Shown in pieces: positions 1 to 64,000 of a stretch of DNA of 64,000 nucleotides (its first letter is position 1; each line of letters opens with the position of its first letter). Made by a program: the position numbers and the translations under genes. The stretch is from Gracilaria domingensis (Eukaryota > Rhodophyta > Florideophyceae > Gracilariales > Gracilariaceae), in assembly GCA_022539475.1 (NCBI GenBank), contig VCMS01000195.1, positions 120,820 through 184,819 on the forward strand, in the 5' to 3' direction. Under the pieces are notes generated by a model. The model was not told where the DNA came from and made no database searches. It worked only from the letters and a program-made list of their open reading frames with translations.

Positions 1-201
1 AAGAACATTTTTAGTCCTCTGATGTTAGCCAGAGCTACGCGAACTGTGGGGACAGACATCAATGTCCTCGAGAAACGTGAGGTCATGAATATCGATAATC
101 AGATGCGTGGTACTAAGAGAGGGGCTGAAGAGGTATCTGAGGAAGATAACCACAGGCGACACAAAGCGGCTAGGACAGACAGTTACCTCAGTGATGTCTA
201 G
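1..201 (+). pseudogene. 3' end of a repeat-borne ORF (second copy of the 13516-14121 gene)
   Basis: The first 201 bases encode the last 66 residues of the same protein that is complete at 13516-14121 and end at the same TAG. The rest of the gene lies off the left edge of the window, so whether this copy is intact cannot be said. The peptide is basic and hydrophilic, with a KRG...EEDN.RR.KAART stretch that resembles the N-terminal region of the recombinase-like proteins at 2757-4238 and 10846-12810. No function is recognised; a nuclear-localisation-like tail is a guess. Confidence 0.5.
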
Positions 202-452
202 TTATTTTGAGATTCTTGAGTTTGGTCTTGCATTCGAACTTGATCCCCCATGATCGACGGTGCATCGCCTGTGATATCATAAGACGTATAGCACCATATT
301 TATCCGTTATGTTCTGTGCATACTGCCTTGAAACAAGTATGCGAGCTTTCGGTATACACTATTGAATAAATCGCGTCGTCTTTGTCTTGCAATATAATGT
401 ACACGTTTGGGAATGTTGATGTTTCGTATTCCCGGAGAGCGCAAGAGAGACA
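1..452 (+). repeat. Left copy of long direct repeat (partner 13921-14372)
   Basis: By reading, these 452 bases match 13921-14372 almost base for base; one difference I saw is A/G at 290 versus 14210. The copies have the same orientation and are offset by 13,920 bp. The left copy runs off the window, so its true length is unknown. Both end at the same sequence (CGCAAGAGAGACA) next to a palindrome-rich cassette. They could be terminal direct repeats of one large element or mark a tandem duplication. Confidence 0.85.
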
Positions 453-671
453 TGGACACGCAAGATGTTTCTGTACTAGCGAAAATCCTTTCCCTACGGC
501 ATAGAGCTCTCCGTGCAAATAGAGAGGCCTCTCCTTGCTTTAGAGAGGCCTCTCCTGGCTATGGAGAGCTCTCCATAGCGGCGAGACAAACGGATATGGA
601 GAGACGAACCAAACTCTCCAAAGCTCTCCAAAAGTTTTTGGAGAGGGAAATTCCTCTCCATAGCAGCATGG
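453..671. repeat. Palindrome-rich cassette, orientation 1
   Basis: A run of nested short palindromes such as GAGAGCTCTC, GAGAGGCCTCTC and GGAGAGCTCTCC, plus a larger inverted pair built on CTCTCCAAAAG / TTTTTGGAGAG. The same cassette occurs in opposite orientation at 14413-14680, where it is about 50 nt longer through one extra palindromic sub-unit. The single-frame translation across it is a by-product of the repeat and is not called as a gene. It may be a structured recombination or end sequence of the neighbouring element; this is inference. Confidence 0.75.
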
Positions 672-1171
672 GGCTATTACAGTAGGTTACGTCACGTCGA
701 GTAAGGTTGCGAAGGGTACCAACGGTACATGTCATTTACACCTAACCAGTTAACAGTGTTAACTGTTACCAAATTGGTGTGTGGTTTACGTGGACAAGCC
801 TGTATCTCTGTACACGTATTGGGCTTTTGGGTTCTCCTAAACCCATCACCTAGCAAAGCAAATCACAAAGTCATGTCATGAAGTTGGTAAGTCCACCGGC
901 GTCCCCAACGAACGGCAAGACTCGAAACTAGTGCATGCAGAAGGGCCGCGAAACGTTCTCTCGCTAATCAAACGGAGGCAATATAGCTCCCTTTCTAGAT
1001 AAGAAAAATACTTTTACACGCATCTGGGCGGCTGTTATAGACTTATCAACCTTAGCACCTTTTCTTACTTCTGTCGCTTCATATCACTGATTTAAGCAGG
1101 AAAGGAATTTCGAGAAAGGGCGCTCTGCTTTCAAGTGGAGCTGCCTACGTTTTGCAGCATTCTTTTTCGTA
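672..1171. other. Intergenic, no gene seen
   Basis: About 500 bases between the palindrome cassette and the kinase-like gene. Short imperfect palindromes around GTTAACAGTGTTAAC (about 748-762) are visible. No coding frame with protein-like composition was seen on either strand. The kinase promoter would be expected here, but no clear core element was identified. Confidence 0.5.
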
Positions 1172-1948
1172 ATGGAGATCGTGAAGACCAGTTTCATGTA
1201 CGAAGTAAAGGATGGGAAACCTGTATTCTCTCATACATCTATTCTTCATTCGTACAAGGACGATCTCTATGTGGCCCATTTGCCTCGAAGAGTATACGAA
1301 AGAGAATACAAGGACTTCGATTTCGAGGCGCTTGATGGCATTCTTGTGAATCCAGGACATGTTTACCCTGAATATGACAAAACTATGTTTTCAATTGTAT
1401 CAGGCTCTCTAGGGAAAGAAGTGTTTGAAAAAGAACCCTTTCTGTTGTCCTATGGTTGTGAACCGAACATTGACGACACCATGGTCTGGAAAGAAATGTA
1501 TGAAGAAGCACTAGTGTGCGAGAAACTTCGAACAAATCCGCACCCTAACATCGCACGATATATGGGATGCCGCGTTGTTAATGGATACATTGTATCGTTA
1601 TGCTTTGAGAAGTATACAGAAACGTTACGCGATCGTTTGAGTAGTGGAAGGAAGAGACTTGATAAAGATGGATGTCTACAAGGAATCGAACATGCACTCG
1701 ATCATTTGCATTCATTGGGCTTATGCCATAACGATATCAGTCCTTGCAATATAATGTTCAAAGAAGATGACACCCCAGTTCTCATTGACTTTGATTCTTG
1801 TCGTCCGATAGGTTCTTCGCTTGGAGGGAAGCGAGGCACACCCGGCTTTTCAATGGAAGACGTCTCTGTGTCATCAGTACAGAATGACCATTTCGGGCTA
1901 AAGAAGATCGGAGAATACCTAGAAGACGAATGTAGAGCATTGAATTAG
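1172..1948 (+). CDS. Small protein-kinase-like protein
   Basis: A 258-residue single-exon ORF with a recognisable C-lobe of the eukaryotic protein-kinase fold. The catalytic-loop motif is CHNDISPCNIMF (H186, N187, D188, so HND instead of HRD). IDFDS follows at about 205-209 (DFD instead of DFG), then GTPGF in the activation segment. A helix-C-like segment EEALVCEKL lies near residue 110. No glycine-rich loop is obvious, so the N-lobe is short or divergent. HND/DFD kinases of this compact type are known as expanded families in fungi. Both acidic residues for catalysis and metal binding are present, so activity is possible. It sits between the palindrome cassette and the left inverted-repeat arm, inside the interval bounded by the direct repeats, and may be element cargo. 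Confidence 0.75.
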   Translation: MEIVKTSFMYEVKDGKPVFSHTSILHSYKDDLYVAHLPRRVYEREYKDFDFEALDGILVNPGHVYPEYDKTMFSIVSGSLGKEVFEKEPFLLSYGCEPNIDDTMVWKEMYEEALVCEKLRTNPHPNIARYMGCRVVNGYIVSLCFEKYTETLRDRLSSGRKRLDKDGCLQGIEHALDHLHSLGLCHNDISPCNIMFKEDDTPVLIDFDSCRPIGSSLGGKRGTPGFSMEDVSVSSVQNDHFGLKKIGEYLEDECRALN

Positions 1949-2176
1949 TGTGAGAAGCATACGATTCACATGCTCAAAGTGAGGGAAAGGAACGGCACAA
2001 GAAACTGGGAAGAGCCACAGTTGGTTGGCGAAAGCGAAAGTCTTGTATTGGTTTCATCGTGGATAAGATGCACGTGCTATTGCTCGGTAAGCAGATGAGT
2101 GACATACTTGGGTGACGTATGCAACAAAGGCTCGCATGGCCGTTATAGACTACCATCAAAGTCCCTCGCGGAAATT

Positions 2177-3286
2177 CTGAGTCGCTTGTTCATCACCTGT
2201 GCAATCCTTTGAATCTCCGTGTTTGCAATCCAAATTACCGTTGCGTAAGTCGTTTCAAAGAATGAACTCTAAGAAAGCGAGTCCTGTCAGGTGTAGCGTT
2301 AGTCCTTCACTCAAACACTATAGAACTTTGCGCATCTCTGAGCTGTTTGTCCATCACGTGTGCAACTCTTCCGAGGTTTGTATAATCCCGAGTAGCTCTA
2401 GCATACAGTGTTACAAACATATGCCAGGGAACAGCATATCGAAAAAGCTGAAATTGCAACAACCTTATCCGTTACAAGCGGACTGACCGGTTCGGGCATC
2501 GACGGAACTTACAAGTGACAAGCGGGAGACAACGCAGCAACGCAGTGAGAAGCGAGGGGAAGGGGGCTGTAGCATTTTGATGTGAGACGAATAAGTTGTA
2601 GTATGAGACCGTTTAGCGTTCGACGTCCTCATAAAATGTCAGCCATACCGAATTGGGATCAATCTGCGGACACCATGTGCGTTCGATTGCGTAGCATCGT
2701 ATAAGAAGCACGTTGTTTGTCACATTTTGCGTGTGATGACAAGAACGTAAGAAGCGATGTATGGGCAATGGACAAGCGTCCGAGAGTTGAGCATCTGGGG
2801 CTACCGGGTGTCCGTTCGGTTACGAAGCGTTATACAAGAGCACGTTGTTTGTAACATTTTGCGTGCGATGACAAAAAGGCGGGAAGCGATGTATGGGCAA
2901 TGGACAAGCGTCTGGGAGTTGCCGGGAGTTCTGGGATGGTTGTGTATGCCATCCACTTCACGCCCGCTACTACTTCAAGTGTTCCAGATCAAGTGGAGCT
3001 CGCCCATACCCGACCCCTTGTCTGAAGCTCAATCTGTCATCTATCGCCGAATGGACAGCCACCTGGAGCCCTCCTGGGCTGAAGAATTTTCCTTCGGTGG
3101 TGTGAGCCTCACGAAAGAAGAAGAATCGGTGAGAGTCGGCAGCCAGAAACAAAAGACGGGCACGAAGAGGCGCCAAAGTGATGGATATGTCGGAGAAGAT
3201 AACAGGAGGCCTCGCAAAGCATCAAAGACAACCTGTAGCTTGTTTGCGAAGAAGAAGTTGGGCTCGCGGAGGAATCTGACCCCACG
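2177..3286 (+). repeat. Left arm of ~1.1-kb inverted repeat (partner 12288-13392)
   Basis: Reading the complement of 12288-13392 reproduces this segment with few differences. The arm covers the promoter region and the first ~177 codons of the ORF starting at 2757. The two copies of that N-terminal half are fused to different downstream coding sequence. The outer edge lies near a CTGAGTCGCTTGT motif; the inner edge falls inside the coding region, just after RRNLTPR in this copy. Confidence 0.85.
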
Positions 3287-4238
3287 TGCGATCTGCAAGC
3301 CATATTTGCCATCAAGAGCCGTTCCTCGAGGCGCGAAATTCGCACGACATATGGGTTATGAAACTTATATGACACCGTTTGAAGAGTTTGATTTTGAGGA
3401 AATCGAAGTCTCGAATGACGATCATGTTCGGAAGCACCGCAATAAGCACCGCAATAAGGAGGGACATACAGGAAAGAAATATATGCAGAGAAGGTTCGGG
3501 ACACGTAAGGTGCAGAGGGACGTTCCAGGCCCAATGATTGAGTCCAGTGCCAGTTCCGAACGCAATCCAAATGCACGGAGCTCGACGTCTGGCGTAGGGC
3601 CATCTTTTGTAGAAACAATTGACCTAACCGCGGACGCAGATGATACAAGAGAAAGCGGCCATGAAAGCGGCAATGTGCAGAGCCTAGGCGAAAGGGTATC
3701 CAATGAAAATGCTAATCACGACTCTCTCACGAGAACCTTATGGAAAACATGGATCATCTCCCTGACTAGGAGAAAGCCCGGAATATTCGCCAGCCAAGAA
3801 GCAAGATTGATGATTATTCGGAAAGCCACGCGAGGAGTAGCGGTCTATGATGGGATTGGAGTAACCACCGCCAATTGTCTTGGTCTTCGAAGCACGCTGG
3901 ACTACTTTTGTCGTACGGAGAGTTGGGTAAGTGAGGCTTCAAAGAAGAAAAAGATAAAGACACTGACGACTGCAGTTTCTCAGTATCTGCGATGGTGTGT
4001 TGCTAGCTGTTCTTGCAACAAGTTTGACGTCTGGAAATCTGAATGTTTGTTTGAGAATATAACGAAGCTCATCTTAGTTGAACAGTTCATGGGCTATTTC
4101 CATCTCTGCTGTGGAAGGAAAACTGTTTCAGAGAAAGCAGATGCTTTACATTTGGTTTGCAGGGCTGCTTACCCATGGATTAGTAGAAGCCAGAAAGTAG
4201 AAGCAGATAAGGTTATGTTGATTCTCTCGAGCTACTAG
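2757..4238 (+). CDS. Truncated tyrosine-recombinase-like protein (N-terminal and core-binding-like part only)
   Basis: A 493-residue ORF. Residues 1 to ~177 are nearly identical to the N-terminus of the 654-aa protein on the minus strand at 10846-12810. That part contains two near-copies of MYGQWTSV and a basic KRR...EDNRRPRKASKT stretch. After the repeat boundary the sequence is different but still related: residues ~330-493 align with the helical middle of the 654-aa protein (shared pattern YLR.CVA....K..VWK.E.LFEN). In site-specific tyrosine recombinases this position would be the core-binding domain. The ORF stops before the box-I region, so no catalytic domain is present and the product cannot be an active recombinase. 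It may be a relic or a DNA-binding antagonist; the latter is speculation. Confidence 0.55.
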   Translation: MYGQWTSVRELSIWGYRVSVRLRSVIQEHVVCNILRAMTKRREAMYGQWTSVWELPGVLGWLCMPSTSRPLLLQVFQIKWSSPIPDPLSEAQSVIYRRMDSHLEPSWAEEFSFGGVSLTKEEESVRVGSQKQKTGTKRRQSDGYVGEDNRRPRKASKTTCSLFAKKKLGSRRNLTPRAICKPYLPSRAVPRGAKFARHMGYETYMTPFEEFDFEEIEVSNDDHVRKHRNKHRNKEGHTGKKYMQRRFGTRKVQRDVPGPMIESSASSERNPNARSSTSGVGPSFVETIDLTADADDTRESGHESGNVQSLGERVSNENANHDSLTRTLWKTWIISLTRRKPGIFASQEARLMIIRKATRGVAVYDGIGVTTANCLGLRSTLDYFCRTESWVSEASKKKKIKTLTTAVSQYLRWCVASCSCNKFDVWKSECLFENITKLILVEQFMGYFHLCCGRKTVSEKADALHLVCRAAYPWISRSQKVEADKVMLILSSY

Positions 4239-5936
4239 TCTGGGACGAAATGAGGCTTGGATACCCTAGCTGATCGCATGTTCGACTCGTACACCCAGTT
4301 TTATAAGCGAAATATCATCAAGCAGCGATAAAATGAGACAAAAGCGCTTCCTGGGTCACTCATCATAATTAATTCCGTGAGCAGTTAGCTTTAATTTGTT
4401 GAAGCTCCGTCGATTGGCGCGAAAAGAACGTGAGCTTGATTACCAAACTTATGGCCTTAAAAAGTAGAGACGGTAGAGATGTACATATCCTTGACAAAGA
4501 TTCAAACTGCCTGGAACGGAAAACCTCGGTTCTTACTACAATCTCGTTGACAAAGACCGTCAGGTTTGAGAAACGTTAGCCTTAGTTCTACGTCGGAAGC
4601 AGGAAACCAACTGCCTGTGTAATAGGCACACCAAGAACTGGAACACGGATTTGCAGCCAAAGAAACTTTGAGCTTGGGATTGAGGCCAATTGCTTGGTAT
4701 CGAGCAGCGGAAAAGCATACCGTGGTGTGTATATCCATTCAAGTTTCCATCTATCGAGTCCGGCTGAACGTTGAAACAGCATCAGCACACAAAATGCCGC
4801 GAAACCGCATGTAATGGGCTAAGGGACATAGCCTGAGAAGAAAAGCGATGCAACGTTGATGTTGCAACAAAATAGGCAGTGAGCCTATACGTAGCAGAGG
4901 CACGACCTCTGTTCAGAGCCTGCCTTTCATTAGATGCAAACGGTGTCTTAACATTTGTGAAGAACGCAAAGGAGAAAGCCACGAAGGGCAGAACTGTTAC
5001 CTTACATTCAATCGATGTCTTCGAAGATTCAACCTGCAAACCTGGACAGCATGAGCGTGCTAGTGACTGTACTCAGCAGAATAATTGTATGTGGCTTAAA
5101 TAACGGCTTTCTTCCTCCAGCAAATGCTTCATACGGATTCATACAGCAATCCTTTACACTCCGATCACAAGCTACAACTCTGATGATTTCGTTCCTATTC
5201 AAGAAGAAACATTGCCGAACTTGATGAGCATTGTGAGTACGCTGTCAGTCGAGCAATCTCAAAGGTGTCTTTACGTGCATTTGCATGATGTGCAGCTGCG
5301 TCCGTCGCAAAAGAAGAGAGATGTAGTAGAAGAATAGCGGCGGCGAAGGAGAGAGTGCAAAAACTTGGATTAAACGAACAAACTCTAGCGAGCGCTTGGA
5401 AGAAGTTAGCTGCGAATCTCGATCAAGATACTGAGCATCTTATTCTTTCTCGAACCTGACAGACCGAGAATAGAAAGGGATTGAAAGGGGGTCAGAAAGG
5501 CAGTTATTGGGCAAGGAGTTGGCTCCGGAGCACAACGCAAGTTAAGTCAAAAGCTTTGTCCGAAATAATACTTCTGTTGTATCATATTCGAGGGAAAGGC
5601 ATAATATGTAGTATCATATACAGATTTCTCGAGTCTGCAGGGGACAAAAGCCATCTTTAATCAAGCGGAGGCACACTACGCACTTGCCAGCAAACGAAGC
5701 CGACTATAGCGTAGCGCACGAGTGGGGACACGATTGCGGAATTGCGCTTGGGGTCTCACTCTCGGTGCAAAACGGGAGTATGGTGGTTGAAGAAAACCGT
5801 GAGCGCGCACATGGCTGCAATGCATCAACGTACCTGTTGTCGGCGTAGGCGGACTCGAGACGTTTGGGAAAGAGCGAGAGCGTAGACGGACATTTGGTGT
5901 TCACCGCACAGGGGCTAGCGGGCGCGTTTCTAGAGA
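4239..5936. other. No intact gene; one short coding-like remnant
   Basis: No convincing gene on either strand. At about 5329-5460 (plus) a 43-codon stretch ending in a stop reads like a protein C-terminus (ERVQKLGLNEQTLASAWKKL), helical and basic. It could be decayed element coding sequence. The rest has composition like the flanking element DNA and no RNA gene signature that I can recognise. Confidence 0.4.
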
Positions 5937-5960
5937 GAACGAACGAACGAACGAACGAAG
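5937..5960. repeat. (GAAC)n microsatellite
   Basis: Five perfect GAAC tetramers followed by a variant GAAG. Confidence 0.9.
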
Positions 5961-6023
5961 ACCCCACGGGTCTCCTAAGCAGACTCTGCTTACCACAAGA
6001 CAGGCAGAGCACACTGACGTAAT

Positions 6024-6182
6024 GTATCCTAGGGATACCAAAGGTTCACCGATTCGAAATCGGTACTACATAGGAAGGTGTCATACACGTTCGTACCTAA
6101 CTACCAACGGTATCCTTAAGGATAGAAGGCTAGCCTTCCTCTTTCGAATCTGTGTACCGTGTGGGTACATCGGCCTAGGCCG
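6024..6182. repeat. Cluster of six short palindromes
   Basis: Within 160 bases there are six separate palindromes: GTATCC-TAG-GGATAC (6024-6038), ACCGATT-CGA-AATCGGT (6048-6064), TATCCTTAAGGATA (6111-6124), GAAGGCTAGCCTTC (6125-6138), TGTACC-GTGTG-GGTACA (6153-6169) and CGGCCTAGGCCG (6171-6182). Several are perfect. This is far denser than expected by chance. It may be a cruciform-prone or protein-binding array of the element; no known site family is recognised. Confidence 0.8.
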
Positions 6183-6305
6183 CAGCAAAGTCCTGTCTTG
6201 CTCGGCACAACATACGCACAGTGTGTACCCGACGGTCATGATGATCATGATGTATGTGTAACTCTAGTACTGTAGGTGTTCATGGTACATGTACTAGTGT
6301 GCAAC

Positions 6306-6362
6306 ATTTTGAATCTGCGTAGCAGACTGTGGTGACCACAGTATGCTACGCAGATTCAAAAT
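6306..6362. repeat. 57-nt near-perfect hairpin
   Basis: Two perfect 19-nt arms (6306-6324 and 6344-6362, starting ATTTTGAATCTGCG) enclose a second inverted repeat, CTGTGG-TGA-CCACAG, so almost the whole 57 nt can fold back. It is not followed by a U-tract typical of a terminator. A run of GCTAGCTAGCTAGC follows at about 6396-6410. Confidence 0.85.
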
Positions 6363-6838
6363 CGGTGCGTGACAGTTCTGGCAGTCTGCCAGTGCGCTAG
6401 CTAGCTAGCTCATATCAAAGTTACTCTGAGCCTCATATATAAGTCTGCGATTCATGACAAATCATTTTGCAACATTTGTCGATTGCCAATTGAGCAACTT
6501 CCATCCCGCCAAACGTTTCCAAGCTGGGAACGTTCAAGGAGAGTAATTCTATGACGAAAAAAGGCGCACAGGTTTCAGACACATCTCCTGGAGGAACTAG
6601 CGGGCCTGTCAATGAAATCGAGAACTAAAAACCGATGAAGCTTCTCTGTTTGTTGCTGCCCTGGAGAACGTTCTACTCAAGCGCTTGCTATTTAGCGCAA
6701 AGTTAATTTCCTTTGCCAACAAGTGCCACAAGCCTCTGCGTTTCAAGGAAGCTTTACTGAAGTTGAGTTTTGTTCAGGCTTCGGTGTAATTGAAGCTACC
6801 AACCGTATCGAATTCGTCGGACACCGGGCTTTCATGGA
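6363..6838. other. Intergenic, no gene seen
   Basis: Upstream flank of the ORF at 6839. Contains CATATATAAG near 6434-6443, which could act as a TATA-like element. No coding frame is supported. Confidence 0.4.
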
Positions 6839-8053
6839 ATGGGGGGGCGTCATCTGAACGGGGGAAGCATGCTCAGCTCTAAAAGGGATGCTCACAAGAG
6901 TGTTGCCAACGTCATTAAGAAGCCTAAACTGTTGAATAGCAGAAGGTCCGTCTCAAGAGATGTTGTCCTGAAAAACAGTATTCCGGACGTCTTGCGATGG
7001 GTAAGAGAACAAATGGATGCAGAAGATCGATCGTCAGGAAAGCGAATAATGCAATGCACGACACATAGCGCGAGTCAAACCCCAAGTCGTACTTGTAGCG
7101 CACGAGCAGTCGCACGGCAAATTAGAGCTAAGAACAATGTCAGAATTCTATTGAATAGCTGTGACTATTGGAAAGGCGAGACGCGAATGTGGGAAAACGT
7201 TTGTGCTCTCTGTGCTAAACTTCCTAGCAAAGGAAATGGTAACAATATTTTTGATGCGATGTCTCGTTATCCTTCCTCGCTTCTTGTTTATCACGGTCTT
7301 AAGTCAATCTATGGAAGAAATGTGGTAATAGCTGGAAAGAAGATACCCCGCATCACAGTGCGAGAAAACGCACTAAATCTATTCAGCCCAACTGCCAGTG
7401 AAGAAACGATTTCTAAGAAATGGTTTGAGCCCAATTCACTTACGCGAATGCAAGAAGTATTCATGCACATGTGTGCCATATCTGAATACATTCTGAGATG
7501 TGCGTACATATGCAAACAAGCGAGAACACGAGAAGGGAATCCAGATTGTGAGCTGTTTTCTTTGTTAGAAACCCGAATAAAAGAAGATCGTGACTACAGG
7601 GGTCGAAAAGTACTGCGTTTTGAACAATGTTTGGCTCCGGATGAGTTGTGCGTGGATTTTCTCTCTTTGTGTGTTCAGGATTCGACGTATAGTGCTCATA
7701 CGGCCGTGACACAAGGCGCTAAAGAAGCCGTTCGAAAATACGGGCGGAAGGAAGGAAATGGGAAAGAACGAGGGAGGATTCAACTATGGATGCTAAAAAG
7801 GCCTTTACCAGAGGTCTTGGATGCCCTAATTCAAAGAATAGAGGAGGTCGTTTCCAGGGTACTGGGAAATGAATTGGATGTCGAGGAACTCCGCTTCCGC
7901 ACTATGCGACTTATGCAAAAGGTCGAGAAAATATACGAAGATGTCGGTAATGTATGTTTTAATGACGAAAGGAGTTTCAGAGTTCCTCGCGACCTTCCAA
8001 AGAAAACCAGAGTTCTAGCCTCTTCTAGCCCTTACACGCTACACTTCCGCTGA
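6839..8053 (+). CDS. Uncharacterised element protein, possible distant recombinase paralogue
   Basis: A 404-residue ORF rich in basic and helical segments. No standard domain is recognised. A stretch near residues 203-226 (FMHMCAISEYILRCAYICKQ) resembles the F..C...S.YLR.C....CK pattern in the middle of the recombinase-like proteins at 2757 and 10846, so it may share the core-binding-like region. The box-I and MNTS...Y regions are absent from this frame. An oppositely oriented recombinase remnant follows at ~8480-8772, so the locus looks scrambled. Alternatively it is an unrelated accessory protein of the element. Confidence 0.4.
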   Translation: MGGRHLNGGSMLSSKRDAHKSVANVIKKPKLLNSRRSVSRDVVLKNSIPDVLRWVREQMDAEDRSSGKRIMQCTTHSASQTPSRTCSARAVARQIRAKNNVRILLNSCDYWKGETRMWENVCALCAKLPSKGNGNNIFDAMSRYPSSLLVYHGLKSIYGRNVVIAGKKIPRITVRENALNLFSPTASEETISKKWFEPNSLTRMQEVFMHMCAISEYILRCAYICKQARTREGNPDCELFSLLETRIKEDRDYRGRKVLRFEQCLAPDELCVDFLSLCVQDSTYSAHTAVTQGAKEAVRKYGRKEGNGKERGRIQLWMLKRPLPEVLDALIQRIEEVVSRVLGNELDVEELRFRTMRLMQKVEKIYEDVGNVCFNDERSFRVPRDLPKKTRVLASSSPYTLHFR

Positions 8054-8479
8054 TGATGGTGACGGTGCCATTGAAGTCGTTGTTTAGGGTATCCCAACTG
8101 CTTGCCTTTTGGACGCCAAACTGAACACTTCGAAGGACGAAAAGCCCGAGGAGATATCTCATTCTTTCGTTTCCATTGCTGAAGAACACCACTTCCATCA
8201 GAACCCATTTTGATGTATATATTGTCTTTCTGCAGAGTGGCATACATCCATTACTGTCTTGGATCATAGTTCCATTGTTCGTCTGAAATTCCTTAGCGTT
8301 CTGTGTTGCTCCGTTTGTGGCTTGCAAAACACATTCACTTTTTCGCTGAGGTCTGTTTGCAGCGAAATCTAAGCTTCACAGCTCGTTCTCAGTTCTCTTC
8401 ATGTCAGCAGTTTTCGACGTGTGGATCCAAAATCCAAAGCGCATTCATCTGCCCACTAAATGTATGGACTATTGAGTCA

Positions 8480-8772
8480 ATTCTCTCTCTGTTCGCAATG
8501 AAGACCAGCTCCTTTCCAGGCCACTTTTTAACAATCTAGCTGAACTCTTTTGACTGCCGCATAGCAGGCCTGCTAATAATCCCCTGGACAATACCCTCTT
8601 CGGATACCGTAAAAAAACGATATTCAGCACGGTTCGGCAACTGCATGAACCAATGACATTGTGCACTAGTGCAGAACAAGCACGAGACGAATGCGAGAGG
8701 ATTGTAGCCACCCATTGTGTTCTGATCCAATTTGCGAGATGGAAGTCTCGATACCCCGCAGCTCTGGCTCAT
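8480..8772 (-). pseudogene. Remnant of a recombinase-like catalytic domain
   Basis: On the minus strand, a short frame reads NTMGGYNPLAF and, about 18 residues later, MQLPNRAEYRFF. These resemble the box-I region of the family members at 10846 (GGQNPL) and 38653 (GGQRPQVW...QLPSKFEYEQYF). The frame is interrupted soon after and no full domain can be followed. The arginine expected in box I is replaced by asparagine here, as in the 10846 protein. Similarity is short, so the call is tentative. Confidence 0.35.
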
Positions 8773-9591
8773 CCGCTTGTCATCATGATACCATACTCTT
8801 TAGTACTATCTTCGCACCATTGCGAGAGTTTTCTCTCTTCTCGTGCAAGATCGTACGCAATTTCGTCGTACGTATGGGTTTTGCTAAGAGATCCATCTTC
8901 TCACCTCTTACGTTGTCGTCACGCCGTTTCATCGTCTTCTCCCCTCAAAACACCAGAAGTCATGTGTACCTTTAAAACTCAAATCACTCGGAGCGGCAAG
9001 AAGTACATAACCCATATTGATTGCAACAGTCCTAGTTGCCCAGATTCTTCCAAATACGATCCCAAGGCTGCGAAAGTTGGTACTGGATCCTCCTATTAAG
9101 CGACTCGGATGATGTTGAAGAACTTATTCAAGCCAAGGTGACTAAGGCGTGGTGGCATATGATAATAGAAACCGATATTGATCAATACACTGGCTATTTG
9201 TTTGCGTGAAGGGACATAGTCTGATGAGACTCTCTGCAGAAAGATAATATTGCTTGTTAACGACGCGACTCCTAGGCCTCGTGAACTGAACTGCGGCTCC
9301 GATAAAATCCATGTTGTGTCCCAACGACATAAATACTTCTGTTTCTTTCACAGCTTTGCCCTGTTCCACAGAGAGCCCAGAGAGACCAATAAATCCGACC
9401 TCCGACCTTCCAGAAACCTACAGTAGACTAACCGGTTAAGCCTACACCTTCAAAACCAGCACCATTAACCCACGTCACCCAACTATACACATAAAACCCT
9501 CACGCCTCGACCTACGATTCACGTACAAGAATTCTACCGGAAGTATGGTTCGTTCTACAAGCGATATTAGGCACACCAAAAACTGCAATCA
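8773..9591. other. No supported gene
   Basis: A C-terminus-like frame at 8938-9099 (plus) is too short to judge. The 9390-9590 stretch is C-rich on the plus strand and lies directly upstream of the gamma-CA-like exon 1, so it may hold that gene's promoter. Confidence 0.4.
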
Positions 9592-10185
9592 ATGTCCACT
9601 TCGGCGCGCCGCTTCATTCGGTGCGCGAGCGACATCGAGAGCGAGAAAGAGAGAGCAGTCGTGTCACTCATGCGGCACGCCGCGTACGCGGCCGGCATGA
9701 TGATCCGCGAGACGCAGACTTTAGACCACCTGGGCTGCAGCCTGCAGGCCATGTGCGCCTATGTTGAGCACCGTAAGTTTGCACCGTTCCATCCCGGCCT
9801 ATCACTACGTGCTCCATGTTTCGTTCTAACGCCGCCATTTGCTTCTTTGTGAATGCGTAGTGAGCAGGCATCGTCAGATCAGGAATTTGGGGGGGACTCC
9901 AAGCCTATCATTTTTACCGCCACCTTCATTGCGCCTTCCGCGTCACTCATAGGCAACGTAGAGTTGTCTTCCTCATCTTCCGTTTGGTATGGCGCCTTGC
10001 TTTGTGCGGATAGCGCTCCCGTTCTCATTTGCCCACGCGCATCCATTGGCGATCGCGTCGTTGTTCGAAACGCATCCCATGTAGACGCCGACGCCATCGT
10101 TCACCCGGGCGCTCACATCAGTTCTGCTCAAGTTGGGGCACGTGCATCTGCTGTGGTCGCCCCCGGCGCTATCATCGCAGGGTAA
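9592..10185 (+). pseudogene. Mitochondrial complex-I gamma-carbonic-anhydrase-like gene, 3' truncated
   Basis: Exon 1 (9592-9772) reads AYAAGMMIRETQTLDHLGC, the N-terminal amphipathic signature of plant and algal gamma-CA subunits of complex I (family pattern: R..Y..G..IRETGQ.LDR.GC). A GTAAGT donor lies at 9773. The acceptor that keeps frame is the AG at 9876-9877, giving a 105-nt intron. Exon 2 (9878 to ~10181) reads FIAPSASLIGNVELSSSSSVWYGALL and then hexapeptide-like repeats of the left-handed beta-helix. The RGD-type motif that normally follows WYG.VL is CAD here, so it may be a non-catalytic gamma-CA-like form. The reading frame ends at a GGTAATC donor-like site. The remaining helix turn and C-terminal helix (family pattern VWGGNPA) are not found downstream, so the gene looks truncated or captured inside the mobile locus. 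Confidence 0.7.
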
Positions 10186-10845
10186 TCTGTTTTGCGTGAT
10201 GTCTCTTTCTTGCCTGAAGGCGCTAGCACATAACCAGGTGAGATTTGGTCCGGATCGCCAGCGCTGTGCGAACGTGCGCTCACGCAGGATGATATTTGAA
10301 CATTATAAAACGTTAATTAAAATTAATCAATGCTATAGCCACCAATATCGAGGACCCAATTACCCTGGAAGGCGCACACACAACTGCTATCTTGTCGTAG
10401 CCTTGTAAGTGTAGCACAGCTACCGATAGGTGGTTCACAAGGGTAGTGGCTGTGGTATTGAGATGCTATAGGTTATTGGGTCTTTAGAAAACCTAAGCAT
10501 GCGAGGAACTAGCGTTCGTGTTTCTATAAAAGAGAGATATAGACGTCTGTTAGGAACTTAAGTGACAAATGATGACCATGCCAGAACGTGAAAGACTTTA
10601 AGGAGAGTATCAAAATAGAACTTTTCTGTACGCTGCTTCACCGAATTGTTTTCATTGGATGCACGTGAAGAGAACCAAGAACCCACACTGAGTGTGACCA
10701 AAAGCTACTTCGCTAGAACGAAGCTGAACCAGGTTAGTTGCTACAGTTGTGTCGTATCTGAAGGCGTAGGTATCCGGTAGGTCGCGCGTCGTCGCGAAGT
10801 CTCTCTGGGGAGGCTTATCGAAACTCTACTGCTTTACTATTTCAG
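10186..10845. other. No gene seen
   Basis: I searched here for the missing 3' exon of the gamma-CA-like gene and found none in any frame. AT-rich at 10290-10335. Partially complementary tracts sharing CTATAG and GACCCAAT words occur at 10332-10365 and 10450-10485, but do not form a clean inverted repeat. Confidence 0.4.
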
Positions 10846-12810
10846 CTAGAAACCTGCTAGGTAGCGGTTCAGCTCTTCCGCCGTAGCGTTGTGTTCCACT
10901 GATCCCCGCACCCCTACCCAAACTTTTACCTGCCTTGAGGTTGTGTTCTGGTGTTGCGCGAGCAAGTCCAGGAACCGATCTTCTGAAACGCCCTTCAATA
11001 TATATTCATCTCGAAATTCCTTGTGCATCATTAGCAACGCACTTAGTTTCAATGAGCGCAGACTGGCAGAAGGATTCCCCGGACTTCGTTTCGAGATGAA
11101 CTTTTTTAGCTCGTATGCCACTTTCCATGAATCCATGGGTTTACCGGAGTTTGGATCGAGTAACAACATTTCTGGATTGCGAGGTGAATCTTCTCTTTTG
11201 GTTCGTGTTGAGCTCAGTGGTTGCACAATGTTGATATGAAATCTCAGTATCGGAATCGTAAATGTGGGCAGTCTCACTAATGGAAGACCAAGAATTCCGG
11301 TTCTCCTTCCACGAAGCGTCGTCAGCTGCACAAATTCGTTAGTAACAGCTTTTTCCATGACTTTTTCGAACTCCGCACCCTGCGGTACCTCTATCTTTGA
11401 AATGGTTAGTGGGTTCTGTCCACCTGCCGCTATGACAATGTAAGTAATGAATGCTGGCATCCATTCCTCAATGAAAGAATATCGGAAGCGACTACTCTCC
11501 CTCTCATAGGTTTCTTCCTTGTACTTAGCCATCATGACGTTCAGATCAGAGAGCGCTAACTTGAACCAATGCTTCATGATTCTCAAAGGAACAGACGCTT
11601 TTGTTCCCAGCTCCGCAGCTATAGATCTTTTCTTTAACCCCTTCGCTTTGATAATTACATCCAAATACTGCGAAACTTGTTCAATTTGTGTCCGATCGCT
11701 GCGTGTCTTCAAGACGCCAAGGGCAACGACGCATATCTTCTTAAAATGTTGGGCCCTTCTTTCGACAGTTCTTGGAGAAAACCATTCCAAATGAAAATCA
11801 ATGAAGCGTTGGACAGCGTCTAGATTCGAAGAATTCTCAAACAGGACCTCCATCTTCCATACCGCATTCTTTTGGCATATGTTACGCGCAACACACATCC
11901 GTAAAAACTTAGATACGGTGCAGCAAAACCTTCTAAACTCCTTTTCGTATTCTTCGTTCAACGACCTTCTTGGGTCGTAAAAGATTCCATTGAGCTTTCT
12001 CAAAGCAAGGCAGTTCTCCATGGAAGCCCTAATGCCTTCATACGTGTCTCCTTCCTTCCAGGTGCGGGACTTTCTTGAGAGCTTTGAATCGGGTGTACAG
12101 AAAAACAAAGGATCGCGTAAATTAATTTGATTCAGATTGTGCTCCCATAGCCGTCTCGTACGAGTGACAACATCATCGGCCTGGGAGGTAATCGGAAGCA
12201 CGACATTATTCTTGTTTGCTCGAGTTTGTCGACTCCACTTGGATCCTTTGGTGGACGAAACGCAGAGCTCGCGATTCGTTCGTGGCATCAGGTTCCTCTG
12301 CGAACCCAACTTCTTCTTCGCAAACAAGCTACAGGTTGTCTTTGATGCTTTGCGAGGCCTCCTGTTATCTTCTCCGACATATCCACCACTTTGGCGCCTC
12401 TTCGTGCCCGTCTTTTGTTTCTGGCTGCCGACTCTCACCGATTCTTCTTCTTTCGTGAGGCTCACACCACCGAAGGAAAATTCTTCAGCCCAGGAGGGCT
12501 CCAGGTGGCTGTCCATTCGGCGATAGATGACAGATTGAGCTTCAGACAAGGGGTCGGGTATGGGTGAGCTCCACTTGATCTGGAACACTTGAAGTAGTAG
12601 CGGGCGTGAAGTGGATGGCATACACAACCATCCCAGAACTCCCGGCAACTCCCAGACGCTTGTCCATTGCCCATACATCGCTTCCCGCCTTTTTGTCATC
12701 GCACGCAAAATGTTACAAACAACGTGCTCTTGTATAACGCTTCGTAACCGAACGGACACCCGGTAGCCCCAGATGCTCAACTCTCGGACGCTTGTCCATT
12801 GCCCATACAT
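10846..12810 (-). CDS. Divergent tyrosine-recombinase-like protein with altered catalytic residues
   Basis: A 654-residue intact ORF. Residues 1 to ~177 are the duplicated N-terminal half shared with 2757-4238, with two MYGQWTSV copies and a basic stretch. Residues ~215-400 are helical and match the core-binding-like region of the other members. The putative catalytic domain follows: a box-I-like AAGGQNPLTISKIEVP (~462-477), LLLDPNSGKPM (~549-559), a box-II-like SLRSLKLSALLM (~583-594), then QHQNTTSRQVKVW (~619-631). Aligned to the 41044-42947 protein, the box-I arginine is asparagine and the terminal tyrosine is tryptophan. If the family assignment is right, this intact-looking protein is catalytically dead. 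It could be domesticated, or the family may use another chemistry. Its start lies in the inverted-repeat arm and the gene reads toward the gamma-CA fragment. Confidence 0.55.
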   Translation of the reverse strand: MYGQWTSVRELSIWGYRVSVRLRSVIQEHVVCNILRAMTKRREAMYGQWTSVWELPGVLGWLCMPSTSRPLLLQVFQIKWSSPIPDPLSEAQSVIYRRMDSHLEPSWAEEFSFGGVSLTKEEESVRVGSQKQKTGTKRRQSGGYVGEDNRRPRKASKTTCSLFAKKKLGSQRNLMPRTNRELCVSSTKGSKWSRQTRANKNNVVLPITSQADDVVTRTRRLWEHNLNQINLRDPLFFCTPDSKLSRKSRTWKEGDTYEGIRASMENCLALRKLNGIFYDPRRSLNEEYEKEFRRFCCTVSKFLRMCVARNICQKNAVWKMEVLFENSSNLDAVQRFIDFHLEWFSPRTVERRAQHFKKICVVALGVLKTRSDRTQIEQVSQYLDVIIKAKGLKKRSIAAELGTKASVPLRIMKHWFKLALSDLNVMMAKYKEETYERESSRFRYSFIEEWMPAFITYIVIAAGGQNPLTISKIEVPQGAEFEKVMEKAVTNEFVQLTTLRGRRTGILGLPLVRLPTFTIPILRFHINIVQPLSSTRTKREDSPRNPEMLLLDPNSGKPMDSWKVAYELKKFISKRSPGNPSASLRSLKLSALLMMHKEFRDEYILKGVSEDRFLDLLAQHQNTTSRQVKVWVGVRGSVEHNATAEELNRYLAGF

Positions 12811-13392
12811 CGCTTCTTACGTTCTTGTCATCACACGCAAAATGTGACAAACAACGTGCTTCTTATACGATGCTACGCAATCGAACGCACATGGTGTCCG
12901 CAGATTGATCCCAATTCGGTATGGCTGACATTTTATGAGGACGTCGAACGCTAAACGGTCTCATACTACAACTTATTCGTCTCACATCAAAATGCTACAG
13001 CCCCCCTTCCCCTCGCTTCTCACCGCGTTGCTGCGCTGTCTCCCGCTTGTCACTTGTAAGTTCCGTCGATGCCCGAACCGGTCAGTCCGCTTGTAACGGA
13101 TAAGGTTGTTGCAATTTCAGCTTTTTCGATATGCTGTTCCCTGGCATATGTTTGTAACACTGTATGCTAGAGCTACTCGGGATTATACAAACCTCGGAAG
13201 GGTTGCACACGTGATGGACAAACAGCTCAGAGATGCGCAAAGTTCTATAGTGTTTGAGTGAAGGACTAACGCTACACCTGACAGGACTCGCTTTCTTAGA
13301 GTTCATTCTTTGAAACGACTTACGCAACGGTAATTTGGATCGCAACCACGCAGATTCAAAGGAATGTACAGGTGATGGACAAGCGACTCAGA
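12288..13392 (-). repeat. Right arm of ~1.1-kb inverted repeat (partner 2177-3286)
   Basis: Reverse complement of the left arm with scattered substitutions. It carries the same upstream region and the same N-terminal coding part, including the paired YGQWTSV repeats. Inner edge at about 12288, where the two coding sequences diverge. Confidence 0.85.
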
Positions 13393-13515
13393 GCTGCGCA
13401 AAGGTCTTTAATTGTTGTGCACAGGACACATTTCAATCTTAAAAGCTCGTTCTTTATAAGGTCTCATCTCTGGTTGGAAGTGCTCTCCAGTGATAAGGAG
13501 TTCTGCAGAAGTAAA

Positions 13516-14121
13516 ATGGAAAGCAACCAAGAGCTTTCAAACTCCGAGGAGTTTGCCGGTAACGCTTTCAGTCTAATGGAAGGAGTGGAGTTCGCGAGCG
13601 TCGACATTAAGGAACGTGTCACGAATTGTAAAGGACTTGATTGCTGTAGCACTGAGAAGTTCAATCCTTGGCCATGCGAGAAAGTGAAGAACATGCCAAA
13701 TTTGGCGACGAAGGAACGCATGGAACTGCAGAAGATGTGGCCAGAAGGGAGGAACGAAATGGCTCCATTACCGATGCAAACCAAGCTCGTATGTGCACTT
13801 TGTTCTGGTTCGGGCTCTTCGGCTAAAGCTACAGCTCTAGGCAGTATCTGTGCATTGGAGACGAATGAAATGAGAGTGCCGGGACTTGAAAAGAAAAGAA
13901 GTGCTGTCGGGAGCGCTGAAAAGAACATTTTTAGTCCTCTGATGTTAGCCAGAGCTACGCGAACTGTGGGGACAGACATCAATGTCCTCGAGAAACGTGA
14001 GGTCATGAATATCGATAATCAGATGCGTGGTACTAAGAGAGGGGCTGAAGAGGTATCTGAGGAAGATAACCACAGGCGACACAAAGCGGCTAGGACAGAC
14101 AGTTACCTCAGTGATGTCTAG
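13516..14121 (+). CDS. Repeat-borne protein of unknown function
   Basis: A 201-residue ORF if read from the ATG at 13516; the frame is open further upstream to 13372, but that part overlaps the inverted-repeat arm. The sequence has scattered cysteines (GLDCCSTEKF, LVCALCSG) and a basic, acidic-alternating C-terminus, KRGAEEVSEEDNHRRHKAART. That tail is similar to KRRQSDGYVGEDNRRPRKAS in the N-terminal part of the recombinase-like proteins, so this may be a stand-alone version of their N-terminal extension. The last 66 codons lie in the long direct repeat and recur at 1-201. No enzyme motif is recognised. Confidence 0.5.
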   Translation: MESNQELSNSEEFAGNAFSLMEGVEFASVDIKERVTNCKGLDCCSTEKFNPWPCEKVKNMPNLATKERMELQKMWPEGRNEMAPLPMQTKLVCALCSGSGSSAKATALGSICALETNEMRVPGLEKKRSAVGSAEKNIFSPLMLARATRTVGTDINVLEKREVMNIDNQMRGTKRGAEEVSEEDNHRRHKAARTDSYLSDV

Positions 14122-14372
14122 TTATTTTGAGATTCTTGAGTTTGGTCTTGCATTCGAACTTGATCCCCCATGATCGACGGTGCATCGCCTGTGATATCAT
14201 AAGACGTATGGCACCATATTTATCCGTTATGTTCTGTGCATACTGCCTTGAAACAAGTATGCGAGCTTTCGGTATACACTATTGAATAAATCGCGTCGTC
14301 TTTGTCTTGCAATATAATGTACACGTTTGGGAATGTTGATGTTTCGTATTCCCGGAGAGCGCAAGAGAGACA
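13921..14372 (+). repeat. Right copy of long direct repeat (partner 1-452)
   Basis: Covers the 3' end of the 13516-14121 gene and about 250 bases of downstream sequence. It ends where a 20-bp palindrome begins in this copy and where the palindrome cassette begins directly in the left copy. Confidence 0.85.
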
Positions 14373-14707
14373 CTAGAGCCCTAGTGTCTATTGTACTAGA
14401 TTAGGCATCTGCTGCCATGGAGAGGAATTTCCCTCTCCAAAAACTTTTGGAGAGCTTTGGAGAGTTTGGCTCGTCTCTCCATATCTAGCCTGGCCCGTTT
14501 GTCTCGCCGCTATGAAGAGCTCTCCATAGCCAGGAGAGGCCTCCATAAAGCAAGGAGAGGCCTCTCCATAGCTCTTCTAGAGAGCTCTACATAGGAAGGA
14601 AAGGCCTCTCCATTTGCACGGAGAGCTCTATGCCGTAGGGAAAGGATTTTCGCTGGTACAGAAACATCTTGCGTGTCCATGTCTATTGTACTAGATTAGG
14701 CATCTGC
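14369..14707 (-). repeat. Palindrome-rich cassette, orientation 2, bounded by 27-bp direct repeats
   Basis: A palindrome (GACACTAG-AGCC-CTAGTGTC, 14369-14388) overlaps the first of two identical 27-bp direct repeats at 14386-14412 and 14681-14707, which begin GTCTATTGTACTAG. Between them (14413-14680) lies the same GAGAGGCCTCTC-type cassette as at 453-671, inverted. In the left copy neither the palindrome nor the 27-bp repeats are present at the junction. The arrangement looks like an insertion or inversion product with duplicated target; which one cannot be decided from one window. Confidence 0.75.
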
Positions 14708-15010
14708 CGGACCAGGTTTATTACAGCATTTATTCTGGTACAATACCCTGTATCTTACAGTCCTTGCCTCTATAATCGTTCCCCTGGCCCGCGTTCCAAA
14801 TTTTCAATCTTCGACAACGCAGAGCCGTCCTCATCTCGCACCTCGTCGCCGCCGTCCTCCCGACCGCCTCGCACTCGCCCTCAGTCAGCCGCGTGCCGTG
14901 GGTATCGCAGTCTCGTCCGTCCTTTGACGGCTCCTCCACCGCAGCCGTCAAGATCGAGCCGTTCACGTTCACTTCACGACCTACCGCTACATTCGACTCG
15001 TGGCTGAGAA

Positions 15011-15247
15011 ATGTCAAGACTCTCTGGAATTCAACAAGTCGCTGCAGCTCCATATGTCCCAGAAGATGAACTTCCCTCACGTGTTAACCCTGCTCCCGCT
15101 CCCGCTCCCGCTCCCGCTCCCGCTGACACCGACAAAAACGACTTATCGTCGCCAAAGCCGCTGGCGCGCGTCAGTTCGTTGGGCATATCGCTTTTTGGCG
15201 TTTGTACTGTTCGCATATGTCACCCACGCACGTCGAGCAGACGTTGA
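15011..15247 (+). CDS. Small hypothetical ORF with Ala-Pro repeat
   Basis: A 78-codon frame starting MSRLSGIQQVAAAPYVPEDE, then a (PA)5 run encoded by the CTCCCG microsatellite, then DTDKNDLSSPKPLARV. Upstream (14790-15000) is pyrimidine-rich, as in some algal promoters. Composition is protein-like before the repeat, and it could be a first exon. No similarity is recognised and confidence is low. Confidence 0.25.
   Translation: MSRLSGIQQVAAAPYVPEDELPSRVNPAPAPAPAPAPADTDKNDLSSPKPLARVSSLGISLFGVCTVRICHPRTSSRR
15092..15125. repeat. (CTCCCG)n microsatellite
   Basis: About five and a half tandem CTCCCG hexamers, slightly imperfect at the ends. Confidence 0.85.
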
Positions 15248-15263
15248 GTATGGGCGAATTTGA

Positions 15264-15817
15264 TTTTCACTCGCTACTTTCGCAGTACTGCGCCTAGATT
15301 GCCTTCTGTACCCCTGCGCCAATTTGCTTCGTCGCGCACGAGATGGGGATAGATCTAGACCCCTAGCTATCGTCGATGTGAGGCGGAGTCCTGAGCATGT
15401 ATGGCAACGGAGAGGACGTGACTCAACATGCCCATGTCTTTGAAGAAAAGAAGAATGCTTGTGCAGGAGCAGTCCATTGGCTGCGTTTATTCAGATCGCT
15501 TTTTTTGACGCACCGAGGCAATGACCTTGAGCTCCGCGAGCTCAGCAGTGAAATTTTGGACTAGTTAAAGGGACTATGCAACGAACTGAACCAAGATACC
15601 AGTTCCACCTCTATTAATCACGCGATCTTGCACTCTAGTCTGTTCACTGTGTCGACTGGCAATCAGCGTGCCGAACGGTGGCCCAGTAATTTGCAGCTGT
15701 GCAGTTGTGTCCCCACCAATGCGAGATTATTGCGTTTATGATCGATTGCAAGAACGGACAAAGTTTGAACCATCCACCCCATAGGCGACGAAGTTCTGCA
15801 AAACGCGTTGCTCTAAA
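15264..15817 (-). other. Probable LTR-side flank of a broken chromovirus, no gene
   Basis: No coding frame is supported. The right edge (15801-15820) matches, on the minus strand, the first bases of the two other LTRs in the window (pattern TTAGAGCAACGCG versus TGTAGAGCAACGC). This flank is therefore likely LTR of a minus-strand element, but I could not follow similarity along its full length. Confidence 0.35.
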
Positions 15818-15820
15818 TAT

Positions 15821-15832
15821 TCCCCTCCTTAA
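15821..15832 (-). other. Polypurine tract / LTR junction, third element copy
   Basis: On the minus strand this reads TTAAGGAGGGGA followed by TTTAGAGCAACGCG. The same arrangement occurs at 35200-35220 (plus) and 54571-54592 (minus), each time about 60 nt from the start of the accessory antisense gene. In LTR elements such a purine tract primes plus-strand DNA next to the 3' LTR. Confidence 0.6.
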
Positions 15833-15896
15833 GGCGCCAACCGACCGCGGGAGCAATCCTCCACCTCTCTTCGCGAGAGTATAATTACCCACCGCG

Positions 15897-15995
15897 ATGA
15901 GCGGGACGATATTGACTTCTCGTGTTCGCACAACTTCTGCGCAAAACCTGATCTCGCCTGAAGCGATACATCCAGTCTCCTTGCACGCGAGTCCT
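15897..15995 (+). pseudogene. Truncated start of the chromovirus accessory antisense gene
   Basis: Begins MSGTILTSRV, matching the starts MSGTNSSVSIPRK (54657) and MSDSDIPIPRK (35138), and at the same ~65-nt distance from the polypurine tract as those. About 32 codons remain before the sequence runs into the 171-bp satellite array. It is a third, independent insertion with the same gene in the same place. Confidence 0.6.
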
Positions 15996-17735
15996 GCTGA
16001 ACGTTTATTGGGGATGAAAAGCGCAACAGTAGACGAGAAGATTGCGCCCGGAAGAGGTTGTGAAGGCGGCGGGACATGAGATTGAGCGCTTGAAGGGACA
16101 TGAGATTGGTCGCTTGAAGAGAGCGTCTGACAGGTTCCATGTGGCACTCAGATGTGTCTCAAGACCTTGTAAAGAGAGTCTAAGGTGGCTCCTGAACGTC
16201 TATTGGGGATGAAACAAGCAACAGTACACGAGGATATTGCGCCGGGAGGAGTTGGTGAAATCGGCGGAACATGAGATTGGTCGCTTAAAGAGAGAGTCTA
16301 ACAGCTGCAATGTGGCACTCATATGTGTCCTAACACCTTGCAAAGATAGTCCAAGGTGGCTGCTGAGCGTTTATTTGGGATGAAACACGCAATAGTACAC
16401 GAGGATATTGCGCCGGAAGGAGGAGGTGAAATCGGCGGGACATGAGATTGGTCGCTTGAAGACAGCGTCTAACAGTTGCCATGTGGCACTCACATGTGTC
16501 TCGCCACCCTGTAGAGAGAGACTAAGCTGGCAGCTGAACGTTTATTTGGGATGAAAAACGAAACCGTAGACGAGGAGATTGCGAGGAGAAGAGGTTGTGA
16601 AAACGGCGGGACATGAGATTGGTCGCTTGAAGAGAGCGTCTGACAGTTGCCATGTGGCACTCAGACGTGTCTCAACATCTTGTAAAGAGAGTCTAAGGTG
16701 GCTGCTGAGCGTTTATTTGGGATAAACCCCCAATAATACACGAGGATATTGCGCCGGGAGGAGTTGGTGAAATCGGCGGGACATGATATTGGTCGCTTGA
16801 AGACAGCGTCTAACAGTTGCCATGTGGCACTCACATGTGTCTCGCCACCCTTTAGAGAGAGACTAAGCTGGCAGCTGAACGTTTATTTGGGATGAAAAAC
16901 GAAACCGTAGACGAGGAGATTGCGAGGAGAAGAGGTTGTGAAGGCGGCGGGACATGAGATTGAGCGCTTGAAGAGAGCGTCTGAGAGTTGCCATGTGGCA
17001 CTCAGATGTGTCTCCACACCTTGTAAAGAGAGTCTAAGGTGGCTGCTGAACGTTTATTGGTGATGAAACACGCAACAGTACACGAAGATATTTCGACCGG
17101 AAGAGGTTGTGAAGGCGGCGGGACATGAGATTGAGCGCTTGAAGAGAGCGTCTGACAGTTGCCTTGTGGCACTCAGATGTGTCTCAGCACCTTGTGAACG
17201 GAGTCTAAGGTGGCTGCTGAACGTTTATTGGGGATGAAGAACGCAACAGTAGACGAGGACATTGCGACCGGAAGAGGTTGTGAAGGCGGCGGGACATGAG
17301 ATTGAGCGGTTGGGATGACGAACGCAACAGTTAACGAGGAAATTGCGCCCGGAAGGGGTTGTGAAGGCGGCGGGACATGAGATTGAGCGCTTGAAGAGAG
17401 CGTCTGACAGTTGCCATGTGGCACTCAGATGTGTCTCAACACCTTGTAAAGAGGGTCTAAGATGGCTGCTGAACGTTTATTGGGGATGAAGAACGCAACA
17501 GGGAACGAGGATTTTGCGCCCGGAAGAGGTTGTGGAGGCGGTGGGACATGAGATTGAGCGCTTGAAGAGAGCGTCTGACAGTTGCCATGTGGCACTCAGA
17601 TGTGTCTCAGCACCTTGTAAAGAGAGTCTAAGGTCGCTGCTGAACGTTTATTGGGGATGAAGAACGCAACAGTGAACGAGGAAATTGCGCCCGGAAGAGG
17701 TTGTGAAGGCGGCGGGACATGAGATTGAGCAGACG
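15996..17735 (+). repeat. 171-bp satellite, block 1 (~10 units)
   Basis: Tandem units of about 171 bp, recognisable by TTTATTGGGGATGAAGAACG, GGCGGCGGGACATGAGA and GCCATGTGGCACTCAGATG, in head-to-tail order. Units differ by substitutions and small indels; one partial unit lies near 17310. Because 171 is a multiple of three, open frames can cross several units; these are not genes. Confidence 0.9.
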
Positions 17736-19230
17736 ATCTACAACCGAATCAAGTGTGCAGCAACGAGGTAGAGCTAAGAAGACATTAGAAATGTGCGAGC
17801 GTCGTTAAAATCCCAACTTCGAAGGGAAAAGAGAGATACGAGAAAGACTTTGAACTCGTGGTACTCATATGCAGTGCGGAACTTGAGCAACAACAGAGTA
17901 GAAAAGATAAAACCAGAGAATCGGTACGAAAGCGGTGAAGATGTGGAAATGAACCTAGGACGGTGCATTCTTGAGAAAGAAAAGGAGGAAGGATCTCGTT
18001 GACCATTGCAGCGACATGAAAGGTGCAGCGACGAAGAGAATGTGACAATGACACGAGGAACATGAAAATGGAGAGCCTCAGAACCATTTTGACCATTTTG
18101 AGATAGTTATAGGGAAGTACGCGCCATCGGTAGATAGGGCACAAGACGAAAGGAATGAACGTATTCCGTTTGGAAATGATTAAGAGAACGAAACGGTGCT
18201 GAGAAATTCTGAGACGAAACCCAACATGCACCTTGTTCATAACAATGGTTACATAAGGTATACCACCATGGTGAAGAGAACCAGGTAGCGTCAGCAGCAC
18301 CCGAATGAAAGAGACAGGAACGAGGCCGAAAGAATGAGTACAGAATACAGGGAAGAAGAGACATGAGGTTATTGCAGAGGCAGGCCAGAACAGACATCCT
18401 CGGCATACAGAGTAGACGCGAAGAAACAAAACTCATGATACGGCTTAGACCTGTGCGTTGTGGCGCATTCAAAAGCATGGGATGATGGGACGGAAGATCC
18501 ACGGTTCCAGAAGAAAGCAGTTGGAATACGCAGTGTTCGATCAGTACGGAGACAACAGGATAGAGACCTACTTGTAGAGATGGGACCGAACATTACTGGT
18601 ACTGAAACCCGAGAGAAAGAAGACGAAACCCATGGTAATATCGCGAGGAAAATGTACAAGCAGAGCAATGTGAAAAACTTTTGAGCTCTACGACGTCAGT
18701 GACAGGGCAGTACAAGTATCGGAGTGTTCATGAACAACGAAGTAGTTACAATACGGAGACTGATTGAGAGACTCTGATCTTCATAGACCTTTCATATGAG
18801 TATAACCGCTGCAGGTAGAAGCAGATAATGTGTGTGAGATGGACATGTTAAAGTACTGGGTACAGACGGAAGGATAGGAAGTGAAATAGAGAGTGAACTT
18901 CAGCAACCTGCGAGAAAAAGAATAACCGAAACCTTTCCTGGCGCATCTGGTCCGCCGCTTTGCAGTTTTCGAGAGCAATAAGAAAGTTGGGCAGTACCAA
19001 AGTTAGTAGTGTACACCGCAGCCAAGAGAAATGACATCACTTGCGTTTTACCACGGATCGATTCCAATATTTGGAGCAACACTCCTGCCTGAAGGGAGAA
19101 CACAACGTGCATAGCGATGTTTTGAAGACCACAATCGTAGAGCAGCAGAAATACCGAAGAAACAAGCATGGGATTTCAGCGCATGTAACATTCACAAAGA
19201 TTGAAGTTGCTTGTCGAACATGTGATGCTC
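17736..19230 (+). repeat. Left arm of long diverged inverted repeat (partner ~25600-27345)
   Basis: Begins at the satellite edge with CTACAACCGAATCAAGTG. The complement of 25600-27345 follows the same order of words (GAGCAACAACAGAGTAGAAA, CGTCAGCAGCACCCGAATGA, ATCGCGAGGAAAATGTACAA, CTTGCGTTTTACCACGGA) with many indels. No intact gene is seen within. The inner boundary is approximate. Confidence 0.75.
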
Positions 19231-20052
19231 CACGCAAACGACTGGAAGTCAGCAAAGCGCTCTGAAACCGATCGGGTAGTGGCATTCGGGTTATCCAGAA
19301 CTGAATATGCAGATGTACCTGTTTCAACCGCATAGTTGGCACAACACATCCCACGGTAACGTCCTTATGCATTACAGCTTTCTTGTACTCCATAAGTACA
19401 TGCGAACAGTTCGACGAAGTCAGAAAGAAAGTGGATTGAAAGCCATTACGGTCGTGTTCGCTCACTTGGGGTGAGAGACAGCTTAGATTATGCGCGAAAT
19501 GTTAATGCATACGGAGGAGCCATGTTTCTCGAGTCCGAATGATTTGTATGACCGCGAAACAGTTGAAGCAGGAGAAATGCATCGAAAATGGTACTATTTG
19601 GAACGGTACTTCGTTCAGAGTTGAAGAAAGGAAGCACAAAGTCAATTGGTACGGTGCGGGATAGATATGAGCGACATATAAAGAAACGACTATCTGCCCC
19701 CAGGAACGTCTGGTGCAAATGAACGAAGTCGGCCAGGGACGAAGATGACGCTCGTGTCTCCAGTGATGCACTTCTCCAGTTCTGAGATTGAAGCCTAATT
19801 TCTGGACTCTTTGCAAAAGCAGCAAAAAGCTGCAAAAAATGATCATAAATTACATTCAAATAGTTCTTTGAAACCGAGCATCACTGACGATCGTAAATCT
19901 ACCATCCTTCTCACCAAGTGTGAGCTGTACTTTCGTACTCATCAAGATTGGATGCCACCACGAAAACACGAGAAACGCACCTCGTCGGAGATGTTTGTGG
20001 CGATCTAGCGAGACATTGCGAACTGCGCAGTGGGCTTGGAATCCTCATTTAG
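19231..20052. other. No gene seen
   Basis: Between the left inverted arm and the transposase remnant. Weak continuation of the inverted similarity may exist to about 19400. No supported coding frame. Confidence 0.35.
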
Positions 20053-22265
20053 CTACGAAAGGCCCTGAAGGCGATAAATGTCAGCCCTTTCAGCATGATT
20101 GCCACCTTTCCTTGACCAGTAATACGTATCTCGCAATGGATCGATAACATACGTTCTCTTCGCTGCTCTTATTCCGCTTCCCACACTTTGTTCAATCACT
20201 GAAATCTGGTTTGATAAGGCTGATATACTCTCTACCGAGACTTCTCGAAATACCTTTCCCTCACTCTGAAACCCTTTCCCAAAAAGTTGTCCTCGTTCAC
20301 CTCTTTTCAAACCTTTTGATGCCCAACGCATGAGGCAAAGCAGACTCCGCTTCCCTGAGAAAGTGTGCTCAAAGAACAACAAGATCTTCCCGTAGTACAC
20401 ATGAAGTTCATGCTGGTCGGATCCATTAAACAGTGCGGCTGTGAAGCAAGAAGACCTGGTTCTTTCAGAAAAGGTTTTCATCATGCTGCAATGGTACATC
20501 GTTACATATTCGTCTTCAGCTTTTTCATCGAGAAGGCGTGACCATCCTGTGACTCCATTTTGATATCGTACTTCTGATCCAAGAAGTGGAGCTGGGGACA
20601 AGTCGGTCGCCTTCTTGTTTTGTTTGTAGTAATTTTGCGGCAATATCTTTACATCGCATCCTATCTTCTCCGAAAGATCCTGGAAGCTGAAGAACTTGCG
20701 GGGATGACAAAATGTCAATCCATCCTGCTCCGGCTGTGAACTCCGACACACAAGACCATTTCTCTCAGGAGCATACTCTTCATCGAGGAGAGGAATGCTA
20801 ATGTCTTTAGCTAAGCAATAGAGCTTGACAGCTTCAGTGACTTTCACACTCTCAATGACATACTCAGAAAACCAATACGTCGAGTTGCATTTCCTGTTTA
20901 GAAATCCCACGTAGTTCTCAATGCTCCATTGAGAGACCAGAGAAAGTGGACCGCAACTCCGAATAGAATCCTCAAGGTGCAGTAGTAGATGGTATACATA
21001 CTTTCAAAGATATTGGTTCTCATGTTGGTATTTAAAATAGGTTCTTGAGAAGTGGATAAAGAACCTGCGAGACAGAGATCCGACCCGCTTTACGTCGTCA
21101 TCAGAAAAGCTCCAGCGACACACAGTTTCGCACAGATCTACGAAAAGTTTCCAACCGGCTAATAGATGTGCTGGGATCAGTCCATGAAGAACAACCAGAC
21201 TGAGATGTATTACAAACGCTTTCCATTCCGTTGCCTTCCATGGCTTGCGCTCATCGAGGCCTCTGGGACATCTGATGCGATCGTTATACCACTTCCCTGC
21301 TCCCATTAGTCTTTGATTCAATTCTTCTTGCTTCACCTTGGGTTGTAGCACCGATGGAGTAGGCACACATCCTTTCTCCCCGAGCCATATGGAAACGATG
21401 TCTGGGGCGATATTCTCGAACAAGAGATGCATGGTGTCTATTGGAAAACTTTGAAACGGGGTTATCAGCCGTAAGTTTTCAACCAACGGACTGAGCGAGG
21501 TAGATTGTATCCCAAGGTCTTTGCATCGTTGATTTAGTTCTTGTTTTGTCAGCTTATGCGATTTCTCTCGAAGCTCGTGCACTGCACCCAAGAATGTGTC
21601 TGCACTTCGCATTGGTAACTGTTTCGGACTCCAAAGTTTCACCCTGTTGGTCTTACCTTTAATGGTCTTCGTTGTCTGTGACGGATAGTATACATGATTT
21701 CTGCTGCTGTCCAAGGTTCCTCGAATGGTACAAAATCGGCATGGTACGATGGCATTGTAGCCCCGAAGGTTTGTCAGCTTGTTTAATGCCGCAAGATCTC
21801 CTTGAACGTATAGCAAGTGCACACGCACATGGCGCTCAATTCCATCCCATAGTGTTACTTTCTTCCCTGCTGATAAATGTTTGAGCTCGTCGATTAAAGG
21901 TTGCAGAAAGGACGTGAGATTTTGAGGAGCTTTTGGGCCTGGAATCACTGATACTGGCAGCATGTTGCTGAGTTTGAAACGCTGTGAAGGGTGCAGGTTT
22001 AGCACAAGGAGCACCACAGGCCAGTAAGTGTAGTCAGTTTTTTTGAAAGCCGAAACTCCATCTCTAGACAGAGACAGAAATATATCGTGCTTCACGGCCT
22101 CAATGCCGCCCAACTCTTTCACCGCTTAATGCAACAGGCTCGCTGAAACAAAGTCTTCATAGTTTTCGGTTTGTAGTGATCCGTTGAACCTGTGTATTTT
22201 CATCGCTGCGTGAAAATGCTTGTATAGCAAAGGCCCTTTGTCCTTGTTCTTTAAATGCGCCTCAA
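20053..22265 (-). pseudogene. Tnp2-family (CACTA/Plavaka-like) transposase, decayed
   Basis: One minus-strand frame runs from the satellite edge (~22265) to a stop at 20053, broken by an in-frame TAA at about 22126 and a TGA at 21016-21018. Family features are visible: a domain beginning DIFLSLSRDGVSAF, a cysteine pair CRFCTIRG, the conserved FPIDTMHLLFENIAPDIV, then HLLLHLEDSIRSCGP...IENYVGFLNRK, and a C-terminus ending YVIDPLRDTYYW. These fit the Tnp2 transposase / C-terminal helper-domain arrangement used for cut-and-paste by CACTA-type elements. The N-terminus is cut off by satellite block 2. Two stops with no frameshift suggest fairly recent inactivation, or sequencing errors. Confidence 0.8.
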
Positions 22266-22267
22266 AA

Positions 22268-24715
22268 CGAGCTCAGCACCTTGTAAAGAGAGTCTAAAGT
22301 GGCTGCTGAACGTTTATTGGGGATGAAAAACGCAACAGTGAACGAGGATATTGCGCCCGGAAGAGGTTGTGAAGGCGGCGGGACATGAGATTGAGCGCTT
22401 GAAAAGAGCGTCTGACAGTTGTCATGTGGCACTCAGATGTGTCTCGACACCTTTTGTGGCTGCTGAACGTTTATTTGGGATAGAAAAACGAAACAATAGA
22501 CGAGGAGAATGCGAGGGGAAGAGGTTGTGAAGGTGGCGGGACATGAGATTGAGCGCTTGAAGAGAGCGTCTGACAGTTGCCATGTGGCACTTAGATGTGT
22601 CTCAACACCTTGTAAAGAGAGTCTAAGATGGCTGCTGAACATTTTTTGGGGATGAAAAACGCAACAGTGAACGAGGATACTGCGCCCGGAAGAGGTTGTG
22701 AAGGCGGCGGGACATGAGACTAAGCGCTTGAAGAGAGCGTCTGACAGCTGCCATGTGGCATTCAGATGTGTCTCAACACCTTGTAAATAGAGAGTCTAAG
22801 GTGGCTGCTGAACGTTTACTGGGGATGAAGAACGCAACAGTGAACGAGGAAATTGCGCCCGGAAGAGGTTGTGAAGGCGGCGGGACATGAGATTGAGCGT
22901 TTGAAGAGAGCGTCTGAAAGTTGCCATGTGGCACTCAGATGTGGCTGCCATGTGGCACTCAGATTTGTTTCAGCAGCTTGTAAAGAGAGTCTAAGGATGC
23001 CGCTGAACGGTTATTGGGGATGAAGAACGCAACAGGGAACGAGGATTTTGCGCCCGGAAGAGGTTGTGAAGGCTGCGGGACATGAGAATGAGCGCTTGAA
23101 GAGAGCATCTAGCAGCTGCCATGTGGCACTCAGATGTATCTCAACACCTTGTAAAGAGAGTCTAAGGTGGCTGCTGAACGTTTATTAAGGATGAAAAACG
23201 CAACGGTAGACGAGGAGATTCCGAAGGGAAGAGGTTGTGAAGGCGGCGGGACATGAGACTAAGCGCTTGAAGAGAGCGTCTGACAGCTGCCATCTGGCAC
23301 TCAGATGTGTCTCAACACCTTGTGAAGAGAGTCTAAGGTGGCTGCTGAACGTTTATTGGGGATGAAGAACGCAACAGTGAACGAGGAAATTGCGCCCGGA
23401 AGAGGTTGTGAAGGCGGCGGGACATGAGATTGAGCGCTTGAAGAGAGCGTCGGAAAGTTGCCATGTGGACCTCAGATGTGTCTCAACACCTAGTAAAGAG
23501 AGTCTAAGGTGGCTGCTGAACGTTTATTGGGGATGAAAAACGCAACGGTAGACGAGGAGATTCCGAAGGGAAGAGGTTGTGAAGGCGGCGGGACATGAGA
23601 CTGAGCGCTTGAAGAGAGCGTCTGACAGCTGCCATGTGGCACTCAGATGTGGCTGCCATGTGGCACTCAGATTTGTTTCACCAGCTTGTAAAGAGAGTCT
23701 AAGGTGGCTGCTGAACGGTTATTGGGGATGAAGAACGCAACAATAAAGGAGGAGATTGCGCTCGGAAGAGGTTGTGAAGGCGGCGGGACATGAGACTGAG
23801 CGCTTAAAGAGAGTGTCTGACAGCTGCCATGTGGCACTCAGATGTGACTCAACACCTTGTAAAGAGAGTCTAAGGTTGCTGCTGAACGTTAATTGGGGAT
23901 GGAGAACGCAAGAGTAGACGACGAGATTGCGCCCGGAAGAGGTTGTGAAGGCGGCGGGACATGAGACTGAGCGCTTGAAGGGAGCGTCTGACAGCTTCCA
24001 TGTGGCACTCAAATGAGTGTCAACATCTTGCAAAGAGAGTCTTAGGTGGCTGCTGAACGTTTAATCGGGATAAAGAACGCAACAGTAGACGAGGAGAGTG
24101 CGCCCGGAAGAGGTTGTGAAGGCGGCGGGAAATGAGACTGAGCGCTTGAAGAGAGCGTCTGAGGAATGCCATGTGGCACTCAGATGTGCCTCAACACCTT
24201 GTAATAGAGAGACTAAGGTGGCTGCTGAACGTTTATTGGGGATAAAGAACGCAACAGTAGACGAGGAGATTGCGCCCGGAAGAGGTTGTGAAGGCGGTGG
24301 GACATGAGACTGAGCGCTTGAAGAGAGCGTCTGACAGCTGCCATGTGGCACTCCAAAGTGTCTCAACACCTTGTAGAGAGAGTCTGAGGTGGCTGCTGAG
24401 CGTTTATTGGGGATGAAGAACGCAAGAGTAGACGAGGAAATTGCTCTCGGAAGAGGTTGTGAAGGCTGCGGGACATGAGACTGAGGCGTCTGACAGCTTC
24501 CATGTGGCACTCAAATGAGTGTCAACATCTTGCAAAGAGAGTCTTAGGTGGCTGCTGAACGTTTAATCGGGATAAAGACGCAACAGTAGACGAGGAGAAT
24601 GCGCCCTGAAGCGGTTGTGAAGGCGGCGGGACATGAGGATGAGCGCTTGAAGAGAGCGTCTGACAGCTACCATGTGGCACTCAGATGTGTCTCAACACCT
24701 TGTTGAGTGTCACAT
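22268..24715 (+). repeat. 171-bp satellite, block 2 (~14 units)
   Basis: Same monomer and orientation as block 1. Contains local duplications, for example a doubled GCCATGTGGCACTCAGAT around 22920-22965 and again around 23630-23670, showing unequal exchange or slippage. It ends abruptly at TTGTTGAGTGTCACATTTGC. Confidence 0.9.
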
Positions 24716-25599
24716 TTGCAAACCCGAGAGTCTTTTAGCGTATATATGGACTGGCTTCACATAAGCAATCGGGATGTTGAGATTGCCAGGTAAAGCCTAT
24801 AGGGAAGAGGGAACACGAGCACGAGCGGTTCAGACTCTCCGGAGGAGAACACTGGTGCGGCGGGACCACTCCTGGCGATTTTACATTGATGTGTGCTTGA
24901 ATGCAGAGTTTACTGCGGGGCGAAGGAATTATAGGTACGTTTTGAGTTTATAATCGGTTCGCTCCATTCTCTATCCCACCGGTCAATTGGGACTTTGTGC
25001 TTCCTTTCTTCAACTCTGAGAGAGTACCCGCGGTTACCAAATAAGTACAGCAGTTCGTCGGGGAGTGGACGCAGTATATCTCTGCCATTTCGCAACTGGG
25101 TCCGCGGTACATCTACAAACCCATAGACTGGGTGACTCGAGAGAACCACTGGCTCCTGTTACTAGACATTCAACTTCGTTACGACGCGGCAATATGAGAG
25201 TCTAAAGCTGTCTCTCAAACTACCAAGGTGAAGTGCGCCGGCACCACGACGTAATGGCTAATCAACATCCGCTACTTCTCTATCTGACCTCTGGCGACGG
25301 GTTGATTTGTAACATATATGAGACTGACCACGAACACGCAGTAAGGCATAGGCAGGATGTAGCACGAGTGTGTGAGGTTCGTGGCCACCCTATGCGGTAT
25401 GAAACGAGGATAGCGATTGTTCGTGGAACGATATTCAACGGTGTTGTGGGAATAACCAGATATGCGCCAAACTAAGACTCTCCGCCTCGGCAAGAAGCGC
25501 GCTTTTGTCGAAATGTCCAAGGCGTAGTGCGCGGTCTTGCAACAGCTGCCATTTCGACGCAAGGCAACATTCATATCTCTTGATGAGTGGTTCTACACA
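24716..25599. other. Unassigned sequence between satellite block 2 and right inverted arm
   Basis: Possible decayed coding on the minus strand at 24910-25149 (a frame with GFVDVPRTQLRNGRD), not recognised. No RNA gene seen. Confidence 0.35.
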
Positions 25600-27345
25600 T
25601 GAGCGCCTAGCGAAACCTCTTCCATGCTTGTTTCACGTATGTATGCACGGTAGTTCTGAAATGCCGTGGGCCTTGCTCTGCCATGTGGTCTTCACCATCG
25701 GCTATTGCACGTTGTGTTCTCGCCTTCAGGCAGGAGTGTATGCGTCCAATATTGGAATCGATTCCGTGGTAAAACGCAAGTGATGTCAACTGGTTCTCTT
25801 GGCTGGCGGTGTATCACTTATTATAACTTGTGGGTATGGTGAAACTGGAGGAGCCACTTGTCTTTTAGTTGCTCTCGAAGAACTGCAAAAGCAGGCGGAC
25901 CAGAAGAGCCGCATGGGAAAGAGCTGTTTCGGGATATTCTGTGTTTCTCCGCAGGTTAGACATGTAAGTTCCACTCTTCTAATTTTCATCTTCCTCATCT
26001 CCTCCGTCGGGATACCAAGTACATGTTAACAATGGTCCGCATCTTCGAATGCACACACGCATTTCGTGTTCTTACCGGCGCGCGAGGCAGGGTTTATACT
26101 CCTATGAATGGTCTAATGAAGATCAAGAAGGTCTCTATCAGTCTCCGTATATTGTAACTAGTTCGATTGTGTCCATGAAGTCATCGATACCGTTACCCTT
26201 GGCACTGAAGTCGTAGAGCTTCCAACAGTCTTATTCACAATTGCTCTCTGCTTGTACATTTTCCTCGCGATACATTAGCTTGGGGTTTGTCCTAATCTTT
26301 TCTCTCGGGTTCATACCCAATAATGTAATCGGTCCATCTCTACATAGTGGATGTTCTCTGATCTCAACTGTTCAGTCTCCTACTGATCGACACACTTGCG
26401 TATTCTCTGACTGCTTTCTTCATTGAGAAAGACCAGGTAGGAGTCTTCCCGTCCATTCTATACAGGGTGCTTTTGGATGCCGCCAGAGCGCACAGTGTCT
26501 AAGCCGATCTCAATGAGTTTTGTTTCCATTCGGGTCTACTCTGTATGCGAGGATGTCTTGTTCTGGCCTGCCTCTGCCAATACACTCATGTCTCTTCTTC
26601 CTGTATTCTGTACTATTCTTTCGCTGTCCTGTCTCTTTCATTCGGGTGCTGCTGACGCTACTGGTTCTCTTCTACCATGGAAGGTATACATAGGCCTTAT
26701 GTAACCATTGGTATTATAAAAAGCGAAGGTATCGCATGTTAGACAGTTATCAATCTGTGCAGAACCTGAGGAATTCTCAGCACAGCGTTTCGGCGCGTCT
26801 TGATCATTGTGAATCATTGTCTCAACGGGAATACGTTCATCCTGTTCGTTCTGTAGTAGCCTATCTGTACCGATGGCGGTGAGTCCTATAACTATCTCAA
26901 AATGTCAAAACTGGTTTCTGGAGGCTCTCGCATTTTCATGTTCCTCGTGTCATTGTCACATCTCTTCGTCGCTGGCACCGTTGGATCTGTCGCTGCAAAA
27001 TGGTTGAAGCAACGAGATGTCTTCGCCTCCATTTTCTTTCTCAAGAATTGCAGCGCGGCTCTAAAGGGATTCAGTATTGCGTCTGCACACAGCTTCATTT
27101 CAAACGGTTTCGGGTAGCCTGGATTCACCTGTGTTTCTATCTTTTCTACTCTGTTGTTGCTCAAAGTTGCCGGCTGGCATAATGAGGATACCACGTAGTT
27201 CAAAGTCTTTTCGTCTGCTTATCTCTCTTTTCCATTCGAGAACGTATCGCGCGCATTTTAACGACGCTCGCACATTTCTATGTCTTCTAGCTCTACCTCG
27301 TTGCTCGCAGCACTTGATTCGGTTGTAAGATCGTACTTGTCGCAA
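25600..27345 (-). repeat. Right arm of long diverged inverted repeat (partner 17736-19230)
   Basis: Reverse complement of the left arm in matching order but with frequent indels, so the arms differ by about 250 nt in length. The outer end (CACTTGATTCGGTTGTA) matches the complement of the left arm's outer end. Confidence 0.75.
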
Positions 27346-27389
27346 TTCTCATGCCGCGAGCCGCTTACCAATCTTTTCCGGGCGCATAC

Positions 27390-27570
27390 CTCGTTCACAG
27401 GTTTGGCGTTTCTTCATCCTCAATAAAGCGTTCAGCAGCGAGCCCCTTAGACTCTTTTTACGAATGGTGCTGAGACACATCTGAAGTGCCACATGGCGAC
27501 ACTGTGTCAGACGCTCTCTTCGAGCGCTCAATCTCATAAGTCCCGACCGCTCCTACACCTCTATTTCTCG
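27390..27570 (-). repeat. Inverted satellite fragment (~1 unit)
   Basis: The complement of CATCTGAAGTGCCACATGGC and neighbouring words shows a satellite unit in the opposite orientation to blocks 1-3. It lies just outside the right inverted arm and mirrors block 1 next to the left arm, so the inverted repeat includes some satellite. Confidence 0.8.
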
Positions 27571-27961
27571 CGCAAAAACCGTCGTTGTCCCTGTTGCGTT
27601 GCTTACATTCCCACAAATAAAAGAATTCGCAGCACATACTTAGACCACGTATCTTATAAGCACAGAGTGTCAGAAGTACTCAGCATGCTCGAGTGCACAT
27701 GGGAAAACTAGGTGTTTAGAACGGTCTGCTCTTAAGCGCTGAATCTCATGGGTGGGCACGTGAAGACTCCTTCCTTTCCGGCCACTTCTTGCCTCCATTC
27801 TGGTTGTGAACGAGTTGTTTACCCGTACAGTGCTTCACATCTCACATGTCTCCGGCCGCCTCACCACCAGCTTCGCGGTCGCCAAATGTACCTCTGCTGT
27901 CTGAAGCACCGCTTTGCGTTCCTTCAACAGATCTGCTCTCACACCGCTTGTACCGAATAGA
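27571..27961. other. No gene seen
   Basis: Unique-looking sequence between the inverted satellite fragment and block 3; no supported coding or RNA gene. Confidence 0.35.
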
Positions 27962-30900
27962 AGACGTAGTCAGTCTGAGGTGGCTGCTGAGCGTTAGTTT
28001 GGGATGAAGAACCCACAACCAGCTTTAGACTCCGTTATCAACGAAAAGGGTGCTGGCACGACAGCATATGAAGTTGGGCCAGCAAAGGCCAACTGCTCCA
28101 GACATGCTCTCTTCAGCGAGCCGCGCAATACAGATCCGAATGTCCCTGTGAAGGCGGCGGGACATGAGACTGAGCGCTTGAAGAGAGCGTCTGACAGCTG
28201 CCATGTGGCACTCAGATGTTGTCCTCAACACCGTGCAAAGAGGAGTCTAGGTGGTCTGCGGCGCATATCGTTTTTACCTCTAGCGATGAAGAACCCCATA
28301 CGATGTAGCACGCCCAGGGGGAGATCGTAAAAGCGTTCTCCCAGAGGATGGTTGTGAAGGCGGCGGGTTACATGAAATGAGCGTTTTAAAGAGCAGGCGT
28401 GTTCTTTGCTCGAACTGATGTCCATCATGCCAAAACGTGTCAGGGCACTCAGATGTGTCTCAACACCTTGTGGAGAGAGTGTGAGGTGGCCTGCTGAACG
28501 TTTATGGGGGATGAAGAACGCAACAGTAGACGAGGAGATTGCGCCCGGAAGAGGTTGTGAAGCGCAAGGCGGGGCCCACCTGAGACTTGACTCTCTTACA
28601 GGTGTGGAGACACAGATCGTGCGTGGCCAAGCCATTGTGATAAACGAAAAGTCTAGGTCTGAAAAAACGGCCTCTTCGTCCTCAATGGCGCCTCATGGCA
28701 CTCAAATGTCCTCGCCGCTTCTATCGAACAGATCGTCCTGTCAACTTCTCACTCGCCCTATCGCATCCAATGACGAGTCTAACTGGACTCGCTGCTGAAC
28801 GTTTTTTGGGTGAAGTAACGCATCAGAGTTTACGCACCAACGGCAGATTGCGCCCGTAAAGAGGTTGTGAGGCGGCGGGACATAAGAGATTCTTCGTTTC
28901 AATCTGAGCGCTTGAGAGAGTCGTCTGCAAACGGGCAGCTGTCAGCATGGTGCATCTCTAGATTCGCTCGTTCAACACCTTGTAGAGGAGAGTCTGATGG
29001 CTGCTGAACATTAATGGTGGGGAATGAAGAACGCCCAAACAGTAGCACCAGGTGATGATAGCGCCTCGACAGAAGGTTGTGAGAGCGTGCGGGAACACTT
29101 AGTACTTTAGAGCGCTTGAAGACGCGCTTGATCAGGCTGCGGCATCGTGAGCACGTACACTCAGCAATGTATGAATCTCAATCAGCCGTGCAAAGAGAGT
29201 CTACACGGAGTTGCTTTGAATTCAGATTTCACTTTCAGAGGAACATGAAGAACGCAAGAGTCAGCCCACGAGCGAAGGGACTTGCGCCCAGAATGGTATG
29301 TTGTGTAAGCGTAGCGTGGAACATTGAGAATGGAGCGGGGTGTATAAGAGTAGACGTCTGACAGAATTCCGCACATGTGGCAACATTAACAGATATCGTC
29401 TCAACACGATTGTAGAGAGAGTCTGCCTAGGCTGCCGCATGCTGGAACGTTCCTTATTGGCGCCCGATGAAAGGACCTTGTATATGAGATAGACCGCCGG
29501 ACGCATTGGTCTGCACAGAAAAGAGGTAAGTGTAAGGCGGTCTGAGGGACATGCACAGCTGAGCGCTTGAAGAGAGCGTCCTGACACGCGTGCCATGATG
29601 GCACTTTCAGCACTGATTGGTCGTCATGGACCTTGCGAAGAGAGTCTAGCGCTGGTGCTGACTGTCTTTATTTATAGATGAAGGAGAGCGACAAGAGTAG
29701 ACGAAAGGAGATTGTCGCCCCAGAAATGTTTGTGGATAGCGCCGGCGGGACATGAGACGGAGCGCTTGATAAGGAGGCGCGACAGCTGCCACTGTCCATT
29801 CTACGATATGTTTCATCACCTGTAGAGAGAGATCCTATAGTGTGGGCTGCTAATCATTTTATGGGTGATTGAGACGCAAAGTAGAAACGAGATCATTGCG
29901 CCGGAAGAGGTTTGTGCAAGTGCCGGCGGACTACCTCGAGACTAGGCTCTTGAATGAAAGCACTGAAAGGCCTGCCATGTGACTCAGTGTGTCTGATACG
30001 ACCTCTTGTCACATAGAGAGTCTAAGGTGTGCTGCTGAACGTTTATTTTGGATAAGAACGCGAATGAGTAGAGAGGGATTGCGCCCGATCAAGATTGGCG
30101 AGTGGGTTTGTGAAGGCGGCGGGACATCGAACTAGATGCGCTTGAACGAGAGCCCGTGCGCTTCACAGCTGCATGTGGCATCTCATGAGGTGTGTTTCGT
30201 ACACTTCTTTATTGAGAGAATCTGAAGGTCTAGGCTGTTGCAACGTCCTATACTTGGGGATGAAGATACGTTGCAACAGTCATCTACGAGAGATGCCTCT
30301 GAAAGGTTATGTTATTGAAGGCGACGACGGGACACGATGTAGGACTTTTGAGGCGTTCTTCTTTATAAAGAAGGCGAAGCATCGTCTACTGTTACAGCCT
30401 CGCGATGTGCGACTGCTTCACCTCACAGAATCGTCCTTGTCCTCAACACTCTGGAGGGCGAACAGAGAGGTCTTCAACGGGTGTGAGCTGGCTGGTATAT
30501 TGCGGTTTATTGTTGGTGCAAATTGAACGAACCGTCAGAACGGTACGAGCGTCAAGGGAGGAGCTCTCCCGACCGCCCCGGAAGAGGTTGTGAAGGCGGC
30601 GTGATCAGATGAGCCACCTGAGCGCTTGACATGCAGAGTCTTCGACAGCTGCATGAATGGCACTCGCTGTGTGCTTCAACACCTGGATGCATAAGAGAGA
30701 AGTCTTAATGGGTGGCTGGCTGACGTTTATTGGGGATGAAGAACGACTTAGACGATGGAGGATGGAGCCTTGGTCCCTCACGGGAAGACCGGTCTTCGTT
30801 GCAAAAGGCGCTGACGGAGAACAATGCAGTACTGAGGCGCTTGATTAGAGCAGACGTCCCGCTCCACGCTGCCATGTGGCACTCAGATGTGTTATGAACA

Positions 30901-31648
30901 CCTTGTGGAGATTGACGTCTGAATGCTTGCTTAGCTGTAAGGCGTTTTATTGGGGCATGAAGACGCAACAGTAGAGGCGAAGGAGCCAGGCTTGCGCCGG
31001 ATAGATGGTTCATAGAAGAGCCGGCGGACATGAAGCTGAGCGCTATGAAGAAGATGCGTCTCACAGCCTGCCCATGTGGCATCTTCGATGTGTCTGAATA
31101 ACCGGGCGTCGCTGATAAGATTTAGCATTGACGTCTCAGAACAGGCTTACGGCTGTGCTTTTTGCACATCGTTTTTATTTCGGAAGTCGATGCAACACGA
31201 CCAAATCGGAAGGAGTATCAGGACCGCGAGGAGGAGCCGTGCCTGTGCAGCCCACGGAATGAGATTGTAATTCGGACGTTAACGCGAGGGGAGTTAGCAG
31301 TTTGTAGACTGCCAGGGTTCGCTTGAAGAGAGCGTCTGACAGCTGCCATGTGGCACTCAGATGTGTCTCAACACCTTGCAAGAGAGTCTAAGGTGGTGCT
31401 GAACGTTGATTGGGGATGAAGAACGCAAGAGTAGACGAGGAGATTGCGCCCGTAAGAGGTTGTGAAGGCGGCGGGACATGAGACTGAGCGCTTGAAGAGA
31501 GCGTCTGACAGCTGCCATGTGGCACTCAGATGTGTCTCAACACCTTGTAGAGATAGTCTTAGGTGGGCTGCGGGATGAAGAACGCAACAGTAGACGAGGA
31601 GATTGCGCCCGGAAGAGGTTGTGAAGGCGGAGGGACATGACATTGAGT
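27962..31648 (+). repeat. 171-bp satellite, block 3 (~20 units, largely degraded)
   Basis: Same orientation as blocks 1 and 2. Units at 28140-28230, 28440-28570 and 31320-31640 are clean, while 28600-31300 is full of one- to few-base insertions and deletions within otherwise recognisable words. Either this is old divergent satellite, or low-quality consensus sequence. Confidence 0.85.
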
Positions 31649-32741
31649 ATTTTGCTCCGATTTCGTTGAACTTCGATTTCTTCCAATCGTTCTCTCACGA
31701 ATCCCCTAAGACCCGCTTTCTACTGTCGTTCTCTACGGTCTTTCAAACAGTTTCGGTTCGCCAACGTCGATCTCCACCGTTGATCTTTTCCCGAAAACCG
31801 TTCGGTTTCTCTAACGTCTGCACCATCCGCAAGAAAACCCAGCGTGTTTTGCAAACTTTCTCTCCTTTCACCGATGATTGCGCTTTTCTCATGTTCCCCT
31901 AAATCCCCAGGCAAACCCCGGGGTTTCCAAAAGTTCCCTAAATCCCCTAAATCCCCTAAATCCCCTAAATCCCCTAATTCCGTGGAATCTCCTTATCGAG
32001 AATGGGATTACATGTTCACCCATGAAGGGCCGAATCCGGCGCTGTGCGCATTGCCGCATTTCGAAAAATCTCAAATTTTCGTGTTGCCAACCGCTCACGG
32101 TGTCCTCGCGTGGCACGCGTACCGCCTGCAACGGCGCGCGCAATTTAATTGCCTGATGTTTGGTTTGCAACGGCGCGTGGACTCCGGTGCAAACGGATGG
32201 CATGGCGCATGGACACTTGGCACCTTTGCAGACCCAAGCGGGAACGCTTGCACAATAACACGTGGCAGCATGCATGGCCAATGAGATCTCGTTGCACTCC
32301 GTGCAACTGGTCAACCGGTGTGACAATGCAACTGCCCACGTGGCGAACTGCCGCACCAATGGCGTTGAAGTGCAGAATCTCCGTGGCCGGGTGAACTTCA
32401 GGCAAGGATAGGAACAGCCTGAAGACGGTAATCAGCGAGAACGGTCAGCCTCGTGAATACGAATATATCGTGTATCGTTGTTGACACCGTTTATCGGTTT
32501 GTTCGTTGATGTTCATAAACGGTTACCCGTTGAACCCCGTTAAACTCAGAAAGCTGAGGAGTATTAATTGCACTTCGATTTTCGAAAACTGGGTCTATCC
32601 GGGTGGGGCTATAGTACTGCCGTCACGTCGGGCGCTCGCGAAGCGCGCGTGAATGAAATAGGCGAAAGCCGTTGCCGTCGCCTCCACCAGAAGAATGTTT
32701 AAGCAAACCTCGTAAGGTGTTCTCATCGTCTGAGTATCTCA
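31649..32741. other. Unassigned; contains telomere-like 9-mer run
   Basis: At 31933-31978 there are five tandem units of CCCCTAAAT type (complement ATTTAGGGG). The frame crossing it (KSPKSPKSPKSP) is a repeat artefact. The stretch 31980-32400 is coding-like in composition in one plus frame (SPYREWDYMFTHEGPNP), but nothing is recognised. No integrase sequence precedes the chromodomain at 32742. Confidence 0.45.
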
Positions 32742-32975
32742 ATGGTTAATCCAGAAACGGATGTCTACCCGCAGGGGTATGTCGTCGACCGAATTGTGCG
32801 GCATGTCACAGGTCCCGATGGGAGGTTCCGTTATCAAATCCGTTGGTACGGATACCCTCCTGAAGAGGATACGTACGAACCTATTGGAAATTTACCTCCT
32901 TCAAAGGTAATAGACTATCACCGGCGTTCGCGTATAGCTCTTCCTCCATATCTGGATTGCGCCCAGGTGGGATAA
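32742..32975 (+). pseudogene. Chromodomain of a Ty3/gypsy chromovirus (5' truncated pol)
   Basis: The 77-codon frame reads VVDRIVRHVTGPDGRFRYQIRWYGYPPEEDTYEP and then LPPSKVIDYHRR (given here as landmarks). It has the chromodomain order of a short beta-strand, Y-I-R-W-Y-G-Y, E-D-T-Y-E-P and a helix. In chromoviruses this module sits at the integrase C-terminus and directs insertion to marked chromatin. The rest of pol is missing upstream. It is convergent with the accessory gene at 33329-35138, ending about 350 nt from it, the same layout as at 54.6-57.1 kb. Confidence 0.75.
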
Positions 32976-33328
32976 CTCACGACCGAGCACGGACGTTCTC
33001 ATTGTTGTCCGCTCTGCAGAAGGGTTTGGTTATCAAGGTATTACTCGTTGGTTCGAGATAATCTCAGGGGTGAAGGAGAAGAATAATTTCGAATTAACGG
33101 TTAAGAAGTAACAGAAGTTCATGAAGCATGAAGTACACGGAATCGTGAAGTAAAAAGATGAAGATGAAGAAAGAAGATCTATCACTGCAATTCAGTCTAC
33201 CCAGAAGTTTGGTTCTAAGATGATTTATACTACTTGCCTAGCAAGGGGCCACGAGAGGTTGTTGTCCCGTCGTCGGGTTCTTATATTCCCGTCGCTGGAG
33301 CGGCACCTCCCGGATTGATGGGACCACC

Positions 33329-35138
33329 CTAGTTCAGGGAAAGCGAATGGTAGCTTTGCGCAGCTAACGCCAGCATCTGGCCGATATCTGTCATCCCCGG
33401 GAGTCAAGACGCCCATCTGGGTGAGCTGGTTTCGCAACGCAGCAGCCTGCGGATCAACCGCCCCAGTCGGCGTGATGTTCCAACCAGATGGATCGCTACC
33501 CCCGCTTTCTCCCGTCGTTGGGATAACCTGCATGCTGCTCACCGGCGTCGGTTGCACCCCCTCTCCAGGATTCACTGGTTCGCTATCCACCATCGGATCT
33601 TCCCCGCTGTCTCGGGCATAGTAACTGTCGGAAAACATGAGCCCGACAGAGTGATCACTCGGCACAACACGAGGCACTTGCTTTAACGCGCGTGCTTCCG
33701 CGAAGTCGGTCACGGTCCCCTCCCAATGTTTGAAGTATGCGAAGTCTCCAGCCCCTGGATATCATCTACCTGGCGACTTATCGAAGCGCGTACGCTGACC
33801 CAGAGGGATGTTCTCGGGCGGTACTCTGCTCCAATCGATATCATCGATGACGTCGAGCAGGTACAGAAATTCATCAACGTTGGTGGAGGAACCGAGAGCG
33901 GTGTGTAAATCCACTTGTCGGATGGGCTGCCTCAACTTCGGAGGAAGGTACCAAATACAGCACTGGTCGTAGACGTCCCAGAGGGTGAACGCGGCATCGC
34001 GGGCAGCTCATTCGCACATCATCAGGGCCCAGTACGCGGATTTCAGATTCGAAATCATGCGGAAGCCAATGTAGGAAATGCAGGGAGGACACTCCGCGAA
34101 ACAACCGCGTGGAACCTCAAGGTTGCTTTACCACGAAGGAATTGGGACGTAGCCACCCGGTAGTGCGTCATGTCGCAGATGTTCGACTTCGGAATTCGTG
34201 TAAGGTACGAAGAACCCGAACCGGGATCGCCACTTCCTTTCACTTCGGACGCGGTCGCTGAAGGTCCCGTCGCCAGAACGGCGTCGCATGAAGCGGAACT
34301 CTGCTAGCAGAATCGATCGGTTGAAGAGCAACATATCGCGATCCATCCGAGCATTCGGGTCAATCTTCGTCGTATCGAAGGCAGCGAGATTCGCTCCATA
34401 GGTGATTTCACCGTACGTTCGGTATCGGGAGAGATCGAACCCGTACTGGGGCGGTACCACTTCTGGTGAATTGTGAGCACGGTTCATTCGGAAGTACGAA
34501 AGACGCACGATACCTGCGCGAGCTTCGTCCAGCGTCTCGTACTGCCTGCCGGTTCTTTTCCTGTCGAAGAGGTGTGGTGCCACCGCAATGCCAGTTCTCC
34601 ACTCCCAGGAGGTCACCATATCTCGTAGCAAACCGCCTGGCAATGTGCCGTCTTCCGTATAGGAATTGATGATGTCTTCATCCTTCACCGCTTGAGGGTG
34701 GAACCAGGGAGCTCTGGAATACGCCCAACCCCCGTCTAGTCGCCGGTCTCGCACGAGAAGCGATTCGCGTGTGATCCATCCCGACGCGTGTGCCGTAACC
34801 GGCACAGCTCCAGAGGAGTTCGAAGCCGATACCGCGGCAACGTTCATAGCTGAAGCAACCGGCTGCTGACTCCCCTGTGGCAGCGGGGCTGTGGCGAAAC
34901 CGCCGAAGTATCCTGCTCCTGCGGAGGAAGGTCCGGCACCGGAGGGAGCACCAAACTGGCTGGGAACCCCTGAGGAAGGGAAAGCGCTGTCGTTAGAATT
35001 CGGATTCATCGACAAAGCGAGTTCTCGCGTGACTTGGTCGTTCGGAATCTCGAAGTTCGCATCAGGCGTGTGTCCACTTGAGAGTGTATCGCTGTTGAGC
35101 GTTGGTTTTCTTGGTATCGGGATGTCGGAGTCACTCAT
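33329..35138 (-). pseudogene. Accessory antisense gene of chromovirus, copy 1 (~600 aa, unknown function)
   Basis: Starts MSDSDIPIPRK at 35138, about 60 nt from the polypurine tract. One frame can be followed for nearly 600 codons with only a few in-frame stops (first at ~34125) and a probable shift near the 3' end. N-terminal ~130 residues are Ser/Pro/Gly-rich and probably disordered. A conserved region follows: GWITRESLLVRD, SRAPWFHPQAV, LPGGL, YGFDLSRYRTYGEI, YGANLAAFD, EFRFMRR, then ERKWRSRFGFFVPY, and beyond the first stop a W/Y-rich part with ISYIGFR. All these recur in copy 2 at 54657-56505. No known fold is recognised, and no zinc knuckle, protease or membrane segment is evident. It could be nucleic-acid-binding or structural. 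Transcription would start within or near the 3' LTR on the opposite strand to pol. Confidence 0.7.
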
Positions 35139-35199
35139 GCATGAGCTTATATGTTCTCGCAACGAGGTGGTAATGTCGCCGACACGGTATTCCTCGATG

Positions 35200-35210
35200 T
35201 AAGGAGGGGG
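35200..35210 (+). other. Polypurine tract, element copy 1
   Basis: TAAGGAGGGGG directly before TGTGTAGAGCAATCGCG, the LTR start shared with the other copies. Confidence 0.65.
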
Positions 35211-35213
35211 ATG

Positions 35214-35792
35214 TGTAGAGCAATCGCGATTTCGCGTTTGTGACGTGTTCCGTCTCAACACCTTGGCTCTTCGAGATGCCTCTACAGCAAGGCTATGAAT
35301 TTGGGTGGCATTCTGACACCATATGGCATGGTGGCACCCGATGGGTTTGATGGATTGGTAACTGGTTGTGGCAGTGGATCGCGTGTACGCTTGTATGGGT
35401 TGGCTCTGTTACAGAGAAAATTGGATTGGTTTTTAGAATTAGTGGCCGCCAAGGCGGGTCTACACAAGTGCAACAAGTGTGTGGCTCTGGCGTATTTGGC
35501 ACTACTTATCTTAATTATTTAGTTTAATTTGTGGAAACCTACTTCGGTGATGGCGACCTCCTCGTCACCACCACAAAGTAAACTCAACCTTGTCCGCGGC
35601 TCTGACTTGAGCTCCTGCGCGTAGTGCACAACTCTGCGAGGAGGGTCACGTCGTACGGTTTCGCTTTTTTAATCCCCAAGGGATCACTCAGGTACTCTGA
35701 TCTAACACTCCGTTTGTCTTCGGACTGTGTTCCATTTACTTGCAGGTGTCTGCTACTCTGGTGTTGAGATATTGTATCGACTCTGTATAGAG
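35214..35792 (+). repeat. 3' LTR of chromovirus copy 1 (end approximate)
   Basis: Begins TGTAGAGCAA. Shares with the LTR at 53972-54577 an interior block (TAGTTTA...ACCTACTT.GGTGA...CGACCTC.TCGTC...GTAAA.TCAACC) and the word GACTCTGTATAGAG at ~35779-35792, about 580 nt from the start, against about 600 nt in the other copy. The outer end was not located, so the LTR may extend further right. Confidence 0.55.
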
Positions 35793-37975
35793 GTCTGCGG
35801 CGTGGGCTCAATACACATCGTCACCCTCGGCCCTGGTCTGTTGCCGCTTGTCGCACGAACCCGCCCTCGGGTTTGTCCCTTTTCCTTTTCTCTCCTTTCC
35901 AACTTTTCCCATCCTTTTTCCTATCTTTTACCCCTTTTTCGAGGCACCCCGTCGACCTTGGTTCCTTCTCTTCCGCCTTCGATCAGAGATATCAGACTCT
36001 CGAACGCTTGCTTACAAATCCTTTCTTGGCGATTCCCGCCCTCACCTCCGTGGTATTTCCGAAGTACGGGCGGTTTTACTCCCGCGTTATCCGTATACGG
36101 AGGCCTCTTCTGCTGAGTCTACCTCCCAATAGAGCAAGGACTGGAGCACTTTGAGTGTCATTTCTCCCAACTGGGATTTGCAGTACACAACCCATGCCCG
36201 GTAGGTGTGAAATCATGACCTCCAACATTTCTAACATTATATGTGCTTGCACTATTGCGGAAAGCCAGATCAACTACGTAGTCAACGCCTCACATTCTGA
36301 TTTGAAGTGTTATAGATACGTCGAACTGAGCAAACCTTGAACAGAGGCTACTGACTGCGATTTCTGCACCACGCAAAACGAAGGTCCAGCGCGCTGCGTT
36401 TATTTTGCGCCTATCCGTTGAAATAACACAAATATTAAAAGAACTCTGTTTCTTGGCTGCGTTCAAGCGTTAGAGCGCATGCGCTGACAACATGAGAACG
36501 CTCATATCAGGTCCAAAACGCTCGATGCAATCCGAGCGATATATATATGCGTGGAGATCAGTCAAAGGCGGAATTGTCAGCGCCTGCGAAGACGATCTTC
36601 GCCTCTGCTCTCCACCGTCAGGTCCGCTCACGCGCTGCCTGGAAGCCTTCTGCCAGCGCATTTCTCCCTTATTCATTTGTCTTTGCGTTGCAATAGTGAT
36701 AATTGTAGTTACAAGGATCGAGGATATCGAGATCGCCTTCGTGCAAATGCCAAATCGAGAACGATTTGGCAACGGCGTTGCAAGGCGGCTTGCTCGATCT
36801 TCCCCGACAAGGCCCCCTTTTTATCTGTTTACCCTCGAACGGGCTATGGTACTCGCGTTTCATGCATCTCGCTTCAGATCTTACAGACATTTATTGAGAT
36901 ACTTAGAATCATCTATTTCTCTTGCGAGTTGGGAAATCACTAGAGATGATGGTATGACACTTGAACGTGTCCGCAGTAATATGATAATGGCTTAATTAAG
37001 CGCGGAGATCTATATTTGTCAGGATAACCTGCAGTTGCAAGTAAACAGGGAATATGGACTATTTTTGACACAGATTTTACAGCGCTGAACAGGGTTTATA
37101 CCAATCACTCCGGATGTTGATGGAACCAGCTACTATTGCGATCGCTGGGACAGGTTGCCATGAGGAAGGCTAAGATGGTGCCGGGATTTTGTTCTCTCAT
37201 CGTTCAAATGAAATTCAAGAGAGCTAGAAAGGGTTTATATGTTCGGATTGGGCGTCCTGATTTTGTTGTAAGTGGCGATGAATCTAGTAGCCAATTCAGT
37301 CGTGGTGGCGGCGATGGAGTCACATCAATGAACGTGGTTGGGGAAGGGGATCCAATAGATGAGCTGTGTAACATGTTTCGCCCAATGCTACACATTTAAC
37401 AAGGTGTTTGTATACGTTCTGGCTCTATGGTCGAAAACGTTGGTCTTGCGTAGGTCGGGTATGCTCGAACGAGTTCACAGGGATCGAATAGCATAGATAT
37501 GTCTTAAGATGAATCGCACTGCTGAAAAACACTTGGGAGCTCTGAGTGAGTAAATAAGATATGGATGGCAGGGGAAGAGAGACACCGTAGCGATCTTCTG
37601 TGAATTTTTGAAGGCTTCTGATTGCGCGTAACACCATAGACTGATGGCTTAATATCTCTTCTGAAATGCTCTGTGCAGTTGTGAAGATTAATACGTCGCT
37701 TGTCATGGGTCGGAGGTGGACTTGCAGATTAAATACTTCCGATACGAGCCCGTTCGTCGTTCCCCGAAGATTACCACAAAGGGGAATGCTTCGCCAGCAT
37801 TAGAGATATCGTACGTAATTGACCTCCCACACCACGTCAGCGCGCTCTATCCTACACGAAAATTAGGATATTGTACGCATAAACATAAAGAGAGAGAGAG
37901 ATGTCCCCATTGAAGAATTATAAATGAAGTTGTTGGAAGTTTCTGGTGAACATTTCATTTATTCAGACATGATGC
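35793..37975. other. No gene seen
   Basis: 35870-35990 is strongly pyrimidine-rich, possibly still LTR or leader of the element. A frame at 37136-37399 (plus) has mixed composition and no recognised domain. No RNA genes identified. Confidence 0.35.
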
Positions 37976-37979
37976 CTAG

Positions 37980-38904
37980 AAGTTTACAAGAGCCGCCGTG
38001 TCACTCCTGAAGTGTAGGGCTATCTCTCTCATGTACGTATGTTGCAATCGTTCTGGGGATGTGTTCATTTGGAACGCAATCTTCTTGAGCAAAGCTGCTT
38101 CATTTACATTCTCGAAAACTTGGCTTACATGATACTTTTTGTGTATCATGGAGGCGTAACTTTGCCAAAAATCGATCTTCGTCACACAGCAAAGGTTTTC
38201 ATTGTGCGAACTCATAAATTTCTGGGGTGCTGGTGTAATTTGTGAAGGTGTCAGCAGTTTTGCGGTGCTTGCGTGAATCAAGAGTGGCTTCACTGGCCTA
38301 CACTCAGCACTACCGAACCTCTTCATTATCGCTGGACGAAAAATTTCGATGTGAAACCTCCACTATGGTATCACTGTCGCAGGTAAAATCAACAGGACGA
38401 CTGCCTGTTTCGTCTGTTTGTGTTAGGACGGCGCCTATGCCCGTCCCTGAAGCATCACATGTGCCAAATTGGTAAGGCATTAGCTTTTGATGCTATCATG
38501 TAAAGGTTCGAGTCCTTGGTCAAAAACACATTGCATTCAAACAAAACCAAAGTCCAAACACAACAGTAAGTAGTTAGCATTACTTTCAGCACCAGCGTTC
38601 TCATCAGCGAGAAGTGCTATCAAATATAGGGAACTTTCATAGAATCAAAACATTATGTACTTAGGACATTTCCGATGTGAGTAGATATAGAGGTTGTGGG
38701 TTGGCCTGAAGTTTTGTTAAAGATTTTGCAAAGATAGAAGTACTGCTCGTACTCAAATTTGCTCGGTAGTTGAAGCTGACTCCATACTTGCGGTCTTTGA
38801 CCTCCGGAAGCGAGCCCAAGCAGAGCAATAATGTTCACAGACCAATTCGCTTCATATGAGCATACTACCGACGCAGAATCGCTCATGGTCTCTCCTTTGG
38901 CCAA
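37980..38904 (-). pseudogene. Recombinase-like remnant (box-I and C-terminal parts) with an insertion
   Basis: The minus-strand frame at 38653-38904 carries a box-I-like segment, SVNIIALLGLASGGQRPQVW followed by QLPSKFEYEQYF. The frame at 37976-38326 carries the C-terminal part: KIDFWQSYASMIHKKY, then LLKKIAFQMNTSPERLQHTY. The latter aligns with LRSSFATAMVDKF and LSRRMNTSIEMLKDLY of the 41044-42947 protein. The box-I arginine and final tyrosine are present, but the box-II arginine is tryptophan. Between the two parts lies unrelated sequence, including a Ty3/gypsy RNase H fragment (38335-38490). A decayed copy interrupted by insertion. Confidence 0.5.
38335..38490 (-). pseudogene. Ty3/gypsy RNase H fragment
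   Basis: The minus strand reads QFGTCDASGTGIGAVLTQ, then RPVDFTC and SSSDNEEV. This is the start of the RNase H domain that follows reverse transcriptase in Ty3/gypsy pol (family pattern: TDAS..GIGAVL.Q...PVAF...). Only about 50 codons are left; no flanking pol sequence is visible. Confidence 0.7.
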
Positions 38905-41043
38905 TCGCAGTTGTCAGGCAGCCCACATTTTCTTGATCTGTCTGAGAAGACCTCACGCCGCTGACTGCAGCCATCTTAAAATGTCATCATGAAAAGTTGG
39001 GAACGAGAGCGCGCACTTTCCTTGATCGCGTCTTACGGTTCCCTTCGAGCCTACTGCTTTCCCACCGTCAAAGCAATTTCTCGCCGACTTCCCTTGAGAA
39101 ATGCCGCGTTCAAATAAACTGCAATGCACCAACATGCCGGAGAAAGAGAATACAGGTATGAAGTTAGAGTGGCCATCTGTTTCTCCAAAGGAAAATTTTG
39201 AAGTTAGTATTGATGGGCACGATGAGATTAAAGTTATGCTCGAACTGTATTTGTGTGAATATCGAGATTGTTCACTGGAAATTCAATATCAAACAATTTA
39301 CTCCAACTCGTATTGCTTCTTATTATTTCAATATTTACCTTGAGATTTTCCGAGTTGATATTATTCATAGATGCATGTCAACCTTTCAGCGGCTTTCCTT
39401 CATTTTTAGATCGTACTAGGAATATTATTTTGCACGTCATAATTTTTCTTCATTGAACGTCTTGTACGCTCTTCTCAACAATAATGAACTATGTCCAACG
39501 AGAACTACCTCCTCAATATCTATATTAATATCTCTTGTTTATCATGTAAAGAACTATCTCCATCACTTCAATATTTCGATTTCCTTTTAAATTTTTTGCA
39601 ACTTTTCTGCGAATTATATTAAATTGCTTTCTGTCTGTTTCTCTTCCGTATTCATGTGCTGTAATTATTAACCTATAGTTAGGGCAATGCGTTCTGTCCT
39701 TTTCATTCATTGTTTATCTGTCGCATAACGCGGAGCTAGCGAATTTGGGCACCTTGCCAGTCTAGCCAGTGACCTACGGCGTAGAAACGAAAACACATAT
39801 ATTATAGATTATAGAACCCCTAATCCCCTTCGCGCGGTCTGAACGGCCGCGAGAGCTCGAAGCGAGCCAGCTCTGCTGGGGCGCGAAGAGCGCCTGAGTG
39901 TTCAGCGGCCTCGTGCTGGGCTCGCACGTGGCCAAAGTGTGCTTAGGTGCACAACACCCCCCTCCTTTGTGATGACGGGGGTAAGTTCCGGAGCAGCAAC
40001 AACTCCAGAAAAGCAGTAAACTTATCTGAGTTCAGGCTCCAAGATTGCATGGCTGGCCGGTTGATTGCCCCTGGAACCCGGTTTGGTCTCGCAAAAAGCT
40101 AGATTCGTTAGTTATACATGCGCTGTGTGCTTAGTTGCAGAACGGCAGCACGCGGAACAAGCGCAATCAGTATGAGATCGCCGCCGTTAAGATTGGAAAA
40201 AGTAGAATCCTTTTCAGCAGTTCAAGGGGCCTTGGCCGCCGGCTAGTGGGCTTCGCAAACTTCTATTAGGCTGACCGCGTTTGTCCGTCTACCCATAGAT
40301 AGTTGTGGGCGGGAGCGGCAGCCGTCCCCAAGCCCGTCTGTCCATAGACGGTTCTAGGACAGTGCCGGGCAAGGCCAGAAAAGATGAGTCAACTAGTTAC
40401 GCTGCGTCCTGCTGTTCGTAGGCACTTTAGCGGGCACGGAGAAGCACACCGTGAGCGGCATCAGAGACCAGATGATCACCTGGCGTCCATCGAAGCTCGT
40501 GTTCTATGGAATAATGCCCGCTACATGCCGAAAAAACGATCGATATGCGGGAGAGGTAAATTGCAAATCGAAAATCTTGGCTTACTGGAATTGTGAGGAA
40601 AAGGTTACGAAGAGCGGCAAAAGAACAAAAGGTGCGCTATAAACCTCATCCATATCTTGAAGATCATGAAACCGCTTGGCACATTGCTGTAATCGTGAAC
40701 ATAGTGCGGGTGGATAATTGTGCGCGCCTGCGGTTTAGACTAAAGCACGCTAGCGGTGAGAGCAGACTTATTCGGCTTGAGAAGTTGTCTCGATAGGGAG
40801 GCCCCGCCATCGCGAAGTGGTGCAAGTCTTGTCCTGGGCGCGTGCTTGGCTCCCATGTAGGCCGCTACATGACTCAAGAATCTCGTCCTCTTCTAAAACC
40901 TTTTGACAAGGAAAGCTGCGGTCTCCAAGAGCTTCTGTACCGCACGTTCTTTAATAAAAGTTACCTTCGTTCTTCGTTTGTTCATGTGTTCATGCAAATC
41001 GGTTTTATTCTGTCTGCAGAACGCTCACAAGTATACGTGGTGA
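38905..41043. other. No supported gene
   Basis: 38953-39135 (minus) may be further recombinase remnant. 39300-39720 is AT-rich and featureless. 39820-39960 is GC-rich with complementary words (GCGGCC/GGCCGC, GAGCTC). Short frames around 40384-40796 look partly coding but cannot be joined or recognised. Confidence 0.35.
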
Positions 41044-42947
41044 ATGATGGACATCATCAACTTGGTGTCTGAAGATGACGACGACAATCGTTTTCAGAGT
41101 GATGCTGAACAAACTTCTGAGACTCCAAAGAACAACCGTGGTACACAAGAGTCGCAAAAACGCAGAACTACTGGGGGAATTTCGTCAACCCAAAGCGTGC
41201 GCGAGGATCAGGAAGATGAAATAATTCCCGCTTTCGCACTACCTACTTATAACAAGAAGCGCGTTTGTCGAGCACGAGACTTGCCCGATCTGTTTACAGC
41301 TTCCGATACGGATTCTGAGAGAGTTTTTCGCAAAAAGCGTCGCCGTTTAGTGCGTCGCAATTTATTGCCAGAACTTTCCGAACTGAAGGAAACCGACGAG
41401 TCTCTCCCCACCATTTCGCAAGATGGAGAAACTAATTCAGTTAATCTGGACCGCGTTCTGGCTGCTCAAGAAGCAAGACTTTCAGACTCTTTCAAAAAGG
41501 CAATTCCCAACATATGTCGTCCTCGTAGGGCTTCCGTCAGCCGTTCTTCGAATATTGACTCTTTGGAAGACGGTAAGAAGCTTTGGGAGCTGATGGTCAG
41601 GGTCAAAGAGCAGCTGTTTTCAGATTACTTTACCAGCGAGGAAGCCCGTCTCGTTTTACCAAGCTGTCAGTCGGAACAAAATGGTGACAGAAATCATTAC
41701 GATGGACTAGATGTCGATGAAAGGAACTGCATTGATATCAAGAAAGTTTATGAAGATAAGTATCTCGTTAAGCGTGCCATTGCCGGTGCGAAAACGACGC
41801 AGCACAGTTTGGTTAAGACTATTGCCGGTCAAGTAATGTGGGCAATAGTAGCCAAGGCGATGGAAAAGAACGATGGATGGAAAGCAGGAAGTTTGTTCCG
41901 GCTTTTGCAGAACTACAAGCTCATAAAGTGTCTTGTACGACACTTTTCCATAATCTATGCAAACAACACGACTGCATCAAAATGTGCCTCTCTTCGCGTT
42001 TCAATCGAGTATGCACTTCTAGACGCTAGTAATCAAGAGAATGAGAAGGAAATGAAGAAACTGATTCAATTCCTGAATCAGTTTAAGGCCAGTTCACGCA
42101 CGGCAGCGCGAAAGGAAAAGTACGAGCAGCGATTAATTGATTTTCATGAAGACCCTCGCTGTGTGGTTAAGGATGCCGAAGTGAAAAAAGGATACCGAAC
42201 TGCAATTCATGTGCTACATGACGTAAGGACGTTCCATGGCAAGTGCCAGGAGAACATGGAGATCTTTCGCAAACTGTTGTACAATGGAAAGCGAAACATG
42301 GCGCAAAAGTGGAGTATAAACCTACTTGCTGCGATTATGCTTGAAGGAGGTGATCAGCGTCCGGAGGCGTACGCCAATCTACGGGTCCCTACGGAGTTGG
42401 AACTGAGTCGTGTAACTAATTCCGAGTTTGGAAGCTATCTTGCTTTGCGCCCATGGTTTGAGAAGCGTCCCAGGGACTTTCTATTTCCGATCGTGATGTT
42501 ACCAGCTAAGATGAAACCGATTATCAAATTGCATGTTGAAGTGGTGACACCGATCATTCTAGCGCAGGCGGAAACTGTTGAAGAAGACGTGGATGCGGAA
42601 GACACGATTTATTATTGCACACTCAGGATGGCAATTATCTAACATCTCGTTTGATTACTAGGTCATTCCGCGCATTCATGTGCAATCAAGACAGGAAGTT
42701 CAGTACGATCAGTTCAACGAATTTAAGAAGCAGCTTTGCTACTGCAATGGTGGATAAGTTCAAGAAGAAGAAGTTCGCCGAAGATTTGACTCAAGATGAG
42801 TTTTTGAGGCATCTTTCTCGTCGCATGAACACTTCTATTGAAATGCTGAAGGATTTGTACGTGATGAAATTACGCGAGGACTATGAGGAGGGGGTCAAAA
42901 TAGCGATGAAGTACTTGTCGTTGACGGTTGGTGAAGGTGATGAGTAG
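41044..42947 (+). CDS. Tyrosine-recombinase-like protein, best-preserved member, frame change near 42.6 kb
   Basis: The first frame (41044-42642, 532 codons) has an acidic/basic N-terminus (EDDDDN; FRKKRRRLVRRN), a helical middle, and a box-I-like segment, INLLAAIMLEGGDQRPEAYANL, with the candidate catalytic Arg at codon ~439 (42358-42360). The second frame (open to 42947) overlaps it and is displaced by -1. It contains LLLHTQDG, then LRSSFATAM (Arg at 42726-42728), then LSRRMNTSIEMLKDLYV (Tyr at 42858-42860). The order and spacing resemble tyrosine recombinases: Arg box I, LRH.FAT box II, a conserved turn, and a terminal nucleophilic Tyr. The usual box-II His and the LGH.. His are not evident. 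The frame change could be an indel, an unseen intron or programmed -1 frameshifting. Paralogues lie at 2757, 10846 and 37980. Confidence 0.6.
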
Positions 42948-43342
42948 TGTAGAATGGTTTAATGATATTTGTTTGATGTAGTACTGCTTGCAATGAGTAA
43001 TAAAAGTCCTTGAGTAAGGGTTGCAGCTTCCCCAAAGACGGCAAAACTGCGGAAGAGGATGGACGAACGATAAACATTCCCGCAATGGCAATCAGACCGG
43101 ACAGGTATGATATCAATGCCTTCTCGCTCTCCTTCTACTTTTCAAGTTTAGAAAAGTGCGGTCGCACAGCTCTTTGTATTTCTGGCTCGCCGGTCGGGCT
43201 CTTGTTAGTTGTCCCTCTGTGCAAAACGGCATTTTCATCGAGAGGCTTCATCAAAAGTCGCATGTCCTTCATTTGTGTGTGCGGGGGAATCGAGAGAATG
43301 GAGGGTGTGACAGGTGGACCATATAACTGCAAAATGTGTGCT
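42948..43342. other. Intergenic
   Basis: Separates the mobile region from the host gene island. AATAAAAG near 42998 could serve as a polyadenylation signal for the upstream gene. No gene supported. Confidence 0.4.
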
Positions 43343-43888
43343 TTACTTGCTAGTCAGTAGCTGGTTTGGCAGTTGCTTGTATGCGCTCGTTTTGATATAA
43401 CGTAGATTGAGATGGATTCTTCTGTAATGACGAATCATATCTCTTTGGCTGAAACTCTAAACCGAAGGAAAGAAGCAAAACAAGTGAGATAAAGTCAGAG
43501 AAAGCTCAAGGTTTACGTAGAAGAGATGAGAACGTACCTTGTTGCAGCCGGGGTGGTGGCAATACACTTGCTTTCCTTGATGGGTTACCCTCCGATGGCG
43601 ATTGAGCTTGCCCTTGGTGCTGAATTTAGAGCCGCAGAGCTTGCAGAAGACCGTGGCTCGATTGGTTTTGACGCGCGGCGCACGCGTATTCCTCTGCGAG
43701 AGCCCTCTAATGATGGCTTCCATGGTGTGGCCGAAATTATCGGCGTCCATCAAATGATAGTAGCGGTTGGATGCCGAAGAGACGTTCTCGGCGGTGAGCT
43801 GCATCGTGATGAACGGGTAGTACGCGGTGCCAGGGACAGGCACATGATCGGAGGGCGCAAAATGCACGTGGTTTGGGTGGTGGCTCAT
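43343..43888 (-). CDS. Two-finger C2H2 zinc-finger protein (2 exons)
   Basis: Exon 1 is 43538-43888, exon 2 is 43343-43456, and the 81-nt intron has a GTACGT donor and TTTAG acceptor, giving 154 aa from the ATG that begins MSHHPNHVHF. Finger 1: C82-K-L-C85 ... H98-x4-H103. Finger 2: C110-x4-C115, then after the splice SFSQRDMIRHYRRIH gives H127-x4-H132. That the intron falls inside finger 2 and splicing restores a perfect C2H2 spacing is strong support for the model. Upstream in-frame sequence from 44230 is Leu/Arg-rich and GC-biased and is probably not coding. Likely nuclear, DNA- or RNA-binding; target unknown. C-terminal tail ~22 residues, basic. Confidence 0.8.
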
Positions 43889-44088
43889 TGTGCGGAAGGC
43901 ACAAAGCAGAGGTAGCAGTCGCAGCAGCAGCAGCGGTTGCAGCAGCAGCGACGGCATAAGTGGTTCACAGGTGGGCGCGACGCGGCAAAAGGCGTAGAAA
44001 AAAGGTGAAGCGTGTGCGCGGCGGCGGCGCAGTAAAGGCGCCTCGACCAATAAAGGCGTGCGAGTGCGGCGGCGTGCGCGCCGCGCAC

Positions 44089-44655
44089 TTAAATGTAGGG
44101 CTGTACGCGCACGGTACACGTACCGTCGTAAATGTACAAAGTGCTTGTACAGGTACTCTGGTACGTATACCGTTGGCGTAAAGCGCTTCGTATGCCTCCT
44201 GTCGCACTTTCTGCCTGCTGGGCAACGCAACGAAGTAAAGCGTGCTGATCATATCCAGCTGAGAGGAAAATAGCACTGAGCTGGCTCCTTGCGTCGCGCA
44301 GCAGAGAGCGGACGCGCAGGCCGCGGTACCGCACGAGAAAAATCTCCAGCTGGCGCGCAAACGTCACCGGCCGACGGTCGCTGAGGTTCATGCGCAGCGC
44401 GGCGTCGAGCTCGAACGCGGGGAAGTCGCACGCCAGCACGAACATGGAGCGCACGGGCAGGTGGTGCAGCAGCTTTGCGCACAGCGCCTGGAACGCGGCG
44501 TGCGACGGCGACGGCAACGGCAGCGACAGCGACAGCCGCGGGGGCAGCGCGCCGTATTGCGGCCCGTGCTTGGCGCGGCGCAGCGGCGGAGCGCGTCGAC
44601 GTCGGTGTCGTCGCACGCGGGCGCAGCGGTGGTTGTGGTGGCGACCAGACGCCAT
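44089..44655 (-). CDS. Hypothetical protein of GC-rich gene island
   Basis: From the ATG at 44655 (MASGRHHNHRC) the frame has a marked G/C bias at third positions through about 44280, typical of real coding sequence here. It includes AFQALCAKLLHHLPVRSMFV and LACDFPAFELDAALRMNLSD, then RQLEIFLVRYRGLRVRSLLR. The last ~60 codons lose the bias, so the true end or a splice donor may lie near 44270. An earlier start at 44799 is possible but crosses the divergent promoter. No domain recognised; mostly helical and basic. Transcribed divergently from the gene at 44807. Confidence 0.5.
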   Translation of the reverse strand: MASGRHHNHRCARVRRHRRRRAPPLRRAKHGPQYGALPPRLSLSLPLPSPSHAAFQALCAKLLHHLPVRSMFVLACDFPAFELDAALRMNLSDRRPVTFARQLEIFLVRYRGLRVRSLLRDARSQLSAIFLSAGYDQHALLRCVAQQAESATGGIRSALRQRYTYQSTCTSTLYIYDGTCTVRVQPYI

Positions 44656-44712
44656 GGCGCCTTGCGCCACGCCGCCGCGGCCGACAGCTGTAGCGCGGTG
44701 TCCGTCTGTCTT

Positions 44713-44738
44713 TTTGGCGCGCTTGCGAGCGCGGGAAA
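44713..44738. promoter_or_regulatory. Bidirectional promoter with two E2F-like sites
   Basis: The 151-bp space between divergent starts at 44655 and 44807 holds TTTGGCGC (44713-44720) and GCGGGAAA (44731-44738). Both fit the E2F/DP consensus TTTSSCGC, one on each strand. E2F sites in plants and algae mark genes expressed at the G1/S transition; use here is inferred. Confidence 0.4.
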
Positions 44739-44806
44739 GGCACCAAAAACATTTTTGAAACTGCAAATGGCAACGGCGTGCATCCACCACCGGCGGCACC
44801 GAGATA

Positions 44807-45749
44807 ATGCTTCGTCTCTCCCATCGGCCGCATCATCAACATCATCATCATCATCATGGCCGCCGCGCCGCCGCCGCCGCCGCCGCCCACGCGCCGTCGA
44901 TCCCCTGTCTCTACGCGTCGCTGCCCGACGCCGCCAGCGCCGACCTGCAGGTCGTGGTGCATTTTGCGCTCGTGATCTGCGCCGTCATCCAGCTGCAGCC
45001 TGCCACGCTGCCGTACCCGCACATGGAGCTCTCCCTACTCTGCGCGCGAAGAATTCCGTACCGCCTGCTCACCTCGCACGTCGACAAGCTCTCCCATGGC
45101 GCCGCGCACCGCGTGCGCATGCGGCTGGAGCTGCTGTGTCCCGCGCAGCGCGCCAGCGTGCTGCGCGAGCTCGTGGAGCAGTTGGTCGCCGACGGAAACG
45201 TTCGCCGCGAGTGTATGGCGCACAACCTGGTCGCCCCGTTTGTGCACGCGCGTGCGTCGCTGCACGACTCCACCCGCCGCACGTTTTTGTAGCTGACGGG
45301 CGCGGAGGAGCTCAGTGAGCGCTTTGTCGTGGGCCCACGCCGCGTGGTGGCCGCCGAGCGTGACTTCAAACAGCTTTTCAATGAGCTGTCCGCAACTCTG
45401 CAACGCGCCAATGTCGTCGCTGCCTCGTGGCTCTCGTGCAGGTTTGAGCACTCAGCAGAGCAGCCAACTTGGCTGCTCTGAAGACATGATGGCGAACGCC
45501 AACTTCACCAGAGCTTACACCATCCACCACAGCTGGGACCAACATCATGAGGGAAGTGCATCTGACGCATCTGCTTCCACCGCCAGCGAGCGCGCCGACC
45601 GCTCGTTAACGCCTGAAAGCAACTGGCAACAAAATGAGCACAGCGACGACAGCGAAGGAGAACCCAGTCAACAGCAACAAACCAGTGATGAAGAATGGCT
45701 GCAGGTGGAAGCGTTTCGTCGCCGGAAAGTCAACGCGCCTCGCTCTTAG
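44807..45749 (+). CDS. Hypothetical 3-exon protein with His/Ala-rich N-terminus
   Basis: Exon 1 44807-45241, intron 45242-45292 (51 nt, acceptor TTTTTGTAG), exon 2 45293-45441, intron 45442-45511 (70 nt), exon 3 45512-45749; about 273 aa. Exon phases agree (0, then 2/1), and the coding-like frames LTGAEELSERFVVGPRRV and AYTIHHSWDQHHEG join without stops, which supports the model. The N-terminus has a HHQHHHHHH tract and an Ala run. The middle is helical (LCPAQRASVLRELVEQLV). The C-terminus is Ser/Glu/Gln-rich and ends SDEEWLQVEAFRRRKV. Not recognised. The divergent E2F-like promoter hints at cell-cycle expression. The start could be a later Met, since the low-complexity N-terminus is unconstrained. 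Confidence 0.6.
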
Positions 45750-46625
45750 TGGCTGACACCACGTGAAGGCACAAACTATTTCGGCTCGCACGCTGCGTGC
45801 ACAAAGACGTCTTAGTGCGCGAAATCAAATGTCGTCCTTATTCCACAAATCTACCAAATCTGACCGCCAGAAAAGGATGGAGAGGCGCGCTCGTAGCGCG
45901 CTACAACCAAAGTGAACGCCCTTCATGGCCCCAAGTTATTTTTTTCTTTGTATGTTCGGCTCGAGCTCGCATGCGAGTGCCGTGTGTGCTCCAACGCATT
46001 CTTTTGTGAGCCATCGCCAAATATTATGAAGATGCCGCCCTGCCTGTGATAAAAAGATCAAAATTGATCATCGTATCTGTCTCACGTTACTACTGGTCTT
46101 TACGTTGCTCAATCGCTATGAGAGCCACGCCGAGAAGACTCACTCGGAGTGTAGATTGATTTATTACCCACAGTTGAATCCCGCGCAACTTAAAGCTGGC
46201 CTCTATGCACCATTGTGTTAATCTACTAAACGTTGTCACGACGGTGAGGTCAATGTTTACTTGTAGGCCAGACACAATGAAACGAAGGAGTTGTGGTGGC
46301 AATAAACTGATAATCTGCCGCTCGGTTCTCTGCGCGAAGCAGGTAAGGCACATCCCGACTGCCATCACTTCTTGTCCAATCTTGAACATTGTGCCTGAAA
46401 CGAGTGCAGAAGCGCCAGAAGGTTCTCTTTGTCAACTTCGAATGCAGCACAGAAAAAGAAGTGAATTCCTCAATATATTTCTGAAGAGCAAGTTTGAAGT
46501 AGGGTATAATCACCATGTAGATATATCCATCCGCGATGTAGTTAGTACTCGTCACGTACATTCGTCTTTGCTTTTTTGTTTGCACGACCTGTTCCATCGT
46601 TTCCTGTCAATTCGCCCTCGTCACC
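45750..46625. other. Intergenic, no gene seen
   Basis: Downstream flank of the 3-exon gene and upstream flank of the coiled-coil ORF. A pyrimidine-rich stretch directly before 46626 (GTTTCCTGTCAATTCGCCCT) looks like a promoter/leader. No RNA gene seen. Confidence 0.4.
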
Positions 46626-47858
46626 ATGGCTACCGCCAGGTATTTCTCCACCAAGTCCATCAAGCTTCTTGCGGACGACATCAATTCAAATTTCGCAGAG
46701 ACGACCGTTGACAATTTTCTCAACACCCTCGCGAAGATCGACTCTCAAATTCATGAAGAATTCAGTGTCTTGAAGAACGATCTTTCCGTCGCTCATATTC
46801 AACTAGAGCAGGCGAATACTGGATGCAAAGCTTTGCAGATTGATAATGAAGCGTAGACCAAAGAAATCGCAAAATTCTCAGCAAAACGTGCGACTATCAC
46901 GGCTACCAACGCCGTGCCAGCGCCTTCTACCCCACTACCCGCTTCTACTGCCGCTGTCAATTGTACTTGCTCCACTGTCAATGGTGAACATCAACCGTCT
47001 TGTGCATTCATGCACGCTATCTTGGCAACTTCTAACCCGCAACGATTGGTACAACTGTTGTTGGCGAGGGAGAGGGCTTATCGTAATCCGCATGCACTCG
47101 TTCAACGTCTCAAGCTAGACAACACCGAATTGCGAAGCTCCTACGACAATCTATGGTCACGCCATCCAAACCTTCATCAGAAGGACAGCCAAGGCGATAA
47201 CAACATTGAACACTTGTCAGTATGCCTTCAAAACGCCGGTCGCCAAGCTTTTGATGTGGCGACACATGTTGAAAAACGGCTTCAAATCACAGCACAGAAC
47301 ATCAACAACTTCCGTCAATCTGTCAAACTCCGTTCGAAAGTCTCTCAGGATGCCAAGCAACCTATCATAGATGAATACGAACAAGACTCTGACAATGAAA
47401 CGGAACTTAACGTCACGGCGTGTGCAACGGCTGCAGATGAACTCATCGTAACTCCGGCGGCACAGAAAGTAGCCTATGACCGTCTGAAGAGTACCGTCAT
47501 GGAATTGACCAAGCATTTGGAACAAGGAGTTGAAAAGAGACAGCAGGAAACAGACGAGGTCAATAAGAAGCTCGATGACGCTGAAAACAAACTGAAGACG
47601 GCTCAGAATGATATCAAGCGCAAGGACTGTGAAGTCAGTGATTTGAAGAAGCAACTAACAAAGGTACTCGCAGAATATGAGGCCATATCTGTCGCTCACT
47701 CCTACTCGAACGCTGAGTTATCAAGGATCAGGGCCACCAATCGAAAAAAGACAAAGGAGCGTCAATTGCTGGACAGAAACGATCGTCATGATCGACCTCA
47801 CGCACTTATGAACGCGTCAGAGAATCGCAATCATCTTCGCAAGATCCATTTTAGATGA
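46626..47858 (+). pseudogene. Coiled-coil protein with a single in-frame stop
   Basis: Two open stretches (46626-46856 and 46857-47858) are in the same frame, separated only by a TAG at 46854-46856; together they make about 410 codons. The context of the ATG (CACCATGG) is good. The N-terminal part is helical (FAETTVDNFLNTLAKIDSQI). A Pro/Ala/Ser-rich linker follows the stop. The C-terminal half is a long coiled coil (LTKHLEQGVEKRQQETDEV, KLDDAENKLKTAQNDIKRK) with a basic tail. There is one CxC-containing segment, NCTCSTVNGEHQPSC. No family is recognised; a cytoskeletal or tethering protein is possible, as is a gag-like element protein. The stop may be a real nonsense mutation, read-through or a sequencing error. 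Confidence 0.5.
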
Positions 47859-48072
47859 CCTTGAAAAGTTATTTTATGGGTTCTTTTTGTCGTTTTGTTA
47901 ATACCACCAGGCACAAGAAGAGCGCTGCATGGCTTCTCAGCCTCACTTTCTGAGTAAACGTTTCTTTTGTTTGAAAGTTTCTTTTCTCTTGTTTGAACTT
48001 TGTGCAATGGCGATTGGGCCCCCGTTGTTAATATTTTCCTCTCCGTAACTGTGTACATCTTCATCCCTTGTG

Positions 48073-50886
48073 TCAAAAGTACAATACATCGGATCGACTC
48101 CGTTTCTTAGTGCTGCCCTCAGCGACAATCCGTGCGCTGTGTGCAATTCTCCACGGCTGATACGGAGAAAGACCCTGCTCAGATTCTGTGATGAAGTAAG
48201 AATCTTGTGGTTGCAGTGCAATTTTCTTTTCTTCCGCCGTCAGATCTTCGTCAGCGAAAATAACTTGATATGAATCTTTCAACCACTCTCGGCACTGATC
48301 GCGAAACGCCACATTGTAGCCATCAGAGTTGCTTCTGATACTTACGTACAAAACACACGGACCAGTTCCTATTCCACCTCTTGCTTCCGGCGCAAGCACA
48401 GCCACTGCAACATAGTCTCCTCGAGAAGAATCAGCTACCAACAAACAAACCTGAGAATACGTCCGCATGCGTCCGATTTGCCTAAGGCATTTGCTTCTCC
48501 TTTCTGAAGTGTTAACGAATCCGTCCACAGATTGATCCTTATCGATATGAACTTGAAAGGAGATCGAAAACCTCATCAGATCCCATCTCCTCCGAAACAC
48601 ATCGACACCTGCATTGTTTGCTGGCCTTCTCAGTAAACGAACATCTGAACTTGGGACGTAGTATGGCACGCATGGCTGTTCCGCAGCATGAGCCATGCCC
48701 GCTTCCGCTGGCCCTTCGTGACTTGTAAGTATCGAGATAAACACTTCTCCTGCAAATCCCTGATCCTTTCTTACCGCCAGGATCAGACGTTGCGTCACAG
48801 ACGCCCCCGGATCTAGAGTACCAAGCGTGTAGACCGTTGGTGCATCTGGCAGCGAGATCAACGCACCAGCAGCCGAAAAGATAAGGCTGGTAGAACCCGA
48901 CCTCATCTTTGTGCGATTCAGCACTTCAACCCTTATGAGAGCTGTCCCCTTCACTGTGTCCATGGAGTGCGAGGCCAAAACACTGAAGTGGTCTGAAGAG
49001 CCATTTAGCGTTTGATGATCTCCCTCAACTGGAAGACCCTTCCCAATTGTAGAGTTTCTCAGTGACGTCTGGTTGAACGCTTTCATCTTTTTCAGAGCAA
49101 GACTCGAAACATTTAGAACAGACTCTTCGGTGTTAAGAATGGTCGACCCTCTTGAATAGTCATACAATCTTAAAGAAGCAAAAACGCAACTTTCAGTAAT
49201 GTCTTCCATCCAGGCTATGGGATCACTTCGAACTTGGGAAGCATTCGATCTCAAACGCCGTCGCGCAATGTTCGTAAGGTCTCGCACTGAGACAGGCTTC
49301 GGAAAATAGTCGTCCATGTACATCTCCAGGGAAGACACTGTATTTCGAATTGCTTCCAAGACAATGAAGTCAGAGCTTTCAGCTTCGTCCATGATGCCCA
49401 TGTATTTCCGGAGCACAACAATAGCCTTCTCCGCAAGTGGCGGGTTGTGAGCTACAAGAGCAAACAGAGAAGAAAGAGCAGCATAAACATAGTCTGTCGT
49501 GAGCGTAGAACCTTCCGATGCGGCAGTAGCCAGCGCTATACTCCCGAATATGGAATTCTCTATCGCTGTTACAACAGTTCCTACCGTTTGAAGAACGGCT
49601 TTCGTTCTCTTCGATACTGCAGTAACCATGCTGACATATCCGCCTTCAACAACACGCTGAGCCGGAGTTTTGTAACCTTGCTTTGCGTCGCTCCATAGCG
49701 CCCCGGTTTGCAATTCTTTCAGGTGTATCTCATTGTCCTCAGAATGCTCTTGAACATGATTCCAGATAGCTTTCAACATATGCTCGGCGTTAGCTTCGGC
49801 TTTCATGCCGCTCGTAAGCCAGTACCTAGTAACACACACGAGAAGTGACGCTCGAATTCCAATGTCTTGTTGGTCAAGGGTCGCCCTCACCATCAGCTCT
49901 TGCAACCGCTCATACTCCTCCATGCCGACCCCTTGGGACCGCATCAAGAACGATGAATACTGCCCAAGGGCGTCAAACAACTTGAGATAGAGTTCCTTCG
50001 CAAACGCGGAAGCAGACGAATATGGCCAGTTTAGGCAACGAATGGTCTTGGTCATCAACTGCGATAGCATTACGGCCCATTTATTTGTCAACGTGAGACG
50101 CAGAGCAGGATCCGGACACTTGCAAATCTTCCGAGAAGCATCAAGCAGACTCTGTGACATGCAACACATGAGCTCCGACGCCACAGAGGAATCACCTGAA
50201 TCGACGACCCCACGCCATGAGTCAGATGTTAGCAGAGCTTTCATTGTAACTCCGACTCCCGCATCCCTACCGCTCAAGTCATATTCTACAATTGCCGACG
50301 ATATCACGCTGAATGCCTCCAATCTGACGCTTTTGGTAGGACATTTTGCGGCAAAGGGTAACAAACCAACACTTATAGCTGAAATGAACTTGCTGTTCAC
50401 ATAATCGTTCTTACTCAACGTAGCAAGAGCGTTTGATCCATTACGCATCAAACCGGCCATCACAACGAGCGGAAGCTTGGCATCATTTTCAATCAAGATA
50501 CGGGTGATTCGACGTGTGGCCTTGATTCCCCATGAAGCTACTACTTCTGTTGTTGGGTTCTCCTTGGCATAGCTGCATATGACCAGAAGTGACGTACATG
50601 CACAGGAAGAAAGTTCTGCACTAACATCGTCACAAAGGGGAACAATGACATGATCCGCAAAATAGATGCCTCATTTAGAAGCCACCTGATGTGACTGAGC
50701 AACGCTTTGATTTTCATCATTTGACAGAGATGTTTTCGGGTCCAATACATAACTGACGAGACGAGACAGCCCTCTCAATACTTCTTTCGCGAGACGAACG
50801 TTAGCAGTAGCGCAATCATCCGCCGACTTTTTTAAATGGTTCGTAAGAAAGGCGACAAATCGATCTCCAATCTTCTCACGCTAGGA
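48073..50886 (-). CDS. TPLATE/adaptin-like large subunit, 5' end lost in gap
   Basis: About 930 codons visible on the minus strand, running out of the N gap and ending at 48073. The N-terminal two-thirds is alpha-solenoid (ARM/HEAT-like helical pairs, e.g. DYVYAALSSLFALVAHNPPL). The C-terminal third is beta-rich, with an appendage-like sandwich (KGTALIRVEVLNRTKMRSGS, LGTLDPGASVTQRLILAVRK) followed by a platform-like domain. This order matches large adaptor subunits. The length and the extended C-terminus fit TPLATE of the plasma-membrane TSET/TPLATE endocytic complex better than AP or COPI beta subunits, but the family choice is from memory of architecture. One in-frame TGA (50671-50673) lies in otherwise continuous coding sequence upstream of 50496, so the gene may be damaged or the base miscalled. 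The C-terminus is KKRSRSDVLYF. Confidence 0.5.
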
Positions 50887-51385
50887 NNNNNNNNNNNNNN
50901 NNNNNNNNNNNNNNNNNNNNNNNNNNNNNNNNNNNNNNNNNNNNNNNNNNNNNNNNNNNNNNNNNNNNNNNNNNNNNNNNNNNNNNNNNNNNNNNNNNNN
51001 NNNNNNNNNNNNNNNNNNNNNNNNNNNNNNNNNNNNNNNNNNNNNNNNNNNNNNNNNNNNNNNNNNNNNNNNNNNNNNNNNNNNNNNNNNNNNNNNNNNN
51101 NNNNNNNNNNNNNNNNNNNNNNNNNNNNNNNNNNNNNNNNNNNNNNNNNNNNNNNNNNNNNNNNNNNNNNNNNNNNNNNNNNNNNNNNNNNNNNNNNNNN
51201 NNNNNNNNNNNNNNNNNNNNNNNNNNNNNNNNNNNNNNNNNNNNNNNNNNNNNNNNNNNNNNNNNNNNNNNNNNNNNNNNNNNNNNNNNNNNNNNNNNNN
51301 NNNNNNNNNNNNNNNNNNNNNNNNNNNNNNNNNNNNNNNNNNNNNNNNNNNNNNNNNNNNNNNNNNNNNNNNNNNNNNNNNNNNN
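50887..51385. other. Assembly gap (499 N)
   Basis: Run of N. It removes the 5' end of the TPLATE-like gene. Any frame reported across it is meaningless. Confidence 0.99.
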
Positions 51386-53580
51386 TTTGGAGCTCAGAAA
51401 CAAATTTCGTCCTCCGAAAGCCCGTTGGCGATAGGTGTTCGATACAGTAGAACGCCAATTTCACTCAACTGTTAGAGCATACCACGTAACTGAACAATGC
51501 GCAATGAAGTGGGCATGGCCTTGTGCCAATCCATTTTTTTCTCTTGCTCATATCTTTACACACGTCCGTACATTATAAGACAAATGACAACCAAACGTCT
51601 ACGAGATGCATACAGTTCAAAGTAGGGAGACAATAACAGTTAAATTGCACCGTGTCTGGCCCAGTTTCTTATATGCGTAATCAGAAAGGATCAAAAAATA
51701 ACCATCTTCGACGTGTGCACAGTTGCTCGTAGGGTGAGAATAAGAGTTAAAGTCGACCGGTAGATGTAAGAGATAAATCCTCCCGGGGGGGGGGGGGGAT
51801 TAACACTTTAAAACAACTAAACGCAGAAAATAGCTACACATACTTCCTAAGTTTATAACTTTGCAAGAGCCAGATCACACATGTTGACTAACTCCCTCCA
51901 TATTCCAAAATTTTTGACTTGCATTCCAAACGCATGCAATCTTCTGTACGGGGCAACATATCAACTGGTTGCCCGTTGTTCTTTCTATTTGGTAAAGTCC
52001 TTTTGATCTCCATGCGTAAAATTCCGCGGCAGCCGTTGAAGTACATGTAGAAGTGTGACGGCTGTTGTTGTCGATGAAAAAACATTGCTTTCTTGTAGTG
52101 GAAAAAGCTTGAAAACCATTTTTAGTTCAAGTCATTGCGACATTACCACTGCATGCAGCCAGTTCTTTTAAGCCTCCTTCACTATTTAATATGCGGGTTA
52201 TTATCCAAAACCTACGCACAGGAGCCGACCTGTTTCGGTTCACAAGCATCATACCAGCTCAATCTTAGCTCTTGGACTGCTTCATGCGCACATTCACAAT
52301 CATATCCCCTCCGTATGACGAAGCATCTGCATATTTGTCATCAACTTAACGCGCCATTTTGAGTGTGCGCTCAAGGTCTATGTTGATTTCAAAATAGGTT
52401 TTTAGCCGCAGTTATCACATCTTTGTCCAAATACTGTTCTTTCTGGTGGTGTTTCTCTGAGTGATATTCTCGAAATTGCCCCATCGCAAGGACCATATTA
52501 TCAAGAGAGAAGTGTTTTGAAGCCCTTATTTGCAGTGCTCAAGAGTCAGTATGGAAATTATTTGGCGCGATACAAAAGTACTAGTCAGGACGATCATGAT
52601 GCTTTTCCTTTTTATGCTAATTGTAAACGCCATTTTTTCTAACCAAACAGAACGACGCGTCTAGTGACAAACCCAAAGAGAGCAACACAAACAGCCCAAA
52701 AGTATCAGCCTAAACAGCGCAAGATAATATTGGAGCTCTACAAATAACACAACAGTCGAACAACAAACCTAGAACAAACCTGTCTTTTTCAATGTCTACG
52801 TCAAAACCAACAACCAAATACGGATACGCAGGTCAAGTTTCCAGTTGATCCACTGCACGTCCCAAGTTCGTAGGTAGAAAAAGTACGTATGTACGATGAA
52901 AAGCATCAAAGTACAAACACAAGCCCAACAGAGAGCAACACACCACAACTTCAAAAACAAAGGCAAAAAAGCAAGTCGCCCGTCAAAAGAAAAAAAATAA
53001 GGCGTAAGGTTGATAGCAAAGAAGCAAAAATCGTTTTGAACGAAAGTAAAGATGCTAAAGAAAAACGTTGACGACGAACATAGAGAGAAAGTAGACAATG
53101 CTGGGGGAGTCGTCGTGAGAGCTGAAGTGGTGTGCTGGAGTCGAGTTGGCTGCGAAGCCTCAAACTCCGGGGTTTATATCTATAATTCTTGTAGTTCATA
53201 TTCCCTAAGTTGTACTTTGCTCGCCTTCTAGTCATAAATAACCTAGTGCTACTATCCATTCATAGTAGGTAGTGATGTCAGCGTACGGCTATTCGTTATT
53301 TAGGTTGGTGGTTGGTCGGGTCCTACATGGCTATTTAGATCTTGGGCTAACTCCCCAGGTCATATTCGTGTTCTTTATAATGCCATGATTTTCGTTCTTA
53401 ATGTTGCATTATGTAGATTTGTGGTTGGTTATTGTCCTCGTGGCATCTTGACTTGTTCTCATCTCCTTATATATTTAGACGGTACCGATATTCTCACTTC
53501 TCTTTGTTGCCCTACAGATAGACAACTGTTGTTCGAACTTTCTCACCTTCAGTCTTATAATGTCGGCAAAAAATATTTTA
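51386..53580. other. No gene seen
   Basis: AT-rich, with a run of 14 G at 51785-51798 and several short purine-rich tracts (52900-53080, Lys-coding in one frame). No supported coding or structured RNA gene. The far right may already be flank of the LTR element. Confidence 0.4.
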
Positions 53581-53971
53581 GCAACCGTGACAGATGACCA
53601 TACTGTGGGGCAAACTCGGAAGAGTGAAACCCACCAGACTATTCGAAGGTCCGCTCTCGTGAGAGATGGCAGACCAGTGACAGAGCCCTCTGTACCACCG
53701 TAACTCGGTTGTAAGGCCGAAGTGGCAACTGGCTATACCTACAGAGGTGATAGGCCACGTGGTGAGGAAACGATGAGAAACTCCAGAGATGGGGTGGTAT
53801 CGGCAACGATGAAACACGACCAACGACAGGTGTAGTCCCGAGAGGGAAAGCAACAGAAAACAACAACCAAACAACACCCACACGCGACGGGTAGGGCCTC
53901 CTCGGCACTGTGCCCGGAGCGGGGCGAGATCCTCCAACGGTAATGCACGGGTTTCCGTAAACACGGCAAAA

Positions 53972-54577
53972 CTCTATACAGAGTCGGATCACTTCGTAAT
54001 CTAGTCTTATACCTCCTCGGTACGACCCTCAGGTCCCGACATCAACGACAGATGTTCCTCAAAGGTACCGAGAGGGTAGGACCACCGTAACCAGACGTGG
54101 CTATACTCGCGAGAGTGATAACCCACGTAGGCGGTTGGCGCCAGAGCCTCACTCGTGTAGAGTCCACTCAAGAGAGCGCTACTCGACAAAGAGTTCACTT
54201 AGAAGTGCTCGGGTTGACTTTACAAAGGTGCTCGCGACGACGAGGTCGAGCTCACCTAAGTAGGTCTAAACTAACTATGTACACGTGGTGCACACCCGCA
54301 GGGGTCCGTACACGTGGCTAGCCCAGTGTCAGGCACCTCAGGTGCACTACCTATTGTCCCGTAATATGCACACACACGGTGGTGTAGTACACGCGTCCAC
54401 CTAGCGGTATTGGCCAGCAATGGCAACCCTGATTACAGGTAACTGTGGGAAAGCCATTCCAAAAGTAACCGCCAAAATTGGGTCCAACTCATAACTCTTC
54501 GAGTGCATCCTCGTATCACTCCCCTGAGTATATGAGGCGCATCATCCTGATAACCACGCAAAATGCGTTGCTCTACA
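53972..54577 (-). repeat. 3' LTR of chromovirus copy 2 (outer end approximate)
   Basis: On the minus strand it begins TGTAGAGCAACGC next to the polypurine tract. It contains the interior block shared with 35214-35792 and the word GACTCTGTATAGAG near 53972-53985. It could extend left to about 53590. The matching 5' LTR would lie beyond the right end of the window. Confidence 0.55.
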
Positions 54578-54579
54578 TC

Positions 54580-54592
54580 TCCCCCTCCTTAG
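54580..54592 (-). other. Polypurine tract, element copy 2
   Basis: The minus strand reads CTAAGGAGGGGGA, followed by GATGTAGAGCAACGC at the LTR start. Confidence 0.65.
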
Positions 54593-54656
54593 AGCCGAGA
54601 ACGACTTCGAGGCTGAAGTTTTGTGCGAAACGCAAGTACGTAAATACGTCACCATC

Positions 54657-56505
54657 ATGAGCGGTACCAACTCCTCGGTTTCTATACCTCGCAAGCGCGA
54701 TACACACTCAAGCGAACAGAGTATTCAAGTATCCGAACTCGATCACAGTACATCATCTGTCATTCCGATGAACCCGAATCAGTTTCCTCATCACCCGACG
54801 GGTCAGGCGAGCGCGTCGAACTACCCTCAGCCGGGTTCTGCGACGGCTCCACTGCCTCAGTCTCAACTGATGGTCCCGGTGAACGTTTCGTTATGGAATT
54901 CAGCGCAAGCGATGCCGCTGATGGCGAACCAAGCTGGTTGGATATCGAAGGAATCTCTCGCAGTACGCGATCCACTCCGTGATGGGTTTGCGTTCAGCCG
55001 TGCACCGTGGTTTCATCCGGTAGCTGTTAACGATGACACTCTCCTGGAGTCGTATGCCGAAAACGGCTTCCTACCGGGCGGTCTGCCGTTAGCGGTAGTG
55101 CAATCCCCAGAATGGAAAGTTCGTATAGCGATCGACCCGATGCTCCTCCGGTACGATACCCGCGAGGGTGAGAACTGAACACGCGCGCGCGGAACACGCG
55201 AAGTTGGCGTACAAGAGACTCAGTCGAGTGCACCTCGAGCACCTGGTTCCACCGTCATATGGGTTCGATACTCCGTTCTACCGTACTTTCGGTAAAGTCC
55301 GATATGGAGACAACTTGGCGACGTTCGACCATGCGCGGTACGCCGGCGATGGCCCGTCCACATCGAGGTTGATGTTGTGCTGGAATCGGCCCATACTCCG
55401 AGCGGAGTTCCGTTATCTTCGCAAGAACGCTTCCCAGGGTGGGTTCGTCAACCGCATTCGGTTTGAGCGGAAAGCTCGTTCCCGTCATGGGTATCTGATT
55501 CCGTACCCGAATATCGAGACCGAGAGGTACAGACCGCAGGCCTTTGTTGGACGGTTCCCTCCTCTACCAGATTGGTGGCGTGATGTGGAGGTACCCAAAG
55601 GGTGTTTTGCAGAACTGCCTCCGTGCTTGAGTTACATCGGCTCCCGATTGATCAGCGATCCGCGTTCAGGATGGTGGGGTCTGGTAGCCGGCGAGTGGGC
55701 GGCACGCGTAGCAGCGTTTCTCCTCTGGGAGGCTTACGACAACTACCGTGTTTGGTATATTCCGCCGATGCTTCGCAGCATTATCCGCTCGCTGGATTTG
55801 CACACTCCTTGGGGTCCGAAGAGAACGTGGATGAGATCCATTACATCTTGGATGTTATCGATGGAGTCGATTGGGAAACGGTGCCCCGTTCGCAGCGTGG
55901 GAAAGGTCTCGTCGTCACTACGACCGCTCACCCGGTAGGAGACATCCACCGCAGGAGATTTCGTGTATTACGACCCATGGGAGGGTACGATGACGACTAG
56001 CGCATATGCCGAGTGGGCAGCGAACCAGCCACGGTCGATTCCAGACAGTCACCCGTTGGGTTCATGTTCAGTGACAACTGGGTCGCCCCAGTAGATCTGG
56101 ATGATCCGAACATGGATACGGTGGAGAGGCGGCGGGAGCACTCGTCGAGATGGATCAGGAGTTGGTGAACGACGTACCGGCGGCGAATCAGGTGTTGCAC
56201 GCCAGCGGCGGGGTACCCCAGGCTCCTGTGGGTTGGAATGTTCCGACTCAAGCGAGTGTTCCGGTGGTGGGTCCGGCCCCTGTAGCGGCTACCGTTCCTT
56301 CGGTCCTTCCGGCCCGACAGCTCCGGTCGCTCCGGGAGATTCTCCGGCGAACATCGCGATGTTGCGCGCCAGTCTCCAGAACGCTGGAATTATCGTGCCC
56401 GATCATCTCACCACTATGGCAGGGATACTGGCTTACGCCGTTCCGCACCCTTCGCACGGTCCTCCGGTAGCGGCGGTGCCGGTCCTCATCGGGGGTGTAA
56501 GATGA
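54657..56505 (+). pseudogene. Accessory antisense gene of chromovirus, copy 2 (frameshifted)
   Basis: Starts MSGTNSSVSIPRK, 65 nt inside the LTR boundary and antisense to pol. The first frame holds GWISKESLAVRD, SRAPWFHPVAV and LPGGL. A frame change near 55170 leads into YGFDTPFYRTFG, YGDNLATFD, EFRYLRK and ERKARSRHGYLIPY. Further changes lead to a C-terminus ending in a conserved LRASLQNAGIIVPDHL region that matches LRNQLTQMGVLTPGDD of copy 1. Length about 600 codons, as in copy 1. The N-terminal third is Ser/Pro/Gln-rich. Function unknown. Conservation of the same motifs in two diverged copies suggests the protein was selected before both copies decayed. Confidence 0.7.
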
Positions 56506-56802
56506 CCAGCAGGGCTAGAGGACTTGGTCCTTAGTATAAGATAGAAACAGTAAAACCATCTAGTGGTAACTTTCCCTTCACCTTTTGCCTGTTCTCCACG
56601 AACTTGATCGATCTTCGATTACTTCTTCACTCACACTGTGTTCAAGTGTACTTCACTTCTTTGGTGCTTCTTCTACTCTAACCGTTTTAAATCGGTACAA
56701 CCGGCATTTCGGTATGCTCTTCTTTCTTTCTTCTCACTTCCTCTAGTTAAGTCTTCACCGCTTCATTGGTCTTCTTCCTTCATTCATCCCACACAGAAGG
56801 GG

Positions 56803-57108
56803 TCAACTCTCCATTCTGAGTCTTCCGCATCGCGGTATAGTTGAAAGCTCCTCACCGGGAACGGTTCTTATCCACCTGGGCTTGGTCCAGGTTGGACGGC
56901 AAGGCTGACCGAGTGCGACGGTGGTATGAAACGATCTTCGACCTAGGTAGGTGCTCGACCGGCTCCATGGTGTCCTCCTCGGCGGAGTAGCCATACCATC
57001 GCACTTGGTACAGTACCGTCCATCGGGGTCTACAACATGACGTACGATACGTTCGATCACGTATTCCTGCGGGTACACCTCGGTGTTTGACTGCTCTCCT
57101 TCACCCAT
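56803..57108 (-). pseudogene. Chromodomain of chromovirus copy 2 (frameshifted)
   Basis: The minus strand begins VYPQEYVIERIVRHVVDPDG, matching VYPQGYVVDRIVRHVTGPDG at 32742. A frameshift follows; the second half of the domain (EEDTMEP, LPRSKIVSYHRR) is in another frame. It ends about 300 nt from the convergent accessory gene. Confidence 0.7.
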
Positions 57109-58393
57109 TGTGGTTTCGTACCTTCGAGGGTGGCGAGGTGGTGGCGGCTAACCTCTAGAGGGGTTCCTCTTGGACTTAACCAGTCACGACTCACTAGGAG
57201 TTCCTCGCTGCGCGACAACTACAACTTACGCCAGGAGCGTCCAATCTTCAACCTGAAAGGTTCTTCTTGAAGTACTCTCCTTCTTGAGTCTGACGAGCTT
57301 CGGCTCGTTTTGGTTGAGCTTCCGACGTCCAACGGTAGCTTCGGGATTCTGAGCTCCTCTTGCTATCCAGAAGGATCGTCCGTGCGACGGAGAACGGGCA
57401 GGGTCTCGCTCGTGCGCCATGGAGGCGGATTGACCAATCACGGTGCATATCGCGGCCTTCTGGTTGGCCAGGCGGTGGCACGTGTGAGCCACGAGTTACC
57501 CTAACAGGTGTCCGTTCGCCTACGGTTGGCGACCGTACATCGTGCACCGTGCACGTGTGGTACTCGCGCACGCGACTTACTGTCAGCAGTTCCCGCGTCG
57601 GCGGTGCTTTCCATACGTCACCACGTCACACAACGTGTTACTCTCCACTTGGGTGTGTCATGAGTCCTCTGCCACGCGGCGTGGGTGCACCATCGACGGT
57701 TTCCAAACTCGTACTTCGTACTTCACCTTTCCAAGGTTGTTTTCCCAAATAATACGCGGGTAAGTACGACTTCTCGTTTCCTCATACACGGCGTGGTTAA
57801 CACCGGTCGGTAACATTGAGCTGATCTACCGCTTGCGGTTCTGCGTTCTCCGGGAAGCCCGGGTCTACAGATACTGTCTTCTCCGCTCTGCGGGTGGTGA
57901 CTCACTCAGTTGTGGTGTTCCGACGGGGTTACGTTATCCACAGCGTGTGTACCCCTGGGTGGGTCGTGTCGTTTCCAGCGCGTTGCTCAACGAACTCGAC
58001 GGAGTATCACCACGAGGTACAGCGCTCGGCGCACCACAACGCTATCGGTAGAGACGGCGAGATTGGTGCGGTACTTGCGACACAGTGTGACCGTGCGACG
58101 CCGGTGTAACGGGTTCCGTACTTTCCTCCCCTCCTTAGGCGGTGGCACGGGAGCCACGACGTCCGGTGGGGGGTCAACTCTAGTTGAGTTTTCCTCTTCG
58201 TCTCCCGCAACGGGTTGTGCTACCGCGTGGGTGATTCTGACTTCGGTAGATCCGATAAGCCGCGATCAGGGCGGAGAGTCGCAGGGCGCGAAGATACGAC
58301 TGTTCGTCCCTGTAGCTTCACCAGTTGGGTGTTAACGTGAACGTAGGGTGGTGGGGCAGCGCGACACGGTCTAACGATATCCGTTCGTGGAGA
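57109..58393 (-). other. Degraded integrase C-terminal / linker region
   Basis: Between the integrase core and the chromodomain of the same element. No continuous frame is seen; several short frames are shifted. A TAAGGAGGGGAGG purine tract on the minus strand at ~58122-58136 resembles the 3' polypurine tract. Confidence 0.4.
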
Positions 58394-59400
58394 TTATTGA
58401 TATCCAATACTACGGTATCGTCCGTGACGGAAATAACTTGTAGGGTCCTTCCGCGATAGGCGAGAGCTTGTGGCGGCGTTCCTTCTCCGGATTATAGTAT
58501 TCTTTGCGGAGAAATACCATATCGTCTGGTTGACCTTTGGTAATGGGGTCTTAACCTTCGCATCGAAGTTGCGCTTATAAGCGGCCTGCGCCTTATCCAT
58601 CGCTGTGCGAGCGACCGGTACCATTTTGGTTAACCAATCCTTCAAGCGTTCCTGTATAACCAACAGACGGGTACGTAGAAAGCGTTTCTTGAGCCTCGAT
58701 TGCAACCGGTGGCGGTACTCTTGACAATACAACTCAAAAGGTGCTAGCTTCGTTACCCGGTGGACTTGGGTGTTGTACGCATACGTAATAGCGTCCGTAT
58801 ACAAATCCCAATCCTTAGGATGATCTGCCACATAAGATCTTAATGCATTCAGCATGGTACGGTTAAATCGTTCTACCTGACATTTGTTTGGGGGTGGTAG
58901 GTGGTCGTAAATAATTCTTGACACTCAAGATCCGACAGACGTCCTGGAAAACTTCGACGTGAACTGTGAACGTTATCTGATAATAGATGAACCGGTGGAC
59001 CGTACACAAAGACCAGTGGGTGACAAAAGCTTGTGCAACCACGGTGGCCGTAATCCGTTTCAGCGGGACTGTCCGTACAACTTAGAGAACCGATCGGTGA
59101 TAACCAGAAGGTATCGATTACCTCTTGCGGTTCTGATCAATTCACCTAAGATATCGATAGCGATAAACTCCAAAGGAGACCGTGCTGGGAACAGCGTTAA
59201 CTTCTTCGAGTACTTACGAAGTTTCACGTTATTCTTAGCGCACTCGGTGCAAGAGCGTCGTACTGCGTAGCAGTCAATGCCATTGACGGCCAGTAAAAAT
59301 CCTACGCAGGGTCAAGTATAGTTTTCGACTCCTGGGTGGGCTCCTACCTTCACATAGTGTGTCATGACCAACACACGGTTTTGCAGCGAGTATGGGACAC
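58394..59400 (-). pseudogene. Integrase of Ty3/gypsy element
   Basis: Pieces in order on the minus strand: a zinc-binding-like CTECAKNN, then PLEFIAIDILGEL and RYLLVITDRFSKLYG (first catalytic Asp in AIDI), then a shifted segment near the second Asp, then CQVERFNRTMLNALRSYVAD (catalytic Glu in QVERFN) and DWDLYTDAITYAYNTQVHR. This is the DDE core of Metaviridae-type integrases. Multiple stops and frameshifts make it inactive. Confidence 0.8.
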
Positions 59401-59560
59401 AATTTGGGTATACGCTTCGACCAACCTAACCAGGTACCCTGATCGTTAACCTGAAAAGGTATACGATCTCCTCCATTGAGACGAGCGCGAATTCGCGTAC
59501 AAACTCATCCGTTTGCTGTTCTCGGATCATCTCCTCGGGAGTGATGGGTACAAAGATCAG

Positions 59561-60200
59561 TCAAGGGATCCAACTTCTCAGAAGTGAGCAGGATGTCGTC
59601 ACAGATGTCATCCGACAAGGATTCGACCCAACCTGCTTGTTCTTCCACCATAAAGCATGGTATGTCCAGATCGTCAACTGGTGCCGCTTCTGCATCTGTC
59701 CCAAGCGGGAGAGTGCATCTGCCTGCAGATTCAACGTTCCTTTTTTGTACGTAACTGTGAATCGAACTCCGATAACCTCAAGCGCCAACGCATCAAGCGT
59801 CCTGATGGTTCGAGATTTCCATGAGCCATCGGAGAGATGAGTGGTCCGTATGTACGTAAATGGTTGCCCATAAGATATGGCTCAGTGTAGTTAGAGCCAT
59901 ACAACGGCTAAGCACTCTTTCTCCGAAACTGAGTAGTTACGTTCGTGTACGTTCAAGGATCGCGACCAGTATCCAATTGGATGTCTCACGCCGTCTTCCG
60001 TGACCTGAAACAGGGCGCAACCAACCTGGTGTGCACTGGGTCAGTGTCTACTTCGAATGGAAGTCCTAGCTTAGGCAAAGCCAAGATTGGCGGTGACGTT
60101 ACTGCGTCAATTAATGCGAAAAGGCAGACGCTTCCGCGTCGCCTAGGGGTTCCAGTTGAACTGGTTGACCTTTTCTCAAAAGGTGGTTAAGGGGGTCGCA
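59561..60200 (-). pseudogene. RNase H of Ty3/gypsy element
   Basis: The minus strand shows PFEVDTDP, then [19 protein letters not shown] sequence, DHSSLRWLME, and finally VTYKKGTLNLQADALSR, the usual end of gypsy RNase H. Spread over several frames. Confidence 0.7.
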
Positions 60201-60439
60201 ATATCTGCGAAGTTCGGGACAAACGCCGATATACATTACAAAGACCAGAAAACTGCGGAGTTCCGTTTGTGTCGTAGGGTGTTTCGCTTCCTTCAGCGAC
60301 TTCACGCGAACTGCGTCAACTGAGAGCTGTCCAGGTCGAATGATATGCCTAGGTATTTGACAGAATCTGTGAAGAACTCGCACTTCTTGAGTTTCAGCGT
60401 AATGCCGCGTCCCTGAGGATCTCATGACGTCCGGACGTG

Positions 60440-60900
60440 TGTTAAGTGGTCATCAAGGTTATCGGAGAAACGATGATATCGTCAAGATACACCAAGCAGG
60501 TTTCCACTTGAATCGAGCCAAGAGGATATCGATAGCACGTTGAAACGTAGCGGTGCGTTGGTTAATCCGAACGGCATTCGTTAAACCGGTACAAACCTTG
60601 GTGGCACACAAAAGCAGTTTTGTCCTTATCCTTTTCACGGATCGGAACTTGCCAGTATCCCAATTGGCATCCAAGGCGGTGAACACTGTAGCACTCCCAA
60701 GCGAGTCAATGTATTCGTCCATCCTGGGTATGGGATAAACGTCTTTGACGGTGACGAATTTAGACGACGGTAATCAATACAGAATCGCCATGATCCGTCC
60801 GCTTTTGGAACTAGCACCACGGGTGAGGCCAAGCGGATTGAGCGCTCTATGACGCCAGCGCGTAACATCTTCTCACCTGAGATTGCTCTTCTTCCCTAGC
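60440..60900 (-). pseudogene. Reverse transcriptase of Ty3/gypsy element
   Basis: The minus strand reads RLASPVVLVPKADGSWRFCI followed by DYRRLN, the diagnostic RT block, and then TVFTALDANWDTG (family: F..LD...GY). The downstream YxDD block is near 60490 but damaged. Several frameshifts. Confidence 0.8.
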
Positions 60901-61746
60901 TTTGGGACAGCCGGTATGGGTGTTGGGAAATGGGGCTAGTACCTGGAAGTAGGTCAATACGGTGTTCCGTGATTCCAATTGTCCCGAGGGGATCACCCAC
61001 AATGGGTGTGGAACTCCTCACATTTCTCTAGCTTACTCTATGAGATTCAGGTACATGATCAAAATTCAACTGTTCCAGTTCCTTGACAGGGTCTGTATCT
61101 TCCGTTTCTGGTGGCACGCTTACTCTGGTGGGTGCCAGCATTCGGTAACTTCGCCTCGCGGTGTAACCGATGCGGTAAAAGCGTTTTCCGCTGATCCTCC
61201 CCTCCTTAGCATCGGTTATACCAAGAAATCCGCACGGTATCTACGCGGTAAGATAGCACAGGGTGTGGGAGAAGTGGTACCAAGGATTTGGGGTTTTTTT
61301 TTATAACCCTGTCGGTTCGTGCCAAAGTTGGCGACCAAACTCTGAATGGTTTGTCGGTTTCCACGTAGATTTATCCGTTCGCCAAAGCGAGTTGCTTCTG
61401 ATATACAATGGATGGCAATGGTTGTACGACACGTAGCGCAGACTGCTTAGTAGTTATGGTGAAACCAAACTTGGGATTGCGCAGGGATTGCGATGGCATG
61501 AGCCACATGAGCTTAGATGATACGGGTCGACGGTTGGAACTTCCTGTGCAGCAGGGAGCGGGACGCGCTTGCGTGTAGCTCTCTTTAGCGGTTTCCTTAC
61601 AATCGGTATTTCGGAACCATCATCCATGGTAAAACTCGAGCTCGAGGTCGAATCGCTTCAACAAAACGATCACAAAAGTCACAACCGAGTATCACGGTGC
61701 GGCAATGCTTTTGCAACCATGAAATCCACTTTAACCATACAGGTTC
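60901..61746 (-). other. Protease-RT spacer of the element, degraded
   Basis: No continuous frame. A purine tract TAAGGAGGGGAGG occurs on the minus strand at ~61195-61208. The length fits the usual distance between protease and RT. Confidence 0.4.
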
Positions 61747-61974
61747 CTAATCGTACCATGAGAGGTATGTACCAAGAGTACGCAACGGGTTATTGTTGGC
61801 ATCCGCGATGTCCAACTGGACCATGAGAATTTCATCCCGTAGCGCGGGTGGCACCAACTCAAGGTGAATCAGGTTCGGTGCAGCTCCTGTATCCAACACA
61901 GACAACTGTCGAACCATGAACTGGTTAGACAAGCCAAGATCGGCATAAACTTTGTAGTTTCTCTTGGCCATCAC
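61747..61974 (-). pseudogene. Aspartic protease of Ty3/gypsy element
   Basis: The minus strand reads MVRQLSVLDTGAAPNLI, the D-T-G-A active-site block of a retropepsin-type protease, followed by a hydrophobic strand-rich region. Too short to be complete. Confidence 0.65.
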
Positions 61975-63931
61975 AGAACTCTTTCCGGAATACGGAGATT
62001 ACGGGACCGTATCCACGGACGACGTAGAACGAAAGGTGTTCTGAGCTCACGTCAGTTGTAGCCGCTATCCTTGAAAGGATTCTAACAGCTGGGGAGCGAA
62101 GCTGTGACGCCTCGGGCGCCTTCAACTTCGGCTCGGAAGGCGCCCTCCCGTAGGGGAAACTCCGAAGTCAGTTTTTCTGAACGGGGCTCACCGAATTCGG
62201 TGCTGAACTCCGTTCGGGGGCCTAACTGAACCCATGCGTGGGTACTTCGCCTTGAACCTGGTTCGAAGGTGCCTGTGCCGGAACGGAGGGCTGAGCATAG
62301 ACCGGAACCGGTAATCCAGTTCAGCTCTGGCCTTATCATATTCCTTTCGTGGAACAGATTCCTTTTCCTCGGGCGTGAGGGCGTCGTAATACGCAATAAT
62401 TTTCGGCCGGTGCGACGGCGGAAATACGCACTGCGTCGATACGTGACCTGGAAGGTAGACTGGTAACATATGACCGAGGCCGGTTTGTCGCGAGGGCGAT
62501 TGTCCACTCGACGTTGTGGTGCTGTGTCCTTCCACCCTGGACGGTTCAGACGCGACGAATTGTTAGCGTAAGGCAGCGGGGCTGCAGGCACCCGGACACT
62601 TTGGGCATACAATGCGGGGTCTTCTTCCGTGCTCGGAATCGAGGTTGACGGCAGGTCCGTAGATCGTAAGAATCGGGGTTACTTCCGATGAAGTGGACGT
62701 TATCAGCATCACCGACAGCGGTTTCACGTCGCAAAACCGACATCGATGGTGACGAACTCTCCGCGAGTAGGCTTTCGAGCGGCGCTGCCCCGGGTTGCGG
62801 GCTCGATACGTCTCTCCTTCCACCTGGGCGTAATTAACCAACTCTAGGTACGTCATTCGGCGTTTTTCCTCGCGTCAGCGAGCGACCACGACCGAATGGT
62901 GGGGTCCAAACATCAACAAACATGGTACACCGCTCCTGTGCGGAATACACATTACCACATCGGTGAACGCTTTGTTCAACCGCGTTGAATAAACCGTTTC
63001 AGATTCTCCACTCTTCTGTCTAGTGTCGCGAACAGCAAGAGTAGCACTGTAAATCGCGTTGGAAGTCGCGTACGACCTGAGAAGGTAGTTCACGGCTTCC
63101 GGCCAACACGTGACTCCTCCTTCCGAGGCTCTCGAGGTTCTCGAACTGAGTTGTACTGATCTTCCGCAGTCCCTGTTAGGAAGTACGGCAGTGCCACATA
63201 TGCCTGTGCTTCACTCATACCGAGTATATCGGCCTCCTGGACGAACCTGGGCAAGGAAATCCAAGATAAGGATAGGATCTGTCCCGAGAGAGCTTCCTTG
63301 TTTCGAAGGTAACATTCAACCTTCGAATGTAGTCCTTCACTTACGCGGTTCTCGCGAGGAGGCGATTCGAAGTAACATCTCCAACCGATAATAAAAGGTA
63401 CGACAACAGCTTTGTGCTAGAGCGGGTCCGTCGGCTTTTAAACTCTTTGAGTCGCCAAGTTGTCGCCGTCCTTTCACGCGCGTGAGTCTGCATCACTGGC
63501 CTGAGTAGACTGCGTCGCTTTTCGACGGTGGGTCGGACGTGACCGGTATGACGCGTGTCATCACTAGTCAATGAGATCTGGACGAACGTGTCTTCGCAGT
63601 CTGCCGCTCGAGTCAGGAAGGCGGATGAATCCGTGAATCATAGTGTAACTCTGTTGTGGGTGTCGACGTTTTCTTGCTTCACGCGAAACGATTTGGTCGC
63701 ATCCGCAGATATGGATTTCCTGAGGAACCTGTGCGTCCACAGCTTCATCATCGCGCGGATTGTATTCCTCCGAGTCCATAGCGCGACGAATTCGACCGAT
63801 ATGCGGTGGCGCATTATCCTCGACAATATGCCCGTTTGCTCGTGACGAATGAATGTCTGGGGTAACAGATTTTGCCATAATGAATTCACGTCCTTCTCAA
63901 GAAGACGTAAGTCTCTGAGAACAGTCCTCAC
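61975..63931 (-). pseudogene. Gag region of Ty3/gypsy element, degraded
   Basis: Frames on the minus strand carry gag-like text: LAVRDTRQKSGESETVYSTR and LNKAFTDV near 62940-63040 (family: LR...Q..GESV..Y..R...A), and EYDKARAELDYRFRSM near 62310-62350. Zinc knuckles are not clear. Many frameshifts. The 5' LTR and primer-binding site lie beyond position 64000. Confidence 0.55.
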
Positions 63932-64000
63932 CTAGCATTATCACCTGCGCCTCAACGAGGTAACAATCGTGTAGGAGTTCCACGTGGAGCAGCGTGATTA

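What the first reader, a model, noticed from the sequence alone, without database searches (positions are those of the whole stretch)
33329..56505. Chromoviruses carry an extra ~600-aa antisense gene at the 3' LTR, in three independent insertions
Seen: at 35138 (minus), 54657 (plus) and 15897 (plus) a protein starting MS(G/D)... begins 60-65 nt from a TAAGGAGGGG polypurine tract and LTR start, antisense to pol. Two copies are nearly full length, convergent with a chromodomain 300-350 nt away, and share SRAPWFHP, LPGGL, YGFD, EFR and ERK.RSR motifs despite strong divergence. Known: some plant LTR elements have antisense extra ORFs between pol and the 3' LTR. Inferred: this is a conserved, selected gene of an algal chromovirus lineage, possibly expressed from an antisense LTR promoter; its fold is not recognised.
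Basis: partly seen in the sequence, partly recalled or inferred. Interest (0 to 1): 0.87.

Follow-up and report, generated by a model that had tools for sequence, protein, structure and literature searches.

The report
Antisense accessory gene of seaweed retrotransposons
Jumping genes (Ty3-type retrotransposons) of what is probably a red alga carry, on the opposite strand just before their end, an extra protein-coding gene of a family I found described nowhere, kept intact by selection and preceded by a promoter-like signal of its own.

Summary
Two of the three places hold. At 33287-35138 (-) and 54657-56463 (+) lie decayed copies of one ~600-aa gene, antisense to a chromodomain-ending Ty3 element, starting 61 and 65 nt from the PPT. 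At 15897 only a leader remains. The host genome (unnamed; nearest named relative Gracilariopsis chorda, a red alga) holds hundreds of copies in at least eight families, many intact (563-681 aa). Of 150 reverse transcriptase hits, 83 have the gene 3.4-4.9 kb downstream on the opposite strand. dN/dS is 0.13-0.15 between F2 and F6, and 0.22-0.25 between F5 subfamilies. A TATA-like box in gene orientation begins 46-51 nt from the PPT in 32 of 35 leaders. A related family lacking the gene also lacks the box, yet has amplified. No Pfam, PDB or Gag relative was found. The layout is known from plants and fungi; the protein family appears new. Best reading: a trans-acting nuclear accessory protein with its own antisense promoter.

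The parts
32703..32975 (+). chromodomain frame at the end of pol, element 1
   Evidence: Pfam Chromo E 5.1e-10
33287..35138 (-). antisense gene, copy 1 (family F1), decayed; 336 codons open from the ATG, then broken by stops
   Evidence: 52.6% aa identity to an intact F2 copy in tblastn
35146..35152 (-). TATA-like box of copy 1
35200..35209 (+). polypurine tract (PPT) of element 1; 3' LTR follows
   Evidence: exact 10-mer
54582..54591 (-). PPT of element 2
   Evidence: exact 10-mer
54641..54646 (+). TATA-like box (TAAATA) of copy 2
54657..56463 (+). antisense gene, copy 2 (family F3), decayed by frameshifts
56852..57100 (-). frameshifted chromodomain, element 2
   Evidence: read by eye; not searched
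58128..58137 (-). copy of the PPT inside pol, element 2 (possible central PPT)
   Evidence: exact 10-mer; same spacing as in L031
61199..61208 (-). second copy of the PPT inside pol, element 2
   Evidence: exact 10-mer; same spacing as in L031
15822..15831 (-). PPT of the third place
   Evidence: exact 10-mer
15880..15899 (+). TATA-like box and ATG of the third place; no gene body follows

Best explanation
A true protein-coding accessory gene of a red algal chromovirus (Ty3/Gypsy) lineage lies between pol and the 3' PPT, on the opposite strand. Shown: homology, fixed position and strand, intact copies, purifying selection. A TATA-like box at a fixed distance from the PPT (shown) probably drives the gene's own antisense transcript, convergent with the genomic RNA (inferred). 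The product has a Pro/Ser-rich, presumably disordered N-terminal tail, a ~370-aa Arg-rich conserved core and an acidic Pro/Ala-rich tail (composition shown, order inferred). Most likely mechanism (inferred): a diffusible nuclear regulator that binds nucleic acid or chromatin and helps the element's expression, anti-silencing or nuclear steps. Acting in trans, it would also explain how a family without the gene stays mobile. My odds: protein-coding gene under selection 0.95; own antisense promoter 0.75; positive nuclear regulator 0.35.
For: 83 of 150 RT hits have the gene 3.4-4.9 kb downstream on the opposite strand, and 86 of the 89 RT-gene pairs within 12 kb are on opposite strands. 56 of 77 F4 rows have no stop inside. 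dN/dS 0.13-0.15 between F2 and F6 and 0.22-0.25 between F5 subfamilies, 27 intact frames. Divergence parallels RT-INT and gag: F2 and F3 are closest in all three. TATA-like box at one place in 32 of 35 leaders, absent from the gene-less family. Arg-rich core, no strongly hydrophobic window in 5 proteins (highest 19-residue mean 1.54). Precedent: Grande gene23 is nuclear and transcribed from its own upstream promoter (as told in PMC7264820).
Against: No RNA, localisation, structure or binding data. A gene-less family (F9) has 17 near-identical complete copies, so the gene is dispensable in cis. The first ATG lies only 13-22 nt after the start of the box in most representatives, close for a TATA-directed start. 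The words of the TATA-like motif were chosen after I had seen the leaders. Within F2 and F3 median dN/dS is 0.58 and 0.46. A nuclear role rests on analogy and composition alone.
Confidence: 0.6

Rival explanations
1. The antisense transcript itself is the functional product (double-stranded RNA or interference with the sense RNA), and the open frame is secondary.
For: The box implies antisense transcription over the element's 3' end. Antisense RNAs of other elements can feed small-RNA pathways (PMC7264820).
Against: Third-position excess and low dN/dS in the antisense frame, many stop-free copies, and 25 invariant residue columns among 18 diverse members.
Confidence: 0.1
2. A self-limiting factor: the protein restrains the element and so protects host and element alike.
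For: A family without the gene has amplified to 17 near-identical complete copies, as expected if loss frees an element.
Against: Gene-bearing families F3, F4 and F5 also have many near-identical intact copies. Selection keeps the gene in most lineages seen.
Confidence: 0.2
3. A structural or envelope-like protein, or a second Gag, for particles or cell-to-cell movement.
For: Its position next to the 3' LTR is where env lies; its rate of change is like that of gag.
Against: Antisense, no clear membrane segment in 5 proteins, no profile similarity to Gag (hhalign probability 0.2%); Gag is encoded separately (zinc knuckle seen by eye).
Confidence: 0.1
4. An ordinary host gene captured once by one element.
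For: Capture by retroelements is well known (general knowledge). The proteins found in other sources come without genomic context.
Against: At least eight diverged families have it at one place with a matching box, with strong selection and divergence parallel to pol and gag. Outside this genome only 13 protein clusters were found, and those are its own relatives (capped at 8000 scored candidates).
Confidence: 0.03

Closest known systems
Antisense aORF-3R of plant Ty3 elements: gene23 of maize Grande, RIRE2 of rice, ORF4 (TRP28 domain) of Silene Retand (PMC7264820, text read as parts 1-2 of 3; PMC11963269, passages)
   Same: A conserved antisense ORF between pol and 3' LTR, present in most copies; for gene23 its own upstream promoter and nuclear location are reported.
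   Different: Those of Retand are in non-chromovirus elements of flowering plants. Pfam, which holds TRP28 (PF04195), gives no match to that family here. The others were not compared by sequence.
brtn of Boty elements in the fungus Botrytis cinerea (title in the reference list of PMC8365987; mentioned in PMC7264820; the paper itself not seen)
   Same: An additional antisense gene in a fungal LTR element.
   Different: Its sequence was not at hand, so relation is untested.
5' aORF of Tekay chromoviruses in sunflower and grasses (PMC11728184, passages)
   Same: An extra gene in chromoviruses, with long disordered parts and Pro-rich composition; one Tekay group carries it and others lack it.
   Different: Located 5' of gag-pol, about 400 aa; not compared by sequence.
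HBZ, the antisense gene of HTLV-1 (told in PMC11963269, passage)
   Same: Antisense accessory gene near the 3' LTR, nuclear regulator.
   Different: A likeness of layout only; no sequence relation was tested.

Membership tests
Chromovirus (Ty3/Gypsy with integrase chromodomain) | RT, RNase H, integrase and a C-terminal chromodomain in one pol | tested here: met
   F4 pol frame: RVT_1, RT_RNaseH, Integrase_H2C2, rve and Chromo (E 8.9e-7) in that order; window chromodomain E 5.1e-10
Chromovirus (Ty3/Gypsy with integrase chromodomain) | flanking LTRs | tested here: met
   974-bp LTR pair, 99.9% identical, in one F3 copy; not tested for the other families
Antisense aORF-3R (a positional class) | conserved ORF between pol and 3' LTR, antisense to gag-pol, in most copies of a family | tested here: met
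   83 of 150 RT hits; the 61 without a listed gene are only partly explained (capped lists, contig ends, F9)
TRP28 / Retand ORF4 | Pfam PF04195 domain | tested here: not met
   no match to PF04195 in Pfam scans of 3 intact proteins and of 23 aligned members at E up to 5
Gag / capsid | profile similarity to the element's own Gag | tested here: not met
   hhalign probability 0.2%, 15 columns; the Gag alignment had only 3 sequences, two of them partial
Env-like protein | membrane-spanning segment, sense orientation | tested here: not met
   antisense; highest 19-residue hydropathy mean 1.54 in 5 proteins; no dedicated membrane predictor was available
brtn of Boty | sequence or fold similarity | not tested
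[quoted passage not shown]
   only a promoter-like box was shown; no RNA or localisation data

The most novel reading that the evidence does not exclude
Red algal chromoviruses evolved a dedicated third gene: a new-fold, lysine-poor nuclear protein with its own antisense promoter. It counters host silencing or protein turnover, works in trans, and therefore supports a cheater family (F9) that has dropped both the gene and its promoter box. Lysine avoidance (0 of 681 residues in F5, 1 of 563 in F4) would reflect escape from ubiquitin-dependent degradation.
Probability: 0.2. Interest if true: 0.85.

Novelty: new variant of a known kind. Interest (0 to 1): 0.62.

Why it matters
Antisense accessory genes of LTR retrotransposons are known from flowering plants and Botrytis, and their function is unknown (PMC7264820). 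Here is a further lineage, in red algae, with a protein that matches no family searched, clear selection, a promoter-like box fixed to the PPT, and a natural control: a gene-less family that also lacks the box. It suggests that such genes arise repeatedly, and it gives a set in which what an antisense retroelement protein does, and whether it can be supplied in trans, can be tested.

Tried and rejected
Pfam at E up to 5 on 23 members gave 5 families, each weakly in 1-3 members; PDB profile searches gave nothing up to E 10. No relatives in phages, plasmids, viral contigs or the bacterial/archaeal genome set. Rejected: the gene as Gag, as env-like, as a once-captured host gene, and the third place as a gene copy. 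Lysine depletion as a sign of selection is weak: against the K/(K+R) of pol it is strong (P 5e-9 for F4, 3e-10 for F5, 2e-5 for F2, 0.004 for F3), but against the base composition of its own frame P is 0.026 for F4, 0.003 for F5, 0.26 for F2 and 0.79 for F3, and some relatives are not lysine-poor (P0008 has 35 in 668). A test of whether pol copies of the PPT track the 3' PPT in two further families found two pol copies in both, but in C78b, a decayed copy, the 3' PPT differs by one base. For the dN/dS set I used 27 frames and dropped L061, L067 and L040 (short or broken). One search failed in my script and was repeated.
Full report
1. What is in the window. On the + strand, element 1 ends with a chromodomain (32703-32975; Pfam E 5.1e-10), then about 310 nt, then on the - strand a gene remnant running down from an ATG at 35138 (336 residues open, then broken by stops), then the PPT at 35200-35209. 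Element 2 is the mirror image: PPT 54582-54591 (-), ATG 54657 (+), a gene remnant to 56463 broken by frameshifts, and a frameshifted chromodomain on the - strand, seen by eye. At 15822-15899 there is a PPT, a TATA-like box and an ATG, but no gene body; a ~170-bp tandem repeat follows. So two of the three claimed copies are real, and both are dead.

2. Genome-wide test. The window lies in an unnamed eukaryotic genome of 77.9 Mb in 680 contigs. Searches with the two window copies gave 121 and 145 matches (120 of 928 and 143 of 1279 candidates were scored, so these are lower bounds); with those they merge to 276 stretches. Two more queries added members of F4 and F5. I name the families F1 (window copy 1), F2, F3 (window copy 2) to F8, and C78b; the names are mine. 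Of 77 F4 rows, each covering at least 541 of 563 residues, 56 have no stop inside. Of 73 F5 rows, 23 cover all 681 residues without a stop. One F3 copy has 974-bp LTRs that are 99.9% identical, a gag-like frame with a zinc knuckle (seen by eye), a pol frame, and the gene in one open frame (pol domains).

3. Position and strand. The best 150 RT hits (of 1776 candidates) were compared with the gene hits. In some searches together, 89 of the 150 have a gene hit within 12 kb, 86 of these on the opposite strand, and 83 have it 3.4-4.9 kb downstream on the opposite strand. The other 61 had none listed; the gene lists are capped, and some of these RTs lie close to contig ends. I fetched three of the 61: two carry part or most of the gene, of a further family (F8), at a contig end; one does not carry it.

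4. A family without the gene. That third one (C14, L075; I call it F9) has an open pol frame of 1899 codons with the same RT score as F4, but its stretch of about 1.75 kb between pol and PPT has no ORF over 122 aa and no profile match to the gene with filters off (best E 5.1). A DNA search with 1301 bases of this stretch found 40 places: 17 complete at 99-100% identity, two partial at 99-100%, and 21 at 70-89%. Nine RTs of the 150 lie 4.03-4.06 kb upstream of such a place on the same strand (counted by hand). So a gene-less lineage exists, has old and young copies, and has amplified recently. The gene is therefore not required in cis: either it is supplied in trans, or it is helpful but dispensable. 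This counts against reading the gene as essential.

5. Selection. From 27 intact frames (Nei-Gojobori): F2 against F6 dN 0.19 and 0.23, dS 1.49 and 1.51 (ratios 0.13 and 0.15); four pairs between F5 subfamilies 0.22-0.25, and the two close F5 pairs 0.26 and 0.50; F4 0.12, 0.17 and, with only 3 changes, 0.68. Within F2 (15 pairs) and F3 (66 pairs) the medians are 0.58 and 0.46. I read these as drift after insertion, which was not tested on a tree. Between most families dS is saturated. Amino-acid identity between families is 36-50%, but 69-73% between F2 and F6. 25 columns are invariant among 18 diverse members, 9 of them Arg. Across F2, F3, F4 and F5, RT-INT identity is 72-82%, the gene's core 45-54%, a piece of gag 34-64%; F2 and F3 are closest in all three. 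This fits one old acquisition and descent with the element, though four families are few.

6. Promoter-like box. Reading away from the LTR, the leader between PPT and ATG carries a TATA-like word (TATAAATA, TATATAAG, TATTTAAG, TAAATA and the like) starting 46-51 nt after the PPT. A pattern search gave 38 distinct 120-nt leaders; all 66 (overlapping) motif counts fall at that place and none elsewhere. Of the 38, three are not gene leaders (F9 and two chance matches); of the other 35, 32 have the motif. For two of the 35 (window 15897 and the minus strand of L026) I confirmed no gene body. Each representative alone has a shuffle probability of 0.001-0.012. Three cautions: the motif words were chosen after I had seen leaders, the leaders are related, and the loci were fetched because they matched the gene. 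F9 has no such word. The box keeps its distance to the PPT rather than to the ATG, which follows 13-22 nt after the start of the box in most representatives but about 100 nt after it in F4, and 7-8 nt in F8. That is close for a TATA-directed start. A conserved inner Met (near codon 38-54) is the alternative: F4 has only that one, and in F6 a stop separates the leader from it. Against this, the first residues (D/E-I-P-V-P-R) are conserved between F2, F6 and F7 with mostly synonymous differences (read). I leave the start open.

7. The protein. Nothing in Pfam, PDB sequences or the element's Gag resembles it. Outside this genome 13 protein clusters were found (8000 candidates scored in each); the only two with a named source are hypothetical proteins of the red alga Gracilariopsis chorda, one of them 67% identical to F4. 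Hence I take the host to be a red alga, perhaps of the Gracilariales; the species was not established. Composition: N and C tails rich in small, polar and Pro residues, a C tail of pI about 4, no 19-residue window above a mean of 1.54 in 5 proteins, 43-51 Arg but only 0-10 Lys in six representatives, against 3.0-4.7% Lys in Gag and Pol. Part of the Lys shortage follows from low A content, and not all relatives share it.

8. How it most likely works. Shown: gene, position, strand, selection, box. Inferred: an antisense transcript from the box; a protein that acts in trans; a nuclear or nucleic-acid function, by analogy with Grande gene23 and Retand (PMC7264820, PMC11963269) and from the Arg-rich core. 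I put about 0.35 on a positive nuclear regulator or anti-silencing factor, 0.2 on a self-limiting factor, 0.1 each on a structural role and on RNA-level function, and the rest on roles I cannot name.

9. Known or new. An antisense ORF between pol and 3' LTR is known from flowering plants and from fungal Boty elements (PMC7264820, parts 1-2 of 3 read; passages of PMC11963269, PMC11728184, PMC8365987, PMC6317226). My paper searches aimed at red algal cases listed none that I could recognise from title or start of abstract; I opened none of those papers, and most subscription papers are not held. So: a protein family and host lineage that I found nowhere described, within a known kind of arrangement, with a promoter-like feature and a gene-less control family.

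10. A side finding. The core of the 3' PPT recurs twice inside pol, in the linker before RT and in the linker between integrase and chromodomain, in F2, F3, F4, F5, F8 and C78b. In F4, where the 3' PPT reads GAGAAGGGGG rather than AAGGAGGGGG, the integrase-chromodomain copy reads the same as the F4 PPT, with an amino-acid swap (EKGEE for KEGEE), while the copy before RT differs by one base. In F5 the copy before RT sits about seven residues away from its place in F3 in one alignment. In C78b, decayed, the 3' PPT differs by one base from its pol copies. This looks like central PPTs kept in step with the 3' PPT at DNA level; it was not tested statistically.

Noticed in passing
window 58128-58137 and 61199-61208 (-), with 54582-54591; L031, L033, L034, L035, L073, L077, L078: The PPT core recurs twice inside pol, in two inter-domain linkers, in six families; in F4 the integrase-chromodomain copy has changed as the 3' PPT has. 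Possible central PPTs in a Ty3 lineage. A search for papers with 'central polypurine tract', 'retrotransposon' and 'gypsy' listed two, judged by listing only.
   Followed up: partly
L075 (C14) and the 40 places: A related family without the antisense gene: about 1.75 kb without a long ORF in its place, no TATA-like box, 17 complete copies at 99-100% identity.
   Followed up: partly
antisense gene of F4, F5 and G. chorda P0011: Extreme lysine shortage: 1 Lys of 563, 0 of 681 and 1 of 617 residues, with 51-56 Arg each; partly explained by base composition.
   Followed up: partly
window 15994-17730, 22272-24707 and parts of 27343-31647: A ~170-bp tandem repeat in several arrays, parts in inverted orientation; it cuts into the third place and into element 1 upstream of its chromodomain.
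   Followed up: no
window 1-452 / 13921-14372 and 2176-3286 / 12281-13392: A direct repeat pair of 99.8% identity and, inside it, an inverted pair of 98.5%; possibly the ends and inner repeats of another large element.
   Followed up: no
G000 C144: RT at 60656, 72246, 83836: Three RT hits with equal scores spaced exactly 11,590 bases apart, and two gene hits 11,597 apart: a possible tandem array of one element.
   Followed up: no
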